Notes under the pieces: model-generated
The model's input: the letters and a program-made list of their open reading frames with translations, nothing else
What the model was told of the DNA's origin: nothing
The model's database searches: none
Part shown: positions 1 through 64,000 of the stretch, piece by piece
Position numbering within the stretch: position 1 is the stretch's first letter
Layout of the letters: every line of letters starts with the position of its first letter
Position numbers and translations under genes: made by a program
Assembly: GCA_913056455.1 (NCBI GenBank)
Contig: CAJXMJ010000003.1
Location: 62,001-126,000, forward strand
Direction of reading: 5' to 3'
Source of the DNA: an uncultured Fodinibius sp.
GTDB lineage: Bacteria; Bacteroidota; Rhodothermia; Balneolales; Balneolaceae
Length of the DNA: 64,000 bases

Positions 1-16
1 ATGCAGTCCAAACAGG

Positions 17-43
17 AAAAGAAGGGCAAGGGTTATGCCCTTC
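17..43 (-). terminator. Intrinsic terminator, minus strand
   Basis: An 8-bp perfect stem GAAGGGCA/TGCCCTTC (21-28 with 36-43) and a 7-base loop are followed on the minus strand by a T run (A17-A20 on the plus strand). It lies downstream of a stronger hairpin at 136-169 and may be a second stop for the late operon. Confidence 0.5.
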
Positions 44-135
44 AGGCTTTTCTTGTATGTGGATTTAATCTTCTGCATTTGAAATGCTTTATTAGATCGA
101 ACCCAAAGTTAGGGAATAGCTGGAAGGGAAAAAAA

Positions 136-169
136 CTAAAAAGGCAGTCTTTGTTTATTAGAACTGCCT
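136..169 (-). terminator. Terminator ending the late operon
   Basis: The stem AGGCAGT/ACTGCCT (142-148 with 163-169) is followed on the minus strand by TTTTTAGTTTTTTT (plus-strand A runs at 131-141). It sits just after the stop at 190 of the last minus-strand gene and so marks the 3' end of the 21-kb late operon inside this window. Confidence 0.75.
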
Positions 170-189
170 CTTTTAAAAAGCATATATGC

Positions 190-555
190 TTATCCAAAAA
201 GTTTATTAAATACCTTTCGGACGAATCCACCAACTCGAATTAAAATACGTCCACCGAACTGATCGATTACAATCCGCAGTTCATGCAAGAAAAGATCCAA
301 CAGTCGCTCCTTTTCTTGGGGAGAGAGCTTTCTACCTTTTTCGCTATTGGGATTGGTGTATTGCCCGTACAGGCGAAGAATATCTTGGGCTTTTTCAAAC
401 AGAGTTCGGATTTGTAAGGATGCAGAAAGGGTAACCATTCCGAGTATAACCACGCCGATCTCAGCCAGGTTATTCGGAGCTAGCAGGCTGGTTATCCATT
501 CACGGGTGGTAAGTAGCAGGATAGTGGTAAATAAAAATGTTAAGAAAATAGTCAT
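190..555 (-). CDS. Two-TM membrane protein, last gene of late operon
   Basis: The 121-aa protein has two hydrophobic segments (about residues 2-17 and 31-50), then a charged amphipathic region and a basic C-terminus. The start codon overlaps the stop of the upstream gene as ATGA (552-555), which argues for translational coupling and fixes this start. Its size, membrane segments and position beside the M15 peptidase and two other small membrane proteins would suit a holin-like or virion-membrane protein, but I recognise no family. Transcription ends at the hairpin 136-169 just after its stop codon. Confidence 0.7.
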   Translation of the reverse strand: MTIFLTFLFTTILLLTTREWITSLLAPNNLAEIGVVILGMVTLSASLQIRTLFEKAQDILRLYGQYTNPNSEKGRKLSPQEKERLLDLFLHELRIVIDQFGGRILIRVGGFVRKVFNKLFG

Positions 556-1019
556 CGGTTGTTCGGTTTTGAGTTTTGGGTTTTATAATGGGAAATATTC
601 ATGGCTTCGACTTGGAGGTCGGAGCGGTCGTCATCAAATAAGGAGTTTCCTGGCAGCTTTTGATATTGGTTCTTCCGGATGTGGTTGAGCCACTGCCGTC
701 CCAGGGCTTTTGCCTGTTTGTTTTGTAGGCCTTCTCCCTTGCCTTCAAGTAGTTGGTCTATCCCGTTGGTTTGAGCAGAACCGGAAGAAACAGCTACCAT
801 TCCGTACAAATACCCCAGGGTTTCCAAGATGGACAGGACGATCAGTAGGGTTCCGTCAATTCCCGATGTAGAAAGCTTTCCAGTGGAGATAAGTCCAGCT
901 ATGGAAAGGCTAGCCACCCCGCTTGTTACGATTCCCTTTCCTTGGTCGGGAGTCTTACTTTTGAACAAACTAATCAAGGACGGTACTGCTTTAATGATGA
1001 TGCGTATGATCTTTGGCAT
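552..1019 (-). CDS. Small membrane protein, hypothetical
   Basis: The reading frame is open from 1139, but I start it at the internal Met at 1019 (155 aa, beginning MPKIIRIIIK). The longer version would overlap the upstream gene by 149 bases; this one overlaps by 29. The basic amphipathic N-terminus is followed by hydrophobic stretches at about residues 30-50 and 55-75 with many Gly/Ser/Ile residues, then a polar C-terminal tail. The function is unknown. It is probably a membrane component of the lysis or virion-membrane set that ends the operon. Confidence 0.6.
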   Translation of the reverse strand: MPKIIRIIIKAVPSLISLFKSKTPDQGKGIVTSGVASLSIAGLISTGKLSTSGIDGTLLIVLSILETLGYLYGMVAVSSGSAQTNGIDQLLEGKGEGLQNKQAKALGRQWLNHIRKNQYQKLPGNSLFDDDRSDLQVEAMNISHYKTQNSKPNNR

Positions 1020-1350
1020 GGGAGGTGTCTTGGGTTGAAGGGAAGGTGTTTGAGGGTGGTTTGTATGGAAGGACTTCAAATTCGATGGTTCGAATTCGCT
1101 TGTTATGGTTGTTGAAACGATCATCCGTCCGTTGGACATGCGTTTCCAAGCTTTCTTCCAATTTACTCAGGTTATTAGCGTGCACTTTGACCTTTTCATT
1201 GATGCCAATCATCAGCTGGTACCACTTCTTTATTTCAGCGGTCTGGTTGTTGATGGAATCGTAGATACCGGTCAGAAACAGGCAGATGATCGTGGTAACG
1301 ATCAGCTCCTTATACTTTTGGAAGAAGCCATCAGTTTGTGGGTTGTTCAT
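991..1350 (-). CDS. N-terminally anchored coiled-coil protein
   Basis: The 119-aa protein has one N-terminal membrane segment (about residues 16-33), then a heptad-like charged region (about 40-90) suggesting a coiled coil, and a His-rich end. The start overlaps the stop of the upstream M15 peptidase as ATGA. A single N-terminal anchor with a periplasmic coiled coil beside an endolysin-type gene resembles inner-membrane spanin subunits, but no spanin family is recognisable, so the role in lysis is inference from layout. Confidence 0.65.
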   Translation of the reverse strand: MNNPQTDGFFQKYKELIVTTIICLFLTGIYDSINNQTAEIKKWYQLMIGINEKVKVHANNLSKLEESLETHVQRTDDRFNNHNKRIRTIEFEVLPYKPPSNTFPSTQDTSHAKDHTHHH

Positions 1351-1880
1351 GGCCCGTACCTCTTGATTGCCTCATCCAGCGTGATGGATTGCTTGTTTGA
1401 TTTGCAATAAAAGTGGCCACCGGTTAGCGATTGGTAATAGTACTGGCCGTCGAGTCGGAGCCACCGGAGCGGGCGTTCGGAATGGGTGTTTCCAGACCAT
1501 CCGTCGACATGGAGGCCAATGGCAGGTACTTTGGCGCCTTCTTCAGGGGTGTATTTCCAATCAAAGTACAAGCCCACGCCCTGGAATCCCCAGGTTGTGG
1601 CCAGGAGCCAGTGCTGGAGCGCAGACGGTTGGCTAACTAGCCACTGGTTAAACAACAGCACGTCCACGGCCAACCCTTGGCCGTGGGATTTGGGATCTCC
1701 TTTGCGCCAAGCCGAGGAAATCATAGTCGGGAGGCCATGCCACTGTCGCCAGGCCAAAAAGGAGCGCAAAAATCCGATGTCCATACGGTTAATCGTTCCG
1801 GGTCCCTGGACTTCCAGTTCGGACAGTGAGAAGTGATTGCCATAGCTGTCTAAGAGGGCTGTAAAATCTTCGGTTTTCAT
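1347..1880 (-). CDS. M15-type peptidoglycan peptidase (endolysin-like)
   Basis: The 177-aa protein carries the zinc-peptidase signature of the M15/DUF882-like group: S-A-W-R (residues 56-59), then S-H-x-x-G-x-A-x-D with His66 and Asp73, and a later L-H-V-D with His124 and Asp126. These are the expected metal ligands and catalytic side chains of D,D-/L,D-peptidases that cut peptidoglycan cross-links. It has no signal peptide, so it would need a holin, membrane anchor partner or virion delivery. It lies in an operon of membrane proteins, consistent with host lysis or wall penetration at entry. Confidence 0.8.
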   Translation of the reverse strand: MKTEDFTALLDSYGNHFSLSELEVQGPGTINRMDIGFLRSFLAWRQWHGLPTMISSAWRKGDPKSHGQGLAVDVLLFNQWLVSQPSALQHWLLATTWGFQGVGLYFDWKYTPEEGAKVPAIGLHVDGWSGNTHSERPLRWLRLDGQYYYQSLTGGHFYCKSNKQSITLDEAIKRYGP

Positions 1881-1881
1881 A

Positions 1882-2154
1882 TTAGCGGCCTCGCCTTTTT
1901 GCTACTAAAAGTAGTCCGATGACTCCAATGCCTGCTGCCACTTTTACTTTGGTTGGGATTTCTCCGTTAATATATTTTTTGGCTTCCGTAATGAGGTCCT
2001 GTTGCGTTTCGGTCGTATCCTCGGCCGGAGATTCTCCCAAGCCTTGCCCACAACCGCAGGGGGTGCTGACAAATCCTGTTGAGCTGCCAAGTCCGCGGCC
2101 ATTACATCCACATTTGCATGTGTTCCCATGGGTATATGCTGATTTTTCTATCAT
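1882..2154 (-). CDS. Cys-rich tail-anchored small protein
   Basis: This 90-aa protein has two short cysteine clusters in its N-terminal third (C-K-C-G-C-N-G near residue 13 and C-G-C-G near 33), an acidic linker, and one C-terminal membrane helix (about 69-84) ending in K-R-R-G-R. The cysteine clusters look suited to metal binding or disulphide bonding. It shares the C-terminal anchor plus basic tail architecture seen repeatedly in this operon. It is a probable virion-membrane or envelope protein; no known family recognised. Confidence 0.65.
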   Translation of the reverse strand: MIEKSAYTHGNTCKCGCNGRGLGSSTGFVSTPCGCGQGLGESPAEDTTETQQDLITEAKKYINGEIPTKVKVAAGIGVIGLLLVAKRRGR

Positions 2155-2188
2155 TGAGTACCTATTTCAGTGTTTAATTTGTAGTGAG

Positions 2189-2671
2189 TTAAAAAAGTAG
2201 TTTCCAAACCAAGAGCCCGACGGCCGTGGCACTACCGGCGACGGCGGCCTGTTTCTTGTCAACTTCCAGTCCTCCGACCTTGATCGTCCCATCCAGTATA
2301 CCTCCGCTTCCACTGGTCGATTTGTTATTTGCCGTTTTCTGAACGGTGACAGCTGCCGTGGGTTTTGGGGTAGAAGCCGGATTATTGGTTGCATTCGATG
2401 ATTGCCTAGTTGCCGGTTTCCTGGACACAGGGGTGAGCCTCTTAGGAGGTGGCACGGGATTTTTGTCGATAACCGGTCGCAGTGTTGGTAGGCTGCGCGG
2501 TCTTACGATCGGTTTAGGCAAGGGTATTCGTTTGGGTTGGATGAGGCTTCGGCTGCGCACCGTTGGGGCATGAGTGGTTGGTAGATTGCGATTAAGGATA
2601 ACGGGCCGGATACGTCCGAGTCCGTCATCCTCGTGGGAACCAGAATAGATGTAGCTAGATTCAGTGTTCAT
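2189..2671 (-). CDS. Basic proline-rich tail-anchored protein
   Basis: This 160-aa protein has a long Pro/Arg/Lys-rich low-complexity region (about residues 20-100), a Gly/Ser linker, and a C-terminal hydrophobic helix at about 143-158 ending W-K-L-L-F. The start overlaps the end of the upstream lytic transglycosylase gene by 11 bases. The charge could suit DNA or wall contact, with the tail anchoring it in a membrane. No family is recognised. Confidence 0.65.
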   Translation of the reverse strand: MNTESSYIYSGSHEDDGLGRIRPVILNRNLPTTHAPTVRSRSLIQPKRIPLPKPIVRPRSLPTLRPVIDKNPVPPPKRLTPVSRKPATRQSSNATNNPASTPKPTAAVTVQKTANNKSTSGSGGILDGTIKVGGLEVDKKQAAVAGSATAVGLLVWKLLF

Positions 2672-3227
2672 TGTTCTTTTGGGTCAGGTGGTTATAAGTG
2701 GCAAGGGTGATAAAGGCTATTGGTAGCACGTACACAGACAGGCTGGTTGCTTTGGAAAGGCCGAGTAGCTGGCCGATCTGCTGTTTTCGTTGCCGAATAT
2801 CCCGGCTGTAATCCCCGCCGGTTGTTACCGAGTCCGGTGGCAGCCCTGCGTAAATGGCGGTCCGCACCTTGTTTGGTCCAGCGTTATAGGCGGCTACGGC
2901 TCGGGTGGTATTCCCGTTGAACTGCCGGAGTAGTTTCGCCAGATACTCTGCTCCATAATCGATGTTGGCTTGGTGGTCCAGTGGGCTGTGGCGACCGGTA
3001 AACCCGGGATGATATCGCCGGTCGATCTGCATGATACCGATGCCGTTGCCCTGGTCTCCGGTGCCGTCAGCCGATAGGGCAAGACCCATGCGACTTTCCC
3101 GGGAAGCGATGGCCAGCAACAATATCAGCGAGATACCATATTGCTTTGAAGCCTGACTGAAGTAGGGCATCAGGCCGCGCAGGCGCACGTACGTAAGTTC
3201 GGTTGACAAGGAAATAGAAGAACCCAT
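2661..3227 (-). CDS. Lytic transglycosylase (SLT, goose-lysozyme fold) with C-terminal anchor
   Basis: Residues about 30-125 match the SLT family: the catalytic glutamate in S-R-E-S (Glu44), G-I-M-Q-I-D (about 64-69) and A-A-Y-N-A-G-P (about 113-119). Such enzymes cleave the MurNAc-GlcNAc bond of peptidoglycan with anhydro-sugar formation. A C-terminal membrane segment at about 163-180 is unusual for a phage endolysin and instead resembles virion-membrane enzymes. The start overlaps the stop of the fibre-like gene (TGATG at 3225-3229). Confidence 0.85.
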   Translation of the reverse strand: MGSSISLSTELTYVRLRGLMPYFSQASKQYGISLILLLAIASRESRMGLALSADGTGDQGNGIGIMQIDRRYHPGFTGRHSPLDHQANIDYGAEYLAKLLRQFNGNTTRAVAAYNAGPNKVRTAIYAGLPPDSVTTGGDYSRDIRQRKQQIGQLLGLSKATSLSVYVLPIAFITLATYNHLTQKNNEH

Positions 3228-4681
3228 CAGGCCACCATCTTTATCTTGTAGCCTACCTTGCGCATCTGCCCGGCCATAATGGTAAACTGGTCGGCTGGTG
3301 CCAGGGCTTTACGTGCAATGAGTTTAGGCAAGAAGCGGTTGGTACTATCGTCGTTCTTCGCATATAGTCCAATCTCTTTAACGGTGATATCGGTGGATCC
3401 GCGGTTTTCAAATACTCTGGACAGGTTGAAATAGGCTTCATTGTTGGCCTCATCGATGGTCACGTTATCGTCAATCATCATGCCGTGATAAAGAAGTTGT
3501 CCGTCCTCGGTGCCGTGTGTAATGCCGCCCAGGTTGTATGGGGTTTCGGGACTAGCATCGGGGGAAAGGCCGGTGTCGGTCATGGAGACGAACTTGTTGC
3601 TTTGTCCAAGTCGGAGCCCAAGCTGCCATCCTTTGTCCCCCGTCGAAGCATTGGCCTCCAGTGCACACATCGAGGTGCCACCGCCGCCGATACACATGAG
3701 CATCCGCGCCCAACCCGAATGGGTGGTTTCAACGGCTTGCCGGCGGAGCCCCTTGGCAAATTCGGCCAGGAATCCGCCGTTTGTGCCATTCAGATCGGTA
3801 TCTTGGTTAAAGTTCTCCAGCTCAAAGCGGCATTCGTAATCCAAGGTTAGGGTCTTGCTGTCTGGTAGGTTAATGGCGGATTGCAGGAGGTCCCGGGCAT
3901 GCAGGGTTGCAATTGTTTTAAGGTCATAACGGGACACGGCGATGTAGGTGACGAGTCCCATCTCACGAATCGTGATGTCCCCACCGGTGCCGTTGGTAAA
4001 GGGAGCGGAAATCGTAAAGATTGACTTTTCCTGGTCGGTAACGACGCTGGAAACCGATACGGAACCACGCGAAAGTAGCGCGTCAATGGGATTATGCAGC
4101 CCAACATCAGAAATACTCAGCGGCCTTGTGCCCGCCCCCACCGTCGGATATACTTTCCGGAAGGGCATGCAATACCGTTGGGTAGAAGCGATATTTTTAT
4201 AGGCTTTGGAGATACAGGTGGCGTCATCTTCCAGGTAGGCAGAAGGGTCGATCGTCATAGGTGCGTCTTTAAGACGGATGTAATCATTGTTGGTATGAGC
4301 ACTTTCAACTTCCCACGTGCCGTTGAGCTCTGGGACGGACTGGCATCCCCAGATATGGACCCATACGGGCTCCTCACCGTTCGGGTCTCCAGAATGGGAA
4401 CCGCTGAATACATTTCGCAGATAACTGCGATAAATTTCCAGGGCGCCATCTACGATATGAATACTGGTGATGGTGTAATCAGGGACATATTGTTCCAGCG
4501 GGGAGATGAGCCGCTCGGTTCGCCCGCCGTGCATCATCCCGTGGATATCACGTAGAAATCCGCCGATAAAGGACTCGCTGTGGAGGCGAAGCAGGTGCTT
4601 GCCGTCGATGCGAATGTTGCAGAACAGGTCCATGCCGGACTTTGGGGTGCCAATTGATAAATTGTGGTTAATCGTATCCAT
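3227..4681 (-). CDS. Spike/fibre-like structural protein
   Basis: The 484-aa beta-rich protein has no signal peptide. It contains two copies of a motif common in phage appendage proteins, D-I-T-I-R-E-M-G-L (about residue 236) and D-I-T-V-K-E-I-G-L-Y (about 428), each followed by an A-R-D/A-R-K-A-L stretch and a terminal hydrophobic strand. The repeat suggests duplicated receptor-binding or fibre-shaft domains. It is followed by the lytic transglycosylase gene and preceded by an FN3-like gene with a 2-base gap. The role as host-recognition spike is inferred from motif and position. Confidence 0.65.
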   Translation of the reverse strand: MDTINHNLSIGTPKSGMDLFCNIRIDGKHLLRLHSESFIGGFLRDIHGMMHGGRTERLISPLEQYVPDYTITSIHIVDGALEIYRSYLRNVFSGSHSGDPNGEEPVWVHIWGCQSVPELNGTWEVESAHTNNDYIRLKDAPMTIDPSAYLEDDATCISKAYKNIASTQRYCMPFRKVYPTVGAGTRPLSISDVGLHNPIDALLSRGSVSVSSVVTDQEKSIFTISAPFTNGTGGDITIREMGLVTYIAVSRYDLKTIATLHARDLLQSAINLPDSKTLTLDYECRFELENFNQDTDLNGTNGGFLAEFAKGLRRQAVETTHSGWARMLMCIGGGGTSMCALEANASTGDKGWQLGLRLGQSNKFVSMTDTGLSPDASPETPYNLGGITHGTEDGQLLYHGMMIDDNVTIDEANNEAYFNLSRVFENRGSTDITVKEIGLYAKNDDSTNRFLPKLIARKALAPADQFTIMAGQMRKVGYKIKMVA

Positions 4682-4683
4682 AG

Positions 4684-5235
4684 TTAAGAGATCGTGGTGA
4701 TTATATTGGTGTGGGCGTTTCCGGTTTCGGGGCGCTGTTCTTCCGAAATATCTGGGTCTGTTTGCAGCGAAGCTGATATCGGCCCGGAGCGAGAGATGGG
4801 GTCGTGCTTTCCAGCAGGGGTCGTAAAGGACAACTGCTGGAACTCGAATTCGGTGGTGCCGATAGGAGTAATATCAAGTCGGGCGATGCCGAATGGGGAC
4901 TCGTTGACTTTCTGTACGTCATCAGGAGTAATCACCGAATAAATGGGGGATTGTCCGATGATGTCACCAGCCGTCTTCGAGCGCACCCGGAAAAAGTGGC
5001 GGGCATCCAGGTAAGTAATCGGAAAATAAAGGGTGTGGTAGCGGACCATTTCGGAGGCCTCGCGGTGATATTCCGGAGTTGTGGCTAGGTTATCCGGATC
5101 CAGTCCCCAATCCAGCTGGGACGAGGCCTTTTGGCCGGTGGCCCATGACACCTGGATGGAACCGTCGACGAGCATGCCGCTGACCACTCGCATTTTAAAT
5201 CCTTCGCTGAACTGTTTGCCGGTGATTTCGCTCAT
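4684..5235 (-). CDS. Fibronectin-III-like structural protein
   Basis: In this 183-aa protein, residues about 15-110 read as an FN3-like beta sandwich: W-A-T-G, then D-W-G-L-D-P, then Y-H-T-L-Y-F-P-I-T-Y-L, then H-F-F-R-V-R-S-K-T and a closing strand. The rest is beta-rich with a low-complexity C-terminus. It stands between the 139-aa and 484-aa structural candidates, so it is probably part of a surface spike or its base. Start codon ATG at 5235, 4 bases after the upstream stop. Confidence 0.6.
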   Translation of the reverse strand: MSEITGKQFSEGFKMRVVSGMLVDGSIQVSWATGQKASSQLDWGLDPDNLATTPEYHREASEMVRYHTLYFPITYLDARHFFRVRSKTAGDIIGQSPIYSVITPDDVQKVNESPFGIARLDITPIGTTEFEFQQLSFTTPAGKHDPISRSGPISASLQTDPDISEEQRPETGNAHTNIITTIS

Positions 5236-5239
5236 AGGG

Positions 5240-5659
5240 CTATTGGGACCAGAAGAGTTCGGTTACGAGGGCTTTGGACGTTTCCAGCGGGCCGCTGGCT
5301 TCGTCCCAAAGGCCCATCATCCCGCCTTTGTAGATTTCTTTGAATTGGCGCTCGTCCATGTGAAGGGTTTCCCCCGGTTTTAGTTTGAAGGTGTAGTGCC
5401 GGTCGTCGATGCGACTGCTATCCAAGGCAACCATAAACTCTCCATCGCTGTTGTTATGGACGATGATCCCGAGTCGCTGGGGGTTCCCGTTGACAAGATT
5501 TATGGGGTTGACGCCCTGTTTGAGCACAACAGATATAGAGGTGCCAACGCGGTTGCCCTGGGGCATGCCCGAGGAGGGGCCTCCGCTGCGGAGTTCGTCA
5601 AGTAGGGCATCCATTTTTCCGGTGAGCTCGCAGAGGGCGTTAAGTAGCGTGTTCCACAT
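5240..5659 (-). CDS. Small beta-sandwich structural protein (spike/vertex candidate)
   Basis: The 139-aa protein has an N-terminal amphipathic helix (about residues 1-25), a Gly/Ser linker, then one beta-sandwich-like domain with alternating hydrophobic strands around N-N-S-D-G and L-K-P-G-E-T. The pattern resembles small jelly-roll-type virion proteins, but there is no sequence-level family match I can name. It follows the 260-aa capsid candidate by 3 bases. Confidence 0.6.
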   Translation of the reverse strand: MWNTLLNALCELTGKMDALLDELRSGGPSSGMPQGNRVGTSISVVLKQGVNPINLVNGNPQRLGIIVHNNSDGEFMVALDSSRIDDRHYTFKLKPGETLHMDERQFKEIYKGGMMGLWDEASGPLETSKALVTELFWSQ

Positions 5660-5662
5660 AGC

Positions 5663-6445
5663 TTAGACCGTTAATGGATTATCAGGTTCTGTTTGACCGG
5701 CGACATAGGCCTCGCAAAGGAAACTAACGTGGGCTTGGGAAGGGCCTCTGTTCGAGGTGTACACCTGGAAGGGCACATTGGAGCCAACAATAAACGGGAC
5801 GTTGGCATAGAATTGTCCAAACTCGTCGTTGATCTGCTCCAGAAATACTTCATTGCGAATGGTCGTATTATATACCTTCAGGCTGGCCGTAATATCGCCG
5901 GGTCGATCGCTGCTCATCGCCAGCCGGCGGGCCTGCACGTCAATACTTTTGGCCTTGACGCCCATGTCACTATGTACAGCGCCCGAGGGAAGGGTAACAT
6001 GACCGTAGAGGAATCGGGGTTGCGGCATGGGAGCGGAAATCTCGCTGTAGATGGCTTGTAGCTTTGATAGCCCAAAATGGTCGTAGCCGATGATCTGGAT
6101 GTTTACTGGTTGTTCGACCGGTCCCACATTTTCGAGTTCAAATACCAGGCTGTTACTTTTTTGGATAATGAACGGAGCAAGCAGGCCTTTGGTCCCTTTG
6201 AACAGTTGGTGGACGACGGCAAGCTGCAGGTCTCGAAACAGATACAGGTCTTCATTGAGCCGTGCGGATACCAGAATGTGGTCCATATTCGGGGCATATG
6301 GCAATATGCGTTGGACGCCGAAACTCTCTCCACCCATGCCGTTCATCTTAATTTCTTTGCTGTCACCAGCGGGGATATCCACAGTTTTGGCCGGGTTGAA
6401 GGGCGTAGATTCGGTCGGGGGAATAAAATTGGTTACAATTTTCAT
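5663..6445 (-). CDS. Candidate major capsid protein (two beta-sandwich domains)
   Basis: The 260-aa protein is almost entirely beta-predicted. It appears to have two similar-sized halves (about residues 15-125 and 145-250), each with a run of alternating hydrophobic strands. Examples are I-P-A-G-D-S-K-E-I, S-L-V-F-E-L-E-N and I-Q-I-I-G-Y in the first half, and D-V-Q-A-R-R-L and V-S-F-L-C-E-A-Y-V in the second. The length is close to the smallest known double-jelly-roll capsid protein (PM2 P2, about 269 aa). It is central in the late operon next to the 206-aa candidate. The fold is my inference; no sequence family is recognised. Confidence 0.5.
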   Translation of the reverse strand: MKIVTNFIPPTESTPFNPAKTVDIPAGDSKEIKMNGMGGESFGVQRILPYAPNMDHILVSARLNEDLYLFRDLQLAVVHQLFKGTKGLLAPFIIQKSNSLVFELENVGPVEQPVNIQIIGYDHFGLSKLQAIYSEISAPMPQPRFLYGHVTLPSGAVHSDMGVKAKSIDVQARRLAMSSDRPGDITASLKVYNTTIRNEVFLEQINDEFGQFYANVPFIVGSNVPFQVYTSNRGPSQAHVSFLCEAYVAGQTEPDNPLTV

Positions 6446-6470
6446 TAGCAGGGTTGGTTAGCGGCGGTTG

Positions 6471-6511
6471 TAAAAAAACACCACCGGCTGCAGCGGTAGC
6501 CGCCGGTGGTG
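6471..6511 (-). terminator. Intrinsic terminator inside late operon
   Basis: A 10-bp perfect stem CACCACCGGC/GCCGGTGGTG (6479-6488 with 6502-6511) with a 13-base loop is followed on the minus strand by seven T (plus-strand A run 6472-6478). It lies directly after the stop of the 206-aa gene (6519) and before the 260-aa gene. A partial terminator here would raise the dose of the 206-aa message relative to downstream genes, as is often seen after abundant virion genes. Confidence 0.8.
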
Positions 6512-6518
6512 GGTGATG

Positions 6519-7139
6519 TTACTTCTCAGGTTTCATTTCGGCGACGACAATGCTGGCTCGCAGGTACAGCAAGCCTTGGCTGGAGGTCACCCAGTCGTTA
6601 TCGCTTGGGAATACCGAGGCATCTTCAAAGTGAACCGACAGCGAAAGCGTTTGGTTGACGGCTAAATCGAACGGATCAGCCAGGCGGTATTCGTCTGCGG
6701 ATTTCAGAGAAGCAATGCGCTTGAATACCACGGGGGCATCGGCGGTATTGGCCGTACCCGCTACCATATGCATGCCTGTGCCAGAGAAATTGGAATGCTT
6801 GGAGATGGGGACCCGCAAGAATTCCTTGTTGTCATTGTCGGCCTGCAGGATACAGCCGGCATCTTTGAGAGAGTTTACGATCCCCCGGGCGTCAATATTG
6901 TTGGCCTCGTCATCTTCGATGAACTGCTTGGTTACCTCAAAGGAAAGGGCCAGCACGCGGCGCTTGAGCTCTCCCGGGAAGGGATTTCCGACGTAATTGT
7001 TGCGGGTAATCTTCCGGGTGGAGTTCGGAGGGAAAAAGTTAACGACAGCGCCGTTTTGCGTGACTTGTTGCGTATCGAAATAGGTTTTGATGCGCGCGCT
7101 GGCGGGTACAATTGCTTTTTTTGAAATTTGGTTGCTCAT
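6519..7139 (-). CDS. Candidate abundant virion protein (single beta-sandwich)
   Basis: The 206-aa protein has no signal peptide or membrane helix. Beta-strand-like segments are spread along the chain (N-F-F-P-P-N-S at about 35, a long strand L-A-L-S-F-E at about 67, L-S-L-S-V-H-F-E near 170, and L-L-Y-L-R-A-S-I-V-V-A near the end), consistent with one jelly-roll-like domain. The gene is the only one in the operon followed at once by a strong terminator hairpin, which suggests high expression. It is either the main or the second capsid subunit. Confidence 0.55.
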   Translation of the reverse strand: MSNQISKKAIVPASARIKTYFDTQQVTQNGAVVNFFPPNSTRKITRNNYVGNPFPGELKRRVLALSFEVTKQFIEDDEANNIDARGIVNSLKDAGCILQADNDNKEFLRVPISKHSNFSGTGMHMVAGTANTADAPVVFKRIASLKSADEYRLADPFDLAVNQTLSLSVHFEDASVFPSDNDWVTSSQGLLYLRASIVVAEMKPEK

Positions 7140-7238
7140 AGTTCGTAGTTAGTAAAGGGGTTAAGGTGGTGGCCATGGTGGCCTTCTGCTTGTTCCCGCA
7201 GGCAGTCCCTTTGGCAGGTGGAGCTATGAGTGGAAAGG

Positions 7239-7682
7239 TTACACTTCTACCGTGTCCTCAAACACTGTTTCTATTTGAGAAACATGGCCGGTTTCCTTCG
7301 GTAGAGGAACGGGAGGCGCAGGTTGTGGGGATAGGTTGTCTTCGTCCCACAGGTATTCGCTGCCTTCCATCAGGCCTTGGGAGGGCGTCCAGTCGGGCAT
7401 GACGAACTTGATCAGTTCCATCACGCCTTGCACGCCCAGCCCCATGGCCAAGCCGCGGAGGTGCGGGTTTTTGGTGAACATGGTAAAGACCATGCCTAAA
7501 GTGAGCGGAAGACCGACGCGTGCGGCCTGTTGGACCGTGGCAGAAGTTCCGCCAAGGATTGCAGGGACGGCCAGCCCGTTGAGCTGCGCACCAATCGCCT
7601 GGCCACCCACAATGTATCCGGCAGTGATCAGCTGTTGCTTGAATTCGCCGACAGCTTTTTCCGTTGTTAGTTTTTTTGCCAT
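7239..7682 (-). CDS. Small membrane protein between polyvalent and capsid genes
   Basis: I start at the Met at 7682 (147 aa, MAKKLTTEK...). The frame stays open to 7805, but those 41 extra codons overlap the upstream gene and look unlike protein. Two hydrophobic Gly/Ala-rich segments (about residues 19-45 and 50-65, perhaps also 72-95) precede a Pro/acidic C-terminal tail. It could be a virion-membrane protein. No family recognised. Confidence 0.65.
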   Translation of the reverse strand: MAKKLTTEKAVGEFKQQLITAGYIVGGQAIGAQLNGLAVPAILGGTSATVQQAARVGLPLTLGMVFTMFTKNPHLRGLAMGLGVQGVMELIKFVMPDWTPSQGLMEGSEYLWDEDNLSPQPAPPVPLPKETGHVSQIETVFEDTVEV

Positions 7683-7779
7683 AGTTGTGCGTTTAGGGGT
7701 TGTTGGGTTTTTGATTACATCCAAGTGTGTTGGATTTTTAGCAAATATTCGTTGGGTCATAGGATTGTTGGATAAGGGG

Positions 7780-10700
7780 TTAGTTAAGAATGCCTCGGCC
7801 GTCAATATTTAGGTTGGTTATGATATACACATCTCCGTATTGGAATACCGGTCGCTTCCCGTCGTCGAAATAATGGTAGTAATGGTGGTCATTGCCTTTT
7901 TGGTCGCCGGGATATATTACCTTGTCGCTGCTGTACATGATCCGTTCGGCGTGGCCAATGGAAATCAGCTCGGCATCAGCGGGTGGAAAGAGCTCGTAAT
8001 CATATCCGTCGGCCGGGAAGTGGTGGAACTCCTCGTACATCTGCTCGGCTTGGTCGCTGCCGTATGCGCCTTTAATTAATTTCATGCGGGCTGCCGGGAA
8101 TCCATACAGGGTTGTTCCAGCTGCATCGATAACCATGGATAGATCCTGGTCTTCGGGCAAAATGCGTTGCATAAATCCGTTAACGTCGATGAATTCCAGT
8201 TCACCAATAGTGCCAGCGTAAACCAGCGGATCACCAAATAGGGTCTTAAGAGGCATGGGAAGAGTCGTTAGCTTTGGCTGTTTGCCGGACTGGTTAGGGC
8301 GAATTTTTTCATCTGCGGGCTGGTCGCGATAAATACCGATCTCGCGGACGCGTACAGTCCCTTTGACCCCGTATTTGGGGGCAATGCGATTCAGCTCTTC
8401 GTAGAGTTCGGAGCGGTCGGTGAATTTGGTTTTGACTAATTCATTGACGACATCCTGCAGCTTGGTCACCGTTTCTTGGTTGGACCTCAAGTTGGTTTTT
8501 GCCTGTTGCAACTCCGCCCGCGTTTGCTTGTGTAGTGTTTCAAGCTCTCGCAAGGTTTTCTTGGATCGAGCCAGTTCAGAGGTGATCTGCTCGATGCGGG
8601 CTTCGGCCGACTGTTGCCAGCCCTGCTCCAGGGCCAAGAACAGTTCGGCCAGTTTGTGTTTGATGATGGGTAGCCAGCGCTTGGTTTTGTACATGCCCAG
8701 CCGCTCTTTGATCTGATCATAGGTGGTTTCCGTGTCGTCAGGATTAGCAGCTTGTTTTTCGGCCTCGATATCTACCTCGTAATGAGCGTAAAAGTCGGAC
8801 TCATCGGCAATGATGTTGCCTTTATTTCCGGCCAGGCTTCGGCCCGATTGTACCGGCTCGTCTAGGCTCCACCCGAATCTGTTCGTGAGTTGGGAGCCAG
8901 CCATTTGTTTGATCGAGCTCCATTTGATCTTGTTATAGAAGCTTCGGTTTGGAGCGTTCGGGTCAGGGATGAGATTAAACAGCACCCGCCCGTTGGCGTT
9001 ATTTTTGGGCACTTCCAAGGTGAGCTCGTGTCGGAATCGGGGCACGCGTTTTCCATCGGAGGAGAGGTTGTTTTCGATGGTGCCGATTTCATCGCTGTAG
9101 TCCAGCCAGCCGACCCGGACCAATCCTTTTTCGAGCGCTTCGGCATGCGTGGTGGGCAGTTGGGAATCAATAAGGGCTTGTTCACGCTCAATAGTGGAGG
9201 TCATTTTCTCCGAACGCCGGTCGATATCTCCGCTGGCTTGGCCGAGGGAGGACTCCAGGCGCTGGGACTCGCTGAGAAGCGACTCGATCCGGGCCTTCAG
9301 CACCTTGGTTTGGGCCTTGGATTGGAAAAACTCTTTCACTCGTGGGTCGGAGTTGGTAGCGGCGACCATCTGTTCGTATTCCAGTGACTGGCCGTCATTG
9401 TCAGCCGAGGTTTCCCGACTATCTCCGAAGAAAAGCTCATCAATCCAGCTTTGCTTTTTGCTGACCAGCTCTAGTCGGTACTGATCGAAGGAGTCTTTCA
9501 TCAGGTAGAAATGGATATTTACGGTTCCGTACTGGTTGCCCTGGCGGAGTCCACGACCGTTTCGCTGCTGGATTTGCGATGGGGTATAAGGGACATCCAT
9601 GTGATGTAGGTCGGTGGTCCATTTCTGGAGATTCATGCCTTCGGCGATCGACTGGTTGCCGATAAGCACGCGGTATTTGCCCAGATTAAAATCGTCCTGA
9701 ACCTCTTTTTTGAGGGCTTCCTTGTCGTCGGAGGAGGAGACGAAATTATCGTTGCCGTTGGTTTTGGTGCCTATAATGGAGCCGTTGATAATGGCAATGT
9801 GCTCCGTTGGGATGCCGGCCTTGGACAGTTCCTGCTTTATCAGCTGGTGATAACTGCCGCCTTTTTGGCCTTCCACGGAGATCCAATCGCAGAAAATAAT
9901 CTGGTTGCGAATGGCAGGGGCCGCCGGATTCTCCCGGCCAGTGTACAGGGCTTCCACGATCATCACCGCTCGGTCGAACGTCTCTTCGGTAAGGTCGCTG
10001 CCGTCTGACAGCTTCTCGCGCTGGGACTCAATTTTGTTAAGCAAAAGTTGTTTGCCTACCGGGACCTCGTGGAGGTTCCCTTCGGTGGCGCGAATTTCTT
10101 GAACCACCTCATCGAAATGACGTAATGCCTGAAGTTTATCGATAAGTTCATGGCGGGAGATTCGGGGATCCGCGTAGGGGTTCGGATTTTCCCGGGCAGG
10201 GGCAGGGTTGTTCTTCGAAAAGTAATCGCCATAAATGCTTTCGGGCGTATATTCGGGGACCGGATTTTCCCGGTGGGCGTAACTTTCGGCTACGTTATCT
10301 ACCAGTGCTCCAAGTTTCAGGAAGGTCCCATCTACGCCTGCGAAGCTGTTGTCATAGACGCGGAGGTCCGTGGCAATTTTACTGCCGTCGCCGGTGATGA
10401 CCAAAAAATTGTCTTTGGTCTCACATCCGCGATTGCGCATGCAGTCGAGAATGTTGTCGGCCCGAAGAATAATGTCGTCAAATAACAATTTGTGAATTTC
10501 GCTGGGTTCAATGACCTGTTGCTTGCTGGCGGCGTGGGGGCGTTTGAATGATGGTTTGAGCGCTTTGGGTTGGCCCTGCTCGTCTTTTATGACATGGCCG
10601 CCCTCATCTTTGAGCAGGTCGGGGAACTTCTCGTAGAATCCTACCAGCTGATCGTAGCTTTTGATGTCCATGACTTCGTCAATGATGGAACGCATTTCCG

Positions 10701-13700
10701 GGAGGTTGTAATAGCCGGCTACCACGCGCTCGGTGCGGTATTCCCCGTTGGTCTTTTTGACGATCTTTTCTTCCTCGCGGACGAATTGATTAATGAAGTT
10801 GTCGAGGTTCGCAATCTGATACTTGTCCAGCAAGTCAGGAGCGCAGAGGTTGAGCATGTGCCAAACTTCGACCGGGGAATTCACTACCGGCGTAGCGGTC
10901 AGGACAAATACGTTCTTGTAACCAACTTTTGAAAACAGCCATTTTGTTTTTTGGAGCGCATCCTCGGCTCGTTGGGATGGTTTGTTGGCCGCAATACCCA
11001 GTTTAGCTGCTTTTGCGCTGCCGAGGGCATTTTTGTAGAAATGGGCCTCATCAAAGAACAGGGCGTCCACGCCAAGCTCATCAAAGTAGATATCAGTTTC
11101 CAGCCGTTGGGCGCTGGATACGTTGCGCAGCTTGGCCTCCCATTCTTCTTTCATCTTCTCCAGGCGTCGTACCATGGACTTTTTGGCCGTGGAGCTGAGC
11201 GCATCGTCTTCCTCGATAAGGGCGTCAAAGTTTTCAATCATCTGATCGAAATACGCTACGCGCTCGGCGTACATCTGCTGCTGGACGGCCGGGGACAGCG
11301 GGAGGCTCTTGAAGGCATGGTCGGCAATAAAAATCGCGTCCCAGTTGTAGAGCTGGGCCATGGTGAGTTCCTTGTGACGCTCGGGGCCCGACATTTTCAT
11401 GTTGAGAATCTTCGCTTCGGGAAACAGCATCGAATATTCTTCGACCCATTTCTCCTGGACTTTCCCGGGCACGACAAAGAGCGGTTTGCGGCAGGCGCCC
11501 TGTTGGGCCAGTACCTGCGAGGTGATAATAGAGGCCAGCGTCTTCCCGGCGCCCACGTCGTGGCAGTTGGCCCCGCGCCCGTTCCAGACCAGCTTTTCTG
11601 CTACCGCTCGGTTGTGTTTGTAGACCGCAAAATCCTTGACGCCATAGAAGGTGTCGGACATGCCACGAACGCGAAGAGTAGCCCCGTCAAATTGGGGATT
11701 GATGTGAGCGTTATACTCATGGTTGTAGGCCTGTTCGATCAGTTCCCGAATGTCGCTGGGCGCTTTGGTGCGGACCCAGTGGTTGAACTTTTGCGGCACG
11801 CGCGTGAGCATTTGATCATTATGGGTACGCTGTTTGGCTCGTGAGCGCTCAATTAGGGCCGAAAGCCCTTTCTCTTTGGCTCGTTTGAGGGTCATGTTTG
11901 GCAGGACATGGTCGTTCTCATCGTAGAAGACCAGCGGAAAACTGGAATCCTGGATATAGTTGGTGATAATTTTGCTAAAGGGCGTCTCCCCCCATCCTTG
12001 GTTCCAGTCATCGGAGGTTTCTTCTCCATTTTTAATGTACCGGCCCCCTTTTCTGAGTTTCATGTAGAAGCGGTTCCCAAGATCGGCTTTATCCTTGACC
12101 AGGCCGATATGGACATCACGGTAATTAAGCTCGTCGGTAATCCATCGGGTGAGGACATCGGTAGGCAGGTAGGTGAAAATGTGGCGGGGGTCTACGGTGA
12201 TACTGTAGGCATCGATCCACTCGGGAAGAACCGCCTTGAGCGCCCCGATATTTTTCTCCAGTTGGTTGTCCTCAGCTATTTCCAGCTTATGGCGGACGTT
12301 GCCGGCAAGGTACTGATAGCGAAACTCGTAGCCATTGGACTCGGGGTTATAAAAGAAATCCGGGTGCTTCTGGATGGCTTCAATCAGCTCGGCCCGGCTG
12401 GCGGTGCCGCCCTTGTAGGTGGACTGGTAAAAGTCGATCGTCAGCTCTTCCCCAATGGAGCGGCCATACATGGCGATCTCGGCCAGGTCGTCAGAGCTGG
12501 TGATCGCGGGCACGTAATTGCTGTTGAACATCGAATCTGCCTCGATAATATCGGCGTATGCCAGCTCACCGCTGATGGGATCGCGTTTGACGATAGTCGT
12601 GAGTTTGTAGAGGCGGCTGTCGAAGCGGAACACTTGGCGGATATCGTCGTCTTCGTCCGGAATGCCATATTGTTCAATGTGCGTTTCCAGCAACTCCTTG
12701 AATTCCCCGCGTAAGGGTTCTTTCTGCTCGGTATCTTGGGCTAAGGCCGTGACGAAATCATCATATTTGTCCAGCATTCGGCAGGCGGAATCGATGCGGT
12801 TGCGGAGTCCGTCGCCTGCTTTGTCGTTGCCGCCTATAGTAAGTGGGTTGAAATAATGGCGCTGTTTCTCGTAAAATTTTTCTCCGTGGACAATGATATT
12901 GCCGGCGTGATAGTCCCGGCCGGTATCGAGCATGACGCCTTCATCGGGGATGCGGTAGAAAGGCATCTGCCCCGGCAACGGGTAGGGAAATTGGAGTTGG
13001 TCTTCGAGGACGCTGTCGGTCATCGCCTGATCCACCTGACCGTTGACGCCCATGCGGGTCAGAAACTGCATGTCATGGCCCTGAATGTGCTCACCTAAAA
13101 TATGCTGTGGGTATTTGCGGTAATAGGGATTGTAGTAGGCCTCGTAGGACTGGCCGTTATGTTCAGCGGTGCTGACGGCCAGCTCCTCATGGGCAAACAG
13201 CCGGTTAAGGTCATGGGCGGCGTCAGGATGCCGGTCGCCCTCAAAATCGTGGTACTTTTGAAACAAAAGCAGATCGGTCGTGACCAGCGTGTCGGCATTA
13301 TCTTTGAAGGCCGTCGAGGGAAGCCGGTAGGCGCCCACGAATCGAGCCCGCTGGACCATCGCTTGTCGGATGGCCGGATCCTTCTTGTCCATCGTGCCCA
13401 CCGACGTGATTACGGCCATGACGCCGCCCGGTTGGAGGGCGTCCAGGGACTTCAGGATAAAGTAGTCGTGGATGCGAGGGTTGAGGTGGGCTAGCCGGTC
13501 GCGCTGGGTATGAATTTTGATATCCCCGAACGGCACGTTGCCCACGACGCCGGTGATATTATAGCGGGACAGGTCGGTTTGGGCAAAGTTTTCGTGCCGG
13601 ACCAGCTGGCTCGGATACAGGAGCCTCGCAATGCGCGCGCTCACCGCCGACCGTTCGACCATCAGCATGCGAAAGGTTTCGCGGTCAGGTAGAAATCCGG

Positions 13701-15045
13701 CGAAGTTTCCCACGCCAGCGCCGGGTTCCAGGATGTTTCCTCCGGTTAGCCCCATGGCCGCCAGTTTATCCCATATAAGCTGGACCAACGGGTAGGAGGT
13801 GTAATGCTCATTAAGCAGGCCGCGCTCGGTTCCGGTGCGGTCTTCGCCATATCCTAGTCCACCGGCGCCGGTGTACCTGCGAAGCAGATCCAGATCGGAT
13901 GTAGTGATGGCGCGGTCTTCTTTTTCGAGGATAGCCAGCGCTGCTTCGTTGGCTTTGCGTCGCTCGGATTTCGAGAGTTTAATAGGGGCGACATTTTCCA
14001 GTTGAAGGCCGGAAAAATGGGCCTCAAATTTCGATTCTCCCGGCCGATCTCCAGAGGGTCCGTATGATTGGATGTCTGGTTTTTCCGGGACGGGAGTTTC
14101 CTGTTGGGCCCCAGAAAAAATACTATCAAAATCGACGCCAATACTGCTTCCGTGCTCGCGAAACAGCTCGAAGGCGTGGTCGCGATGCTCTTGGGGAAAA
14201 CGGTCGAGCGAAAAGGCTAGCGCCAGTTTCTTTACCGTTTCCGTAAAAGATTCTTGGAGCACCTGCAGCTCACTGGACGGATTGTCCCGGGTCGCCAGCT
14301 GTTGGGTTAGTTTCTTCGGGTCGGCAAGGAGGGAGTCGATATTGTTGGCTGCCTGCTTATCACCTTTATCAGCTTGCCAGGCCAGCTCGGTCAGCTTGGT
14401 CATGGCCTCGGTATGTAAGGTGCCTCGCTTGTAAGGCGTATGTGCCGCCTTGGCTATGCCGGCCATGCGCTTGGTTTTGACCTGTACTTCGACGGGAATG
14501 TTACCATCGGTGCCAGCCATGACGATAAAATGATGGGCGCGATAGCCGCCTACCGGGTGTTGGTATTTATCCTCATGCTCGAAAACGGCTCCTGCAGCTC
14601 CGCGTTTAATTTGGGTGACGACATCCTCCAACTCGGCTTGCTCATCCAACTGGATCATCGCCCCGGCCATGTCGGTCAGCCCCTGGATGTATTGCTCGTC
14701 CTTCTTGGCTTTTGTTATCGTTGCCTTGAGTCGCTTGCGGAGCAACTTGTCAACGGTCGAATAAAAGGATTTGACCCGACCCTTGACGATGGCATCCGGG
14801 GTTAGCGATTGTAGCTTCTCGATGACCTGCTGGAGAGCAAGCTCGTATTGGGGGCGCGTCTGCTCCAGAAAAGTCTCGGCCGTATCAGCGAATTTCACTT
14901 CCTCTACGGTGTCGGTGTCGCCCGGCTGGGTAGGATTGGGATCGTCGATATTGGGAATACCATCGCCATCATAATCTTCGAATATGGCGTGGTAGTCTCG
15001 TTTGGTAATATCTTGAAAGGGGGAAATCGCAGGATTGTCTCGCAT
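7780..15045 (-). CDS. Giant polyvalent protein: RelA/SpoT-like + N6-methylase + SNF2-type helicase
   Basis: This 2421-aa cytoplasmic-type protein starts with an acidic D-x-D-G-D-G-I-P-N-I-D-D calcium-loop-like motif (about 24-35). Next is a RelA/SpoT-like domain (about 85-210) with R90/K92/S96/K100, D125-x-x-G128, G167-Y168, H171 and E186-x-Q188. An adenine-methylase domain follows, with L-E-P-G-A-G-V-G-N-F (439-448) and N-V-P-F (503-506). An SF2/SNF2 helicase has V-G-A-G-K-T (about 1163-1168), D-E-A-H (about 1332), T-A-T-P-V (about 1383) and Q-Q-R-N-G-R-G-L-R-Q-G (about 1826). A coiled coil (about 2148-2205) precedes a C-terminal domain. The design matches the polyvalent/DarB-like proteins of phages and conjugative elements, which are thought to enter the recipient with DNA and counter host defences. 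Confidence 0.85.
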   Translation of the reverse strand: MRDNPAISPFQDITKRDYHAIFEDYDGDGIPNIDDPNPTQPGDTDTVEEVKFADTAETFLEQTRPQYELALQQVIEKLQSLTPDAIVKGRVKSFYSTVDKLLRKRLKATITKAKKDEQYIQGLTDMAGAMIQLDEQAELEDVVTQIKRGAAGAVFEHEDKYQHPVGGYRAHHFIVMAGTDGNIPVEVQVKTKRMAGIAKAAHTPYKRGTLHTEAMTKLTELAWQADKGDKQAANNIDSLLADPKKLTQQLATRDNPSSELQVLQESFTETVKKLALAFSLDRFPQEHRDHAFELFREHGSSIGVDFDSIFSGAQQETPVPEKPDIQSYGPSGDRPGESKFEAHFSGLQLENVAPIKLSKSERRKANEAALAILEKEDRAITTSDLDLLRRYTGAGGLGYGEDRTGTERGLLNEHYTSYPLVQLIWDKLAAMGLTGGNILEPGAGVGNFAGFLPDRETFRMLMVERSAVSARIARLLYPSQLVRHENFAQTDLSRYNITGVVGNVPFGDIKIHTQRDRLAHLNPRIHDYFILKSLDALQPGGVMAVITSVGTMDKKDPAIRQAMVQRARFVGAYRLPSTAFKDNADTLVTTDLLLFQKYHDFEGDRHPDAAHDLNRLFAHEELAVSTAEHNGQSYEAYYNPYYRKYPQHILGEHIQGHDMQFLTRMGVNGQVDQAMTDSVLEDQLQFPYPLPGQMPFYRIPDEGVMLDTGRDYHAGNIIVHGEKFYEKQRHYFNPLTIGGNDKAGDGLRNRIDSACRMLDKYDDFVTALAQDTEQKEPLRGEFKELLETHIEQYGIPDEDDDIRQVFRFDSRLYKLTTIVKRDPISGELAYADIIEADSMFNSNYVPAITSSDDLAEIAMYGRSIGEELTIDFYQSTYKGGTASRAELIEAIQKHPDFFYNPESNGYEFRYQYLAGNVRHKLEIAEDNQLEKNIGALKAVLPEWIDAYSITVDPRHIFTYLPTDVLTRWITDELNYRDVHIGLVKDKADLGNRFYMKLRKGGRYIKNGEETSDDWNQGWGETPFSKIITNYIQDSSFPLVFYDENDHVLPNMTLKRAKEKGLSALIERSRAKQRTHNDQMLTRVPQKFNHWVRTKAPSDIRELIEQAYNHEYNAHINPQFDGATLRVRGMSDTFYGVKDFAVYKHNRAVAEKLVWNGRGANCHDVGAGKTLASIITSQVLAQQGACRKPLFVVPGKVQEKWVEEYSMLFPEAKILNMKMSGPERHKELTMAQLYNWDAIFIADHAFKSLPLSPAVQQQMYAERVAYFDQMIENFDALIEEDDALSSTAKKSMVRRLEKMKEEWEAKLRNVSSAQRLETDIYFDELGVDALFFDEAHFYKNALGSAKAAKLGIAANKPSQRAEDALQKTKWLFSKVGYKNVFVLTATPVVNSPVEVWHMLNLCAPDLLDKYQIANLDNFINQFVREEEKIVKKTNGEYRTERVVAGYYNLPEMRSIIDEVMDIKSYDQLVGFYEKFPDLLKDEGGHVIKDEQGQPKALKPSFKRPHAASKQQVIEPSEIHKLLFDDIILRADNILDCMRNRGCETKDNFLVITGDGSKIATDLRVYDNSFAGVDGTFLKLGALVDNVAESYAHRENPVPEYTPESIYGDYFSKNNPAPARENPNPYADPRISRHELIDKLQALRHFDEVVQEIRATEGNLHEVPVGKQLLLNKIESQREKLSDGSDLTEETFDRAVMIVEALYTGRENPAAPAIRNQIIFCDWISVEGQKGGSYHQLIKQELSKAGIPTEHIAIINGSIIGTKTNGNDNFVSSSDDKEALKKEVQDDFNLGKYRVLIGNQSIAEGMNLQKWTTDLHHMDVPYTPSQIQQRNGRGLRQGNQYGTVNIHFYLMKDSFDQYRLELVSKKQSWIDELFFGDSRETSADNDGQSLEYEQMVAATNSDPRVKEFFQSKAQTKVLKARIESLLSESQRLESSLGQASGDIDRRSEKMTSTIEREQALIDSQLPTTHAEALEKGLVRVGWLDYSDEIGTIENNLSSDGKRVPRFRHELTLEVPKNNANGRVLFNLIPDPNAPNRSFYNKIKWSSIKQMAGSQLTNRFGWSLDEPVQSGRSLAGNKGNIIADESDFYAHYEVDIEAEKQAANPDDTETTYDQIKERLGMYKTKRWLPIIKHKLAELFLALEQGWQQSAEARIEQITSELARSKKTLRELETLHKQTRAELQQAKTNLRSNQETVTKLQDVVNELVKTKFTDRSELYEELNRIAPKYGVKGTVRVREIGIYRDQPADEKIRPNQSGKQPKLTTLPMPLKTLFGDPLVYAGTIGELEFIDVNGFMQRILPEDQDLSMVIDAAGTTLYGFPAARMKLIKGAYGSDQAEQMYEEFHHFPADGYDYELFPPADAELISIGHAERIMYSSDKVIYPGDQKGNDHHYYHYFDDGKRPVFQYGDVYIITNLNIDGRGILN

Positions 15046-15051
15046 GGGATA

Positions 15052-16269
15052 TTAGCTAATAATTTTTTCTAGGAAGGCGTCAAGTTTAGCCTGACTTTTT
15101 TGGGCGGCCTGGATATCTATTTCCGGTTCGGTTTGTTTTGGAGGTGCCGGCTTTTTGGCAGGCGTGGAAGATTTGGTGGTGGATTTTTTGGGCTTCGCCT
15201 TCGGTTGGGGCTTTTTGGGGGCCGGTTGTTGCTGTTGGTTCGCAAATGCTCGCTCCTGTCGCTTGTATTCCCTGGCGCCGAGTACCACTTTCGCGTGGTC
15301 CTGTTTGAAAATCCGGATTTCCAGCTCTCCATATTTGCTGACCAGCTTTTTCCAACACGCCAGCACGCCGCCCGCCGAACCTTCAGTGCAAATCTGGTAT
15401 TCCAGGTGTCCGTCCAGCAGCAGGTCCATGAGGTACCGCTTTTTGGGGTAATCGGCGGTGTACCGGATCGACAGATGCGCGTTTTCGGATTCTCCGGAAT
15501 GCTTTTGGGCGTAGCAGGACATCTTGCTTCCGAACATCGAATTGATGCGTTTCCAGGAGCGTATTTTGTGAAGCTTGTCCAATTCTTTAAGGGTAATTTT
15601 AAACGGGGTATCCACGGGGTTCTCGCGGTCGACTGGGGTCTTTTGTTTCGCTGGCTTAGTTTTGGGGGAAATGTTTCGCTCGGCAGCCGTAAATGGGACG
15701 GCAATGGCCGTCAGCTCCCGGTAGCGGTTCTTTTCGGTTTCGGCTCCGCCTTCTTTGGTAACTTTGATTTCGATGTCGCATTCGTGGGCGATGCTGGTAT
15801 TGCCTTTGTACTGCCCGTCCTTGGTGGCGTGGGAGACCATGACAAACATGATCCCGTTTTCGCGGCACCACTGGGCCAGCTCGACGGTTTCCTTGGCGTT
15901 GGCATCAATCACGGAAATCGAGTCGAGGATGCAGGCGAAGGACCGGTTTTTAAGCAGGATTTCTTTGAGCGCCTGAATGGATTTCCATTTGGTAAAATTT
16001 AGATTAGAATGTGTGGCCTGTAGTCGCTTCACGCGATCGACCAGGGTTTTTCCGAAATGCTCTTCGGCGGGGATATACTCGATGCGTCCGTGCTCGGCCA
16101 GCGCATCGGCCAGCCCCAGACTCATGGTAGACTTTCCGGCTCCTTTTTCACCCCAGATAAAGATAACTGCGTTCTTTTCCGGCTCGCCGACCAGCTTTCC
16201 GTACGGAGGGGCGATGGTAATACCTTGTATGTTGAGCTTCGAAAGCTCGCGTGCACTCATTGATTCCAT
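15052..16269 (-). CDS. RecA/RadA-like ATPase with basic C-terminal tail
   Basis: I choose the ATG at 16269 (405 aa) because it follows the upstream stop by one base; an in-frame Met at 16305 would overlap it. The ATPase core has Walker A G-E-K-G-A-G-K-S-T (about residues 40-48), a Walker B-like A-C-I-L-D-S-I-S-V-I-D (about 112-122) and a RecA-type M-V-S-H-A segment (about 144-148). A Lys/Pro/Ala-rich tail runs about 330-375, ending in a short helix. It resembles RadA/DnaB-type recombination ATPases more than HerA/FtsK packaging motors. Its place just upstream of the polyvalent gene suggests a DNA-handling or packaging role. Confidence 0.75.
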   Translation of the reverse strand: MESMSARELSKLNIQGITIAPPYGKLVGEPEKNAVIFIWGEKGAGKSTMSLGLADALAEHGRIEYIPAEEHFGKTLVDRVKRLQATHSNLNFTKWKSIQALKEILLKNRSFACILDSISVIDANAKETVELAQWCRENGIMFVMVSHATKDGQYKGNTSIAHECDIEIKVTKEGGAETEKNRYRELTAIAVPFTAAERNISPKTKPAKQKTPVDRENPVDTPFKITLKELDKLHKIRSWKRINSMFGSKMSCYAQKHSGESENAHLSIRYTADYPKKRYLMDLLLDGHLEYQICTEGSAGGVLACWKKLVSKYGELEIRIFKQDHAKVVLGAREYKRQERAFANQQQQPAPKKPQPKAKPKKSTTKSSTPAKKPAPPKQTEPEIDIQAAQKSQAKLDAFLEKIIS

Positions 16270-16270
16270 A

Positions 16271-16594
16271 TTATTTAGGGGTCGCTTTTTTGATTGCAAT
16301 TCCAATTCCGATGATGGCTACGGCTCCCAGGAGCCAAAGGCCAGAGGGCGTAGATGGTTTTTGCTGTTGTGGTTGTAGGGCGTTGTTATCAATCCCGAGT
16401 CGGCGGATCAGCATCTGGTCGGCTACGCCGGTTGGGGGCATGCCCAACGCTTGCTGGGCCTGTATGACAGCCGACTCGGTTTCCGAACCAAATATTCCGT
16501 CCATCCCATAGTCGGGAAGGGGGATGCCCATTGCTAAGAGGGCGGATTGCAGATGCATGACCTGGGGTCCGTTGCTACCTTTGCGTAAGCTCAT
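16271..16594 (-). CDS. Peptidoglycan-binding protein with C-terminal anchor
   Basis: In this 107-aa protein, residues about 1-70 match the PG_binding_1 fold: the repeated pattern V-x-x-L-Q-x-x-L followed by D-G-I-F-G-x-x-T-x-x-A-V-x-x-x-Q. A Pro/Gln linker and one membrane helix (about 84-101) with basic end K-K-A-T-P-K follow. There is no enzyme domain, so it probably tethers a membrane to the cell wall. The start overlaps the upstream stop as ATGA (16591-16594). Confidence 0.85.
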   Translation of the reverse strand: MSLRKGSNGPQVMHLQSALLAMGIPLPDYGMDGIFGSETESAVIQAQQALGMPPTGVADQMLIRRLGIDNNALQPQQQKPSTPSGLWLLGAVAIIGIGIAIKKATPK

Positions 16595-16998
16595 GGTTGT
16601 TTGCGTTGTCGGTTATACAATGTTACTCCCGCTATTCCGAGCAGGATGCCGGCGCTGACATATCCCGCGCCCCTTAAGGCCGATGAGGATGACTGGACGA
16701 TGCTGTCCTCTAGGCCCATAAGTTCACCTGCTGCCTGTAGGTCCACATGCTCGAAGTATTCGTTAATTTCTTGCTTGTACTTGCCAAAAGTAGCTCGGAA
16801 GGCTTCCTTGTCGGCGGTGAGGTTGGCCAGTAGAATAGCCGTTGTAGCGGCGTTGCCTTTCTTGCCGGCCAGCGCCCGGTTGGCAATGCTCATTGCTTTG
16901 CGGACGGCATTGCGGCTGGTGCGAGACAAGTAGCTTTGCAGCCCACCCATTCCGTCGTCCACCACCTGGTAGTCCTGACCTTCTATAAGTTCTTGCAT
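16591..16998 (-). CDS. Tail-anchored helical protein, hypothetical
   Basis: The start is taken at the ATG at 16998 (135 aa, MQELIEGQDY...), two bases after the upstream stop; the longer open frame to 17112 is rejected because it would overlap that gene. A mainly helical, charged N-terminal part is followed by a C-terminal membrane segment (about 108-127) and the basic end N-R-Q-R-K-Q-P. It belongs to the set of C-terminally anchored proteins of this operon. Function unknown. Confidence 0.7.
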   Translation of the reverse strand: MQELIEGQDYQVVDDGMGGLQSYLSRTSRNAVRKAMSIANRALAGKKGNAATTAILLANLTADKEAFRATFGKYKQEINEYFEHVDLQAAGELMGLEDSIVQSSSSALRGAGYVSAGILLGIAGVTLYNRQRKQP

Positions 16999-17000
16999 GA

Positions 17001-17675
17001 TCAGGCCTCTCGGGGTTTGGCGTTCTTGGTGGCAAGGTCCGTAACGCTGTCTCGAATGCCGGGCATAAGAGGAGCCAGGAAATACACGCCCGCCCCGATG
17101 CCTGCGAGCCAAAGCGCCTTGGTGAGCGTACTGTTGACGCCGCTTAATGCACCACTGGGGTCGGGGAGGTCAATCTGATACCACGGCTCAGTGGGCGGGG
17201 CATATACGCCACTTTGCTGGCCTTCGTCGATATCTAAATCGAGCGTCATTACATTAGACGTAGCCAGTGGGTTAGCTTGTGCTATATTCGTTTCGGTAAC
17301 GTTGCTGTAGTGGAGCTCAAAGATCACGGGGTGGTGACGGTCCGGAACAAACGACCGGTCAAACACGAGACGGGCCTGCCCGCGACATCCTTCCCACATG
17401 CTGGTAATTATGCGGGATATCGCAAGCACGTTCCGGGTTTGCGGATCGAGGGCGGCGACCACGACGTCCGGACACACGACCATCAGAAATGAATTCCAAA
17501 ACGTGCGGTAGATATCCGCCTCGACATCTACGGAAAAGGGGACGCCGGTTTTAGGACGACCGCGCTGGGGGTAACGTCCGATAATGCGGAGCTCACCGGC
17601 CTCGGAGCTTATGATATTGCCAGAGATCCCCGCCTCGCCTAATCCGTTGGCAGTGGTAAACGTGGAGTTGCTCAT
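17001..17675 (-). CDS. Beta-rich protein with C-terminal membrane segment
   Basis: The 224-aa protein starts at the ATG at 17675, which overlaps the upstream stop as ATGA. A longer in-frame start at 17759 would overlap that gene by 85 bases and is less likely. Residues about 15-160 look like a beta sandwich (alternating strands including P-F-S-V-D-V-E-A-D-I and V-I-F-E-L-H-Y-S), followed by a Pro-rich linker and one membrane helix (about 186-204). An anchored beta domain would suit a vertex, spike-base or envelope structural protein. No known family recognised. Confidence 0.65.
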   Translation of the reverse strand: MSNSTFTTANGLGEAGISGNIISSEAGELRIIGRYPQRGRPKTGVPFSVDVEADIYRTFWNSFLMVVCPDVVVAALDPQTRNVLAISRIITSMWEGCRGQARLVFDRSFVPDRHHPVIFELHYSNVTETNIAQANPLATSNVMTLDLDIDEGQQSGVYAPPTEPWYQIDLPDPSGALSGVNSTLTKALWLAGIGAGVYFLAPLMPGIRDSVTDLATKNAKPREA

Positions 17676-17995
17676 CAGTGTTTTCGTCTGGTTACTATTC
17701 GAACGGTGAGATAGCCAAGGCCAATCAAGCCAAGGGTTCCTTTGTGGCGTTGAAACCACTCGGTGAGGGTGGGCGGATTCTGCTCATCAGCCAGGCGTTG
17801 GCAAAGCGACATGGATTGGGCGTCTTTTATGGTCGCTCCCTCGGCCACTTGTTGCACCTCGACCGTCGGTTGGAAATAGATTCTGTCGTCGGGATTGCCC
17901 GGCGTACGCTGGGGAGCATTCGGAACCTGTCCGTCAGTAAAATGGGAGGTCCCCACGGGATGGGGCGCGAGCGTGTCGGTGGAGGGAGTGATCAT
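17675..17995 (-). CDS. Tail-anchored small protein, hypothetical
   Basis: This 106-aa protein has a polar, Pro-rich N-terminal part, an amphipathic stretch, then a single C-terminal hydrophobic helix (about 84-101) ending in T-R-R-K-H. The start follows the previous stop by one base. It has the same architecture as several neighbours; function unknown. Confidence 0.65.
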   Translation of the reverse strand: MITPSTDTLAPHPVGTSHFTDGQVPNAPQRTPGNPDDRIYFQPTVEVQQVAEGATIKDAQSMSLCQRLADEQNPPTLTEWFQRHKGTLGLIGLGYLTVRIVTRRKH

Positions 17996-17996
17996 G

Positions 17997-18368
17997 TTAT
18001 TTGTTGTTCTTTTTAAGCATAGAGAACATGAGGGTCCCGCCGGCGATTGCTACCCCGCCAATAATGAGTGCGGTGGTCAAATTGCCAGAGGAGGCCTTGG
18101 CCCGTTGGGCTTGCATCAGCGCCATTTGTTGCTGGGGGGTGAGCCTGCCGGATCCAGAGCCGCTTTTACCGCCATTAATGATCCCATCGACGGTGACAGC
18201 GCTGTCGGCGGCGGTCGTCAAAAAGCTGGACAGGTCGTTGAGGATGCTGCCAAACTTGGTTTTCTTGGAGTCGGTCGGCTGGGGTGGCAGCCCGCTGGTG
18301 GAAAAACTGGGGGTAAACGGAACGGTTGTCTGAAGGAAATCGAGATTGTCGTAGCTGCTGCTATTCAT
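17997..18368 (-). CDS. Tail-anchored small protein, hypothetical
   Basis: The start is taken at the ATG at 18368 (123 aa, MNSSSYDNLD...), because the 33 codons before it would overlap the upstream gene by 86 bases. A Ser/Thr/Gly-rich N-terminal part and a Gln-rich short helix are followed by a C-terminal glycine-rich membrane helix (about 98-116) and the end L-K-K-N-N-K. Likely a membrane component of the particle. Confidence 0.65.
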   Translation of the reverse strand: MNSSSYDNLDFLQTTVPFTPSFSTSGLPPQPTDSKKTKFGSILNDLSSFLTTAADSAVTVDGIINGGKSGSGSGRLTPQQQMALMQAQRAKASSGNLTTALIIGGVAIAGGTLMFSMLKKNNK

Positions 18369-18381
18369 AGGAGAGGGGAGG

Positions 18382-18810
18382 TTAGGTCGATTTGGTGTTG
18401 GACTTCTTCTTTTTAGCAATAATGGTAATGGCTGCGCCAAGAATGGCAACACCTCCAATGGCGGCACCGGCGATCATGGCCGTCGAGGCCGTGTGCTGTT
18501 TTTCGGCGGTGTCGGTGACGTTGTGTTGGAGGGCCGTCATAAGCTGCTGTTTCTCCTGCTCGATTTTTTTCTTTTCGGCAAGCTTCCGACCGTGAGCCTT
18601 GCAAAGGGCCTGGGACTTCTCCCGTTTCCGCCGGCAGCGTTTAAGAGCACCAAACATCTTGCCCTTACAGCTCTGGTTGGCATACCGGCAGGGATCATCT
18701 TGCTCCCAGCCTTGTAGTCCGTTTGGGATGGGATGGTCGCCGGTCATGACCCCTTGGGGGTCATCCTCGTCGGCAATAATAGCTACGGTGGTTAGGTACG
18801 TGCTACTCAT
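18382..18810 (-). CDS. Tail-anchored protein with Cys/Lys-rich core
   Basis: The 142-aa protein has an acidic N-terminus and a central basic segment with four cysteines (residues about 42-70, including C-R-Y-A-N-Q-S-C and C-R-R-K-R). A charged helix and a Gly/Ala/Ile-rich membrane helix (about 111-131) follow, ending in K-K-K-K-S-N-T-K. Function unknown; its architecture is shared with other proteins in the operon. Confidence 0.65.
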   Translation of the reverse strand: MSSTYLTTVAIIADEDDPQGVMTGDHPIPNGLQGWEQDDPCRYANQSCKGKMFGALKRCRRKREKSQALCKAHGRKLAEKKKIEQEKQQLMTALQHNVTDTAEKQHTASTAMIAGAAIGGVAILGAAITIIAKKKKSNTKST

Positions 18811-18819
18811 AAACAGTGA

Positions 18820-19848
18820 TTAGTGATTAAAGGCCCAGTAGCTAATCCCGCCAAGCGTAAGAAGTCCAGTCGAGAGTCCGCCATACAAAAGCCATTGTTT
18901 CTGTTTCGTTTTCTGCCTGCTGGCAATGAACGAGCTACCTAGATCTCCGAATCGGTTCAGGTGATCAATGGCAGGTTGTCCAAATTCTTGGATGATTTGC
19001 GCGTATCGCTGGAGGATTTCGTTGTTTTTCTGGGAGAAGGAAATAACGTCCGATCGTACTCCTTGGGCCATCAGATAATCCCTCCACTGCCCGCGGGCGA
19101 TGCGCTCGTCTTTATCTTTCGCGCCAAACCATTTGGAGAACATGCCTTTCATGGTTACCCCCGTTTGCAGGGCCGTCGTGGCCGCGGCGGTAAGCGTAAT
19201 CGGGTCGATGCCCAGTCCTTTCGGCAAGGCGTTCGGGACGTGCCGGGATTTCGTGATCAGCGACTCGTCAAACGCAAAGCCAGGATATTTGGCGACTGTG
19301 GTATCAAAGGATTTCCATCCCTGAGGGGATCGGTACACCGCGTAGATATGATCATAGGTGCGTCCGTTGCGACTTACAATGCGAAAACCGGTTTGGATAC
19401 CCAGGCTTTGTAGCAGGCAGGCCCCGAGGATGGCGTGGTCGTCACAATCACCGGCTTTTTGGCGGATAGTCACGTCCGGCGATTGAATACGTTCGACATT
19501 CCAGGGGTCGGCTGCGTAATTGATATTACGAACCATCCACGTGTAAATAGCTTCCGCTACCTGCTGGGTATCGCGCAGATTCGGCAGGCCGGTGTTGGCA
19601 TTGCGGGGGATACGGTTGGTTATACGGAGCGCTAAATTGCGAAGCTGTTCCCGTCCGGTGTAGGTGGTCACCAGCTCGGAGGCAACCATTAGTACCTGGT
19701 CGATGCCCGGATACCGCTGGCGGCTGCTGGTAATAAGGGCGGTAGCATCTCCGGTTGGGGAGCCTGCTACCGCCTGTGTGCTCGTCGCCGTACCGTTGGT
19801 CGGGACTGCGTTGCGGGAAATCGATATGTCAGAGTAGGCGCTGCTCAA
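18820..19848 (-). CDS. Transglutaminase-like cysteine protein with C-terminal anchor
   Basis: The 342-aa protein contains a transglutaminase-like (papain-fold) core with the expected triad: Cys135 in G-D-C-D-D-H-A, His167 in Y-D-H-I-Y-A-V-Y and Asp182 in F-D-T-T. A C-terminal membrane helix lies at about 318-336. The start codon is TTG (19846-19848), overlapping the stop of a 35-codon gene as TTGA, which supports both. Members of this fold act as peptidases or cross-linking enzymes. The operon context suggests cell-wall or particle processing; substrate unknown. Confidence 0.75.
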   Translation of the reverse strand: MSSAYSDISISRNAVPTNGTATSTQAVAGSPTGDATALITSSRQRYPGIDQVLMVASELVTTYTGREQLRNLALRITNRIPRNANTGLPNLRDTQQVAEAIYTWMVRNINYAADPWNVERIQSPDVTIRQKAGDCDDHAILGACLLQSLGIQTGFRIVSRNGRTYDHIYAVYRSPQGWKSFDTTVAKYPGFAFDESLITKSRHVPNALPKGLGIDPITLTAAATTALQTGVTMKGMFSKWFGAKDKDERIARGQWRDYLMAQGVRSDVISFSQKNNEILQRYAQIIQEFGQPAIDHLNRFGDLGSSFIASRQKTKQKQWLLYGGLSTGLLTLGGISYWAFNH

Positions 19849-19952
19849 TATGAGGAGGATACGTTTGGAATGAAGATCTGCATGCCGTGCGTTGGGGTGG
19901 TTCGGATGATCTCGCCAAGGCCGGTCACGGGCTCTTGGTTGACAGTTGGCAT
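19845..19952 (-). CDS. 35-aa mini-protein coupled to transglutaminase-like gene
   Basis: A 36-codon frame runs from ATG (19952) to TGA (19845). The protein starts M-P-T-V-N-Q-E-P and ends N-V-S-S-S-Y, with no membrane helix. It fills the only gap between the 138-aa and 342-aa genes, and its TGA overlaps the downstream TTG start. Such packing is typical of real small phage genes, or it may act as a leader that sets translation of the TTG-start gene. Confidence 0.5.
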   Translation of the reverse strand: MPTVNQEPVTGLGEIIRTTPTHGMQIFIPNVSSSY

Positions 19953-19964
19953 AACGAATGGGGG

Positions 19965-20381
19965 TTATTTCGGTTGAAATGGGGCTTGTCGGCTGGCCTT
20001 GACCAGGGTTTGTAGTTGGACAATGACATCAGTCATCAGTCGCCGCACTTGGGGGCTTACTTGCGTGCCGCTAAGACTGAGCAGCTGTTGACAAGCGAAA
20101 GGGGCAGGGATATAGGATAGCGTAGTTGCGTATTGCCCTAATCCATCCACAAGGGGATATACGGTTTTTGCAATGCGTTCGGCTCCTATATCCCTGCTTA
20201 TCGCTTCCATAGAAAGTATTTTGGCCATTCCGACCCAGTCGCCGGTTGTAAGCGGCCGACCACGGGATTGCAGCAGGGTCAGCTGTGATGTAATGCGTTT
20301 TGCGTACACCGAAAAATCGCTGGACCGGTCGCCCAGGTATTCGAGGGCCATATTTAAAAGGGTAAGATGTCCGGAGTTCAT
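19965..20381 (-). CDS. Helical hypothetical protein, late operon
   Basis: This 138-aa protein is mainly helix-predicted, with no signal peptide or clear membrane helix. Hydrophobic positions are spread through residues about 85-125. It lies 12 bases after the coiled-coil gene. No family recognised; perhaps a scaffold or particle component, given its position near the promoter end of the operon. Confidence 0.6.
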   Translation of the reverse strand: MNSGHLTLLNMALEYLGDRSSDFSVYAKRITSQLTLLQSRGRPLTTGDWVGMAKILSMEAISRDIGAERIAKTVYPLVDGLGQYATTLSYIPAPFACQQLLSLSGTQVSPQVRRLMTDVIVQLQTLVKASRQAPFQPK

Positions 20382-20393
20382 AGGTGGTGGCGG

Positions 20394-21416
20394 TTACGGG
20401 GTTGGGGTGGGGTCCGAGTGGCCGTTGCGGTGAGGGGGCCTGAACTGGCCATTAAGTGTGGCCTTCCCGCCAGAGATAGTCGGTTTTGCTGAATTGGGAT
20501 CGTTGTTGGCGGGAAGGTGCCGAGAAGTTTCCTCCTCGGCACCTTTGGATGGTTCGGCTTTGTTGTTGGGGAGAGGTTCTTGTTGGGGTAAAGGGGAAGA
20601 TTGTGGAGCTTGCATGGACTGGGTCAAGGACACTTTCAATGTCTCGGCCTGCTCGGGGGTCAGTTGGGGGTGGCCGTTTCCGGGCCGCTGGGCAAATAGC
20701 CCTGAGATTACCGTGAAAAACATAGGAGCATTTTCTTCCAGCATATCCAGCATGCGGCTTCCGGCGTCACGGCCGCCGGCTCGCTGCTCCATCTCCATGC
20801 GAAATTTTATCTTTTCGAGCTCGCCGAGCTCTTTTTCCAGGTCCTTGAGATCGGTTCGGTGACGTTCTTTGAGGCGATCAATGTCGTTGCGGTGGGTCTC
20901 CCGGAGTTCGGAAAGTTCTTTCTGGTGGGTAAGCAGGGTGGCCGTTTTGTCTTCGGCCAGCTCGCGTTTTAGGTTCATGATTTCGTCGACCTGCTGGCGA
21001 ATCTTGCGGTCCCCGTCGTGGAGCTCGCCTTCGAGGCGAAGGATGCGGTTGTGGTAAAAGCTGTTGTCGGGTTTTTCAGCGGACGTTGTGCCAGCGGCTG
21101 ACGACATAAGGTCATCGCTGTCGGACTCTACCGGTTCAATCCGAAAACCTATTTGAATATCACCGTCCATTCCGGTGTGTAAGGTATAAAGGCCGGGCTG
21201 CAAGCGAAACATCGCTTTGACAATATTGAACGGCTGGCGAAAATTGTAGGGAAGCTCTTTGCTGACCTCTTTTAGGTTGTCGGTCATCCCGGTGATGTGC
21301 CCAAAGATCGATATTCCCTGCTCCATCTCTTGGAGGGTTTGGGCGTAATCGCGCTCGTCGGCATCGATTTGAACGTCACTTAGCGGTTCAGGTATGGGGT
21401 CAGCATTCGTTAGCAT
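20394..21416 (-). CDS. Coiled-coil protein, first gene of late operon
   Basis: The 340-aa protein has an N-terminal globular part (residues about 20-115, beta-containing), a long charged coiled coil at about 125-220 rich in Leu/Glu/Lys/Arg heptads, then a Pro/Gln/Asn-rich low-complexity C-terminus. As the first gene after the 551-base control region it could be a scaffold or an early regulator. A coiled coil with disordered tail would suit an assembly scaffold, but this is inference. Confidence 0.65.
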   Translation of the reverse strand: MLTNADPIPEPLSDVQIDADERDYAQTLQEMEQGISIFGHITGMTDNLKEVSKELPYNFRQPFNIVKAMFRLQPGLYTLHTGMDGDIQIGFRIEPVESDSDDLMSSAAGTTSAEKPDNSFYHNRILRLEGELHDGDRKIRQQVDEIMNLKRELAEDKTATLLTHQKELSELRETHRNDIDRLKERHRTDLKDLEKELGELEKIKFRMEMEQRAGGRDAGSRMLDMLEENAPMFFTVISGLFAQRPGNGHPQLTPEQAETLKVSLTQSMQAPQSSPLPQQEPLPNNKAEPSKGAEEETSRHLPANNDPNSAKPTISGGKATLNGQFRPPHRNGHSDPTPTP

Positions 21417-21606
21417 AATGCGATAACATCGTTTTAGTTAATCACTGATGCTAACGTAACATAATTTCAAATCAGGGTAAATACCCCGGGATGGGCTGGA
21501 ATGGCCTGTAACGGTCTGCCAGAGAATGGGACGTATTGGGAACGAATGAAATAAAAGGAAACCCTTAATGAGGTATCTCATATCCAAATATGTACGAATA
21601 ACATAT

Positions 21607-21658
21607 ATTATCTGTACACATTATGTGTATAAGAGCCAATTCAATTTGTACAGATAAT
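21607..21658. promoter_or_regulatory. 12-bp perfect inverted repeat, operator-like
   Basis: ATTATCTGTACA (21607-21618) and its exact reverse complement TGTACAGATAAT (21647-21658) are separated by 28 bases. Each arm holds the palindrome TGTACA. It lies between divergent transcription units and is therefore a candidate binding site for a regulator of the late operon; it has no T tract and is not a terminator. Confidence 0.55.
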
Positions 21659-21897
21659 GGGTGCAATTTCCTGGATCAGATTACATTACTCCCATTTTTG
21701 GATGTTATGCATACAATAAATAGTATTGAAACGGTATGTATAAGACTAGGTTAAAGGGCTTAACTCTTTTCTCATACTTATTTCTACATCAAAAATATTT
21801 CTCAACAGCCCCTCTCTTAATAAGCTCATTTCCCACATATAAACTATTGACCTCTTTTATAATGGCAAAAAATAATTAATAATATTGTAAAGCACTA

Positions 21898-21926
21898 TTG
21901 ACATATATCCAAAATAGCTGTACTAT
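21898..21926 (+). promoter_or_regulatory. Promoter for the cargo block
   Basis: TTGACA (21898-21903) and TACTAT (21921-21926) are separated by exactly 17 bases, 42 bases upstream of the ATG at 21968. This is a sigma-70-like promoter of the general type; whether this host uses that consensus is not shown by the sequence. Confidence 0.55.
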
Positions 21927-21967
21927 ATGTAAAGTTAACTTAACATATAGACAAACAGGTATTACAT

Positions 21968-22390
21968 ATGAATAGTGATAAAAGAAAATCAGGTGACAGG
22001 GAGAAGAGGAGCAGCGTAAAAACGGTATCCCTGGCAATTTGGACTACCCTATGGGTTTTATCGGTTGCATTAGCAACTTTTGGACACGAGTTGTTATGGG
22101 GATCAAATGATCTTTTTAACGTGCTTGTCATACTGCTGAATTTTGGTATTGGTATTGGCATGATCATGGCGATCATCAAACATTTGAGGGAAATGGATGA
22201 GATGTTACAAAAAATTCACTTAGAGTCGATGGGAATTTCATTGGGTCTGACCGTTATAGGCGGCATCAGTTATTCAATGTTAGACGCCACAAATGTGATA
22301 CCCTTTGATGCGGAAATTGCTGGAGTAATTGTTTTAATCAGCCTTTCGTATTTCATTTCTCTGTTAATTAACCTAAGAAGATACAAATGA
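21968..22390 (+). CDS. Four-TM membrane protein paired with HTH regulator
   Basis: The 140-aa protein has four hydrophobic segments (about residues 20-42, 49-68, 87-104 and 113-134) in a charged frame, similar to small DUF2178-like membrane proteins. Its stop overlaps the start of the next HTH gene as ATGA. This two-gene arrangement of a small integral membrane protein and a XRE-type regulator recurs in many bacteria, often with the membrane protein as a putative signal sensor; the function here is not known. Confidence 0.7.
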   Translation: MNSDKRKSGDREKRSSVKTVSLAIWTTLWVLSVALATFGHELLWGSNDLFNVLVILLNFGIGIGMIMAIIKHLREMDEMLQKIHLESMGISLGLTVIGGISYSMLDATNVIPFDAEIAGVIVLISLSYFISLLINLRRYK

Positions 22391-22581
22391 AAAACCGATT
22401 GAAAGTACTTCGGGCTGAACGCGACTGGACACAGGCTGATCTGGCCAGTGCCTTAGATGTATCACGGCAGACCGTCAATGCCATTGAAACAGGAAAGTAT
22501 GACCCAAGTTTACCCCTGGCATTTAAAATTGCGAGACTTTTTGATAAACAGATCGAAGACATTTTTGATGACGAGGAATAA
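22387..22581 (+). CDS. XRE-family HTH regulator (small)
   Basis: The 64-aa protein is almost only a helix-turn-helix: W-T-Q-A-D-L-A-x-x-L-D-V-S-R-Q-T-V-N-A-I-E-x-G-K-Y at residues about 14-39, then P-S-L-x-L-A-F-K-I-A and an acidic end. This is the compact YvaP/XRE type that usually controls its own operon. It is coupled by ATGA overlap to the upstream membrane protein and transcribed from the promoter at 21898. Confidence 0.85.
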   Translation: MKNRLKVLRAERDWTQADLASALDVSRQTVNAIETGKYDPSLPLAFKIARLFDKQIEDIFDDEE

Positions 22582-22704
22582 CAGAAGATCTACGATATAA
22601 AGAAGCACTTTTACTTTACCTGATACCTTTATTGATAACAACCCTTAAAACAACACGGCTAAATAAAATTTGGCATAGACTCTAACAATTAGAATATAAA
22701 GAAC

Positions 22705-24111
22705 ATGAAATCATTACTAATAACAACACTTTTAATCGCATTCTCCGTAATGAATGCCCTTTCACAAGATATTTCCGGGGTATGGCACGGTACTGCAAAA
22801 AATCCGGACAACAAAGAGGTCCTATTTGTTTTTCTATTTGAGAACACACCCAATGGCCTTATTTCAACGATGGCTGTTCCTACTTTTGAGGTTTCAGAGA
22901 TCAAACCAAAATCGACCACTTTCGAAAATGGAGTATTGAGTATCGACGGTTCCAATGTTGGAATGGAATATGAAGGTACTTGGAATGAAACCACCGGTCA
23001 AATAGAAGGAACTTATAGAGAAGGAAATATGAAACTTACCCTAGCACTAAAACAGGGTAATCCATCGATGACAAAGCTTAACAGGCCTCAGGAACCTGAA
23101 AAGCCTTATCCTTATTACGAGGAGAAAGTGCTTTTTACAAATACCGAAGCGGGTATTTCACTTTCCGGTACGTTTACAAGGCCAACTCAAAAAGGAGCCT
23201 ATCCTGTGGTTATTTTGATTAGTGGAAGCGGACGGCATGACAGAGATGGAAGTATGTACACACACCGGCCTTTTTTAGTGCTGTCGGATTATCTTACTCG
23301 GAAAGGTATCGCCGTATTGCGTTATGACGACAGGGGCTTTGGCAAATCTACAGGTGATTTTAATAAAGCCACTACCGCAGATTTTGCTCAAGATGTTTTA
23401 AGTGCGGTTAGCTATTTAAAAATGCGAAAAGATATTGATACAAAATATATTGGGCTCATTGGACATAGTGAAGGAGGCATAATTGCTCCTTTAGCTGCCA
23501 ATCGAAGTTCTGATATCTCATTTATTGTAACATTGGCTGCCACAGGTATACCAGGTAGCGAAGTGGCTATAACACAATCAAAAACGTTACGACCATTTCC
23601 GGTTCCTGATGAAGATACATTTGCAGAAAACGTAAGAAAAGCAATAAGAATTGCTACTTCTGATTTAGAGACCACAGCCAAAAGAAATGCATTACATACA
23701 CATAATGAGGTTTACCTGACACCTATATTAAAATCATTAGGTGCCTCAGATGAAAATATTTCAAAATTTATTGAGAATGAAACGGAGATCGTGTTAAGAC
23801 CCTGGAGTAAATATTTCTACAACTATAATCCTGCAGATGAATTCGAGAAATTGAATATTCCTGTGCTTTCATTATATGGTAGTAAGGATCAGCAAGTAGT
23901 TGCAAGTATTAATCAAAATGCCATTCGTAATGCTTTAATCAAGGGAAATAATGATGCATATAAAGTAGTAGAGCTTGAAAACCTGAACCATCTATTTCAA
24001 GAATGTAAAACAGGCAAAATTGAAGAATACAAAGAGTTGGAACAAACAATATCTCCAATAGTGCTAGAGGAAATTTCCAATTGGATTTTTGAAATAATTC
24101 AAGCAAAATAA
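22705..24111 (+). CDS. Secreted alpha/beta hydrolase
   Basis: In this 468-aa protein, an N-terminal signal peptide (about residues 1-20) is followed by a beta-rich N-terminal domain (about 21-120) and an alpha/beta-hydrolase core. The nucleophile elbow is G-H-S-E-G-G (Ser about 255), with an R-G-F-G-K-S-T stretch before it. The probable acid is Asp in Y-G-S-K-D-Q and the probable base is His in N-L-N-H-L-F near the end. The family contains broad acyl esterases and peptidases; the substrate cannot be told. It probably acts in the periplasm or outside the cell. A cargo gene of the element; the next gene starts 83 bases later. Confidence 0.8.
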   Translation: MKSLLITTLLIAFSVMNALSQDISGVWHGTAKNPDNKEVLFVFLFENTPNGLISTMAVPTFEVSEIKPKSTTFENGVLSIDGSNVGMEYEGTWNETTGQIEGTYREGNMKLTLALKQGNPSMTKLNRPQEPEKPYPYYEEKVLFTNTEAGISLSGTFTRPTQKGAYPVVILISGSGRHDRDGSMYTHRPFLVLSDYLTRKGIAVLRYDDRGFGKSTGDFNKATTADFAQDVLSAVSYLKMRKDIDTKYIGLIGHSEGGIIAPLAANRSSDISFIVTLAATGIPGSEVAITQSKTLRPFPVPDEDTFAENVRKAIRIATSDLETTAKRNALHTHNEVYLTPILKSLGASDENISKFIENETEIVLRPWSKYFYNYNPADEFEKLNIPVLSLYGSKDQQVVASINQNAIRNALIKGNNDAYKVVELENLNHLFQECKTGKIEEYKELEQTISPIVLEEISNWIFEIIQAK

Positions 24112-24194
24112 GTGAAACAAAATACTAAACATACAAACAGGAATAACATGAAAAGAGTTCGTGTTATGCAACAAGTAACTAATAGAATAAAACC

Positions 24195-24371
24195 ATGAAA
24201 AAAGAAAAAAAAATAGTTCTGGGAATGTCATTTGGTGTTGCAATTGGAGCTGCGATTGGAGTGTTGACGGATAATCTGCCTTTATGGATTTCTTTAGGAA
24301 TAGCAATCGGTGCCGCATTGGGTATGTCCTTAAGTCAAAAACTGGAAAAAGAAATTGACAATGAAAGCTAA
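24195..24371 (+). CDS. Glycine-zipper membrane mini-protein
   Basis: A 58-aa protein running from ATG 24195 to TAA 24371. A basic N-terminus (M-K-K-E-K-K) is followed by two hydrophobic segments (about 8-24 and 30-46) with G-x-x-x-G spacing (G-V-A-I-G-A-A-I-G and G-I-A-I-G-A-A-L-G), then a charged tail. It is typical of small glycine-zipper membrane proteins of unknown role often found beside hydrolase or stress genes. Confidence 0.7.
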   Translation: MKKEKKIVLGMSFGVAIGAAIGVLTDNLPLWISLGIAIGAALGMSLSQKLEKEIDNES

Positions 24372-24596
24372 TGTTAAAATAACTGTTAAAAGCATATAAA
24401 CTGTATCATCACGCAGTTTAAAATTACCGTTAGAACTTTTTTACGAATATAAAAAAGCCTTATAACTCGGACAGGCTTCGACATTTGATTGCCTCTCTTT
24501 CATTTTATAACTATTTCGACATTCCAGTGCTTCTCGGTTATGCGCCAGATTTTTATAGTGCTTACCATATATTCTAACTTGCTTAAATATTCATAA

Positions 24597-25379
24597 ATGA
24601 AACGTATCCATCTATTCGAATTTGAAGATTTTGCCTGGTTCCCCGAGTGGTTACGAAGATGTATGACGAGATTAATTTTAGTTATGCACAAACTACTGGG
24701 AACTAGTGAAAAGCTTGCTGATTTGCTTGCTAAAGTTTTAAGAAAATCTGAAACATCAATGATTTTGGATCTATGCTCTGGAAGCGGTGGTCCCATGCCT
24801 GACGTTCTACAGATCCTGCGTGATAAGCATGGCATGCCAAACATCAGTTTAATCTTAACGGACCTCTATCCCGATTCTAAAACAGCAGAAATCTATAATA
24901 GTCAAGATGAAAATAATATTAACTATCTGACTACCCCCGTTGATGCTACCCAATTAGATAGCCAAATGAGCGGACTCCGAACAATGATCGGAAGTTTTCA
25001 TCATATGAGACCTCATGAAGCAAGAAATATATTAGCCGCTTTTCAGGAAAGTAGTAAACCTGTCTGCATCTTTGAAGTTAGCGATAATAGTACTCCCATT
25101 GGTCTTTGGTGGATAGCCTTTCCCATTAACTTTCTCATGACGTTTTTTATAACTCCCATGGTTAGACCTATGACTTGGCAGCAACTTGTTTTTACTTATA
25201 TCATTCCTGTTATCCCAATCTGTTTCGGGTGGGATGGTGCTGTTTCAAATGCAAGAGCATATACCCTTAATGATTTGGATGAGTTATTAAGTGGTATTGA
25301 GTCCAATAATTATGAATGGGAAAAGGGAATAATCGAAGGAAAGACTAATCAAATTTATTTGCTCGGTCTTCCAAATTAA
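24597..25379 (+). CDS. SAM-dependent methyltransferase-like membrane protein
   Basis: In this 260-aa protein, residues about 55-150 look like a class I methyltransferase: motif I I-L-D-L-C-S-G-S-G-G-P (about 55-65), an acidic D-L-Y-P-D after the next strand, and G-S-F-H-H-M-R at motif IV. Two hydrophobic segments follow (about 169-185 and 194-212), so it may sit on the membrane. The substrate is unknown. It is preceded by 225 bases that hold no gene. Confidence 0.7.
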   Translation: MKRIHLFEFEDFAWFPEWLRRCMTRLILVMHKLLGTSEKLADLLAKVLRKSETSMILDLCSGSGGPMPDVLQILRDKHGMPNISLILTDLYPDSKTAEIYNSQDENNINYLTTPVDATQLDSQMSGLRTMIGSFHHMRPHEARNILAAFQESSKPVCIFEVSDNSTPIGLWWIAFPINFLMTFFITPMVRPMTWQQLVFTYIIPVIPICFGWDGAVSNARAYTLNDLDELLSGIESNNYEWEKGIIEGKTNQIYLLGLPN

Positions 25380-25551
25380 ACTAAAAATATCTTTCAAGCC
25401 CTATAACCCGCCTTTAGACAACCACTCTTGTTAGAACGCCATTCGGGATTTAATTCTTGCAGTTCGTCCGTTCTATTTCAAAATTGATTTCGAGTTAACT
25501 TTTTGTGGTAATAGATTACTATAGTATAACCGAAATCTAAATTTTGCGAAT

Positions 25552-25785
25552 ATGGAATACAATAAAGATAAAGTTGACGAGGTGGTTCTTGCGTTACTGC
25601 AGCTTACGGTGTTTGACGACAAATTTAGTACCCGGGCTTGGAAAGGGCATAGCTGGGAGCATCTGGATCGACTGTACGAAAAAGGATTTATTGACAATCC
25701 TAAATCGAAGAACAAATCAGTAGTGATCACAGAAGAAGGTGAAAAGAAATCACAAGCATTATTTGAAAAGTATTTTGCCCTATAG
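25552..25785 (+). CDS. DUF6429 family protein
   Basis: This 77-aa protein has the characteristic pattern of the DUF6429 family: D-K-V-D-E-V-V-L-A-L-L-x-L-T at residues 6-19, R-A-W-K-G-H-S-W near 30, L-x-x-L-Y-E-K-G-F-I and K-S-V-V-I-T-E-E-G-E near 60. It is a small soluble protein of unknown function, frequent as a single gene in accessory DNA. Last gene of the plus-strand cargo block. Confidence 0.8.
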   Translation: MEYNKDKVDEVVLALLQLTVFDDKFSTRAWKGHSWEHLDRLYEKGFIDNPKSKNKSVVITEEGEKKSQALFEKYFAL

Positions 25786-26029
25786 TATTCATTACGTTAA
25801 TAGATAGTTTGCGCTGAAATACCAGCTTCACTAAGTATTCGTCTCATTTTTCAAGAGCATCCCAAAGTTCAACGATAGTATTATTCAGTTTGATGTGAAG
25901 GGGAATACGCAATTGCCTGATCGATATACTTTGATGTGGAAAGGTTACTATACCCGAATAAAAAACTGTTAGTTAATAAGGTGAAATGTATAGGCTATTT
26001 AACCTTTCGGCCTTTAATATACGATTAAT
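25786..26029. other. Gene-free stretch with possible decayed coding remnant
   Basis: No intact gene is visible. On the minus strand a 43-codon open segment without a start ends in I-V-E-L-W-D-A-L-E-K and a stop at about 25,844. It reads like a protein C-terminus and could be the relic of a lost gene. This is weak evidence. Confidence 0.25.
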
Positions 26030-26050
26030 TTAAACTATCGGGATTTAATA
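26030..26050. repeat. Direct repeat copy 1 (3' side of Fic gene)
   Basis: This 21-base stretch (core CTATCGGGATTTAATA) matches 27576-27596 at 20 of 21 positions. It lies 14 bases beyond the stop of the Fic gene. The arms TTAAA/TTTAA make it an imperfect dyad. Confidence 0.6.
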
Positions 26051-26064
26051 TTTTGTAGTGGCAC

Positions 26065-27549
26065 CTAAGAAGGCAAACGTAACCGGATACCCTCCTGATC
26101 AGCTTCGTTTGGATCCATAAAGGCATTCGTGGTTGTTATCTGAGCTCGTGCCTCATCGTAATGTTCCCAATTAATGTCTTGCACATACTTTTGACCAAAA
26201 TCGAGCGTTCGGATTAACGGATCTGATTGCCGATTGTGAGTTAAGGCCTTTAATGCAGCCAGGTAGTTATTTCGGTAAACCGTAGGGATGATAATTTTTT
26301 GTTGATCAGCTGCAACCAGTTCTGCATTCATCATAATACGAGCTATCCGTCCATTGCCGTCCGAAAAAGGATGTACTTCACTAACCAGGAACATCATAAA
26401 TACTGCCTTCTGGAACGGGTATTCCAAGCCGCGATAGATCTCAAACCCGCGTTCCAGGGTAGCCATGACAAGCTCGGGTTTTACAAACTGTGTGCTACCG
26501 GCCACATTCATTTTGGTCTTAAACTCTCCAGGTTTTTTGTCTTTCCGCAAAGCCATCACGGTAGAATGCCGATTCTTTAACGAGGCTATAAACTCCTCGA
26601 AGTCCTCAGGTATTTTTGCCATTTCCGAGTAGTTGGAAACAATTCGAAAGGTCCCCATTACATCATGGGCATCTTCTGGCCGTTCAGCCGGTATCGCATT
26701 ATTAAAAACGATATCTGCAGCTTCATCTACTTCGAACTCCGTTCCTTCAATAAAATTGGAAAAATAGGCTTCAAAGAAGGAAAGGTTTACTCTTTCGTCC
26801 TGCGAAAGGTTGGACGCAGAACGAGTGTGAGGAGCAAAATCCGATAGATCTTCAAAAAGTTTGAGAAACAGATCTACACGATCGGGATCATATGGTTTTT
26901 GAGATTTCCGGGCTTTACCGACATCTGATTTGATGTTGGTATCTCGCGTGCCCTGCAGGCTGCCAATGAGATCGTCAAGTTTTTCATATTCTTCTTCCAT
27001 ATCCAGCTGCTGTGCTATCTCCCGGGCTCGGTCGCGGATACTGTTGACGTGGTCGGCCCCGCGAACTCGAAAGAGTTTATCCAGGCGTTCTTCCATTTCT
27101 TCCTGCCGAAGCGTCCTTGGAACGGATCCTTTTCGGGCTCGGGAAGGTCGCATGTTTTCAAGATATGCTCTGGGTTCGGAGCTAATGTAGAGGCCATTTA
27201 TAAAAGGTCGGTCACTATCCAACGGATCGTGGCCTTTACGCGGATTAAAAATCAAGCCGGGAATTTCGGTAATACGCTTTTTGGATGATACGATAAATAC
27301 CGATCCATCCTCGGCCGGTTTGTTTTCCAATGCCGTCCGGTCAGCAATAAGTGCATCGGGATAGTATTCAGATAGTAGATCGACCCAATGTCGTTTGGCA
27401 ATAATTTCGGGATCATCGGTCAGGTTCTTTGTGTATAGCCGGGACCCAATCTTTTTAAGTTCTCCGCGTGCTGCTGCCTGTGATACCTGGGAGGAAATAT
27501 CCGTATGGGATACGAATACTTCCGGCATGTCATCTAAAAAATTTGCCAT
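26065..27549 (-). CDS. Fic-domain protein with AbiEi-like N-terminus
   Basis: In this 494-aa protein, residues about 1-60 resemble the winged-helix N-terminus of AbiEi-type antitoxins (S-Q-A-A-A-R-G-E-L-K-K-I-G-S-R-L-Y). A mid part is coiled and charged. The Fic core has H-P-F-S-D-G-N-G-R-I-A-R at about 388-399, the intact H-x-F-x-[D/E]-G-N-G-R-x-x-R motif for AMP transfer. An S-N-F-I-E-G stretch at about 263 fits the S/T-x-x-x-E-G/N autoinhibitory helix of class II Fic proteins. The gene is flanked on both sides by a 21-base repeat. It may be a self-contained toxin/antitoxin or phage-defence enzyme; the target protein is unknown. Confidence 0.85.
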   Translation of the reverse strand: MANFLDDMPEVFVSHTDISSQVSQAAARGELKKIGSRLYTKNLTDDPEIIAKRHWVDLLSEYYPDALIADRTALENKPAEDGSVFIVSSKKRITEIPGLIFNPRKGHDPLDSDRPFINGLYISSEPRAYLENMRPSRARKGSVPRTLRQEEMEERLDKLFRVRGADHVNSIRDRAREIAQQLDMEEEYEKLDDLIGSLQGTRDTNIKSDVGKARKSQKPYDPDRVDLFLKLFEDLSDFAPHTRSASNLSQDERVNLSFFEAYFSNFIEGTEFEVDEAADIVFNNAIPAERPEDAHDVMGTFRIVSNYSEMAKIPEDFEEFIASLKNRHSTVMALRKDKKPGEFKTKMNVAGSTQFVKPELVMATLERGFEIYRGLEYPFQKAVFMMFLVSEVHPFSDGNGRIARIMMNAELVAADQQKIIIPTVYRNNYLAALKALTHNRQSDPLIRTLDFGQKYVQDINWEHYDEARAQITTTNAFMDPNEADQEGIRLRLPS

Positions 27550-27575
27550 TTAAGCTACCTTTTTCAGGGAATTTA

Positions 27576-27624
27576 TTAAACTTTCGGGATTTAATAAATA
27601 ATAAATTTAAATATATGGGATTTA
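27576..27624. promoter_or_regulatory. Operator-like repeats upstream of Fic gene
   Basis: Copy 2 of the 21-base repeat lies at 27576-27596, 27 bases before the Fic start. Here the arms extend to TATTAAA/TTTAATA around a 9-base centre. A weaker third copy (TTTAAATATATGGGATTTAG) begins near 27606. Spacing of about 30 bases and closeness to the start point to an autoregulatory binding site, perhaps for the AbiEi-like domain. Confidence 0.5.
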
Positions 27625-27694
27625 GTGTAGGGTATGGTTCGGAAAACAGGGAAGGTTACAGTATTGCTTCAACTCCTACTTCTTCTCTAATTGA

Positions 27695-27937
27695 TTAATT
27701 TGTGGTAACCATTGTATTTGTTACCGGCTCCCAACTCTCGGCAATCTCCTTCAATGAATAGTGTTGAGCCTTTTCAGGATTTACAATATAAAAGTCATCC
27801 GAGTCGTGATAGTATATGGTAACTCCACCGCTTTTGGTGCGAAATAGACTCCAATTATCCTTTCCATTCTGATTAACTAACAAATCCTCCTCTGCATGAG
27901 GAAATTTCTCTTTCAACAGTCTTTCATGTTTATCCAT
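27695..27937 (-). CDS. Small hypothetical protein
   Basis: This 80-aa soluble, acidic protein has no signal or membrane helix. The mid-section (N-W-S-L-F-R-T-K-S-G-G-V-T-I-Y-Y-H) looks like two beta strands. It lies alone between the Fic gene and the restriction-modification island. No family recognised; it could be a small accessory or anti-toxin protein. Confidence 0.5.
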   Translation of the reverse strand: MDKHERLLKEKFPHAEEDLLVNQNGKDNWSLFRTKSGGVTIYYHDSDDFYIVNPEKAQHYSLKEIAESWEPVTNTMVTTN

Positions 27938-28104
27938 GTCTACACATTATTTTTATTAGTACCTACATAAAATCCTCTACCTATAAGTGTTCCGAAAAAT
28001 GGGGTAGCGTACAAAATGACACTAATTATTGAGGAATTTGATTGTATTGGGACGATAGAATTTGTTAATAGTCCCATAGTTCACTGTCATATGAAGTAAG
28101 CCTT

Positions 28105-29403
28105 TTACTTTGAGAATTCTAAAACATGATCGCAATCAATCAGTCCACCTTTTCCTTTTCTATCAAAGCCCATATACCTGTTCCGAATCTCATATGCCCA
28201 TGAATTTCTTACGGTAAAACCAGCTCTTTGCGCAAGTTTTGAAATAAACTTTGCTGTATTAATTTTGAGTCCACTTACAGAACTATTCCCAACGATCATC
28301 ACATAGCTACCATTATCTTGTAAAGCATTGAAAGCGGTTTCTAAATGTAATTCCATTTCTTTAAAAAAATCATAAACTATATAGGCGTGCTTTTCTCCAT
28401 TTTTTTGATCATTGAAATAAATTTGTTCAATATTTTGATCTAGTTCCTCAATGTCTAGCTTATCATTTTCAATATCTAGGGTAGAGTATTCCTTTTTAAG
28501 AATATTTTTAGCTCCTAAATACTTTCTCTTTTTTTCATTTTGTTTTGGCTGAGTTTCTAACTGAAATAAGTCACCAACCCAAAAAAGTTCAGCCATTTGA
28601 TTATATATATAATCAATAGATTTTATATAGGGTGGAGAAGTTATCATTAAGCCTATATCATAATTTTTACCTAGTGTATCTAAATATTCAACATTTTCAT
28701 TGTATATCTTAGGTAAGATGTAATTACTATTAACTATATCTCCAAGTTCTCTTAAATCTTCTACACCCTTCTTAAAGTTTTTTTCAAATTGCTCGAATAC
28801 GTCTGCAGGTTCTTTAAACCTAGTATGAGATACGTAGGTTTTTTGAGATCTGTTATCAGCATTTGAAACTTTTCTAATAATTGAAGAAAAGATGATTATC
28901 AAAAAATCATATTCATCTTTATTTATCTTTCTTTCCTCATAGAGGCTTTCTATGTGTGTTCTTAATTTGCTTAGTTTTGTTACAGCCTCATCGCTAAACC
29001 AATGGCTTAGATTGTCTATTTTGGGTATATGATTCGTCTCTGTTAACTCATGGAAGTTGCTAAACACTTCTTCCAAATAATTTAGTCTATCATCTGGAAT
29101 TGGTGTTGTTTTAACTTTCGTAATTAGACATGATAATGGATCAATGTCTATACCTATTGATTTAAAATTACGAACTGAACACTCTAATAAGGTTGTCCCC
29201 GAACCGCAGAAAGGATCGAGAACATAACTAGAGTTAACTTTTTCTGAATATTTATTTAATGCCCAGGCAGGTAGCTGCGGTATAAACTTGCCTGGATACT
29301 TATGTATGCCGTGAGTTAAATGGCTTACATTGTTTTCTTGAATTGAAAGTATTGAATCTTCTTCAATTTTGGGTGGTAACTCTTCTACTTTAGTTACATT
29401 CAT
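28105..29403 (-). CDS. DNA methyltransferase (second of two)
   Basis: The 432-aa protein has an H-K-Y-P-G-K-F-I-P motif (about 34-42), the SAM-binding motif D-P-F-C-G-S-G-T-T (63-71), D-I-D-P-L near 87 and the catalytic S-P-P-Y (256-259), with about 185 residues between the last two that could hold target recognition. A V-G-N-S-S-V-S-G strand follows at about 386. This is an N4-cytosine or N6-adenine DNA methyltransferase. Its start overlaps the stop of the first methyltransferase by 4 bases (ATGA). The coding sequence is very AT-rich compared with the rest of the element. Confidence 0.85.
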   Translation of the reverse strand: MNVTKVEELPPKIEEDSILSIQENNVSHLTHGIHKYPGKFIPQLPAWALNKYSEKVNSSYVLDPFCGSGTTLLECSVRNFKSIGIDIDPLSCLITKVKTTPIPDDRLNYLEEVFSNFHELTETNHIPKIDNLSHWFSDEAVTKLSKLRTHIESLYEERKINKDEYDFLIIIFSSIIRKVSNADNRSQKTYVSHTRFKEPADVFEQFEKNFKKGVEDLRELGDIVNSNYILPKIYNENVEYLDTLGKNYDIGLMITSPPYIKSIDYIYNQMAELFWVGDLFQLETQPKQNEKKRKYLGAKNILKKEYSTLDIENDKLDIEELDQNIEQIYFNDQKNGEKHAYIVYDFFKEMELHLETAFNALQDNGSYVMIVGNSSVSGLKINTAKFISKLAQRAGFTVRNSWAYEIRNRYMGFDRKGKGGLIDCDHVLEFSK

Positions 29404-30791
29404 TTCTTTAATAATATTATACTTTCTCTTAAATAATGATCTATAGGTTCTAAATACTTTTTTTGTTGAGAACTTGTAGTCAGATGTCTAACCTTTGCTG
29501 TTTCTTCTAGGTTAAATCCCACTCTTCTACCAATATCTCCTACAAGTAAATCAGTTGGAATTATACAGCCAGAATAAGCAGAATTGCCTACCACGATAGC
29601 TACATATCCATTTTGAACTGTATTTTCATATAGTTTATTTAATAAACTATGCATATCATCAAAATAACCGCCAACTACATCAATCAACCTATCGTCCCAT
29701 AAATCTCTGGATTGAAGTAAGTCTGTTAATTCTGTTATATATTTATTCTTATAAGAAATTCCCTTTCTTCCTAAAGAAGTTGTATTTGACCTGAAACCTG
29801 ATCTTTTGAGATTTAATAAATCCGATTTACTGTTAACAAATTCCCCCATCCAAAGTTCGACTTTATGTATTTCAAAGTAGTCGAACGCATTGCAGTAGGG
29901 TGGTGAAAAATAGGTCAATTCAAAGTTATCATATTGATCATAGTCGAAGTCTATACAGTTTGTATTTTTTATTACTGGTTCTGAACTGGTTGAACCATAT
30001 CGATTATTTATGTCGTATTTTATTTTTTCTACTACCTCAATGAATGTGTGTTTAACAAATGCGAATTTGTCTTCAGGAAAATAATTTTCTTCCCACTTTT
30101 CTTGGTCTAAATTCTTATAGCCATCTTTAGTTCTTTTGGTAAACAGATACTTAATTCCATTCCCTTCTTTTTTTACATTTGATACCCTTTCTAAGATTGA
30201 TAGCCAGGTTCCAAAAAAAAGATTTTTTATCTTGTCATTTTTAATCTCATCTATTTCATCTCTTATGCATAAAAGACTATCTAAAATTTGATCGTTAAAG
30301 ACTTTATCGATTAAATTAAAATTTATTTTTCGATCAGATTCTTTGAAATCAAGATTTTTAAATTGTTCTAATTTACCTGATAATAAATCTTTCTCAGTAG
30401 CTGTATAGTTTTGGTTTGAAACCTTAGCTATTAAAGTTGGATAAGGATTTATATCTAATCCAAGAGAGGGTAGGTTATTTTGTCTTGCAGATAGTAAAGT
30501 CGATCCAGATCCACAGAATGGATCGAGAATATTTCCAGTTATATTTTTTTCTTTAATAAAATCTGATATCAATTTACTTGAATATCCTTCCCGGTATGAA
30601 AACCATCTTTGAATGGGGGTTGTAGAAGCTTCCTGAAAATTGACTAAGTTTTCATATTGAGGTGAGTAAGATATGTGTGCTTTTTCTTCAAGCTGATCAA
30701 ACAATTTTTTTTGTTTTGCTAGAAAAGCATCAAGATTAGTGTTATCAGTATCTGGGAAAAGTTTTTTTTGTTTTGCGTTGATATCAGTCAA
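29400..30791 (-). CDS. DNA methyltransferase (first of two)
   Basis: The 463-aa protein has an N-terminal helix rich in Lys/Gln, then Q-R-W-F-S-Y-R-E-G-Y (about 61-70), D-P-F-C-G-S-G-S-T (90-98), D-I-N-P-Y near 113 and the catalytic F-S-P-P-Y (296-300). A V-V-G-N-S-A-Y-S-G strand lies near 415. It has the same motif order as the adjacent methyltransferase, but the proteins differ between motifs, so they probably recognise different sequences or strands. It lies two bases after the nuclease gene. Two methyltransferases in one system usually indicate an asymmetric recognition site. Confidence 0.85.
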   Translation of the reverse strand: MTDINAKQKKLFPDTDNTNLDAFLAKQKKLFDQLEEKAHISYSPQYENLVNFQEASTTPIQRWFSYREGYSSKLISDFIKEKNITGNILDPFCGSGSTLLSARQNNLPSLGLDINPYPTLIAKVSNQNYTATEKDLLSGKLEQFKNLDFKESDRKINFNLIDKVFNDQILDSLLCIRDEIDEIKNDKIKNLFFGTWLSILERVSNVKKEGNGIKYLFTKRTKDGYKNLDQEKWEENYFPEDKFAFVKHTFIEVVEKIKYDINNRYGSTSSEPVIKNTNCIDFDYDQYDNFELTYFSPPYCNAFDYFEIHKVELWMGEFVNSKSDLLNLKRSGFRSNTTSLGRKGISYKNKYITELTDLLQSRDLWDDRLIDVVGGYFDDMHSLLNKLYENTVQNGYVAIVVGNSAYSGCIIPTDLLVGDIGRRVGFNLEETAKVRHLTTSSQQKKYLEPIDHYLRESIILLKK

Positions 30792-30793
30792 AC

Positions 30794-32179
30794 CTAAATC
30801 TCTTCTTTTTCACTAAAGATTAAATCGTCAATAGCATCGTCGTTAAATTCTATCCTATAATTAGTAGGGGCTGCATAAAGTTTTTTCTCTTCATTTTTTT
30901 CAACTGGATTCTTTATGATTGCTAAATAAACACCTTCAGAGGTAAAGTACACACGGTAAATGAAAAATCGATCTTCCTGTTGAGTAGCTGCGACCCATTC
31001 ATTTCTAGTAAAATTAACTCTGTCCCAATATTGTTCAAGATCTGGTTTTGTAGTTCTTTTTGTTGATTTCACTTCAATATATCGAGCAAATTCAGGATCA
31101 GTTTTATCCCTACTTGCTTCAATACTAAGTATGTCATAACCTAAACCTTTAGAAGTACCTTGATGTTTAACTTTGTTTACTAAGCGCGGATGAAACTCTT
31201 TAACAAGTTGTTTCTCATATTCTAATACAAACTCTTCTCCTTCATTGCCTATTTCATGAGTAGTCTTGGTGTCTTCAGGAGATGTGGGTATAGATAAAGC
31301 TTTTAAGCTTGTTGCGAAAGCTTTTAAGTCAATATGATCTAAGGAACCGTAGTAATAATTCCAATCAATGGACATTTGTTTACGTTGTTCCTTTGAGGTT
31401 ACGTCATAACTATAAATTTTGAAGTGTAAAGGGTTTGATAGGTCATTTATAAAGTAATTAATAACTTCTTTTTCATTTCTATTTAAAACTACTTTCTCTC
31501 CGTTTTCTCGTATTAGATTTGCAAATTTTAAGTAGTCAAACTGTTCTTTTATATGTTGCCAGTTGTAAGATCTCTTTTTGTCAGGACGTCCAATTTCGAA
31601 AGATTTATTTTGCTCTCTGTACTCAATTATTGAGCGAATGACATCTGAGGTTGCAACTTTACCCTGCATAACGTCAAGATTGTTTAAACAAAAATACCCT
31701 ATTTCTTTTTTGCTTAATTCAATCCCGACGTTATCAGCAGCTTTTAACAAGGCAATTACATAATGGTATGGTTTGAAAGCAATATCATTTTCAAGGTCTT
31801 CCTTTATTGTGGTAATTGATTGAGCAGCATTTGGTTGTTGAAAGTTAAAACATACACTTTTAAAGAAGAGGGGTTGATCGTCATCTTCTAGAAACTGCTT
31901 AGTCCGTTCGCTCAAATAAACTTTACCTCGATGTTTAAGTACCATGCCAAGGATACTTTCAACATTCTCAGTTCTGTGGTTACTTATTGCCTTTTCAGAA
32001 ATAGGAAGTTTATCCATTAAAAGTTGATCGAACGTGTCATCGTATAAGGACTCATCAATAGGGCAGATTTCCTCAAGTGTTTCAGCATAGAATGGCAGTA
32101 GATCGTCCATTCTAGTAATCGTCTTTCCCCGGATGATTGTACATCTGTATTGGTTCTTTGGATCGTAATCCATTCTCAA
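30794..32179 (-). CDS. DUF3883-type restriction endonuclease
   Basis: The 461-aa protein's C-terminal part (about residues 300-440) matches DUF3883/PD-(D/E)xK nuclease folds: G-N-E-G-E-E, G-Y-D-I with the catalytic Asp, then Y-I-E-V-K-S with the E-x-K pair, and a conserved N-E-W further on. The N-terminal 290 residues are helical and may bind DNA. It is the first gene of a three-gene operon with two DNA methyltransferases (gap 2 bases, then overlap 4), so it is assigned as the nuclease of a restriction-modification system. The recognition sequence is unknown. Confidence 0.75.
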   Translation of the reverse strand: MRMDYDPKNQYRCTIIRGKTITRMDDLLPFYAETLEEICPIDESLYDDTFDQLLMDKLPISEKAISNHRTENVESILGMVLKHRGKVYLSERTKQFLEDDDQPLFFKSVCFNFQQPNAAQSITTIKEDLENDIAFKPYHYVIALLKAADNVGIELSKKEIGYFCLNNLDVMQGKVATSDVIRSIIEYREQNKSFEIGRPDKKRSYNWQHIKEQFDYLKFANLIRENGEKVVLNRNEKEVINYFINDLSNPLHFKIYSYDVTSKEQRKQMSIDWNYYYGSLDHIDLKAFATSLKALSIPTSPEDTKTTHEIGNEGEEFVLEYEKQLVKEFHPRLVNKVKHQGTSKGLGYDILSIEASRDKTDPEFARYIEVKSTKRTTKPDLEQYWDRVNFTRNEWVAATQQEDRFFIYRVYFTSEGVYLAIIKNPVEKNEEKKLYAAPTNYRIEFNDDAIDDLIFSEKEEI

Positions 32180-32271
32180 CTATATTTTTTTGAGATATTG
32201 ATGGTAAAGTAATCTTAATGGTTGGCGTATTCAAATTGCTTTTGTGAAACTTGGATTTTTCTGTTTTCTAT

Positions 32272-32802
32272 TCAGCCCACTATTTTAATGGGCAAGGACT
32301 TCATCCCAATCTGTTTGGCGACAAAATAGGTCGAATTTCCATCCACAATATCATAAAGACCTTTTCCTTTTGCACTTGGTCTAATAGAAATAGGCTTTCG
32401 CCTGGGTATTAACCCCTGGTAAGCCTGTCTCATATACATAAATGCATTGGCAATGCCCTTCGGACGTTTTCTGGTTGGACGAAGACAGGAAATAGGTAGG
32501 ATAGCGGTAGCTTCTGTCATATCGAAAAAACGATCTATACGGTTGTGATCCAGGCAGAACATTCGCTGGTAATTGTGGAGGTATGTCTCAACCTGTTCCA
32601 TTTCAAGCCAACTGGTGAGCGGAGCATCAATACCAGCGTCACTGGTATAGTTAACCTGAATAAATTGCCCCGTATCATCTATTGATAAATGCAGCTTATT
32701 GTAATCGTGATACTGGCGGTTGATTTCATCGAGTTGTCCAGTGATATAATTCAATACAGTAGATGGATTAATGGTATTGGTAGCTGTTTTCATATTTCTC
32801 AT
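32272..32802 (-). CDS. ParB-like (Srx-fold) protein
   Basis: In this 176-aa protein, the C-terminal 50 residues match the ParB/Srx nuclease-like fold: K-P-I-S-I-R-P-S at about 136-143, then L-Y-D-I-V-D-G-N-S-T-Y-F-V-A-K (about 149-163) and S-L-P-I-K-I-V at the end, equivalent to the D-G-x-H-R/hydrophobic pattern of ParB. There is no central HTH, so it is not a full ParB; it may act in DNA maintenance or as a regulatory CTPase-like domain. It follows the HTH gene directly and both lie downstream of the repeat array at 33105-33336. Confidence 0.65.
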   Translation of the reverse strand: MRNMKTATNTINPSTVLNYITGQLDEINRQYHDYNKLHLSIDDTGQFIQVNYTSDAGIDAPLTSWLEMEQVETYLHNYQRMFCLDHNRIDRFFDMTEATAILPISCLRPTRKRPKGIANAFMYMRQAYQGLIPRRKPISIRPSAKGKGLYDIVDGNSTYFVAKQIGMKSLPIKIVG

Positions 32803-33090
32803 CTACAGGTTTTCCACCTGCGGATTTTCCCTAATTAGGTTAATTAGGTTGTCAACTTCTGATTTTCGACATAGCTTGATCGCCGAGCGACCGTTCTTCT
32901 TGTTACGGCCATAGCTGCGGACCGTCAGCATTTCCCGGTACCCACATCGATAGAAGGAGGTCCGGGATATCCGTCCCAGTTTTTCACACATATAACTGAT
33001 CGTTTCTCCAATCGTCATGAAGTTCTCATTGCTGGATTCCTTTTTTACCGGAGAACGGTTGGTGTTTTCGAGATTTTCCAAATTAGACAT
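32803..33090 (-). CDS. HTH DNA-binding protein
   Basis: This 95-aa protein has a polar N-terminus, then a helix-turn-helix-like stretch (I-G-E-T-I-S-Y-M-C-E-K-L-G-R-I-S-R-T-S-F-Y at about 27-47 in parts), a strand with S-Y-G-R-N-K-K-N-G-R-S, and a final helix. It lies next to the repeat array and precedes the ParB-like gene with overlapping ends. A repeat-binding role is possible but not shown. Confidence 0.55.
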   Translation of the reverse strand: MSNLENLENTNRSPVKKESSNENFMTIGETISYMCEKLGRISRTSFYRCGYREMLTVRSYGRNKKNGRSAIKLCRKSEVDNLINLIRENPQVENL

Positions 33091-33104
33091 ATCCTTTCTT
33101 ATTT

Positions 33105-33336
33105 TCTTAGATGGTGGTGTTAAGTGTAATAAAAACTGGCAGTTAACGGTCTAAGAAATCGACAAAGATTCATCTTAGTTATCTAAGACCGATCTTAGAC
33201 TTCTTCGTCGTTTCTTCGTGGTTTTCTTATATATATTTTTATTTACTAACTAACTATATATTATATACTTACGGGGTGTTGTTTGGTCGGAAATGGAAGG
33301 TTCTAAGAAAATAAGATGCTATTTCCAGTTTCTTAG
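33105..33336. repeat. Seven-copy TCTTAG/CTAAGA array with AT-rich tract (candidate origin)
   Basis: The hexamer TCTTAG or its complement CTAAGA occurs at 33105, 33151, 33173, 33183, 33193, 33303 and 33331. Three copies (33173, 33183, 33193) are spaced exactly 10 bases apart in alternating orientation, one DNA turn, forming overlapping dyads. An AT-rich tract with TATATA words runs at about 33228-33270 inside the array. It sits between the replicative ATPase gene and the HTH/ParB-like genes. Iteron-type origin, partition site or operator cluster are all possible. Confidence 0.65.
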
Positions 33337-33363
33337 TCGTTCTCATTTTTCCGGCTATTTTGG

Positions 33364-35499
33364 TTAAAAAGGTGGAGTGTTGTCACCTACGGCCATCGCG
33401 AATTCGCTGGACGTTTGTTGGGATTCCCGTTCCATCATCAGCTTGGCTTCCGCCCGTTTCCCGAACGCTCGCAGCCATGAGGGCGTAAGATGTTTCCGGG
33501 GAATACGGTAACCATGCCGGTTTTCTTTCACGGTGCCTTTCACCGGATCCTCGTAGCTGTAATAATTGGTTTTGGCTTTTCCATGCAGGTCCAGGGATTC
33601 TATTTCTTCCCGAACAATGTCCTGGCTGATATACTCCCGTCCCTTGTTATAGTTGGTATAGGCATCCCAGATGCCGCTCCAGTACATCACCAGTCCATCT
33701 CTGCTGTTCCAACCGTAATAGCGTTTGGGAAGCTCCCCGTTTTCATTCATGATTTCTATGCTGGCCAGGAATTGTTGAAGCGGGGTTTGGTGGACTTCGC
33801 GCTCTGCAGAATTGGCTAAAAACTCCACCCCGTACCGGAATATCTCGGTGGACACCCGCGACTCACGAAGCAGGTCTTGCATATCCCGGAGATCCTGTTC
33901 ACTTGCAGCAGCTTTACTTTTGTCATTAAGAGATTGGCCTACGAACTCAGCAAACGCAACATCACTGGGCCGGCATACAAATAGATCAACGGTAATAAGG
34001 GACGCCATATTTTCGATTTGCCGGTCTTTAATCTGGAAACGGACCCCTTCTTGGTCACTTCGTCGCCCGAGTTCTTGTTCCACGGCTTCGGTAAGCAAGC
34101 GCTTGGTCCAGAGCAGTTCGCTTTTAAACAACTCCCGGTTAAAATTATTATAAGTGTATAGCAGCGACAGGAAGAGACGTTGCATCTCTTTTTTATGATT
34201 ATCAAACCACCACAGGTTTTGTACATCTCCTCGTTTTTCTTTGGCGTATTCAATCATAATGCATCGCGACCGGAAGTGATCTTCAGTCGGTTTGTAATTG
34301 GAGATGAACATCAGCTGCGATCGGACGGGACTCCAGGCGTTTTTGGTCCGGTCATGGGAGGCGCTTACCCCACGTTGTCGCAATTCGTACCACATGTTAA
34401 ATACTTGTGGCGTGATCTTCCCTTTTCCGGGGACAAACTCGTCCATAATCACCGGAATCTTGCTGTGGTTAGCCAGTTTGTTTTCAGCTGATTTTAGGGT
34501 GGGATTGGAATCTACGTCCGTAAACGATTGGCCAAAGAAATTCAGCATGATCTGCGAGAGCTGGCCTTTTCCTGTCGAAGGTTCTCCAAACAGGTACAGA
34601 AAGACCACATGTTTAAATACGCCGTAGATTTCGTCAAAAAACAGGAACGAGAGCATATAGGAGAAGATGAGATATCCTTCCGGTTTCTTGTCGGGCTGTT
34701 GGCCGGAAATGAGTTCCCCAAATTTGTCGCGAACGGTATCAATAAAATAGTGGAGCTCTTTCTCGACATAGAGATGGTGTTCCTCCTCACTGTAAAATCC
34801 ATCTGTGGGCGAAGGTAAGTCAAACAGAGGCGCGGGTTCAATTCTTCCGGGTTTCACGTAGAAGGTAGTGTCGGCAGCTACCATGGGGAACAGCCCGGAA
34901 TCCGGATTGGGGGCGATGATATACTGGGGCTCGCGCAAGTGATCATTGGGAATATTAATTAAGGCATTCCGGGTTAAATAAAATTTGTAGCCGTGATGCT
35001 CGATGAATCCGTAGTAATTAAATTCATATACCGTCTGCGGCTGCCACCGGTTACACAGGAAGCTCATAAAAAAGAGGATTTCATCATCGGACTTAAACCG
35101 AGCAGACTGGTAGGAATGCTTAAAGATCTGAATCTGGAATGCTTTCTTAGACAGCAGGTCCTCCGGCTCCAAGACAAAGAGCTCGCTTTGGGTCAGGGTT
35201 CGGGTTTCCGGCATCAGCCAACTCACCTGGCATTCATAGAGCGTGGAATCCCATTTTAATGTTTCGGGATTATAGCGGATGATCTTAGAGTGTATTTCAA
35301 TGTCGAAGGTGCCGATCCGGCGACTGGTGCCATCGGTTTCGTTGCGATACCATCCAAAATCCAGGGCATCGGAGCTGTCGACGTATTCAAATGGTTCTTT
35401 TTGAGAATCGGATAGGGCAGAGGGTTCAAGCTGGGTTGGTTGTTGCCGGTTGCTTGGGGACAATAGCGTTTGGGATTCTTCCCGGGTGATGCTGTTCAT
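33364..35499 (-). CDS. Phage-type replicative ATPase (AAA+/SF3-like helicase)
   Basis: The 711-aa protein has Walker A G-E-P-S-T-G-K-G (about 288-295) and Walker B I-P-V-I-M-D-E-F (about 332-339), followed by R-S-Q-L-M-F-I-S-N-Y-K-P (sensor 1-like) and R-S-R-C-I-M-I-E (about 395), the order seen in superfamily 3/DUF927-type helicases of phages and plasmids. The N-terminal 270 residues are beta-rich and could be a primase or regulatory domain, but no primase motif is clear. The start overlaps the preceding 93-aa gene by 74 bases. Probable element replication initiator or helicase. Confidence 0.75.
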   Translation of the reverse strand: MNSITREESQTLLSPSNRQQPTQLEPSALSDSQKEPFEYVDSSDALDFGWYRNETDGTSRRIGTFDIEIHSKIIRYNPETLKWDSTLYECQVSWLMPETRTLTQSELFVLEPEDLLSKKAFQIQIFKHSYQSARFKSDDEILFFMSFLCNRWQPQTVYEFNYYGFIEHHGYKFYLTRNALINIPNDHLREPQYIIAPNPDSGLFPMVAADTTFYVKPGRIEPAPLFDLPSPTDGFYSEEEHHLYVEKELHYFIDTVRDKFGELISGQQPDKKPEGYLIFSYMLSFLFFDEIYGVFKHVVFLYLFGEPSTGKGQLSQIMLNFFGQSFTDVDSNPTLKSAENKLANHSKIPVIMDEFVPGKGKITPQVFNMWYELRQRGVSASHDRTKNAWSPVRSQLMFISNYKPTEDHFRSRCIMIEYAKEKRGDVQNLWWFDNHKKEMQRLFLSLLYTYNNFNRELFKSELLWTKRLLTEAVEQELGRRSDQEGVRFQIKDRQIENMASLITVDLFVCRPSDVAFAEFVGQSLNDKSKAAASEQDLRDMQDLLRESRVSTEIFRYGVEFLANSAEREVHQTPLQQFLASIEIMNENGELPKRYYGWNSRDGLVMYWSGIWDAYTNYNKGREYISQDIVREEIESLDLHGKAKTNYYSYEDPVKGTVKENRHGYRIPRKHLTPSWLRAFGKRAEAKLMMERESQQTSSEFAMAVGDNTPPF

Positions 35500-35707
35500 G
35501 TAGTTGTCGTTGAGATATTAAAATTTTGTGTTCACTCACATGGTTGAGTTCATAGAGGTTGTCGCCATATCCGTAAATCACCCAGAGGTCGTAACCTTCC
35601 ACCAGTTGGGTTTCAATCATGCGGACGATTTCCCTGCGCGGCCTTCCTTCGGTATCAATAAATTCGATGGAATCACCAAGGGTATAGCGGGTACGTATTT
35701 TGGCCAT
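35426..35707 (-). CDS. Small beta-barrel-like hypothetical protein
   Basis: In this 93-aa protein, residues about 5-65 look like an SH3-like or small beta-barrel domain (Y-T-L-G-D-S-I-E-F, then E-I-V-R-M-I and Y-D-L-W-V-I-Y-G-Y), followed by a His/Pro-rich tail. The last 74 bases overlap the start of the replicative ATPase gene in another frame. The conserved look of the barrel favours a real gene. Function unknown; possibly a replication accessory protein. Confidence 0.6.
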   Translation of the reverse strand: MAKIRTRYTLGDSIEFIDTEGRPRREIVRMIETQLVEGYDLWVIYGYGDNLYELNHVSEHKILISQRQLHEQHHPGRIPNAIVPKQPATTNPA

Positions 35708-35722
35708 AGGTAATATGATAGA

Positions 35723-36022
35723 TTAAAGGGTTAGTCGGATTCCTTTCGCCCGACAAAGGGCGTCGATGGGAAGGTCAAACTCACTGTTTATACGTTCGCT
35801 AAGTGTGTGCTCTGAAATCCCTAATGCTTGTTCCATTTTACACAGGCGGAGGTCCGAAATGTAGTAGGGTTTCTTGAACCACTGCCGGAACGTATTCAGT
35901 TTAATGTTAGGGAAGAGGGTCTCTCGGAACTCGTTATACGTATCATATTGATCGATTATCTCACTCTTTATGATATGTAGTCGCAGTCGGTTTAAATCAT
36001 ATTTGGTTATTGTTGGATGCAC
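35723..36022 (-). CDS. Cro-like HTH protein (divergent switch partner)
   Basis: This 99-aa protein is helical throughout with an HTH-like core around residues 33-70 (L-N-T-F-R-Q-W-F then L-C-K-M-E-Q-A-L-G-I). It is transcribed away from the XRE repressor gene across a 196-base region with dyads, the usual layout of a phage genetic switch, and is the first gene of the replication operon. A Cro-like or activator role is inferred from position. Confidence 0.55.
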   Translation of the reverse strand: MHPTITKYDLNRLRLHIIKSEIIDQYDTYNEFRETLFPNIKLNTFRQWFKKPYYISDLRLCKMEQALGISEHTLSERINSEFDLPIDALCRAKGIRLTL

Positions 36023-36060
36023 TGCAAAATTATCTTTTTAATATTGTAGGTTAGCAGTAT

Positions 36061-36126
36061 TATAAGCGCGTTATAGGTAAGCACTACCGTTACCGCAGGT
36101 GCTAATTTAGTGATGTGATAGCATCA
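36061..36126. promoter_or_regulatory. Operator region between divergent regulators
   Basis: TATAAGCGCGTTATA at 36061-36075 is a dyad with 5-base arms around GCGCG. Further dyads are TGATG/CATCA (36111-36126) and GCAC/GTGC arms near 36081-36102. Located between the Cro-like and repressor-like genes, this is the likely lysogeny control region. Confidence 0.5.
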
Positions 36127-36218
36127 AAACAACTAAAAAACGTTGTGATGGTGACTTTTTTTACGAAAAATGAGAGATAGGAAATCAGCAAAAACAAGGA
36201 CATAAATAGAATAATACC

Positions 36219-36629
36219 GTGAAAGAAATTGAAGAAGATATTCTCCAGGAAAATATTCAGTATTTGTTAGATGAATATTACGATGGGAACGTATCGGAAA
36301 TGCAGCGACAAACGGGAGCGAATCGCTCGGTTATATCTGAACTGAAGAATGGGACAAAAAGTGAGGTAAATAGCTCAACCTTACGTCACTTTGCAGAAGC
36401 AGGTATTAATATCAACTGGCTATTGACGGGGGAAGGGCCTCATTTTGTGATAGGCAATGAGGAAGAGCTTAAAACTGAGCTGAAGCAAAAAAAGTTATTG
36501 GAGAATAGAATGGTCGAAATCAAAGAACTGGTATCGGATATCGATGAGCAGTTGGAGGAGCATCCGGAGCTCAAACTGGATCCGGATGTGATGTCAGCCT
36601 TGTTGGATTTATTAAAAAAGGCGATTTAG
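36219..36629 (+). CDS. Phage repressor-type XRE protein
   Basis: The 136-aa protein's N-terminal HTH (about residues 20-55: S-E-M-Q-R-Q-T-G-A-N-R-S-V-I-S-E-L) is followed by I-N-W-L-L-T-G-E-G (about 69-77), a signature of many prophage repressors in Bacteroidota. A coiled-coil C-terminal part (about 88-136) suits dimerisation. It lacks a serine-protease (LexA-like) domain, so induction is probably not by RecA-driven self-cleavage. Divergent from the Cro-like gene. Confidence 0.8.
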   Translation: MKEIEEDILQENIQYLLDEYYDGNVSEMQRQTGANRSVISELKNGTKSEVNSSTLRHFAEAGININWLLTGEGPHFVIGNEEELKTELKQKKLLENRMVEIKELVSDIDEQLEEHPELKLDPDVMSALLDLLKKAI

Positions 36630-36644
36630 GGTCATCCGAGAATA

Positions 36645-36926
36645 CTACTCGTTTTGTTTAAATAACCGTTCAATCACATTTCGTTCAAAGTATTTACGTC
36701 GAGGACTTGCCTGAAAACTTGGAATGTACTTTTTATGGCCGTGATGAAAATTACTTCGGTTTAAGATGGTGCGATGGGATATGCCATACTCTTTTTGGAT
36801 TTGTTGCGCCGTCAAATATTTTGACTTATCAGGTTTGAGCATGATAGAGTCTAAAACAAAATCTAGTTTGGCTTCCAGGGTAGCTATGGTTTGGAGAAGA
36901 GAATCTTTGGGGTCTTGTTCTGTCAT
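36645..36926 (-). CDS. Excisionase-like HTH protein
   Basis: This 93-aa protein has an N-terminal coiled helix, then a winged-helix/MerR-like HTH (K-Y-L-T-A-Q-Q-I-Q-K-E-Y-G-I-S-H-R-T at about 36-53) with a basic stretch R-R-K-Y-F at the wing. It lies 94 bases upstream-side of the integrase gene in the same direction and converges with the repressor gene, the expected place for a recombination directionality factor. Confidence 0.65.
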   Translation of the reverse strand: MTEQDPKDSLLQTIATLEAKLDFVLDSIMLKPDKSKYLTAQQIQKEYGISHRTILNRSNFHHGHKKYIPSFQASPRRKYFERNVIERLFKQNE

Positions 36927-37019
36927 GAATCACTTTTTGATGCGTTATTTTTTAGCCGCAAAAAGAAATGACTTTTCAGAATAAAATGCACTTTTTAAAT
37001 CAACATTTTTTAAAAAATT

Positions 37020-38186
37020 TTAATCTTTTGATTCGGTGATAAGTCCGTTTCTGTTTGCCGTATTGAGTAGGTCATTAGCTACCAGGTGGACATATTTGTT
37101 GGTTACTTCCAGGCTTTTGTGACCCAACATGTTTTTTACTTCGATCACATTAAATCCATTGCGCAGAAGGAAGGTGGCACAGGAGTGCCGAAGACCGTGA
37201 AAATGGATCGAATCTTTTAGGTTGGCTTCTTCGGTTGCATAGTATTTGAATCGTTTTGAAACGTTTCCCCCCATGAGTGCCTTTTCGCCATTGGGAACGG
37301 ACTTTGGACTTGGGAAGACAAGCCCCTTTTTAGGGGTTCCATTGAATTCATGCCACTGCTTTAGCTCGGTATAAAGGGTATCGAATATGGGAACGGTACG
37401 TTCGTATCCGTTTTTGGTATCCGTTACGCGTAGGAATCGATCGTTGAGATTGACGTGCTCCCATCGGAGTTGAATAATCTCTTTCCTGCGAAGGCCGGTG
37501 TAAAAGGCAAGAGTGATAAGGGGGATAAACCAATGCTGCATTTGCTCGTCGACTGAAATTGCCCCAGACTCTTGGTGTTTTTGCTGATAGGCTTCGAACT
37601 TTTCAAATATTTCGTTGAGCTGTTCTTCATCTATAATTTTATTAACGAGGTTATCTCGCGTTTTAGGTAACCCAATGTTATCGCAGGGATTGGACTCTAA
37701 TATTTCTTTTTCTACGATCCAGTTGAAAAAAGATTTGAGATGTATCAGGTAGTTTCTTTTTGAGGCGTTGGCTAAATGAGGCTTCAAGCAGAACGATTTG
37801 ATATCACTGGCATTAATCATAGTAACAGGCATACTGTAACCAACCTGTTCCATAAATTGGTTAATGATTTGTCGGTAGGTCGTTTTCGTTTTCTCAGTGA
37901 CGTTCGTTTTATCTTTTAAGAACTGTTTTTGAAGGGTATTAATAATTGGACTGGTAAGAGATGTGCCATCGAGCTCTTGCTCTTTTTCGTATTCCTGGAG
38001 ATTCCAATCATCATCGAAGGGATTTATTTTTCCAGCATCATAGAGCTTTTGATATTCCAGCTTTTTTTGTTCAGCAATCTTTTTGTATTTGGTACCCAGC
38101 GCATAGGTCTTTTTATAAGACTTGCCATTTAAGGTGGTTTTGAAAACTAATGAGTAGTTCCCTTTTCTCTTAGTTAGACTTGCCAT
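37020..38186 (-). CDS. int: Tyrosine integrase
   Basis: I start at the ATG at 38186 (388 aa, MASLTKRKGN...); a longer open frame to 38234 has no matching N-terminus. The family layout is complete: an arm-binding N-terminus (residues 1-60), a core-binding domain with a SAM-like helix bundle (about 85-185), and a catalytic domain with Arg in Y-T-G-L-R-R-K-E-I, H-G-L-R-H (about 330-334), G-H-K-S (about 354-357) and the nucleophile Tyr in N-K-Y-V-H-L near 363. It is adjacent to the 3' end of tRNA-Arg, the target of integration. Confidence 0.95.
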   Translation of the reverse strand: MASLTKRKGNYSLVFKTTLNGKSYKKTYALGTKYKKIAEQKKLEYQKLYDAGKINPFDDDWNLQEYEKEQELDGTSLTSPIINTLQKQFLKDKTNVTEKTKTTYRQIINQFMEQVGYSMPVTMINASDIKSFCLKPHLANASKRNYLIHLKSFFNWIVEKEILESNPCDNIGLPKTRDNLVNKIIDEEQLNEIFEKFEAYQQKHQESGAISVDEQMQHWFIPLITLAFYTGLRRKEIIQLRWEHVNLNDRFLRVTDTKNGYERTVPIFDTLYTELKQWHEFNGTPKKGLVFPSPKSVPNGEKALMGGNVSKRFKYYATEEANLKDSIHFHGLRHSCATFLLRNGFNVIEVKNMLGHKSLEVTNKYVHLVANDLLNTANRNGLITESKD

Positions 38187-38318
38187 AAGTATGGATTGGG
38201 TTGGTTGAAGAGTACACCAGCAATGTAGTACCAAATGTAGTACCGAGCAAGGAAAATAGGGGCTATTTGGGAAAAGCTTTCCCGAAAAGGTGGGGTGGTA
38301 GATAGGGTATATACCAAC

Positions 38319-38357
38319 AAAAAACCCCGCTCATCGTTAAATAAGAGGGGTTTTTGG
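38319..38357. terminator. Bidirectional terminator next to tRNA-Arg
   Basis: The stem AAAAACCCC/GGGGTTTTT (38320-38328 with 38347-38355) with an 18-base loop has T runs on both strands. It lies between the tRNA-Arg 3' end and the integrase gene and would end transcription of the tRNA on the minus strand. Confidence 0.7.
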
Positions 38358-38372
38358 GATAAAAAAGAAGAG

Positions 38373-38446
38373 TACGCCTGAGAGGATTCGAACCCCTAAC
38401 CTCCTGATCCGTAATCAGGTGCTCTATCCAGTTGAGCTACAGGCGC
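38373..38446 (-). tRNA. tRNA-Arg (ACG anticodon)
   Basis: The 74-base cloverleaf on the minus strand has acceptor GCGCCTG paired with CAGGCGT (first pair G-U), D-arm around GAGCTAC/GTAGCTC, and anticodon stem CCTGA/TCAGG with loop TTACGGA. The anticodon is therefore ACG. The TTCGAAT T-loop and discriminator A at 38373 are present. CCA is not encoded. Its 3' end faces the integrase gene, so the element uses this gene as attachment site. Confidence 0.95.
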
Positions 38447-38620
38447 AGTTCAATAAGAGGCCAAAGATACGCCTATATTTATTCCATTTCAACTCTTTTT
38501 ATAACAAGAATTATTTCTAAATAACCTTAACATTTTAAAACATTTTTCAACTCACACCGTAAGGCATTTCTTATTACATTTAAAATGTCACTTCTTAAAC
38601 ATCAATCAATAAACAATGTT

Positions 38621-41239
38621 ATGAAACACTCATTTCTGATGATACTGTGCATTGGTCTTGTGTTTTCAGCGTGCTCAACGACCGAGCAGGCTGTAGATAA
38701 ACAGGATGAAAAAGCACAGCAAGAAAATAAATATGAAGAGCTGACCAAAGAAGCTGAAAAGTACGAAGGCTATTTCGACCTTTACCAGAAGGATGGTGAG
38801 CTCTATTTGTCGGTTAACAAAGATCAATTGGATGAGCAATTTCTCATGAACTTTGAGCTGGCACGGGGTATTGGAGCTGCAGGGCTTTACGGTGGTAGCA
38901 TGCTTTCTGTTTTTGAGGGATTGGTCGTATCTATGGAAAAACATGAAGGAAAAGTGATGTTGGTACAGCACCCTCATCGATACACGGCCGGGGGGAATGA
39001 AACCTTGGAAAATGCCCTTAACCTCGCATACGGAAGCTCGGTTCTCGAAACGGCCAAAGTGGAAGCTTTTAATGCTGACAGTTCCCAGATGCTGATCAAT
39101 GTATACGATTGGTTTGTGGGGGACTTGTCGGGCATTTCACAACGCCTGAAATATGCTGTTGGGGAAAATGGTCGTCCGGGCCGGGTGACATTTGATAAAA
39201 GTCGTTCCCACCTTGAAAAGGTGCAGGCCTTTCCGGAGAATGTAAATATTCAAGCCAAACTTACCTTTAATAATGCTGAGGATAACGCTCCTCGAACGGT
39301 AGCCGATGGTCGTTACATTCCCCTATCGTTGTTTTATACGATGGTGAAGCTTCCTGAAGATCCAATGGAACCGCGTATAGCTGATGATCGCGCGGGTTAT
39401 TTCATGACCGTCCACAAGGATTTTTCGGATGAATCCGATGATTTTTTCAAACGCTACGTTAACCGTTGGCGATTGGAATGTGAAGGGGAGGTGGATAAAG
39501 GAGAATTGTGCACACCCAAAAAGCCGATCACATATTATATTGATCATACCGTGCCCGAAAAATATCGTGAGGCCATGATGAATGGCGTTGAGGCATGGTC
39601 TGATGCTTTTGAAGATGCAGGCTTTAAAAATGCGGTACGGGCTAAAATGTTGCCCGATAGCGTAATGGCCGAAGATATTCGCTATCCGACTCTTCGTTGG
39701 AGTACCTCCGATCAGCCTTACTATGGAGCCATAGGCCCCTCGGTGGTAGACCCTCGTACCGGGGAAATCATGGATGCTGATATCCTTTTTGAAGCAAGCA
39801 TGCTACTTGGTGACAAGAACACTTACCGAAATTTAGTTGAGCCACGATCTGCCATTGATGAGGTCTTTAATGTAAGTGAGAAGGAGCTGGCACTGATGAG
39901 TAAAGGAGTAAAGACAAAATCCTTTTACAGTGAAATGAATGCTCAGTTTGATTTAATTCACAGCTTCTTATTGGCTAATGGAGAGATTAAAGTAGGAGAT
40001 CCCGTGCCGAAAGAATTTGTTGATCAGGCTTTGAAATGGGTTGCGATGCACGAGGTGGGGCATACGTTGGGACTGCGACACAACTTCCGGTCTTCTATCG
40101 ATACACCGCTCGATAAACTCTATGATGAAGAGTGGGGTGAAGAAAAAGGAGTGTTCAGTTCGGCTATGGAATATCCTTCTATTAATTTACATCCCGAAGA
40201 TAAATCCGAAGATGCCTATTATTATAATCCGGGAGTGGGTTCATACGATCGATGGGTGATTTCGTACGGATATACCCCTGATGATGAAAGGGCAAAAGAA
40301 ATTGCACGTCAGGCTGCACAGCCGGGACATGCGTATGGCACTGATGAAGATGCTCGCGGAGCCGGGGCTGTAGATCCTCATGTAAACGTGTTTGATTTAG
40401 GTGCTGATCCGCTGGCTTGGGGAAAAGAGCGGGCCCAATTATTACAGGGACTTATTCCCAAGATTAGTGACATAAAATTGGAGGACAATGCGCCATACTA
40501 CGAGGCAACGGATCTGTTTCAAAGTTATCTCTATCAGTATGCTCGTGTATTGACGCCGGCTGTAAAATATATCGGCGGACAGCATCAGTATCGTGATCAT
40601 GTTGGTGATCCCGATGGACGTATGCCGTTTGAGCCAGTCGAATATGAAGAACAAAGGGAAGCACTCGATATGATTGTGAACTATGCTTTTGCTGCGGATG
40701 CGATGAGGTTGCCACAGGATATCTTCCAGAAAATGGGTGCCAACCGCTGGAGTCACTGGGGCAATAGTACTACCTACGGCGGACGCGTAGATTACCCGCT
40801 TCATGGAACCATGCTCGGTATTCAAAGTTCACTTTTGGAGGAGCTGTTAGATCCGGTTCGGTTGTCGCGTATCCGGGATACAGAGGTTAAATTCGGCACG
40901 GAAAAGACAGTGACTATTCCGGAGTTGATGAGTGCACTGACAGAGTCAATCTGGTCAGAGGTTCTTACATCACCCGGCCAGAATATTGAAACCAATCGAC
41001 GAGACTTACAGCGTAATCATCTGAATCGAATGGTGAAACTGGTAACTGATGCTCCGGATGAGATGCCTGCCGATGCTCGGTCTATAGCAAGACAGCAGCT
41101 TCAAATGTTGCAAAATCAGTTAGACGCTCGTCTTGCTCCGCCGACGTTTGATTTTAATGATTATACGCAGGCTCATTTAGAAGAATCTGTTTCAAGAATT
41201 GAAGCAGCTTTAGAAGCGAGCTATGATATCGAGAGTTAG
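38621..41239 (+). CDS. Zinc-dependent metalloprotease lipoprotein
   Basis: I start at the ATG at 38621 (872 aa), since the 12 codons before it precede a classic lipoprotein signal (M-K-H-S-F-L-M-I-L-C-I-G-L-V-F-S-A-C). The zinc motif H-E-V-G-H-T-L-G-L-R-H (about residue 486) matches HExxHxxGxxH. The protein fits the DUF5117/DUF4953-type metzincin proteases of Bacteroidota, with a long beta-rich N-terminal domain and a helical C-terminus. Periplasmic or cell-surface lipoprotein; substrate unknown. It ends at the terminator 41264-41298. Confidence 0.85.
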   Translation: MKHSFLMILCIGLVFSACSTTEQAVDKQDEKAQQENKYEELTKEAEKYEGYFDLYQKDGELYLSVNKDQLDEQFLMNFELARGIGAAGLYGGSMLSVFEGLVVSMEKHEGKVMLVQHPHRYTAGGNETLENALNLAYGSSVLETAKVEAFNADSSQMLINVYDWFVGDLSGISQRLKYAVGENGRPGRVTFDKSRSHLEKVQAFPENVNIQAKLTFNNAEDNAPRTVADGRYIPLSLFYTMVKLPEDPMEPRIADDRAGYFMTVHKDFSDESDDFFKRYVNRWRLECEGEVDKGELCTPKKPITYYIDHTVPEKYREAMMNGVEAWSDAFEDAGFKNAVRAKMLPDSVMAEDIRYPTLRWSTSDQPYYGAIGPSVVDPRTGEIMDADILFEASMLLGDKNTYRNLVEPRSAIDEVFNVSEKELALMSKGVKTKSFYSEMNAQFDLIHSFLLANGEIKVGDPVPKEFVDQALKWVAMHEVGHTLGLRHNFRSSIDTPLDKLYDEEWGEEKGVFSSAMEYPSINLHPEDKSEDAYYYNPGVGSYDRWVISYGYTPDDERAKEIARQAAQPGHAYGTDEDARGAGAVDPHVNVFDLGADPLAWGKERAQLLQGLIPKISDIKLEDNAPYYEATDLFQSYLYQYARVLTPAVKYIGGQHQYRDHVGDPDGRMPFEPVEYEEQREALDMIVNYAFAADAMRLPQDIFQKMGANRWSHWGNSTTYGGRVDYPLHGTMLGIQSSLLEELLDPVRLSRIRDTEVKFGTEKTVTIPELMSALTESIWSEVLTSPGQNIETNRRDLQRNHLNRMVKLVTDAPDEMPADARSIARQQLQMLQNQLDARLAPPTFDFNDYTQAHLEESVSRIEAALEASYDIES

Positions 41240-41263
41240 TTTTTACTTAGCTCGTAAAAAAAT

Positions 41264-41298
41264 AAAAGGGAGTCCACTTCAAATTGGGCTCCCTTTTT
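41264..41298. terminator. Bidirectional terminator
   Basis: The hairpin GGGAGTCC/GGGCTCCC (41268-41275 with 41286-41293; one mismatch) has A run on the left and T run on the right. It serves both the metalloprotease gene and the converging rluD. Confidence 0.75.
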
Positions 41299-41311
41299 TA
41301 ATTTAAACTAA

Positions 41312-42328
41312 TCAGTAGATATGCTTCGGTTTGCAATTCTGTCGAAGCATCCCCAGAACCTGCTGGAAATCGCCCGGCAGATCAGAATCAAATTCAACCA
41401 TCTCTCCGGTTGTGGGATGTTCAAAACCCAGTGTTTTGGCATGTAGGCACTGTCGCTGCAGCGAGGCAAATAAATTTTGAAACATTTGCTTTCGGCTTCC
41501 GGTGTTAGGACCATATCGAACCGAATCTCCGCCGTATTGTCGATCTCCGAAAACCCAAAGGTTATTATCGGCAAGGTGCACCCGAATTTGGTGTGTGCGT
41601 CCGGTTTCCAGTTTTAGTTCGAGAAGGGTTAAGTGATCAAAGTATTCGACTACTTTGTAATGTGTTGTGGCATGTTTACCTTCCTCATCTGGTACAACCG
41701 CCATCCGTTTTCTATTATGTGGATCGCGACCAATAGCCCCGGTAATTGTACCTTCCTTTTCTTCGGGAGTACCCCAGACGATAGCCCAATAGGTGCGTTC
41801 AATATCTTTTGTACGAAAATACTCACTTAGAATGCGATGGGTTTCATCATTTTTGGCAACCACAAGTAATCCGCTCGTATCTTTATCTAGTCGGTGAACA
41901 ATACCGGGTCGGACGGTATCCTCCTCAGGTTCCGAGAGATCATCGGTATACCACATTAACCCATTAACCAATGTGCCCGACCAGTTTCCTTTAGCAGGAT
42001 GGACAACCATGTTGGCACTTTTATTTACGAGCAGCAAATCATCATCTTCATAAACAATGTCAAGGGGCATTTTTTCGGGTGTAACTTCAAGAGGTTGAGG
42101 AATAGGAATGCGAACATCCAAAACATCACCGACTTCAATAGGATAGGATGCTTTTTCTTGTTTCCCGTTAACTGTTACAAGCCCTTCTTTTATGGCTTTT
42201 TGTATCTTGGTTCGGGAGGTATCTTCTATTTTTGCTGCCAGATACTTATCTAAACGAGTGTCCGAGGTTTCTTCTCCGGAAATTTCGAAATGATATTCTT
42301 GGTATTGCTCGCTGTTATTATTGGACAT
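41312..42328 (-). CDS. rluD: Ribosomal large-subunit pseudouridine synthase
   Basis: The 338-aa protein has an N-terminal S4 RNA-binding domain (about residues 20-75: R-L-D-K-Y-L-A-A-K and V-N-G-K), then the RluA/RluD catalytic domain with H-R-L-D-K-D-T-S-G-L-L (about 146-156), whose Asp is the catalytic residue. It isomerises uridines in 23S rRNA helix 69 if it is truly RluD; RluA-type relatives with an S4 domain differ in target, so the exact site is inferred. Confidence 0.9.
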   Translation of the reverse strand: MSNNNSEQYQEYHFEISGEETSDTRLDKYLAAKIEDTSRTKIQKAIKEGLVTVNGKQEKASYPIEVGDVLDVRIPIPQPLEVTPEKMPLDIVYEDDDLLLVNKSANMVVHPAKGNWSGTLVNGLMWYTDDLSEPEEDTVRPGIVHRLDKDTSGLLVVAKNDETHRILSEYFRTKDIERTYWAIVWGTPEEKEGTITGAIGRDPHNRKRMAVVPDEEGKHATTHYKVVEYFDHLTLLELKLETGRTHQIRVHLADNNLWVFGDRQYGGDSVRYGPNTGSRKQMFQNLFASLQRQCLHAKTLGFEHPTTGEMVEFDSDLPGDFQQVLGMLRQNCKPKHIY

Positions 42329-42664
42329 CAGATGGTTTAAATAAGGATTTAGATTAATTTCTGAAAAAACTACAAAAAAACTGAAATTATTTTGTAAGGA
42401 TTGCCTTCCTTAAGGGTCTTACTAATGACTGTTCATTAAGATAGATACCTTGAGGGCACAAACAAATTAGGCTCCCGTAAAAAGCGGGGGCCTTTTTTAT
42501 TTTGGTGAAATTTTAAAGCAATAATTAGTCTTTTTGTATTCTCCTTAGAGATACAGAGGATTTTTTTGATAAAGATAGAGCGAAGAAAATTATTGAACGG
42601 ATAAAGGTGATTAATCAGTGTTCATTTTTTTGTACTTTTACGGCCTAACTAAACACCGACGGCT
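42329..42664. other. 336-base intergenic region with structured RNA candidate
   Basis: The region lies between divergent rluD and recN. It contains a plus-strand structured segment and intrinsic terminator at 42400-42500 and then about 160 bases of AT-rich DNA leading to recN. No protein gene is visible here. Confidence 0.6.
42400..42500 (+). ncRNA. Candidate small RNA or leader with intrinsic terminator
   Basis: Plus-strand folding gives nested stems: TGCC/GGCA (42402-42405 with 42455-42458), TTAAGG/CCTTGA (42410-42415 with 42448-42453) and TCTTA/TAAGA (42417-42421 with 42437-42441). A 9-bp terminator hairpin (42469-42477 with 42485-42493) and a T run follow. No protein gene precedes the terminator on this strand, so it ends either an independent small RNA or an attenuated recN leader. 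No known RNA family recognised. Confidence 0.55.
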
Positions 42665-44377
42665 ATGATACAATCACTTTATATAAAAGATTTTGCATTG
42701 ATTGATGAGCTGGAAGTTTCCTTTCAGGAGGGGCTCAATATTTTAACCGGTCAAACAGGGGCGGGTAAATCAATTATTGTTGGAGCACTGAACATGATTT
42801 TAGGTGAACGTGCTGATACAGAAGTGATTCGCCAAGGAGCAGATAAAGCTATTGCCGAAGCTATCATCGAGATAGGAGAATACGAAGAAGTTAATAAATT
42901 ACTCGAAGAAAACGCTGTTGAGACACGGCCTGAGCTAATTCTCAGGCGGGAAATACGTTCATCGGGCAGCCGCGGTTTTATCAACGATACACCAGTAAAT
43001 ATTTCAGTATTGCGACAGGTAGGTAATTATTTGGTCGATCTGCATGGACAGCACGATCACCAAATGTTACTCAAAGAAGAAAATCACCGCGGAGTTATTG
43101 ATGGGTTTACCCAAGTACGCCCTGCATTAAAAGACTATAGGCAGTCGTATGATGAGATGGTGGGGCTTCGAAAGGAATTGCGCAGTTTGCAAAAACGAGA
43201 GCGTGAGCTTCAGGAAAAGGTGGAGCTGTATCAATTCCAGGTTGAAGAACTTGAAGATGCCGACCTTGATCCGGAAGAAGAAGAAAAACTTGAGGAGGAA
43301 ATACATCTGCTGGATAATGCTGAGGAGCTCGATCAAAAAGCTGGGGAAATTGTAGAGATGGGCGATCGCAATGAGATCAATGTGATGGAATTGTTAAACC
43401 AGATTAAATTGCACCTCGAAGATATTGCTCGCATTGAGCCGGAGTTTGAAAGCTATTTGGAAGAAATTTCCTCAGCGCGTATTAGTATTCGGGAGACAGT
43501 ACAGTTTGCCGAACGCTACCGAAGTAAGATTGAATTCAATGCCAGTCGCTTGGAAAAGTTACGCAAGCGTCAGAACCAGTTAAATAGTCTGCAGAAAAAA
43601 TACCATCGAAGCATTCCGGAGCTGATTGAATATCTACATGAAATCAAAAAAGAGTTAAGTTTGGCAGAAAATTTTGATCTTGAGATTGAAAAGTTAGAGA
43701 AGCAGATAAGTGATCAGGCTGATGTGCTGGCTGAGAAGGCCAAGGAGCTACATAAAGTTCGTGAAAAAGTGGGTGGGCAACTTTCACAACAGATTGAGGA
43801 TGAGCTGAGCAAGTTGGGAATACCACACGCTAATTTTGAGGTTCGTGTGGATTGGATGGTGACCTCGGAGTCGCAGGGATGGATCACAATTGACGGCCAG
43901 CCAGTAGAGTGTACCGAACACGGTTGTGATGAGGTTCGGTTATACATTTCTACGAATAAAGGCGAAGAACCAAAACCTTTGGCCAAGATCGCATCGGGTG
44001 GAGAGATTAGCCGCGTGATGCTGGCCCTTAAATCCATAATAGCCCGCGAGCAGAGCCTGCCGGTGATGATCTTTGACGAAATTGATACGGGAATAAGTGG
44101 CGAGATCTCTGAAAAGGTGGGGCGCACGATGCGACGGCTGTCCGAGCGATGCCAGATTATTGCGATTACCCATCAGCCGCAAATTGCCAGTCAGGCGCAC
44201 AAGCACTATAAAGTACAGAAAATAGAACAGGATGGACGAACGGTTTCGCGTATCGTTCCATTGGATGACAATGAGCATGTGACAGAAGTGGCAACGCTGA
44301 TGAGCGGCGAGGATATAACGGATGCAGCTCTTGAAAGTGCTCAGGAACTAATTAATAAGAATACCTTTTCAAATTAA
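42665..44377 (+). CDS. recN: DNA repair protein RecN
   Basis: This 570-aa SMC-like ATPase has Walker A G-Q-T-G-A-G-K-S (about 29-36), a long coiled coil (about 150-370), the ABC signature L-A-S-G-G-E-I-S-R near 445, and Walker B V-M-I-F-D-E-I-D near 475. It acts in double-strand break repair with RecA. Full length for the family. Confidence 0.95.
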   Translation: MIQSLYIKDFALIDELEVSFQEGLNILTGQTGAGKSIIVGALNMILGERADTEVIRQGADKAIAEAIIEIGEYEEVNKLLEENAVETRPELILRREIRSSGSRGFINDTPVNISVLRQVGNYLVDLHGQHDHQMLLKEENHRGVIDGFTQVRPALKDYRQSYDEMVGLRKELRSLQKRERELQEKVELYQFQVEELEDADLDPEEEEKLEEEIHLLDNAEELDQKAGEIVEMGDRNEINVMELLNQIKLHLEDIARIEPEFESYLEEISSARISIRETVQFAERYRSKIEFNASRLEKLRKRQNQLNSLQKKYHRSIPELIEYLHEIKKELSLAENFDLEIEKLEKQISDQADVLAEKAKELHKVREKVGGQLSQQIEDELSKLGIPHANFEVRVDWMVTSESQGWITIDGQPVECTEHGCDEVRLYISTNKGEEPKPLAKIASGGEISRVMLALKSIIAREQSLPVMIFDEIDTGISGEISEKVGRTMRRLSERCQIIAITHQPQIASQAHKHYKVQKIEQDGRTVSRIVPLDDNEHVTEVATLMSGEDITDAALESAQELINKNTFSN

Positions 44378-44384
44378 GTTTGCT

Positions 44385-44415
44385 TGTCATCCTGAAATTG
44401 TTTCGGGATCTCAAA
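44385..44415. repeat. Dispersed palindromic repeat, copy
   Basis: TGTCATCCTGAAATTGTTTC followed by GGGATCTCAAA. The arms ATCCTGAAA/TTTCGGGAT form a hairpin (one G-T pair). It shares its arms with copies at 59533-59595 and 60354-60376. Confidence 0.6.
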
Positions 44416-44483
44416 AATTGCCGAGCTATTAAATAAGAGTTTTGAATGAATCCAGGGTAATAAATTTTTAAAGCTAAATTATC

Positions 44484-44867
44484 ATGGGAAAACATCACTC
44501 GGATCGTTTTGTAACGCTTGTTGATGACGCTAAAACTCGTATTGAGGAAATTACACCAGAAGAAGTACGGCAGAAACAGAAATCTAATGATGATTTTGTG
44601 TTGTTAGATGTTCGTGAGCAAGATGAATGGGAAAAGGCACGGATTGCTGGAGCCGAATACCTCGGTCGCGGAGTTATAGAGCGTGATATTGAAGAAGAGT
44701 ATTCCGATTTAGAGAAAGAAATTGTACTGTATTGCGGGGGTGGATATCGTTCGGCTTTGGCTGCTGATAACCTGCAGAAAATGGGATATCGAAACGTAAA
44801 GTCATTGGCCGGTGGATTTCGATCTTGGACAGAAGCAGGATATCCCATTAAAAAGCAAGAGGCATAA
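44484..44867 (+). CDS. Rhodanese-domain protein
   Basis: This 127-aa single rhodanese domain has D-V-R-E-Q-D-E-W (about 45-52) and the active-site loop C-G-G-G-Y-R (about 92-97) with the catalytic Cys, then G-G-F-R-S-W. It transfers sulfane sulphur or acts in sulphur trafficking. Cytoplasmic, no signal peptide. Confidence 0.9.
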   Translation: MGKHHSDRFVTLVDDAKTRIEEITPEEVRQKQKSNDDFVLLDVREQDEWEKARIAGAEYLGRGVIERDIEEEYSDLEKEIVLYCGGGYRSALAADNLQKMGYRNVKSLAGGFRSWTEAGYPIKKQEA

Positions 44868-44899
44868 AAAAGAGGTTGGATGCGTATGCACCCAACCTC
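44866..44899 (-). terminator. Intrinsic terminator of cupredoxin gene
   Basis: The stem GAGGTTGG/CCAACCTC (44872-44879 with 44892-44899) is followed on the minus strand by six T (plus-strand A 44866-44871). It lies downstream of the gene ending at 44971 and overlaps the end of the converging rhodanese gene. Confidence 0.7.
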
Positions 44900-44970
44900 A
44901 AATCAAGGTATGGTAATAGAAGTCTGCAGATGCAGATGAGCTTAGTATGTAGTCGTGTTTTGACTTCAGG

Positions 44971-45402
44971 TTAATAGTTTGGGTCGTCTCCGTTATCGCC
45001 TGACGAGGGAGTACCTGTTTGTATATCGTGGTTGTGGTCTTCATTGTTAACCCATACGACCTCGGTATTGGGTGCAACTTCAAGATTTTCGGGTACAAAC
45101 TGGTTGTTTTCCATTGAAACGGTATCTCTATTTACTGCTTCTACATTACTCGTCACCGTAATTTTACCGGTCATGTCCGGAGTATGGATAGTACAGTAAT
45201 AATCAACGGTTCCCTCTTCCTGAAAGGTATAACTATAGGTTTCTCCGGGTGCAATGGATCCGCTTGAAAAGTTTGCAGATTGATTCTGGTTGTTACTACT
45301 CTCGTTGTTAGGGTCGGTACTTGAATCACTACATCCTGTAACAATAAGAAATAGTGAAACAAAAATAGTAAATAGCATACTTCGCTGGTTGCTTATTAGC
45401 AT
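44971..45402 (-). CDS. Cupredoxin-like lipoprotein with permuted halves
   Basis: The 143-aa protein has a lipoprotein signal ending L-I-V-T-G-C (Cys24), then a Ser/Asn linker. Residues about 45-83 are the C-terminal half of a plastocyanin-like fold with C70, H73 and M77 in Y-Y-C-T-I-H-T-P-D-M. Residues about 95-128 are the N-terminal half, with W-V-N-N-E-D-H-N-H (His123 or His125). All four copper ligands are present but in swapped order, as if the fold were circularly permuted. Probable periplasmic copper electron carrier, or a repaired remnant of two domains. Confidence 0.75.
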   Translation of the reverse strand: MLISNQRSMLFTIFVSLFLIVTGCSDSSTDPNNESSNNQNQSANFSSGSIAPGETYSYTFQEEGTVDYYCTIHTPDMTGKITVTSNVEAVNRDTVSMENNQFVPENLEVAPNTEVVWVNNEDHNHDIQTGTPSSGDNGDDPNY

Positions 45403-45495
45403 AATAAATCCCCCATAATTGTGACTAGACTGTTAAGGCTTGTTTCTTACCTATACAGCAGTTTTGTGATGAGGGTTGCCTATCAATTAGGAATT

Positions 45496-48402
45496 TTATT
45501 TGGCGAAAGCTTTAGCAAGTAGCTGAGCAGGATGAACGGCCTGCAAGTTTATACCATCTTTAATCTGGTGACGACACGAAAAACCAGGTGCGCAGACCAA
45601 TGCATCTTCGGGGAGATCGTGTAGGGCGGGAAACAACCGTTGCTTTCCGATATCCATCGATACCTCATAATGATCATATTCATACCCAAAACTGCCCGCC
45701 ATCCCGCAGCATCCGGTGTCTCCGATTGTGACTTCATAGCCGGCACGTTCCAGCGATTTTTGTATGGCTGAATTTCCAATGAGTGATTCAGCATGGCAAT
45801 GGCCGTGTACGAATACCTTCTTGTTTTTTGAGGATACAGGAGAGTTTGCTAGCAAGTCAGCGGCGAATTCCTCAAAGGTATAGCTGGCATCGGCCACGAT
45901 TTGTGCTGAGTGAACCTGATCTTCGTCACAAAGATCGAGGTATTCATCGCGAAGCGTTAAAATTTCTGAGGGTTCGAGACCGATAATGGGGATGCTCAGA
46001 TCGGCAAAATTGGCTAATTTGGGTAAATTGGTATCCAAGATTTTTTTGGCGTGAGCAAGCATGCCCTTGGATATTTGTGGTCGCCCTACCTCGTGAAAAT
46101 CGGGGATAATGACCCGACAATCTTGAGATTCTAAAAACTGAACGGCTGCCTTTCCAATTTTGGGTTCGTGGTAATTAGTAAAAATATCAATTAGCAGGAC
46201 GACCTCTCGTCTGCTGGTTGGATTTGCTGTTGGATGAGCGTTGCGATTATTCCACCAATCCATGAATGTTTTATGAGCAAAGGTCGGCAAGTTGCGTCGC
46301 TTGTCAATCCCCAAGAACTGTTGCATTAATTCTTTGGTTACAGGTTGTTTTATAGCCCAGTTTGAAAGCTGTGGGAACTGTGAAGCAAGTGGATACAGTT
46401 TAGCTGCCTGACCAAAGAATCGTTTGCCCAACGATATCCCATGTTCTTCATGCCATCCCTGTGTAAATTCGGCTTTCATCTTAGCCATATCCACATTAGC
46501 GGGACATTCGCTTTTGCAGGCTTTGCAGCTTAGGCACAAGTCGAGTGCATCCTTCAGTTCTTCAGATTTAAAAGCCTCTTTTTGCTTGCCCGAAAATAGC
46601 TGACGAAATAGGTTTGCCCGTCCGCGGGTAGAATCCTTTTCCTCTCTGGTAGTCATATAGCTGGGACACATAGTGCCACCACTTTCTGACAGTTTTCGGC
46701 AAACGCCCGCCCCGTTGCAAAGTTCTATCGCATCCGCAAAACTGTCTTCCTTGCGCCAGTTGAAATGGGTATGCACCTTGGGCTTTTGGTACGATGGAGA
46801 ATACCGAAGGTCCTGCTCCATAGGTTTGGGATCAGTAATTTTACCGGGATTGAATATATTTTGTGGATCCCATATCTGCTTGACCTTTTTGAGCAGTGGC
46901 ATCATGTCAGGACCAAGCACCTTTTCGATGTATGGAGCACGGGCCCGTCCGTCACCATGTTCACCGGATAGTGATCCGCGATAACTGCGTACTAAGTCGG
47001 CAATTTCCCCAGCCATCTTTTTCATCTTTTCAATTTCTTCTGGCTTCTGCAAATTAATAACCGGACGCAAATGCAGTTCTCCAACTGAAGCGTGTGCATA
47101 AAACACGCAGTCGGTTTCATGCTTGTCCAATATCTTTTGAAAGTCATCGATGTAATCGGGCAGGTCGGGAACACGAACAGCCGTATCTTCACAGAAAGTA
47201 GGAGTACGCCCCTCCGAGCCAAGCCCCATTAATAATCCCAATCCTGCTTTGCGCAGGTTCCATACACGCTTCATTTTATCTTCATCAGTGATGATAGGCG
47301 TCGCTTCACTGAGCCCGATATTTTGAAGTCGTTGAGAAAGCTTTTCTGCTTTTTGGTGAAGAGTATTAGCATTGTCACCATCAAATTGGACGATAAGAAT
47401 TACTTTGGGATCACCTTCTAAAAAAAAGCGGTTCTCCCGCTGCTCGATATTTCCTTTGGTTGCATTTAGGATGACATCGTCAACCAATTCAACGGCGGCA
47501 GGGGCTTCCTTCACAATTTCAACAGTTGCTTCAAGAGCTTTGCGAATGCTTGAAAAATGCGGCACTAAAATGATGGATTCGGAATCACAGGGGACGAGCC
47601 TCAACTTTGCTGAAGCCGTCATAGCTAAGGTGCCTTCACTGCCACAAAGCAATTCAGCCATATTGAATTTTCTCCCGTCGGGATTGAAGGGCTGCATCTC
47701 GCAAAGACGATCAAGCGCATAGCCGGTATTTCGTCTGATAATTTCGGGATGAGGGTAGTTTTCTAAGATCTGATCGCGATGTTCACGAACAAGTGCGATA
47801 ATCTCTCTATAGATGTGTCCCTCGAGCGTATCAAGTTCCATCTTGGCAGCCAGTTCAGTTTCGGTAAGCGGCTGGAAGGTAACCTGAGAACCGTCGCTTA
47901 AAACGGCATCGATCTCAAGGATATGTTCTCGCGTAGTTTTATATTTGATCGAAAAGATTCCGCATGAGTTATTTCCAATCATGCCGCCGATCATACAGCG
48001 ATTCGTAGTGGCGGTATCGGGACCAAAGAGTAGGTTATATTGTTGAGCTTTCCGGTTTAAAGTATCCCGAATGACGCCCGGCTGTACCTGTGCAAACTGC
48101 TCGTGTTCGTTAACTTCAATAATCCGGTTCATATTGTGTCCTACATCCATGACGATGCCACCGCCTGTTGTTTGTCCCGCAAGGCTGGTTCCCGCACCAC
48201 GTGCAGTAATACTCTCCCCTTGTTTTTGAGCCCACTGTACAAGTTTGACAATATCATGTTGCGACTCCGGAAAAGCTACGCCTTTGGGTAACTCTTCATA
48301 ACTGGAGGCATCGTTGGCATACAGGCGGCGGGTTTGGTCGTCTGTATGAATGCGTGGAGTAGAGGGTTGAACAGATATATCCATAGGAGGAAGATATACC
48401 AA
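45496..48402 (-). CDS. ydiJ: FAD-linked oxidase with Fe-S and CCG domains (D-2-hydroxyglutarate dehydrogenase-like)
   Basis: In this 968-aa protein, an N-terminal FAD-binding domain (G-A-G-T-S-L-A-G-Q near 65) is followed by an oxidase domain and a 4Fe-4S motif C-L-S-C-K-A-C-K-S-E-C-P (about 624-635). C-terminal CCG-type cysteines include G-D-T-G-C-C-G-M-A-G (near 910). This is the architecture of E. coli YdiJ, described as a D-2-hydroxyglutarate dehydrogenase; lactate or glycolate oxidases are alternatives. The gene symbol is by similarity only. Met7 (48384) is an alternative start. It follows the L-2-hydroxyglutarate oxidase gene by 76 bases. Confidence 0.8.
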   Translation of the reverse strand: MVYLPPMDISVQPSTPRIHTDDQTRRLYANDASSYEELPKGVAFPESQHDIVKLVQWAQKQGESITARGAGTSLAGQTTGGGIVMDVGHNMNRIIEVNEHEQFAQVQPGVIRDTLNRKAQQYNLLFGPDTATTNRCMIGGMIGNNSCGIFSIKYKTTREHILEIDAVLSDGSQVTFQPLTETELAAKMELDTLEGHIYREIIALVREHRDQILENYPHPEIIRRNTGYALDRLCEMQPFNPDGRKFNMAELLCGSEGTLAMTASAKLRLVPCDSESIILVPHFSSIRKALEATVEIVKEAPAAVELVDDVILNATKGNIEQRENRFFLEGDPKVILIVQFDGDNANTLHQKAEKLSQRLQNIGLSEATPIITDEDKMKRVWNLRKAGLGLLMGLGSEGRTPTFCEDTAVRVPDLPDYIDDFQKILDKHETDCVFYAHASVGELHLRPVINLQKPEEIEKMKKMAGEIADLVRSYRGSLSGEHGDGRARAPYIEKVLGPDMMPLLKKVKQIWDPQNIFNPGKITDPKPMEQDLRYSPSYQKPKVHTHFNWRKEDSFADAIELCNGAGVCRKLSESGGTMCPSYMTTREEKDSTRGRANLFRQLFSGKQKEAFKSEELKDALDLCLSCKACKSECPANVDMAKMKAEFTQGWHEEHGISLGKRFFGQAAKLYPLASQFPQLSNWAIKQPVTKELMQQFLGIDKRRNLPTFAHKTFMDWWNNRNAHPTANPTSRREVVLLIDIFTNYHEPKIGKAAVQFLESQDCRVIIPDFHEVGRPQISKGMLAHAKKILDTNLPKLANFADLSIPIIGLEPSEILTLRDEYLDLCDEDQVHSAQIVADASYTFEEFAADLLANSPVSSKNKKVFVHGHCHAESLIGNSAIQKSLERAGYEVTIGDTGCCGMAGSFGYEYDHYEVSMDIGKQRLFPALHDLPEDALVCAPGFSCRHQIKDGINLQAVHPAQLLAKAFAK

Positions 48403-48478
48403 TATTTGAAGGCCTTTGCAAGGGATAGGAAAGTCCTCGGAACGTTAGATGTGTCGGGGACTTGAACTATAAAGCAAA

Positions 48479-49684
48479 TTATATAAAAGTGTTTTCGGCG
48501 CGCTTTAGGATCTCATCACCAATCGCAAGGCCGGCCGTAGCGGCAGGGCTCGGTGCATTAAGGACATGAATTTCGCGATCGGTAACCTCAAACTGGAAAT
48601 CATCCAGAATTTCGCCATTAGGCTTTAGGGCCATTGCACGAACGCCTGAGGGAGAAGGTTTGAGGTGTTCGGGCCGAATAGAGGGAATGAGCTTTTGAAG
48701 GTCTTTCACAAAAGCTCTTTTGGAAAATGAACGATACCACTCATCCAATCCCATTTTCCAGTACTTTCTGGCTAAATTATAGAATCCCGGGAAGTTAAGC
48801 GTTTCGATGGTCTCCTCAAGATCAAAAGAGAACTTTTCGTACCCTTCGCGTTTAAAAGCAAAAACGGCATTGGGCCCGCATTCTATTGCGCCACGGACCA
48901 TCTTGGTAAAGTGTACCCCAAGAAATGGGAATGCGGGATTAGGCATGGGATAAATCAACCCATTAACAAAATGCTCGACTTCTGCCTTAAGCTCGTAGTA
49001 CTCTCCTCGGAAGGGCACGATTTGTATATCCGGTTGAATGCCCGCCGATTCGGCCACATGATCACTGTACAAACCGGCGCAGTTAATGAGATAGCTTCCG
49101 TAGAAAGAATCGGTCGTGGTTTTTACGGAAAGTTCATCTTTACTTTGATCAATGTTTGTGACTTCTTGTCCACATGCCACCCGGTTGCCGTTTTGTTTAA
49201 TAAGCGTACGCAGTTGTTGGCAAACACCCACAAAATCCACAATACCGGAGCAGGGTACGTGAATGCCTTTTACACTATTGGTTACGTAGGGTTCAATCTC
49301 GGTAACTTCCTGTGGATCGATCTTTTTGATGCCTTCGATACCATTGATTTGGCCCGTTTCAAAAATATTATTCAGTCGGGGAATATCCTCTTCTTCGGTG
49401 GCAACGATCACTTTACCGCAGATTTCGTAATCAACCCCATGTTGTTCGCAAAAGTCTACAAGTTGATGGCGCCCGTCAACGCAGTTTTTTGCGCGATAGC
49501 TGTTGGGCTTGTAGTAGATACCGGAGTGAATAACACCTGAGTTGTTGCCGGTCTGGTGAGCAGCAACACTATTTTCTTTTTCGAGCACCAGGATATCTAA
49601 ATCGGGGTAGGACTCTGAAATTTTATAAGCCGTTGAAAGCCCGACGATGCCGGCTCCTACTATAATAAAATCGTATGTGGCCAT
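48479..49684 (-). CDS. lhgO: L-2-hydroxyglutarate oxidase
   Basis: The 401-aa FAD-dependent DAO-family protein has the G-A-G-I-V-G-L-S dinucleotide motif (about 9-16), H-Q-T-G-N-N-S-G-V-I-H-S-G (about 43-55) and N-C-A-G-L-Y near 200, as in LhgO/L2HGDH. It oxidises L-2-hydroxyglutarate to 2-oxoglutarate. It is followed in the same direction by the D-2-hydroxyglutarate dehydrogenase-like gene. Confidence 0.9.
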   Translation of the reverse strand: MATYDFIIVGAGIVGLSTAYKISESYPDLDILVLEKENSVAAHQTGNNSGVIHSGIYYKPNSYRAKNCVDGRHQLVDFCEQHGVDYEICGKVIVATEEEDIPRLNNIFETGQINGIEGIKKIDPQEVTEIEPYVTNSVKGIHVPCSGIVDFVGVCQQLRTLIKQNGNRVACGQEVTNIDQSKDELSVKTTTDSFYGSYLINCAGLYSDHVAESAGIQPDIQIVPFRGEYYELKAEVEHFVNGLIYPMPNPAFPFLGVHFTKMVRGAIECGPNAVFAFKREGYEKFSFDLEETIETLNFPGFYNLARKYWKMGLDEWYRSFSKRAFVKDLQKLIPSIRPEHLKPSPSGVRAMALKPNGEILDDFQFEVTDREIHVLNAPSPAATAGLAIGDEILKRAENTFI

Positions 49685-49749
49685 GAGCTATATTTTGTTC
49701 ATCCCTAAAATTAGTCGCCTAAAATACAAAAACGAAGACTGGGGATAAA

Positions 49750-49783
49750 TAAAAAAGGCCATCCCAAATTTCTTGAGATGGCC
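49750..49783 (-). terminator. Terminator of susD/susC operon
   Basis: The stem GGCCATC/GATGGCC (49757-49763 with 49777-49783) is followed on the minus strand by TTTTTTATTT. It is placed after the SusD-like stop at 49803. Confidence 0.75.
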
Positions 49784-49802
49784 TGCTAATAGTGAGGTGG
49801 AA

Positions 49803-51182
49803 TTATTGGCTTATATTTTCATTCTCGGGAATGGGAAATGAAACCCAAACATTGTCATCGGGTCGATCAATAGGTAGTTCTCCCAATCGGTCATATCGAC
49901 GCATATCCACCCAGCGGTGCCCTTCGAAGAAGAGTTCATAGCGACGCTGGTTGAGCATCTCGTCAATAACTTCGGCCTGGCCTCCCGCACCGCGGCTGAA
50001 GTTGCCGAGCCCGGCGGCATTGCGGATGACATTCAGATCGTTTTCGGCGGCATCCAAATCACCTGCATTATTTCGCTGTGCCAATGCTTCGGCTCGGATT
50101 AACAGTAGCTCAGCATTGCGAATAATCGGCATGGGAGCGGTTTGTGTTTGATAAACAAACAGTCCGTAATCACTGGTGAGATCATCAAGAGCAGCGGGTT
50201 CATCGCGGAGCTGTACTTTCTCATCGACTCGCAGATCACCGGTTTCGGAATCTGCTACCCAGGAGTTATGTGCTACCCAGCTGTCGCCCGATCCCGCTTG
50301 CGGATCAGCGAAAACCTGATTTAACAAGTCGTTGGTAGCTGTTGAGAATAGATGATAAGACCCGAAACGGAGGTCTGTCGTTTCGTCGATAAACGATTCC
50401 GGCAGATAGCTTGTAAGAACCGCGTTCCAGTCTGGCTGCGGTCGATATACTTCAACGCGTGCACGAAGAGCACGGTTAAATTCCCTAAACGTTGCCGGTG
50501 TATTTAATCCATTAAACCCACTCGATAGGTTAAAAGGAAATATCGTTCCTGCATTTGTCAGGTTTGTCGCAGCTTCATCCAGGAGGTCAGCAATAAGTTG
50601 GTACGATTCGGCAGTATTTAGCAGTTCGCCGGCGTTGAAAATATCAGTTTCGAGTTGCTCACGAATACCATTTTCATTGGTCTGGGTGATAGCCATCAAA
50701 TATTGGTAGGCTTTCATGGTTTTGGCAAAACCCAGTACACTGTTGAGTTCTTGATCCGAATAAACACCGTTATCGTTGAGTGTTGTGGAAGCTTGAATGG
50801 TTATATTTGCGTTGCGGATGACTCGATAGAACGAGGCCCATGTTCGGGTGATGTAATATGATCCGGCATCAAGCTGTGCGTTACCTTTACCGAGTAAATC
50901 TCCGGTATTACGGGGTTCAGCAGAAAGGAAACGGTACATTTCTCGGCCTATCATCCCCATATTAATATGATAGATGCGTAGTTCGGTGCGGAGTCCGGCT
51001 TCGGTTCCTACAGCAAGAGTGCTAATATCTGCTCGCGTAGGATTATCAAGAATACTCTGAAGTTCTGAATTATTGGGATCGGCACGGTCGTCGATTTTGA
51101 CTATATCGCAGCTGAAGCCCCAAAACATCATTACTGCAGTTAACAGTGCAATTTTGGTAAATCCTTGGTTAGATAGTTTCAT
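49803..51182 (-). CDS. susD: SusD/RagB-like outer-membrane lipoprotein
   Basis: The 459-aa protein has a lipoprotein signal ending W-G-F-S-C (Cys25), followed by a SusD-type helical body and the conserved E-L-F-F-E-G-H-R-W near the C-terminus. It captures substrate at the surface for the adjacent SusC-type receptor. No sugar-degrading enzyme lies next to it in this window, so the ligand is unknown. Confidence 0.9.
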   Translation of the reverse strand: MKLSNQGFTKIALLTAVMMFWGFSCDIVKIDDRADPNNSELQSILDNPTRADISTLAVGTEAGLRTELRIYHINMGMIGREMYRFLSAEPRNTGDLLGKGNAQLDAGSYYITRTWASFYRVIRNANITIQASTTLNDNGVYSDQELNSVLGFAKTMKAYQYLMAITQTNENGIREQLETDIFNAGELLNTAESYQLIADLLDEAATNLTNAGTIFPFNLSSGFNGLNTPATFREFNRALRARVEVYRPQPDWNAVLTSYLPESFIDETTDLRFGSYHLFSTATNDLLNQVFADPQAGSGDSWVAHNSWVADSETGDLRVDEKVQLRDEPAALDDLTSDYGLFVYQTQTAPMPIIRNAELLLIRAEALAQRNNAGDLDAAENDLNVIRNAAGLGNFSRGAGGQAEVIDEMLNQRRYELFFEGHRWVDMRRYDRLGELPIDRPDDNVWVSFPIPENENISQ

Positions 51183-51200
51183 AATAATATACCTGCTTGA

Positions 51201-54200
51201 TTAAAAGTCGATCTTGAAATGGAAATAATATTGCTTGGATGAGGGATAGGGTGCTACCTCAATGCCTTGTGCAATAGGTTGATTTCCAAAGTTGGAGGCC
51301 TCAGGGTCATAACTGCGATAGGGCGACACGGTAAAGAGGTTGGTTGCCGAAGCACCCAGTCGAATGCCGCGAATGCCGTTGCTGACGTTAGCCAGCCATG
51401 CGCTGGGAACGGTGTAATACAATCCTATTTCCCGCAGGCGTAGGTACGAAGCATCCTGTACGAATTGGTCGGTGCTGATACCCAGCAGACTTAGTCGTTT
51501 AATACCGTTAGGTGTGTCATCGGTAATTCCTGCTGCTTGATTCTGGTATTCGGCAAAGGTTAAGTCTGTATCATCATAATCAGGTGTTGTCCCGTTGAGA
51601 TCGAACAATAGCTCCGTGAGGTTGATCATGTCGCCGCCCTGTTTCCAGTGGAGCAGGAATGAAAAATCTACGTTTCTGAAGATTTTAAACTCATTCTGCA
51701 TCGACATCTGGAAGTCAGGTTCACCGTCCCCCAGTTTCTTCGTTAGAATGTTCGGGTTACCGTTTGTATCGGTGACCAGGTTTCCATTACCGTCGACTTC
51801 AGGATCAAGGCCAACGATTTGAGTAGCTGATTTCCCCTCTTCGATTCGATATACTCCTAATGAGGTGCCGAAACCACCTACATCAAAAGCGGGTACAGGT
51901 AAGTCAGTTACTTTGGAGACATTTTTCCAAAAGTTGATGTTTGTATTCCAATTAAAGTTTCGTCTGTTCACAGGGAGCAGGTTCAAGCTTACCTCAATGC
52001 CTCGATTTCTCATTTTTCCCGCATTAAAGCTTTCGAAGCTAAATCCGGTTGAGGGTTCCAGCTCGCGCTGCAATAACATGTCTTCAATCTGTTTTTGATA
52101 GACCGTAAGCTCGAGTGATGCGAATCCATCTTTGACGGAGATATCAAAACCTGCTTCGATCTCTTTCTGACGTTCGGGTTTAATGTCATCGACTCCACGA
52201 ATATTGGTCAGCAGAACGCCTCCCAATCCACCGGTATTGGAGGGCGCCAGGGATGTAAATTTAGCTCCGAACGTGGAAAGGTTACCAGTTTGTCCGTAAG
52301 CAACACGGAACTTGAGGTTGTCAATGGCATCGGCTGACCAGAAGTTTTCGTTGGTAATATTCCATGCCAGTGAGGCTTTCGGGTACAGATATATTTTGTT
52401 CACGTCACCGTTTCTATCAGATTTATCCCCACGTAATCCCACGGTTGCGATATAAGTATCGGCATAGTTTACTTCTTCCTGGAAGAAGTAACCGCGGTCA
52501 CGCTGAAATATTTTAGTCTGATCTACTCGCACAGATACGGCCTGATCTACATTGGTCTGCGTACCAAGCACTCCATTTGATACATTTAGAACCCGGTTTT
52601 GGTCATTATTAAAGGAGGTGTATCCGGCCTGTGAAACAAATGAAAGCTGATTGCTTGCTGTAAAATTATGTACCAGCAGTGCTGAGGTATTGGTGTTTAA
52701 ATTATTGGTGTTGGTTTCTATCAGGGTACCGGGTGCTCCACTGGCTTGTTCAAACTGTAATTCGCTAGGAAATACGAGCTTGTTATTTTGACTGAAGTGA
52801 TCCACACCGCCCGTAAATCTGAAGTTTAACGTATGTTTTGATTGCTGTATGATGCTGTAATCTACGTCAACCGACGTTAGTATTCTATTTACGAATTCAC
52901 CGTTTGAAAACAGGTCACGTGTTTGTAGCTGGTTGGCTGAGTTAAACGGATGATTGGGATATATTCTGTTGGCATCGGGACGCAAATCAATGAAGTTAGG
53001 AGTAGCTACCATCGATACTCCGAAGGTCGTGCCGGTGTTGTCGTTATTGGTTAATCCCCGAAACGTTTCGGAGTGGATATAATTTGAGGATACTTTAATA
53101 TTTAGATCGTTAGTAAACCGATGATCTATATTAGCTCGTATTGATTGTTTCTCATATCCTGTCGTTGTAATAATTCCTTCATCATCCTGCAAACTGCCGC
53201 TGATATAGAAGCTGGTAGATTCATTGCCAAAGCTACTGCTTATTTGAGTACGAGCCAGCATACCTTCTTGACCATACATTAACTCTTCGTAATCGAGGAA
53301 TCTTCCTGAGCTTTGGGCTTCATTAAAAAGCGCTAATCCCGTAGGTCCGAAAGCACCTTCGGCTGTTTGGGCTGTAAAATCACGTGCACCCAGTTTTTTG
53401 ATGATGGTATTGAAACCTACAGACTGGGAAACGCTGAATTGTGGCTGTCCTCCACTACCACGTTTTGTTTGAATGATTACCACACCACTGGAGGCTCGTT
53501 GTCCATAAATGGCTGCAGCTGAGGCTCCTTTTAAAATCTCAATACTTGCAATTTCATCGGGATTAAGGTCAGCTATTCGATTTACAGGGTTATCTTGATT
53601 GGAAGCACTACCGCCGGCCGCGGCCGCCGTTACAGCATTGGATCCATTTGGAATAGCATCGTTATTAAGGTAAATGCCATCTACAATATATAATGGCTCC
53701 GAAGATCCGTTAATCGTTGTAACACCGCGTAATTTCATCGAAATACCACCACCGGGCGCTCCTGAGTTGGCACTGATATTAGCCCCGGGAATTTTGCCAT
53801 ACAAATCCGAGCTCAGCGTTTGGGATTGCGTAGTCCCTCTCAATTCAGCGGATGAGATAGAGGTGACCGCATTAGCCAGATTTTCTCTTTTTATGGAGCT
53901 GGCAAGACCGGTTACCACTACTTCTTCCAGGTTCGCTACATCAGAAGATAACTCGACTACGAGGTCTTCTGTATTGGTATCTACATTAATGTTTTTTGCG
54001 ATATAACCCACATAACTAATGCGAAGAATGGCCTCAGTTCCGGGTAATTCAATCGTAAACTCTCCATCGACATCTGTTGTCGTGCCTGCACTTGTTTCGG
54101 CATGAAATATATTTGCTCCTACAAGTAGCTCTCCGGTGCGCTCGTCTACTACTGAACCGGTTACTGTAAATTGTGCTAAGGCTATATTAGAATACAATAG

Positions 54201-54242
54201 CATTATAGCCAGCGCTAAAAGTGATTTGTAACGGTTGTACAT
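51201..54242 (-). CDS. susC: SusC/RagA TonB-dependent receptor
   Basis: The 1013-aa protein has a signal peptide (about 1-23), a carboxypeptidase-D-like regulatory domain (about 25-105), a plug domain with P-G-A-N-I-S-A-N-S-G-A-P-G-G-G and a 22-strand barrel. It pairs with the SusD gene 18 bases downstream. It transports nutrients across the outer membrane with TonB energy; the substrate is unknown. Confidence 0.9.
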   Translation of the reverse strand: MYNRYKSLLALAIMLLYSNIALAQFTVTGSVVDERTGELLVGANIFHAETSAGTTTDVDGEFTIELPGTEAILRISYVGYIAKNINVDTNTEDLVVELSSDVANLEEVVVTGLASSIKRENLANAVTSISSAELRGTTQSQTLSSDLYGKIPGANISANSGAPGGGISMKLRGVTTINGSSEPLYIVDGIYLNNDAIPNGSNAVTAAAAGGSASNQDNPVNRIADLNPDEIASIEILKGASAAAIYGQRASSGVVIIQTKRGSGGQPQFSVSQSVGFNTIIKKLGARDFTAQTAEGAFGPTGLALFNEAQSSGRFLDYEELMYGQEGMLARTQISSSFGNESTSFYISGSLQDDEGIITTTGYEKQSIRANIDHRFTNDLNIKVSSNYIHSETFRGLTNNDNTGTTFGVSMVATPNFIDLRPDANRIYPNHPFNSANQLQTRDLFSNGEFVNRILTSVDVDYSIIQQSKHTLNFRFTGGVDHFSQNNKLVFPSELQFEQASGAPGTLIETNTNNLNTNTSALLVHNFTASNQLSFVSQAGYTSFNNDQNRVLNVSNGVLGTQTNVDQAVSVRVDQTKIFQRDRGYFFQEEVNYADTYIATVGLRGDKSDRNGDVNKIYLYPKASLAWNITNENFWSADAIDNLKFRVAYGQTGNLSTFGAKFTSLAPSNTGGLGGVLLTNIRGVDDIKPERQKEIEAGFDISVKDGFASLELTVYQKQIEDMLLQRELEPSTGFSFESFNAGKMRNRGIEVSLNLLPVNRRNFNWNTNINFWKNVSKVTDLPVPAFDVGGFGTSLGVYRIEEGKSATQIVGLDPEVDGNGNLVTDTNGNPNILTKKLGDGEPDFQMSMQNEFKIFRNVDFSFLLHWKQGGDMINLTELLFDLNGTTPDYDDTDLTFAEYQNQAAGITDDTPNGIKRLSLLGISTDQFVQDASYLRLREIGLYYTVPSAWLANVSNGIRGIRLGASATNLFTVSPYRSYDPEASNFGNQPIAQGIEVAPYPSSKQYYFHFKIDF

Positions 54243-54524
54243 AGCTATAAATTAGTGTTATTATTATACTTATATGCAATATACTCGCAATAAGTATATG
54301 GGTGAACTTTTTTTAGCTGAAGGAGAGAAAAACAGAAAAAAGTCAATAATTGAACCTGTTTTCCTAAATTGGGTAAAGAAAAAAAGCTCTTTTCTTTATT
54401 TATTACGGCTGGATGTCAAGAGTGTGCCACCATTGTATCCCCGGATGATATTATTTGAATGCTTATCTTATGATCTCTGTTTTGTATCTTTGATAAAACA
54501 AAATAATCAATAAGATTTGATAAG

Positions 54525-55079
54525 ATGAGAAATTATTCTTGGGTATTTATACTTTTATTCGCAATCAGTTCAATTGCTTGTGGTGGAGCAGATAAACAGC
54601 AGAAGGAAGCGGCAAACACAACTGAAAATGGCAATCAAGCCGATCAAAATTTAACAGAAGCCGAATATGTAGAACAGGCTACGTTTACTGATTTTGACGG
54701 GAACAAAGTCTCTATTTCAGATTTTGAAGGGAAGGTTGTACTCATTGATTTTTGGGAGACATGGTGCAAGCCCTGCCTGGCAAGTTTTCCAACCATGCAA
54801 AAAGTGCAGGATGAATACCCTGACAGTTTTGTTGTTCTGGCCGTTACACCCGGATTTACAGATACAAAGGAAGATGCCGAAGCTTTTGCTCAAGAGCATG
54901 ATTATACCTTTAAATACCTGATGGATTCAAATAATCTGCATCGTAAGTTAGGCGTGCAGGGTATTCCCTTTAAGGTATATGTAGATGCCGAAGGGAATTT
55001 TATAGAGAAATCGATGGGAACATCCGGTCCACAGGGAGATTACAAGAAGCTGAAAAAGATCATTAAGAAGCATAAATAA
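54525..55079 (+). CDS. TlpA/ResA-like thioredoxin lipoprotein
   Basis: The 184-aa protein has a lipoprotein signal ending S-S-I-A-C (Cys19), a linker rich in Asn/Gln/Glu, then a thioredoxin fold with W-C-K-P-C (about 84-88) and cis-Pro in G-I-P-F near 146. It reduces or rearranges disulphides in the periplasm. Confidence 0.85.
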   Translation: MRNYSWVFILLFAISSIACGGADKQQKEAANTTENGNQADQNLTEAEYVEQATFTDFDGNKVSISDFEGKVVLIDFWETWCKPCLASFPTMQKVQDEYPDSFVVLAVTPGFTDTKEDAEAFAQEHDYTFKYLMDSNNLHRKLGVQGIPFKVYVDAEGNFIEKSMGTSGPQGDYKKLKKIIKKHK

Positions 55080-55187
55080 AAAGTAGCCTTGCTAAGGAAT
55101 GTATTTTTATTTGCTGTTGTTGAGTAAGGTCGGTAAATCTTGTATTTTTAGAAACTTTCACAAAACGGAAATTAAGTAATAAAATTC

Positions 55188-56501
55188 ATGGCACAGAAGG
55201 TAAAAGAGAAACTTCCTTACAAAGTTAAGGACATTGAACTGGCTGATTTCGGTCGAAAAGAGATACGTTTGGCCGAGGCAGAGATGCCTGGTTTGATGGC
55301 ACTCCGCGAAGAGTATGCGGATGAACAACCGTTGGAAGGAGCACGCATTGCGGGCTGCCTGCATATGACGGTACAAACAGCAGTATTAATTGAAACACTC
55401 GTTGAGCTGGGAGCCGATGTACAGTGGTCTTCCTGTAATATTTTTTCAACGCAGGATCACGCTGCAGCAGCCATAGCTGACCAAGGTATTCCCGTGTACG
55501 CCTGGAAGGGAATGAACGAAGAGGAGTTTTGGTGGGCGATCGAGCAGACTCTCTTCTTTGAAGATGGTAAGCCATTGAATATGATTTTAGATGATGGCGG
55601 AGATCTAACAAAATTAGTACATGAAGATTATCCGGAACTGCTCGACGGCATCAACGGAATTTCTGAGGAGACTACTACCGGTGTGAATCGCCTTTACAAA
55701 ATGGCGAAAAACGGAACGCTTGGTGCTCCCGCAATCAACGTTAATGATTCGGTAACCAAATCGAAGTTTGATAACAAGTATGGCTGCCGCGAGTCTTGTG
55801 TAGATGCGGTTAAGCGCGCTACCGATATTATGTTGGCTGGAAAAGTAGCGGTTGTTGCCGGATACGGTGATGTCGGTAAAGGTTCTGCTGCCTCGTTGCG
55901 TGGAGCCGGTGCCCGTGTAATTGTTACAGAAATTGATCCTATCTGCGCACTACAAGCAGCCATGGAAGGCTATGAAGTGATGAAGATGGATGATGCTGTC
56001 AAAGAAGCTGATATTGTCGTGACGGCAACCGGTAATAAGGATATCATTACTGAGCGTCACTTCAAGAATATGAAGGACAAGACGATTGTCGGTAATATCG
56101 GTCACTTTGATAATGAGATTGATGTGACCTGGCTTAAAGAAAATTCTGAGCGCGATAATATTAAGCCTCAAGTTGACCTGTTTAAGCTTGATGACAATGG
56201 AAAAGAGATTATTCTCCTTTCTGAAGGTCGCTTGATGAATTTAGGAAACGCAACTGGACATCCATCTTTTGTGATGTCAAACAGCTTTACCAACCAGACG
56301 TTGGCTCAGATTGCACTCTGGAATCGTCCTGAAGATTTTGATCTGGAGGTAAGTGTACTTCCTAAAGAGCTTGATGAGAAAGTCGCTCGTTTGCACCTTA
56401 AGAAAATTGGTGTAGAGCTTGATGAACTTTCTGAAGATCAGGCTGAATATATTGATGTTCCTAAGGAAGGACCATACAAGCCTGATCATTATCGCTATTA
56501 A
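55188..56501 (+). CDS. ahcY: S-adenosylhomocysteinase
   Basis: The 437-aa protein has the NAD-binding motif [10 protein letters not shown] near 227 and ends with the conserved P-x-x-Y-R-Y (K-P-D-H-Y-R-Y). It hydrolyses S-adenosylhomocysteine to homocysteine and adenosine, recycling the product of methyltransferases. Full family length. Confidence 0.95.
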
Positions 56502-56531
56502 TGGTTTAATAGCAGATTAGCAATTAATATT

Positions 56532-56565
56532 GGCCTCATTCATCTTGCGATGGATGAGGCCTTTT
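56532..56565 (+). terminator. Terminator of ahcY
   Basis: The long stem GGCCTCATTCATC/GATGGATGAGGCC (56532-56544 with 56549-56561; one mismatch) with a 4-base loop is followed by TTTTATTTG. A strong intrinsic terminator 31 bases after the stop. Confidence 0.85.
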
Positions 56566-56575
56566 ATTTGCAGGG

Positions 56576-57547
56576 TTAAAAGCTGTTTAAAAGTGATTTA
56601 GCATCACTTCCATACGAAATTAGTTCGCTGCCATATAAAACTTCTCCCTCTCTTGAAGTTTCGTATTTAACAACGCCGCCCGGAACTTCTTTGTCCGCAC
56701 GCCACATTTTAAGAGAGGTTCCTCCGGTGATTCCAAAGTTCAGCAAGTCGGTTGTAAATGTTCCTGCCGGCGTTTCAACAGATACATTGGTTTGTTCTTG
56801 AGCCCCTTCAATTGATTCTTGGGTCAGCTCTGTGGGTTGACTGTACCAACCTTCGGAAACCGGCTTTTCCTGTACTTTTCCACCTTCTACCTGTTCCCGG
56901 TATCGGAGTATGGACTTTCGATTTTCGGAAAAGAGTATTTCAGCGATATACTTTGGTTGTTCGGAATCTTTTTCAAGAAGTGCGACTTGCCACCACTGTT
57001 TGCCATTATCCAACTCTTTCAGAAAGGCTTTTTTCATAATTAGCCCGTCATCATCATCGGTTGTGATTCTCCATTTAGTCATTTCTGATTGTTCATAAGA
57101 GTCTAACTCAAGGCCATAACCGAAGCTGCTAAATAAATAGTTGAACATCATGGGATACATGTTGGCTGAGCCAAACGTTATTCCACTCATTCCAGTATAC
57201 GTAACCTGCTGCGTTAGATGGCGGGTAAACGTTTCATTATTGTCGGATGGCATGGTAAGCGTAAAGTTTGAAGGCATATAATTATCTGCCATTACGCTAA
57301 CAGTGTAAAGGCCAACGCTTCCAAAGCGTATGGTAGCTACACCCTTTGAATTCGTGGTAGATTTACGGCCGTTTGAAGCTTCAACCTGTGCACCTTCTAC
57401 AGGTTCATCATTTTGATTTAGAACTTTTATTTCTGCTGAATGCACGGGTATATCATTTAGCAATTGGGCACTGGGCGAACATCCAATGAAGAGAAAAATT
57501 ATAAGAACGACTGCAGTAAGTAATTTGTAAATTGAGGAACGCTTCAT
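56576..57547 (-). CDS. Lipoprotein with carboxypeptidase-regulatory-like domain
   Basis: I start at the ATG at 57547 (323 aa); Met at 57568 adds seven residues and cannot be excluded. A lipoprotein signal (ending L-F-I-G-C) precedes a carboxypeptidase-regulatory-like (Ig-like) domain (V-L-N-Q-N-D-E-P-V-E-G-A-Q-V-E-A) and an unrecognised beta-rich C-terminal part. Function unknown. Confidence 0.7.
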   Translation of the reverse strand: MKRSSIYKLLTAVVLIIFLFIGCSPSAQLLNDIPVHSAEIKVLNQNDEPVEGAQVEASNGRKSTTNSKGVATIRFGSVGLYTVSVMADNYMPSNFTLTMPSDNNETFTRHLTQQVTYTGMSGITFGSANMYPMMFNYLFSSFGYGLELDSYEQSEMTKWRITTDDDDGLIMKKAFLKELDNGKQWWQVALLEKDSEQPKYIAEILFSENRKSILRYREQVEGGKVQEKPVSEGWYSQPTELTQESIEGAQEQTNVSVETPAGTFTTDLLNFGITGGTSLKMWRADKEVPGGVVKYETSREGEVLYGSELISYGSDAKSLLNSF

Positions 57548-57819
57548 CGTATAGGTAAACAACTTCATAATAGATGTTATTTTGTTGAGTTTAGAATCAA
57601 GATTATTGGCATGTACATGATTTGTATTACTAAGGTTTTGCAGAAATCTTCTTTAGCATTATGAGAAGTATGTGTGATTATTATAAATACTGAAACTGCT
57701 AATGCTTCAGTAGTATATGCGTGATTGATGAATAAAATAGGTCAAATACTTTGCTGTACTTTTTAAAAAAATGAGAAGTTTTGAATATTTTAAACCAAAA
57801 TTTTTAATAAAATGATATT

Positions 57820-58158
57820 ATGTCTGATAACAAGAAGGAAATAAGTATTACGGTAGAGCTTGACGATAATAATGTGCCCGAAAAAATTGATTGGAATGCT
57901 ACCGACAAAGAGGGGGAAGGTATTGCCAACTGTAAAGCGATGTTTTTATCAATGTGGGACCCCAAGAAACAGGATACTCTGCGTCTGGATTTGTGGACGA
58001 AAGAGATGACCAAAGACGAGATGAAAATATTTTTTCACCAGACGTTGGTAACAATGGCCGATACACTGGAAAATGCTACTGAAGAAGAGGGGATGGCCGA
58101 AGATATGCGTGATTTCACTGCCTACTTCGCTGATAAAATGGAAATTCTCGATAAGTAG
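57820..58158 (+). CDS. gldC: Gliding motility protein GldC
   Basis: The 112-aa cytoplasmic protein matches GldC of Bacteroidota: E-I-x-I-x-V-x-L-D near the start, W-N-A-T-D, and L-W-T-K-E-M-T near 79. In gliding species it helps motility, but it is also present in non-gliding relatives, so motility is not implied here. A palindromic repeat lies directly after the stop. Confidence 0.8.
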   Translation: MSDNKKEISITVELDDNNVPEKIDWNATDKEGEGIANCKAMFLSMWDPKKQDTLRLDLWTKEMTKDEMKIFFHQTLVTMADTLENATEEEGMAEDMRDFTAYFADKMEILDK

Positions 58159-58173
58159 GGTAGCGAAGTGGTT

Positions 58174-58260
58174 TGTCATTTCGAGCCCAACGTAGTGAGG
58201 CGAGAAATCTATGTTTTGCAGTGATAAAACAAAGATCTCATACTCACGTTCGAGATGACA
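58174..58260. repeat. Long imperfect palindromic repeat
   Basis: Left arm 58174-58210 (TGTCATTTCGAG...AATCT) and right arm 58233-58260 form an imperfect hairpin that ends in TGACA. Its right end covers the last codons of the Memo-like gene (stop at 58244). The sequence type (T-G-T-C-A-T at the ends, AGATCT/AATCT inside) links it with the other palindromes in this region. Confidence 0.6.
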
Positions 58261-59509
58261 GGTGTTCACTAAAGAGAATTGAGCCAAATGTTACGGCACT
58301 ATCGCGCTCACGCTCATCCCATAAGTCATAGCTTAAAATTTCTCCCCCGATGTTAGGCATAGTCTGAAGGAAGGTATATAAAGGGGGGAAGCCACAAATA
58401 CGATAGGGATCATATTCTTTTTTCATCAATTCGAGCATAGATTCTTGCTGATTCTTAGAGCCATATTCCAAAAACTGTTTGTCAAAATTCGCTACATCAT
58501 CAAACATTGTTGCAGCAGGAGCGTCATCTCCAAACTTTTGACCAAAGTGAGCTAAGTCTCCACTAATCAAAAAGAAGGTTTCACTATCGTCACCGTACCT
58601 GTCTCTCAGAAATGTGGAGAAGTGATCAAGCTGCTGACCTAAATGACCATTTTCCATATAATACAAGTCGTCGAGCCCGCGAATAACAAAAGGCAAAATT
58701 TCGTATTGGTGATCCCAAAGGTAGCTCAAAAAAAGCAGGTGTAGTTCAATACTATGTTCCATGCGGTGGGCGCGATCATTAAATGAAATTCCGAGGTCAG
58801 TATTGGCCTGTTGTAATTCCTGAATAGCTTTCTGATCTCGGGAAATTCTGCCCAATGGCATATTAAAATCTTTATCAATCAGAATAAATGGATTGTTTTG
58901 ATATAAGTTGGGATAAAGTCCGGCATAATGAGAGGTGGCCAGCATAATTATGCGCTTGGGTTTCAAATCCCGAATGGGTGCAAAAGCTTTTACATAACTT
59001 TCCAGTGCTACCCGTGGATCGATATGGGGAGCATAAAGGGCTTTGGCTGAATCGGCAGCTTTGATATTGTCTTCAGCATGTTTGGCAAAAGCATCATCCA
59101 GATAATCTTTTAGTTCATTGGGATCGGCAGGGTAGGAGCTGCCAACTGTTACGGAGTGATGGATTGGTGAGGCCTCATATTCAGCCTCGAGTGTTTCAGC
59201 ATGATGCTCAAAATAATCGGAAGCCAGCACCCGGTTCTTATCCAATAGCTGTATGAATTGTAACAGATCATCTTTGCTGATGCCCTTTCCTAAATGTTGC
59301 TCCAGGTCATTAATGCTTTTTTGTCCATCGAACAGCGAAAGAAGTTGTCCCGCCTCCCGTTTTAAGGCAAAGTCTTGGGTAGTATATCCCCGTTGATCAT
59401 GAAAGTACAGTAAAGTACTGCCATTATCTTGCACGGGGATGATCTGAAGGTCACGACGTAGTTCCGGAATGGGTTTTGTTTTTGAACTAAATAGCTTTTC
59501 GTGACTCAT
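58244..59509 (-). CDS. Memo-family (AmmeMemoRadiSam B) protein with PqqD-like N-terminus
   Basis: I start at the ATG at 59509 (421 aa); Met at 59536 is an alternative. The C-terminal 280 residues match the Memo/AmmeMemoRadiSam B family (S-S-Y-P-A-D-P-N near 128, A-P-H-I-D near 160 and S-G-D-L-A-H-F near 300), a dioxygenase-like fold. The N-terminal about 110 residues look like a PqqD-type winged helix (L-F-D-G-Q-K-S-I-N-D-L). Such a PqqD domain suggests a peptide-modifying partner, but no radical SAM gene is nearby. Its end overlaps the palindromic repeat. Confidence 0.75.
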   Translation of the reverse strand: MSHEKLFSSKTKPIPELRRDLQIIPVQDNGSTLLYFHDQRGYTTQDFALKREAGQLLSLFDGQKSINDLEQHLGKGISKDDLLQFIQLLDKNRVLASDYFEHHAETLEAEYEASPIHHSVTVGSSYPADPNELKDYLDDAFAKHAEDNIKAADSAKALYAPHIDPRVALESYVKAFAPIRDLKPKRIIMLATSHYAGLYPNLYQNNPFILIDKDFNMPLGRISRDQKAIQELQQANTDLGISFNDRAHRMEHSIELHLLFLSYLWDHQYEILPFVIRGLDDLYYMENGHLGQQLDHFSTFLRDRYGDDSETFFLISGDLAHFGQKFGDDAPAATMFDDVANFDKQFLEYGSKNQQESMLELMKKEYDPYRICGFPPLYTFLQTMPNIGGEILSYDLWDERERDSAVTFGSILFSEHLSSRT

Positions 59510-59532
59510 AAAATCATATCTTAATACTTGAG

Positions 59533-59595
59533 TCATTCTGAATTCGTTTCAGCATCTTTACGTAAGGAATAGATCCTGAAACGAATTCAGAATGA
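59533..59595. repeat. Long near-perfect inverted repeat
   Basis: Arms 59533-59557 and 59571-59595 are 25 bases each with one mismatch and a 13-base loop. The outer sequence TCATTCTGAATTCGTTTCAG recalls the copies at 44385 and 60354. It sits between the nth stop and the Memo-like gene start. Confidence 0.8.
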
Positions 59596-59610
59596 TATAT
59601 AGGTAGTTGG

Positions 59611-60318
59611 TCAATTTTCTCTCATCGCTTGGCATTCGCAGTCAATCCCATACTCTTTGCACAGTGGATGATCAGGCGGTTCAGAAATACGCGATTTACA
59701 GGCATTCCGTCCATGGTGAATCATCAAATGCGAAAGATTAGTCCAGTGTTCCCTGGGAAATAAGGCCATCAGGTCACGCTCAATTTTATCCGTATTTTTT
59801 TCGTGTTCGGTAAGGCCATATCTGTTGGAAAAACGACGCACGTGCGTATCCACAACAACTCCCTTATTTATGTTAAAGGCATTGCCAAGAACCACATTGG
59901 CTGTTTTTCGAGCTACGCCATAAAATTCCAGAAGGTCATCCATATTTTGTGGTACTTCCCCATCATGCTTTTCAACAATAGCTTGTGCCGATCGTTTTAG
60001 CGCTTTGGCTTTATTGCGATAAAATCCGGTGGAACGGACCAGTTCTTCCAGTTCCTGGATGGGAGCATTGGCCATAGCTTTGGGAGTTGGATAAGCTTCA
60101 AATAAATCCGGGGTAGTCTTATTAACGCGAACATCAGTACACTGTGCACTTAAAATAGTAGCACATAAAAGTTCAAACGGATTTCTGTAGTCTAATGCAC
60201 AATGTGGATTGGGATAGTGTTCATAAAGTTTATCCAGTATTTCTTTGGCACGGGCTTTTTGCTTTTTCGTTTTTTCGGGAAGCTTTGGGAGGTCGTCGTA
60301 CTGCTTTTTTTTCGCCAT
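59611..60318 (-). CDS. nth: Endonuclease III
   Basis: The 235-aa HhH-GPD protein has V-A-R-K-T-A-N-V-V-L (catalytic Lys) and V-V-D-T-H-V-R-R (catalytic Asp) in the usual order. Near the end the cysteines are C-x12-C-x6-C-x1-C (207, 220, 227, 229), unlike the normal C-x6-C-x2-C-x5-C of the 4Fe-4S cluster. It removes oxidised pyrimidines by its glycosylase/AP-lyase activity; whether the cluster forms is uncertain. Confidence 0.9.
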   Translation of the reverse strand: MAKKKQYDDLPKLPEKTKKQKARAKEILDKLYEHYPNPHCALDYRNPFELLCATILSAQCTDVRVNKTTPDLFEAYPTPKAMANAPIQELEELVRSTGFYRNKAKALKRSAQAIVEKHDGEVPQNMDDLLEFYGVARKTANVVLGNAFNINKGVVVDTHVRRFSNRYGLTEHEKNTDKIERDLMALFPREHWTNLSHLMIHHGRNACKSRISEPPDHPLCKEYGIDCECQAMREN

Positions 60319-60353
60319 TTGTGATGATTCTGCGGTGAATTATTCTTTTGATG

Positions 60354-60376
60354 TCATCCTGAATTTGTTTCAGGAT
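60354..60376. repeat. Dispersed palindromic repeat, copy
   Basis: A perfect hairpin ATCCTGAA/TTCAGGAT (60356-60363 with 60369-60376) with a TTTGT loop, preceded by GTC. Same type as the copies at 44385 and 59533. Confidence 0.7.
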
Positions 60377-60495
60377 ATAAAACTCTAAATAATTTGAATA
60401 ACTAAGGATAATGTAAATCCAGTGTTATTTAAGGTGGAAATAAACAAACATTTTATCCTACCTTTAGCTTCACTAAATAAAGGAAAACAAATGCA

Positions 60496-61776
60496 ATGAC
60501 GCTACCTAAACAGAAAGCTAAAGAGTTGGTTTCTTCTCCCTACGCTTGGTTGGTGCTGGGATTACTAACGCTTATCTACATTTCCAGTTTTGTTGATCGC
60601 CAAATTATTGCGGTGCTGGCGCCAGCCATTCAGGATGAGCTTTCACTAAGTAATTTCCAAGTCGGAATTCTATATGGTACTGCTTTTTCATTCATTTATG
60701 CATTGTGTGGCATTCCGATGGGCCGGCTGGCTGATATCTATTCTCGAAAGCTGATGATTGTAGCTGGATTGGTAGTCTGGAGTTTGATGACGGCCGTCAG
60801 TGGATTTGCAACTTCACTCACCTTTCTAATTGTTGCTCGTTTTTTTGTGGGGATGAGTGAGTCAGCCTTGAGTCCGGCGGTGTATTCCTTGCTCTCGGAT
60901 TATTTTAAACCTGAACAGAGGGGTACTGTTTTTTCCATTTATGCTGCAGGAATTTTCGTGGGAATCGGGGTATCCTTTTTAGTTGGCGGAGGAATTGCCG
61001 AAGCCTACGATTGGCGCACCTCGTTAATAGCTGTGGGAGCACTTGGACTATTGATTGCTGTCGTAGCTTGGATTGTCATTAAGGAATTTCCCAGAGGGAT
61101 TACGCAGTCCGAAGAAAATCGGCGATTTGATACCGAACAGAGTTTTAAAGAAGTAGTACGATATATCATCCGCAAAAAAACGGTACGTTATCACTTTCTT
61201 GGATTTTCTTTTATGGCCTTTACCGGTTATACCATTTTAGGATTTATTGGTATTGTCCTTACTGATATCCATCAAGCTGGATCTCTTGTTCCGCAGTATG
61301 GCTGGTTCATGATGGCTACGGGGTTAAGCGTGATGGCTTCAGGAAAAGCTGCTGATTGGCTGGCGCAAAAATTTACGGCTTCTTATCGATTCGTCCCGGG
61401 TATTATAGCGGCTTTGGGATGCCTGCCGCTGTTTTACTTTGGATTGTTTGCAGAGTCAGCGACGACAGCACTGATCTTAATTGGGCTGGCAAATGTAATT
61501 TCATCATCCTATAACGGAATATCGGTAGCAATCCTGCAATATTTGGTAAAGCCGAATATGCGGGCCCTGGCCAGCGGGTTATATTTATTCGTAATTAGCG
61601 TTGTGGGATTTGGTATTGGCCCCCCGCTTACCGGTTGGCTGATGGATACCATTTTTACCGGGAACTACGGTGCGGCTAAGGCACTGATGACGGTATTTAT
61701 CTGCTGCGGAATATTGGCAACAGTGTTCTTTTTGATGGCCATGCAGTATTACGATCGTGATGAAGAAGAAGGTTAA
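60496..61776 (+). CDS. MFS transporter
   Basis: The 426-aa protein has 12 predicted membrane helices and an MFS signature (G-R-L-A-D-I-Y-S-R-K near 76). It resembles the Spinster-like MFS group. Substrate unknown. Confidence 0.85.
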   Translation: MTLPKQKAKELVSSPYAWLVLGLLTLIYISSFVDRQIIAVLAPAIQDELSLSNFQVGILYGTAFSFIYALCGIPMGRLADIYSRKLMIVAGLVVWSLMTAVSGFATSLTFLIVARFFVGMSESALSPAVYSLLSDYFKPEQRGTVFSIYAAGIFVGIGVSFLVGGGIAEAYDWRTSLIAVGALGLLIAVVAWIVIKEFPRGITQSEENRRFDTEQSFKEVVRYIIRKKTVRYHFLGFSFMAFTGYTILGFIGIVLTDIHQAGSLVPQYGWFMMATGLSVMASGKAADWLAQKFTASYRFVPGIIAALGCLPLFYFGLFAESATTALILIGLANVISSSYNGISVAILQYLVKPNMRALASGLYLFVISVVGFGIGPPLTGWLMDTIFTGNYGAAKALMTVFICCGILATVFFLMAMQYYDRDEEEG

Positions 61777-61918
61777 TCCACAATTTATATAGCCAAAAGA
61801 GTTTTTTTAATGGCAATAAATGCTCTTTGCCGTGATCTATACATTTGTTTATGAATACAAAGCTCTTAACTTTTGAGTGCTATAAGTGAAATTTTAATCA
61901 TTATTAATTCAGCAAGAA

Positions 61919-62245
61919 ATGACTATGAGATCATTAATCGTAAAACTCGGAAGCTTCGCTTTGTTATTGGTATTTATGGTGGCATGTGGCGGTGAATCCA
62001 CAGAAACAGTGGAAAGCGGAACATATGAAGGAACTATTCAGGAGGTTAATGCAGAAGAATCTGAAATATATGTAAACATTTCAGACGAGCAGACTTTGGA
62101 ACTCTATTTCATTGAAGAGACCGAGCTTGTCAAAGATACTACTGCGGTTCCGTTTGATAGCTTGGCGGCGGGACAAAAAGTGCGCATTGAGGTTGAAAAA
62201 GTAGGACAGCGTTTAGATCCGCTACGCGTAGAGATTCTTGAATAA
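61919..62245 (+). CDS. Small lipoprotein
   Basis: The 108-aa protein has a lipoprotein signal ending M-V-A-C (Cys22), then an OB-fold-like beta-rich body (G-T-I-Q-E-V-N-A-E-E and G-Q-K-V-R-I-E-V) similar to DUF5666-type proteins. The next gene starts 13 bases later, so the two probably form an operon. Confidence 0.65.
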   Translation: MTMRSLIVKLGSFALLLVFMVACGGESTETVESGTYEGTIQEVNAEESEIYVNISDEQTLELYFIEETELVKDTTAVPFDSLAAGQKVRIEVEKVGQRLDPLRVEILE

Positions 62246-62258
62246 ATAATTTAATTAA

Positions 62259-62756
62259 ATGCAAGAGCCGTTAAGTATGTGGCGGGTGGAGTTGATCCAC
62301 CCGTTTGTTATTCATATCCCTCTCGCACTACTGATAGTTGGGAGTATCTTTTGGATTAGCAGTCTTTGGCTGCATGAGCGTTATGATTTTCTTCGCCCGT
62401 CAGCGCGTTTATTACTAGTTATTGGCACAATTGGTGCGTGGATTGCGGTATATACGGGTTCGCTTGCCGATGCCGAGGTTGCACGCACATTATGTGATCC
62501 AACGATAGTAGAACAGCACGAAAACCTGGCCTATATCACAGGATATTTATTTTCAGCTTTTATCACAATTGATTGGTTGGCTTTGAAAGGGTACTTGGCT
62601 TTTTTTAAAAAGCGATATCTGCGTTTTGGATTGGCAGTTTTGCTTGTTGCAGGATGTGGATTTTTAGGATACGTGGGACACTTGGGAAGTACCCTTGTCT
62701 ATCAGCAATCGGCCGCGGTATACCAACCCACTGAAGAATGTGTTGAATTTGAGTAA
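62259..62756 (+). CDS. DUF2231-like membrane protein
   Basis: This 165-aa protein has four predicted membrane helices, with H-P-F-V-I-H-I-P near the start typical of DUF2231 proteins. Function unknown; its gene follows a small lipoprotein gene. Confidence 0.75.
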   Translation: MQEPLSMWRVELIHPFVIHIPLALLIVGSIFWISSLWLHERYDFLRPSARLLLVIGTIGAWIAVYTGSLADAEVARTLCDPTIVEQHENLAYITGYLFSAFITIDWLALKGYLAFFKKRYLRFGLAVLLVAGCGFLGYVGHLGSTLVYQQSAAVYQPTEECVEFE

Positions 62757-62820
62757 GATAAGACTTAAAGGTTGTAGGAAATCATCTATTTTGGTTGGGA
62801 TAGTCTATTTGTCATTTTTA

Positions 62821-63273
62821 TCAGAATGTATCCTGTATGGCTGACCTTTTAGCCATCCTAAAGTGAAAAGGTAAGCTAAACCATGTATTAACGGGTTTGG
62901 TGTCTATTTTCCCCGGAGTGAACTTGGTTCCTTTAACAAGGTGAAGAGCCTCTTTTGATAGCATTGGATGGGGTGAATATTCAATATAATGTCCGATTCC
63001 ATTTCCCTCTTTAGTAACCAAAAAGTTGACAATTACTTTTCCTTTGATCCCTCTATCCCTGGCTTCTTGGGGATATTCCATTTTGGACAACAAGTATTTG
63101 TATCCGCCTATCGGCTCAGGTTTTGAATCTACATCAGCTACAGAATATGTTTCAAGAGAATCGACAGGGATAGTATTATTTCGGGGAATCTGATAGCTTG
63201 AACCGCAACTCAAGATCCAGATGCTGAGAGCCAAAAATAGTACAAGAAGCGAGATATTTTTGTTATACATCAT
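62821..63273 (-). CDS. TonB C-terminal domain lipoprotein
   Basis: The 150-aa protein has a lipoprotein signal (W-I-L-S-C) and a TonB-C-type domain (Y-P-Q-E-A-R-D-R-G-I-K-G-K-V-I-V-N-F). Lacking a membrane-spanning N-terminus, it is a periplasmic TonB-domain protein rather than a full TonB. The start overlaps the end of pntB by 11 bases. Confidence 0.75.
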   Translation of the reverse strand: MMYNKNISLLVLFLALSIWILSCGSSYQIPRNNTIPVDSLETYSVADVDSKPEPIGGYKYLLSKMEYPQEARDRGIKGKVIVNFLVTKEGNGIGHYIEYSPHPMLSKEALHLVKGTKFTPGKIDTKPVNTWFSLPFHFRMAKRSAIQDTF

Positions 63274-64000
63274 CTAAGGATTTTGCCAGGGACTGCAAGG
63301 TTTTCTTAGCATCCCCGAAAAACATCTGGTTGGATTCTTTATAAAAGAGCGGATTGTCAATGCCGGCAAAACCGGGGCTAAGGCTTCGTTTAAAGACAAT
63401 CGTTCGCTCCGCTTCATCCACATCCATAATCGGCATCCCGTAAATGGGACTGCCGGGCTCTGTTTTGGCAACGGGATTAACTACATCATTAGCCCCGATT
63501 ATTAGCACAACATCTGTTGATTTAAATTCCGGATTAATTTGCTCCATATCATAGAGTTGGTCATAGGGCACATCGGCCTCGGCCAAAAGTACATTCATGT
63601 GTCCGGGCATTCGTCCTGCAACAGGATGAATACCGTACTTCACTTCCACGCCTCGTTTTTCAAGTTTATCAGCGACTTCTTTAAGTACGTGCTGAGCCTG
63701 GGCAACAGCTAATCCATAACCGGGCACAATTACAACGCGATCAGAATAGGCACATTGCAGGGCTACATCATCGGGCGTAGTTTCTCGTACTGTTTTGTCG
63801 GTGTCTGCTGCCGGTCCGCTTCCCGATCCTCCGTCTCCGCCAAACGCTCCAAAAAGCACGTTGCCAAGCGTGCGATTCATCGCTTTACACATAATATTTG
63901 TGAGAATAAGTCCCGCGGCTCCAACCAGTGCACCACTGATAATCAGCAGATTGTTGTTGATTACAAATCCGGCCATCGAGGCAGCGATCCCCGAGTAGGA
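63263..64000 (-). CDS. pntB: NAD(P) transhydrogenase beta subunit, partial
   Basis: The C-terminal 245 residues are visible; the gene starts beyond 64,000 (the frame is open to the window end). It holds the last membrane helices (L-L-I-I-S-G-A-L-V-G-A-A-G, M-C-K-A-M-N-R) and the NADP-binding domain (V-I-V-P-G-Y-G-L-A-V-A-Q-A-Q-H near Y-S-D-R). PntAB couples proton flow to NADPH formation. Confidence 0.9.
   Translation of the reverse strand, partial: SYSGIAASMAGFVINNNLLIISGALVGAAGLILTNIMCKAMNRTLGNVLFGAFGGDGGSGSGPAADTDKTVRETTPDDVALQCAYSDRVVIVPGYGLAVAQAQHVLKEVADKLEKRGVEVKYGIHPVAGRMPGHMNVLLAEADVPYDQLYDMEQINPEFKSTDVVLIIGANDVVNPVAKTEPGSPIYGMPIMDVDEAERTIVFKRSLSPGFAGIDNPLFYKESNQMFFGDAKKTLQSLAKSLDDV

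Follow-up and report, generated by a model that had tools for sequence, protein, structure and literature searches.

Positions 190–21416 of the window (the whole 64,000-nucleotide stretch analysed) hold 24 assigned open reading frames (ORFs) on the minus strand, which we read as a virion operon. A preliminary description had already noted wall-cutting enzymes, a RecA-like ATPase and a giant polyvalent protein among them. The set includes a lytic transglycosylase, a peptidoglycan-binding protein, a transglutaminase-like protein and an ATPase of KaiC/RecA-like type, and the core ORFs in the window are all open. They are listed here with the region at the 3′ end of the operon; fractions give presence in the other islands of the genus, and SSIP-1 is the phage compared below.

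1–189, no strand: innermost part of the left cargo arm, with the 3′ terminator region of the operon (hairpin 143–148/163–168)
190–555, minus: 121-aa protein with one hydrophobic segment, last operon gene (7/7)
552–1139, minus: 195-aa protein with one hydrophobic segment (7/7)
991–1350, minus: 119-aa protein with one hydrophobic segment near the N-terminus (found in G007, G022, G025 and G043)
1347–1880, minus: 177-aa protein, possibly wall-cutting (7/7)
1882–2154, minus: 90-aa tail-anchored protein (hydrophobic-segment scan)
2189–2671, minus: 160-aa Pro-rich tail-anchored protein (7/7)
2661–3227, minus: 188-aa lytic transglycosylase, SSIP-1 gp54 homologue (blastp E 2.9e-36; PF01464)
3227–4681, minus: 484-aa protein, candidate vertex spike or receptor-binding protein (mosaic divergence)
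4684–5235, minus: 183-aa protein that covaries with the 484-aa protein
5240–5659, minus: 139-aa gp48 homologue (SSIP-1 structural protein; hhalign probability 92.4, reversed controls no higher than 2.5)
5663–6445, minus: 260-aa homologue of SSIP-1 structural protein gp47 (hhalign 98.9; blastp 1.6e-7)
6519–7139, minus: 206-aa protein homologous to gp45/gp46, structural proteins of SSIP-1; candidate major capsid protein (predicted single jelly roll)
7239–7805, minus: 188-aa homologue of SSIP-1 structural protein gp44 (blastp 5.9e-9)
7780–15045, minus: 2421-aa giant polyvalent protein (RelA/SpoT-like, SNF2 helicase; Pfam), matching the SSIP-1 structural protein gp43 in position and C-terminal domain
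15052–16305, minus: 417-aa RecA/KaiC-like ATPase homologous to gp40, a structural ATPase of SSIP-1 (blastp 2.3e-30; phrog_6891 2.6e-27)
16271–16594, minus: 107-aa peptidoglycan-binding, tail-anchored protein (PF01471)
16591–17112, minus: 173-aa homologue of SSIP-1 gp36 (hhalign 95.5)
17001–17759, minus: 252-aa homologue of SSIP-1 gp35 (hhalign 95.1; phmmer 1.6e-9)
17675–17995, minus: 106-aa operon protein (46% over 94 columns in G017)
17997–18467, minus: 156-aa tail-anchored protein (hydrophobic-segment scan)
18382–18810, minus: 142-aa tail-anchored protein (6/7)
18820–19848, minus: 342-aa transglutaminase-like protein homologous to gp34, a structural protein of SSIP-1 (blastp 2.7e-31; PF01841)
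19965–20381, minus: 138-aa homologue of SSIP-1 gp33 (C-terminal part of gp33; blastp 1.6e-7)
20394–21416, minus: 340-aa coiled-coil-like homologue of SSIP-1 gp33 (N-terminal part of gp33; hhalign 93.9)

The terminator placed earlier at 136–169 is visible in the sequence as the hairpin 143–148/163–168, whose 14-nt loop explains why it was missed by our scan (loops of 3–8 nt), which lists only a hairpin at 21–43. Homology to a virion-gene-free region of another genome ends at 140. The earlier count of about ten tail-anchored proteins was too high, as nine of the 24 ORFs have one hydrophobic segment, C-terminal in five of the nine (Kyte–Doolittle). The 177-aa protein, which has no match in either Pfam or PHROGs, may resemble an M15-type peptidase. 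The 484-aa protein is 91% identical to its counterparts in G018a and G014 and 70–71% identical to those of five other islands, a mosaic divergence that makes it a candidate vertex spike or receptor-binding protein; the 183-aa protein follows with 80% identity to G014 versus 66–69% to five others.

A tailed phage (Caudoviricetes) was rejected on its large terminase, portal and HK97 capsid, in agreement with the earlier remark that tailed-phage genes, tail families included, are not recognisable here. Terminase family PF03237 had no match in the entire genome of the window, against 6 of 14 control genomes, and the 20 of 31 core proteins scanned against PHROGs yielded no terminase, portal or capsid family. 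Their matches were to lytic-domain, ATPase, primase, ParB-like and integrase families, some of the lytic-domain families being filed as tail or head.

The preliminary description recognised none of the proteins as members of the tailless-phage families it named. A lack of any known viral relative is not supported: 12 of the 24 ORFs are tied to SSIP-1, an unclassified phage with a 43.8-kb genome, by blastp or phmmer together with hhalign (reversed-sequence controls at most 9.8). They occupy eleven positions, all collinear, the 340-, 138-, 342-, 252-, 173-, 417- and 2421-aa proteins pairing with gp33, gp33, gp34, gp35, gp36, gp40 and gp43, followed by gp44 (188 aa), gp45/46 (206 aa), gp47 (260 aa), gp48 (139 aa) and gp54 (the 188-aa transglycosylase). 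For the giant protein, the blastp match to gp43 (2.2e-11) spans 134 columns at the C-terminus. In the SSIP-1 record, gp34, gp40, gp43, gp44 and gp45–48 are annotated as structural. The two differ in that one gp45/46-type protein is found here and two in SSIP-1, and in that the putative spike positions are filled by other proteins (484 and 183 aa) without an SSIP-1 match, hhalign giving the 484-aa protein none worth calling above control level. SSIP-1 is reported to show hardly any resemblance to GenBank sequences (PMC6356626), and a review places the phage structurally with Sphaerolipoviridae and relatives (PMC5332951). Three pattern scans of IMG/VR returned no relatives.

Compared with the two capsid protein types expected of SSIP-1-like viruses, the capsid candidates here comprise the single gp45/46-type protein and the gp47 homologue, neither with a PHROG match or a match in a PDB profile search. 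The 206-aa protein is predicted to form one jelly roll; its model matches best a 211-aa protein in BFVD (TM 0.70, E 7e-11), and in VIA-align it scores Z of about 8, no better than for unrelated jelly rolls. The first row there is PRD1 P3 (Z 8.3), level with unrelated proteins, and the similarity to the SH1 fold is weak (Z 7.5). The 260-aa protein, for which the AlphaFold model is poor, is a possible second capsid protein. We consider the 417-aa ATPase a candidate packaging motor; tested against the FtsK-HerA/A32 type of PRD1-type viruses, it gave AAA_25 (2.1e-5) and Pox_A32 (0.0031), both under the cut-off.

The operon is not the entire element but a module inside an att-bounded island of 88.7 kb. 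Its predicted type, a tailless internal-membrane prophage as proposed earlier, is supported by the closest relative, an isolated phage of such morphology; the element extends well beyond 21 kb. The right copy of the att core lies at 38369–38417, within the tRNA-Arg(ACG) end of the island, and the left copy, identical over 49 bp, lies about 50 kb beyond the edge of the window, at −50210 to −50162 (G000:C3:11790–11838). From the left att the order is a large cargo arm, the virion operon, a second cargo slot, the replication/integration module and tRNA-Arg. The earlier suggestion that missing genes could lie on the left is not supported, the left flank being cargo; the replication and integration genes lie to the right, at 32272–38234:

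21417–32271, no strand: middle cargo slot (11–19 kb in eight islands)
32272–32802, minus: 176-aa module protein with a weak ParB-like match (7/7; phrog_8071 E 0.0055)
32803–33090, minus: 95-aa conserved protein (5/7)
33364–35499, minus: 711-aa replication protein, primase/helicase-like (PHROG match weak, E 0.0011)
35723–36022, minus: 99-aa conserved protein (7/7)
36219–36629, plus: 136-aa HTH regulator, candidate repressor (7/7; PF13443 above the cut-off, PF12844 just below)
36645–36926, minus: 93-aa weak HTH protein, candidate excision factor (7/7)
37020–38234, minus: tyrosine integrase (PF00589 4.3e-33, the sole such match in the 88.7-kb island)
38369–38446, minus: tRNA-Arg(ACG) gene (38372–38446) with the right att core (att pair)

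We delimited 13 islands of this kind in Balneolaceae, of about 38–96 kb, each with exactly one PF00589 integrase. The six ACG-type islands end in 47–49-bp copies of the tRNA-Arg 3′ end that are 100% identical, and outside the left copy their sequence matches that on the 3′ side of an empty tRNA-Arg(ACG) site in G013 (62–123 bp including the core, 82–98%). The ends of the two TCG-type islands are just 88% identical (49–50 bp). One of the islands, G018b, holds three internal tRNA-Arg(TCG) genes, 86–91% identical to the right one, and measures 43.8 kb if counted from the innermost and 96.5 kb otherwise; C3, the contig of the window's own island, has one internal tRNA-Arg(TCG), and G018a an internal 48-bp tRNA fragment (79% identity). 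In the window's genus, island length varies from 69 to 96 kb, of which 61–71% is variable cargo. One slot carries metal resistance and other host functions and the other anti-phage defence, the middle slot here containing a hydrolase, a methyltransferase, a Fic protein and a BpuJI-type restriction-modification set.

Islands can be shared across genera. G007 and G025 belong to different genera, yet of the 79,789-bp G007 island 65,134 bp recur in G025 in blocks that are 90% identical or more (mean 94.9%). The blocks begin exactly at the left tRNA-Met, run through the integrase, the metal-efflux cargo and the virion and helicase genes, and reach the right tRNA-Met; none lies outside the island, and a host gene used for comparison is only 76% identical. 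Cargo, integrase and core are alike together (94–100%, 98%, 92% and so on), and an island related to that of the window has moved between bacterial genera whole, with its cargo, integrase and virion genes. G007 and G023 have just 24.4 of 79.8 kb in common at 90% identity or more, mainly core, so cargo turns over too.

This turnover also suits a rather unlikely alternative, a compact provirus of SSIP-1 size (about 26–46 kb) whose virions move the virus part only, the cargo arm being a separate, older island fused at a tRNA hot spot. Compact forms exist (G043, 46 kb; an island on contig C4 of G013, about 38–41 kb; perhaps G018b at 43.8 kb, the genome size of SSIP-1), and cargo occurs alone at the same sites: in G011, a genome without the capsid and helicase genes, the metal cluster adjoins the same att core, and in G018 the same tRNA is used by a defence-type island of 46.8 kb that lacks virion genes and whose integrase is 72% identical. 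In seven of eight islands, however, the left arm has no att copy at its inner edge, a single integrase is present in 13/13, and G007 and G025 share cargo, integrase and core jointly, all of which is at odds with such a fusion. In the tRNA-Met type (G007, G025, G023 and G043), moreover, integrase and helicase stand at opposite ends, so that cargo and virion genes are enclosed between them.

The 206-aa capsid gene occurs in 20 of the 92 Balneolaceae genomes examined, in up to three copies per genome; carriers include Fodinibius salsisoli, Fodinibius sediminis, Rhodohalobacter halophilus and Gracilimonas amylolytica. The 711-aa gene (E ≤ 1e-20) was found in 18 genomes, all among these 20, and the two genes are linked across genera. 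Across 16 core genes, 49 of 61 dN/dS values lie below 0.15 and all 61 below 0.40, and the core is under purifying selection. The operon is more than a chance assembly, given this recurrence and the low dN/dS. A dead, decaying provirus overgrown by cargo might explain the very large cargo share, but open core ORFs, dN/dS well below 1, identical att copies in the six ACG-type islands and a related island recently common to two genera make it very improbable. Strong purifying selection and large host-type cargo are also what a domesticated particle kept by host selection would show, whether gene-transfer-agent-like or a phage-derived weapon; its own integrase, att sites and linked primase/helicase-like gene, its patchy multicopy spread and the passage of an island across genera leave that reading scarcely credible. 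A gene transfer agent proper, host-fixed and not self-mobile, was rejected on the same distribution and island sharing.

We regard the element as probably a temperate virus related to SSIP-1 and loaded with genomic-island cargo, with the 21-kb operon as its virion module. In the cycle we propose, the integrase and host factors would act at the tRNA core to release the island as a circle, which the 711-aa protein would replicate. The operon products would enclose a membrane vesicle bearing the tail-anchored proteins in a tailless icosahedral shell of the single-jelly-roll 206-aa protein, to which the 260-aa protein perhaps contributes. The 417-aa ATPase would load the DNA, the transglycosylase and peptidoglycan-binding proteins would breach the wall, and the giant protein would travel in the particle, like gp43 in SSIP-1. 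In a new host the DNA would enter a tRNA gene, bringing cargo on two sides, one with metal efflux and further host functions, the other with anti-phage defence.

To the broader reading we give even chances: that these islands of up to about 96 kb form a family in which a tailless membrane virus, with a conserved core of virion, replication and integration genes and two cargo slots, serves as a delivery vehicle moving whole between genera. The virion-free islands with a sister integrase could then be hitchhikers. At SSIP-1 DNA density, 69–96 kb needs about T=66–83 versus T=49, so particles larger than those of SSIP-1, or an unusual loading mode, would be required; the island shared by G007 and G025 could also have travelled by a route other than virions. 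Should whole islands indeed travel in virions, tailless membrane viruses would stand beside conjugative elements and tailed phages as vehicles for large blocks of adaptive genes, and the question of capsid size could be put to a direct test.

Tycheposons, phage satellites and integrative conjugative elements likewise combine tRNA-targeting integrases with large variable cargo; the present island differs in having its own virion operon. As for conjugation, the TraG-type ATPase PF19044, the sole conjugation family searched, exceeded the cut-off in 0 of 10 genomes versus 4 of 14 controls, with one sub-threshold match in G019. With Sphaerolipoviridae and relatives (SH1, HHIV-2, P23-77) the element shares the internal-membrane, single-jelly-roll logic, here predicted from genes, whereas its capsid candidates lack profile matches to them and resemble their fold weakly. 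PM2-like Vibrio proviruses are likewise integrated and tailless, with an accessory-gene hot spot, but are reported to span 12.1–15.1 kb and to have a double-jelly-roll capsid (PMC11630473), as against tens of kilobases of cargo and another capsid family here. SSIP-1 itself differs in its 43.8-kb genome (69–96 kb with 61–71% cargo in the window's genus), and the 711-aa protein was not found in it; the elements here are integrated at tRNA genes. We found no paper on SSIP-1-like proviruses in the open-access literature, which says little about subscription journals; relatives of SSIP-1 virion genes are now in 20 of 92 genomes of one bacterial family. The host is a salt-loving bacterium, and the tailless membrane-containing phage type is rare.

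The minus-strand operon at 190-21416 is present as the preliminary description had it, with a GC content of ~0.51-0.56 against 0.31-0.47 in the sequence to its right, and its products include a transglycosylase, a peptidoglycan-binding protein, a transglutaminase-like protein, a RecA/KaiC-like ATPase and a giant protein of 2421 aa that combines RelA/SpoT-like and SNF2/helicase domains. No marker of tailed phages was recognised in it, again as described, and a tailed prophage was ruled out on this ground. The suggestion that missing genes could lie to the left of the window did not hold, as the left flank (locus L002), with a metal-efflux cluster and other host-type genes, is cargo and not viral.

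When 50,697 phage records were searched in translation with the 206-aa protein, our candidate for the major capsid protein, the only match was Salisaeta icosahedral phage 1 (SSIP-1; gp45, E 2e-11; two accessions). Blastp and phmmer were used to compare each of the 24 operon ORFs with the full set of 57 SSIP-1 proteins, and hhalign, with reversed-sequence controls, to compare twelve operon families with twenty-five of them. Together, these searches matched twelve operon ORFs to eleven SSIP-1 positions, all of them collinear.

Operon ORFs (minus strand, 190-21416; named by length, with position where two share a length) and their SSIP-1 counterparts.
340 aa and 138 aa, first from the operon 5' end: gp33 (split)
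342 aa: gp34
252 aa: gp35
173 aa: gp36
417 aa: gp40
2421 aa: gp43 (C-terminal domain)
188 aa (7239): gp44
206 aa: gp45/gp46
260 aa: gp47
139 aa: gp48
188 aa (2661): gp54

For the 484-, 183-, 177-, 195-, 119-, 156- and 142-aa proteins, hhalign found no SSIP-1 partner (best probability 4.9; reversed controls up to 9.8), and pattern scans of IMG/VR returned no relatives of the 206-aa family. The kinship of the operon with SSIP-1 is close to certain. A provirus related to this hitherto isolated type of phage, lying within a cargo island, is a real and better than ordinary finding. SSIP-1 is described as a membrane-containing phage with a T=49 capsid of ~100 nm and a 44-kb circular genome, its capsid being marked 'single jelly roll?' (PMC6260650; PMC6356626). 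Its record lists gp34, gp40, gp43, gp44 and gp45-48, among others, as structural; because gp40 and gp43 are so annotated, the 417-aa ATPase and the giant 2421-aa protein are probably virion proteins here too. In a distant lineage (G041 and contig C4 of G013; loci L062 and L052), a gp40-type ATPase is fused to the gp43 C-terminal domain in single polypeptides of 1455 aa (G041) and 1409 aa (G013). The fusion points to joint action of the two, perhaps in loading the DNA.

The AlphaFold2 model of the 206-aa protein (14 sequences) is jelly-roll-like and of moderate confidence (mean pLDDT 69, pTM 0.65). Compared with predicted viral structures, it comes closest to a protein of 211 aa (TM 0.70, E 7e-11), most likely SSIP-1 gp46 judging by length and identity. 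The top VIA-align rows include PRD1 P3 (Z 8.3), SPV1 (8.2) and SH1 (7.5), tied with non-viral jelly rolls, a result consistent with a capsid jelly roll, short of proof. Foldseek against the PDB gave nothing at E<=0.001 (mixed top rows), and the best hit of a PDB profile search with the capsid alignment was an unrelated protein (E 0.074). The model of the 260-aa protein, the gp47 homologue, is poor (mean pLDDT 47).

To the right of the operon, a second conserved module (32272-38234) encodes, besides a 176-aa protein and an HTH regulator, a 711-aa protein that weakly matches a primase and a tyrosine integrase, the latter adjoining tRNA-Arg(ACG) at 38372-38446. The 3' end of this tRNA gene holds a 49-bp att stretch (46 bp within the gene and 3 beyond), and an unchanged second copy lies 50 kb left of the window (contig position G000:C3:11790-11838); between the two there is only a 78% similar complete tRNA-Arg(TCG) at window -35829 (G000:C3:26171-26245). 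With 49-bp copies at both ends, the element measures 88.7 kb. The idea of a separate virus bounded by a left att of its own around window 140-190 was rejected, as no repeat was detected there (word size 7, E 0.5), and no direct repeat of at least 16 bp ties that place to the att place. In the related genome G013, the 3' flank of tRNA-Arg(ACG), where no island is present, matches the outside of the left att over 62-123 bp including the core (82-98%) and is the expected empty site; no other full ACG-type core was found in G013, and it is a cleaner site than that of G010, where a 9-kb element sits (G010:C24:10794-19817, L143). The G010 element has its own integrase at the same tRNA-Arg and lacks virion genes.

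The capsid protein occurs in 20 of 92 genomes of the family and, among 395 genomes drawn from a larger group of the phylum, in 16 (15 from this family, the remaining one from a different family within the order). Eight islands in the window's genus (69.3, 73.1, 75.8, 87.1, 88.7, 90.1, 94.9 and 96.5 kb) all have a 21-kb virion module, a 6-7-kb replication/integration module and two cargo slots, a left one of 26-57 kb and a middle one of 11-19 kb; cargo makes up 61-71% of the island. Their ends are 47-49 bp long and 100% identical in six of the eight, and 49-50 bp long and 88% identical in the two tRNA-Arg(TCG) islands. One of these two, G018b in genome G018, has three tRNA-Arg(TCG) genes in its interior, which makes its length uncertain: 96.5 kb, or 43.8 kb if counted from the innermost copy. 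Full-length tRNA-Arg(TCG) genes occur in the cargo arms of both this island (three places) and the window's, and some of them share a terminator. Outside the window's genus, copies of tRNA-Met bound the island, the integrase lying at one end and the helicase at the opposite one (G007, 79.8 kb; G025, 86.2 kb; G023, 86.0 kb; and a compact form in G043, 46.0 kb). At their end, these elements carry their own complete tRNA-Met (G007:C1:104920-104994; G043:C7:69772-69846), 92% identical to the left-end copy in G007. The distant lineage resides at tRNA-Pro in G013 (~38-41 kb; capsid ~30% identical). Exactly one PF00589 integrase is present in each of 13 islands out of 13, next to the tRNA or att end.

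The gene for the 711-aa protein (E<=1e-20) was found in 18 of the 92 genomes, all among the 20 with the capsid protein; the two exceptions are G027, a draft of ~290 contigs, and G041, whose element holds a weaker match. A second helicase gene of this type in G019 (G019:C11:87555-89363), with no second capsid protein detected, perhaps represents a further lineage. For 16 of 31 core genes compared with four islands, dN/dS ranged from 0.03 to 0.40 and was <0.15 in 49 of the 61 values usable out of 64, with synonymous sites often near saturation. The 484-aa gene is 91% identical to some islands and 70-71% to others, and the 183-aa gene 80% versus 66-69%; such swapping would be expected of a receptor-binding module.

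The island structure would also fit a fusion of separate islands, to which the internal tRNA-Arg(TCG) copies in the cargo arms lend weight. Genome G011, in which capsid and helicase genes were not detected, carries a metal-efflux cluster (L142, C27:2867-11084) beside the same att core (13165), homologous to the window's left arm up to window 140, where the virion operon begins (contigs of G011 and C20 of G017 were read in part). Similarly, a 46.8-kb island of G018 (L147-L149, G018:C1:1304711-1351508) occupies the same tRNA-Arg without virion genes; its integrase is 72% identical to the window's, and its large defence-type genes resemble BREX, with SbcCD-like genes besides. This island is a possible hitchhiker, and both cases fit either cargo exchange and hitchhiking or fusion. 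By contrast, the G007 and G025 islands, from different genera, have cargo in common along with the integrase and core, which lowers the probability of fusion and raises that of a virus carrying, and perhaps delivering, the island as one unit. Blocks sharing 90% identity or more (mean 94.9%) account for 65,134 bp of the G007 island's 79,789 bp, compared with 76% for the one host gene used as yardstick, and no 90% blocks were found outside the islands in this comparison. The match sets in precisely at the left tRNA-Met, where 1.5 kb reaching into the integrase gene is 100% identical, continues through cargo blocks of 15.7, 6.8 and 15.5 kb (96.8, 93.6 and 98.3%) and a virion/helicase block of 25.6 kb (91.7%), and runs into the right tRNA-Met. 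Judged by eye, and by analogy with the Pfam matches of left-slot cargo given below, the common cargo resembles copper/metal efflux genes (RND pumps, TolC-type and P-type ATPase genes). On at least one occasion, then, the virion genes moved jointly with the integrase and the cargo. The core is likewise 96.9% identical over 25.6 kb between G007 and G022, of different genera, against 74% for the single host gene. G007 and G023 have just 24.4 kb in common at >=90%, mainly core, so cargo also turns over.

That the island moves as a whole has good support in the tRNA-Met type, chiefly from the G007/G025 comparison, and is likely for the island in the window. The virion module may produce particles, and virions may carry the island and may have been the vehicle of the G007/G025 transfer. 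By volume scaling, 69-96 kb exceeds the capacity of a T=49 shell at the SSIP-1 DNA density, ~T=66-83 being needed; for 88.7 kb the same scaling predicts ~T=78 and a particle of ~127 nm. A T=49 shell packed as densely as that of HHIV-2, an example of a 30-kb, T=28 virus, would take ~70 kb.

The cargo was compared on ORFs of 150 aa or more, 78 proteins from middle slots and 227 from left slots. The 67 middle-slot proteins scanned (>=200 aa, inside one locus) matched 254 PADLOC models at E<=1e-10, versus 9 for 70 left-slot proteins (>=250 aa, inside one locus, five of the eight islands). Among the matches listed were AbiEi (5 members), AbiEii (4) and type IIG restriction enzymes (3) in the middle slot, and, with Pfam, P-type ATPases (4), outer-membrane efflux proteins (3), CusB/HlyD (3) and RND pumps (2) in the left slot. 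In the window's island, the middle slot contains a Fic protein besides a BpuJI-type restriction set. The Fic-domain gene (26065-27549), 94% identical to one in the G018a island of genome G018, is flanked by three copies of a 21-bp AT-rich repeat (25999-26019, 26030-26050 and 27576-27596). A left arm in G018 (G018:C1, 1.23-1.26 Mb; L097, L098 and L033) encodes a T2SSE ATPase (PF00437 in the five-island set); by eye, its neighbours look like pilus/type II secretion genes, and Rhs-like repeat proteins are present.
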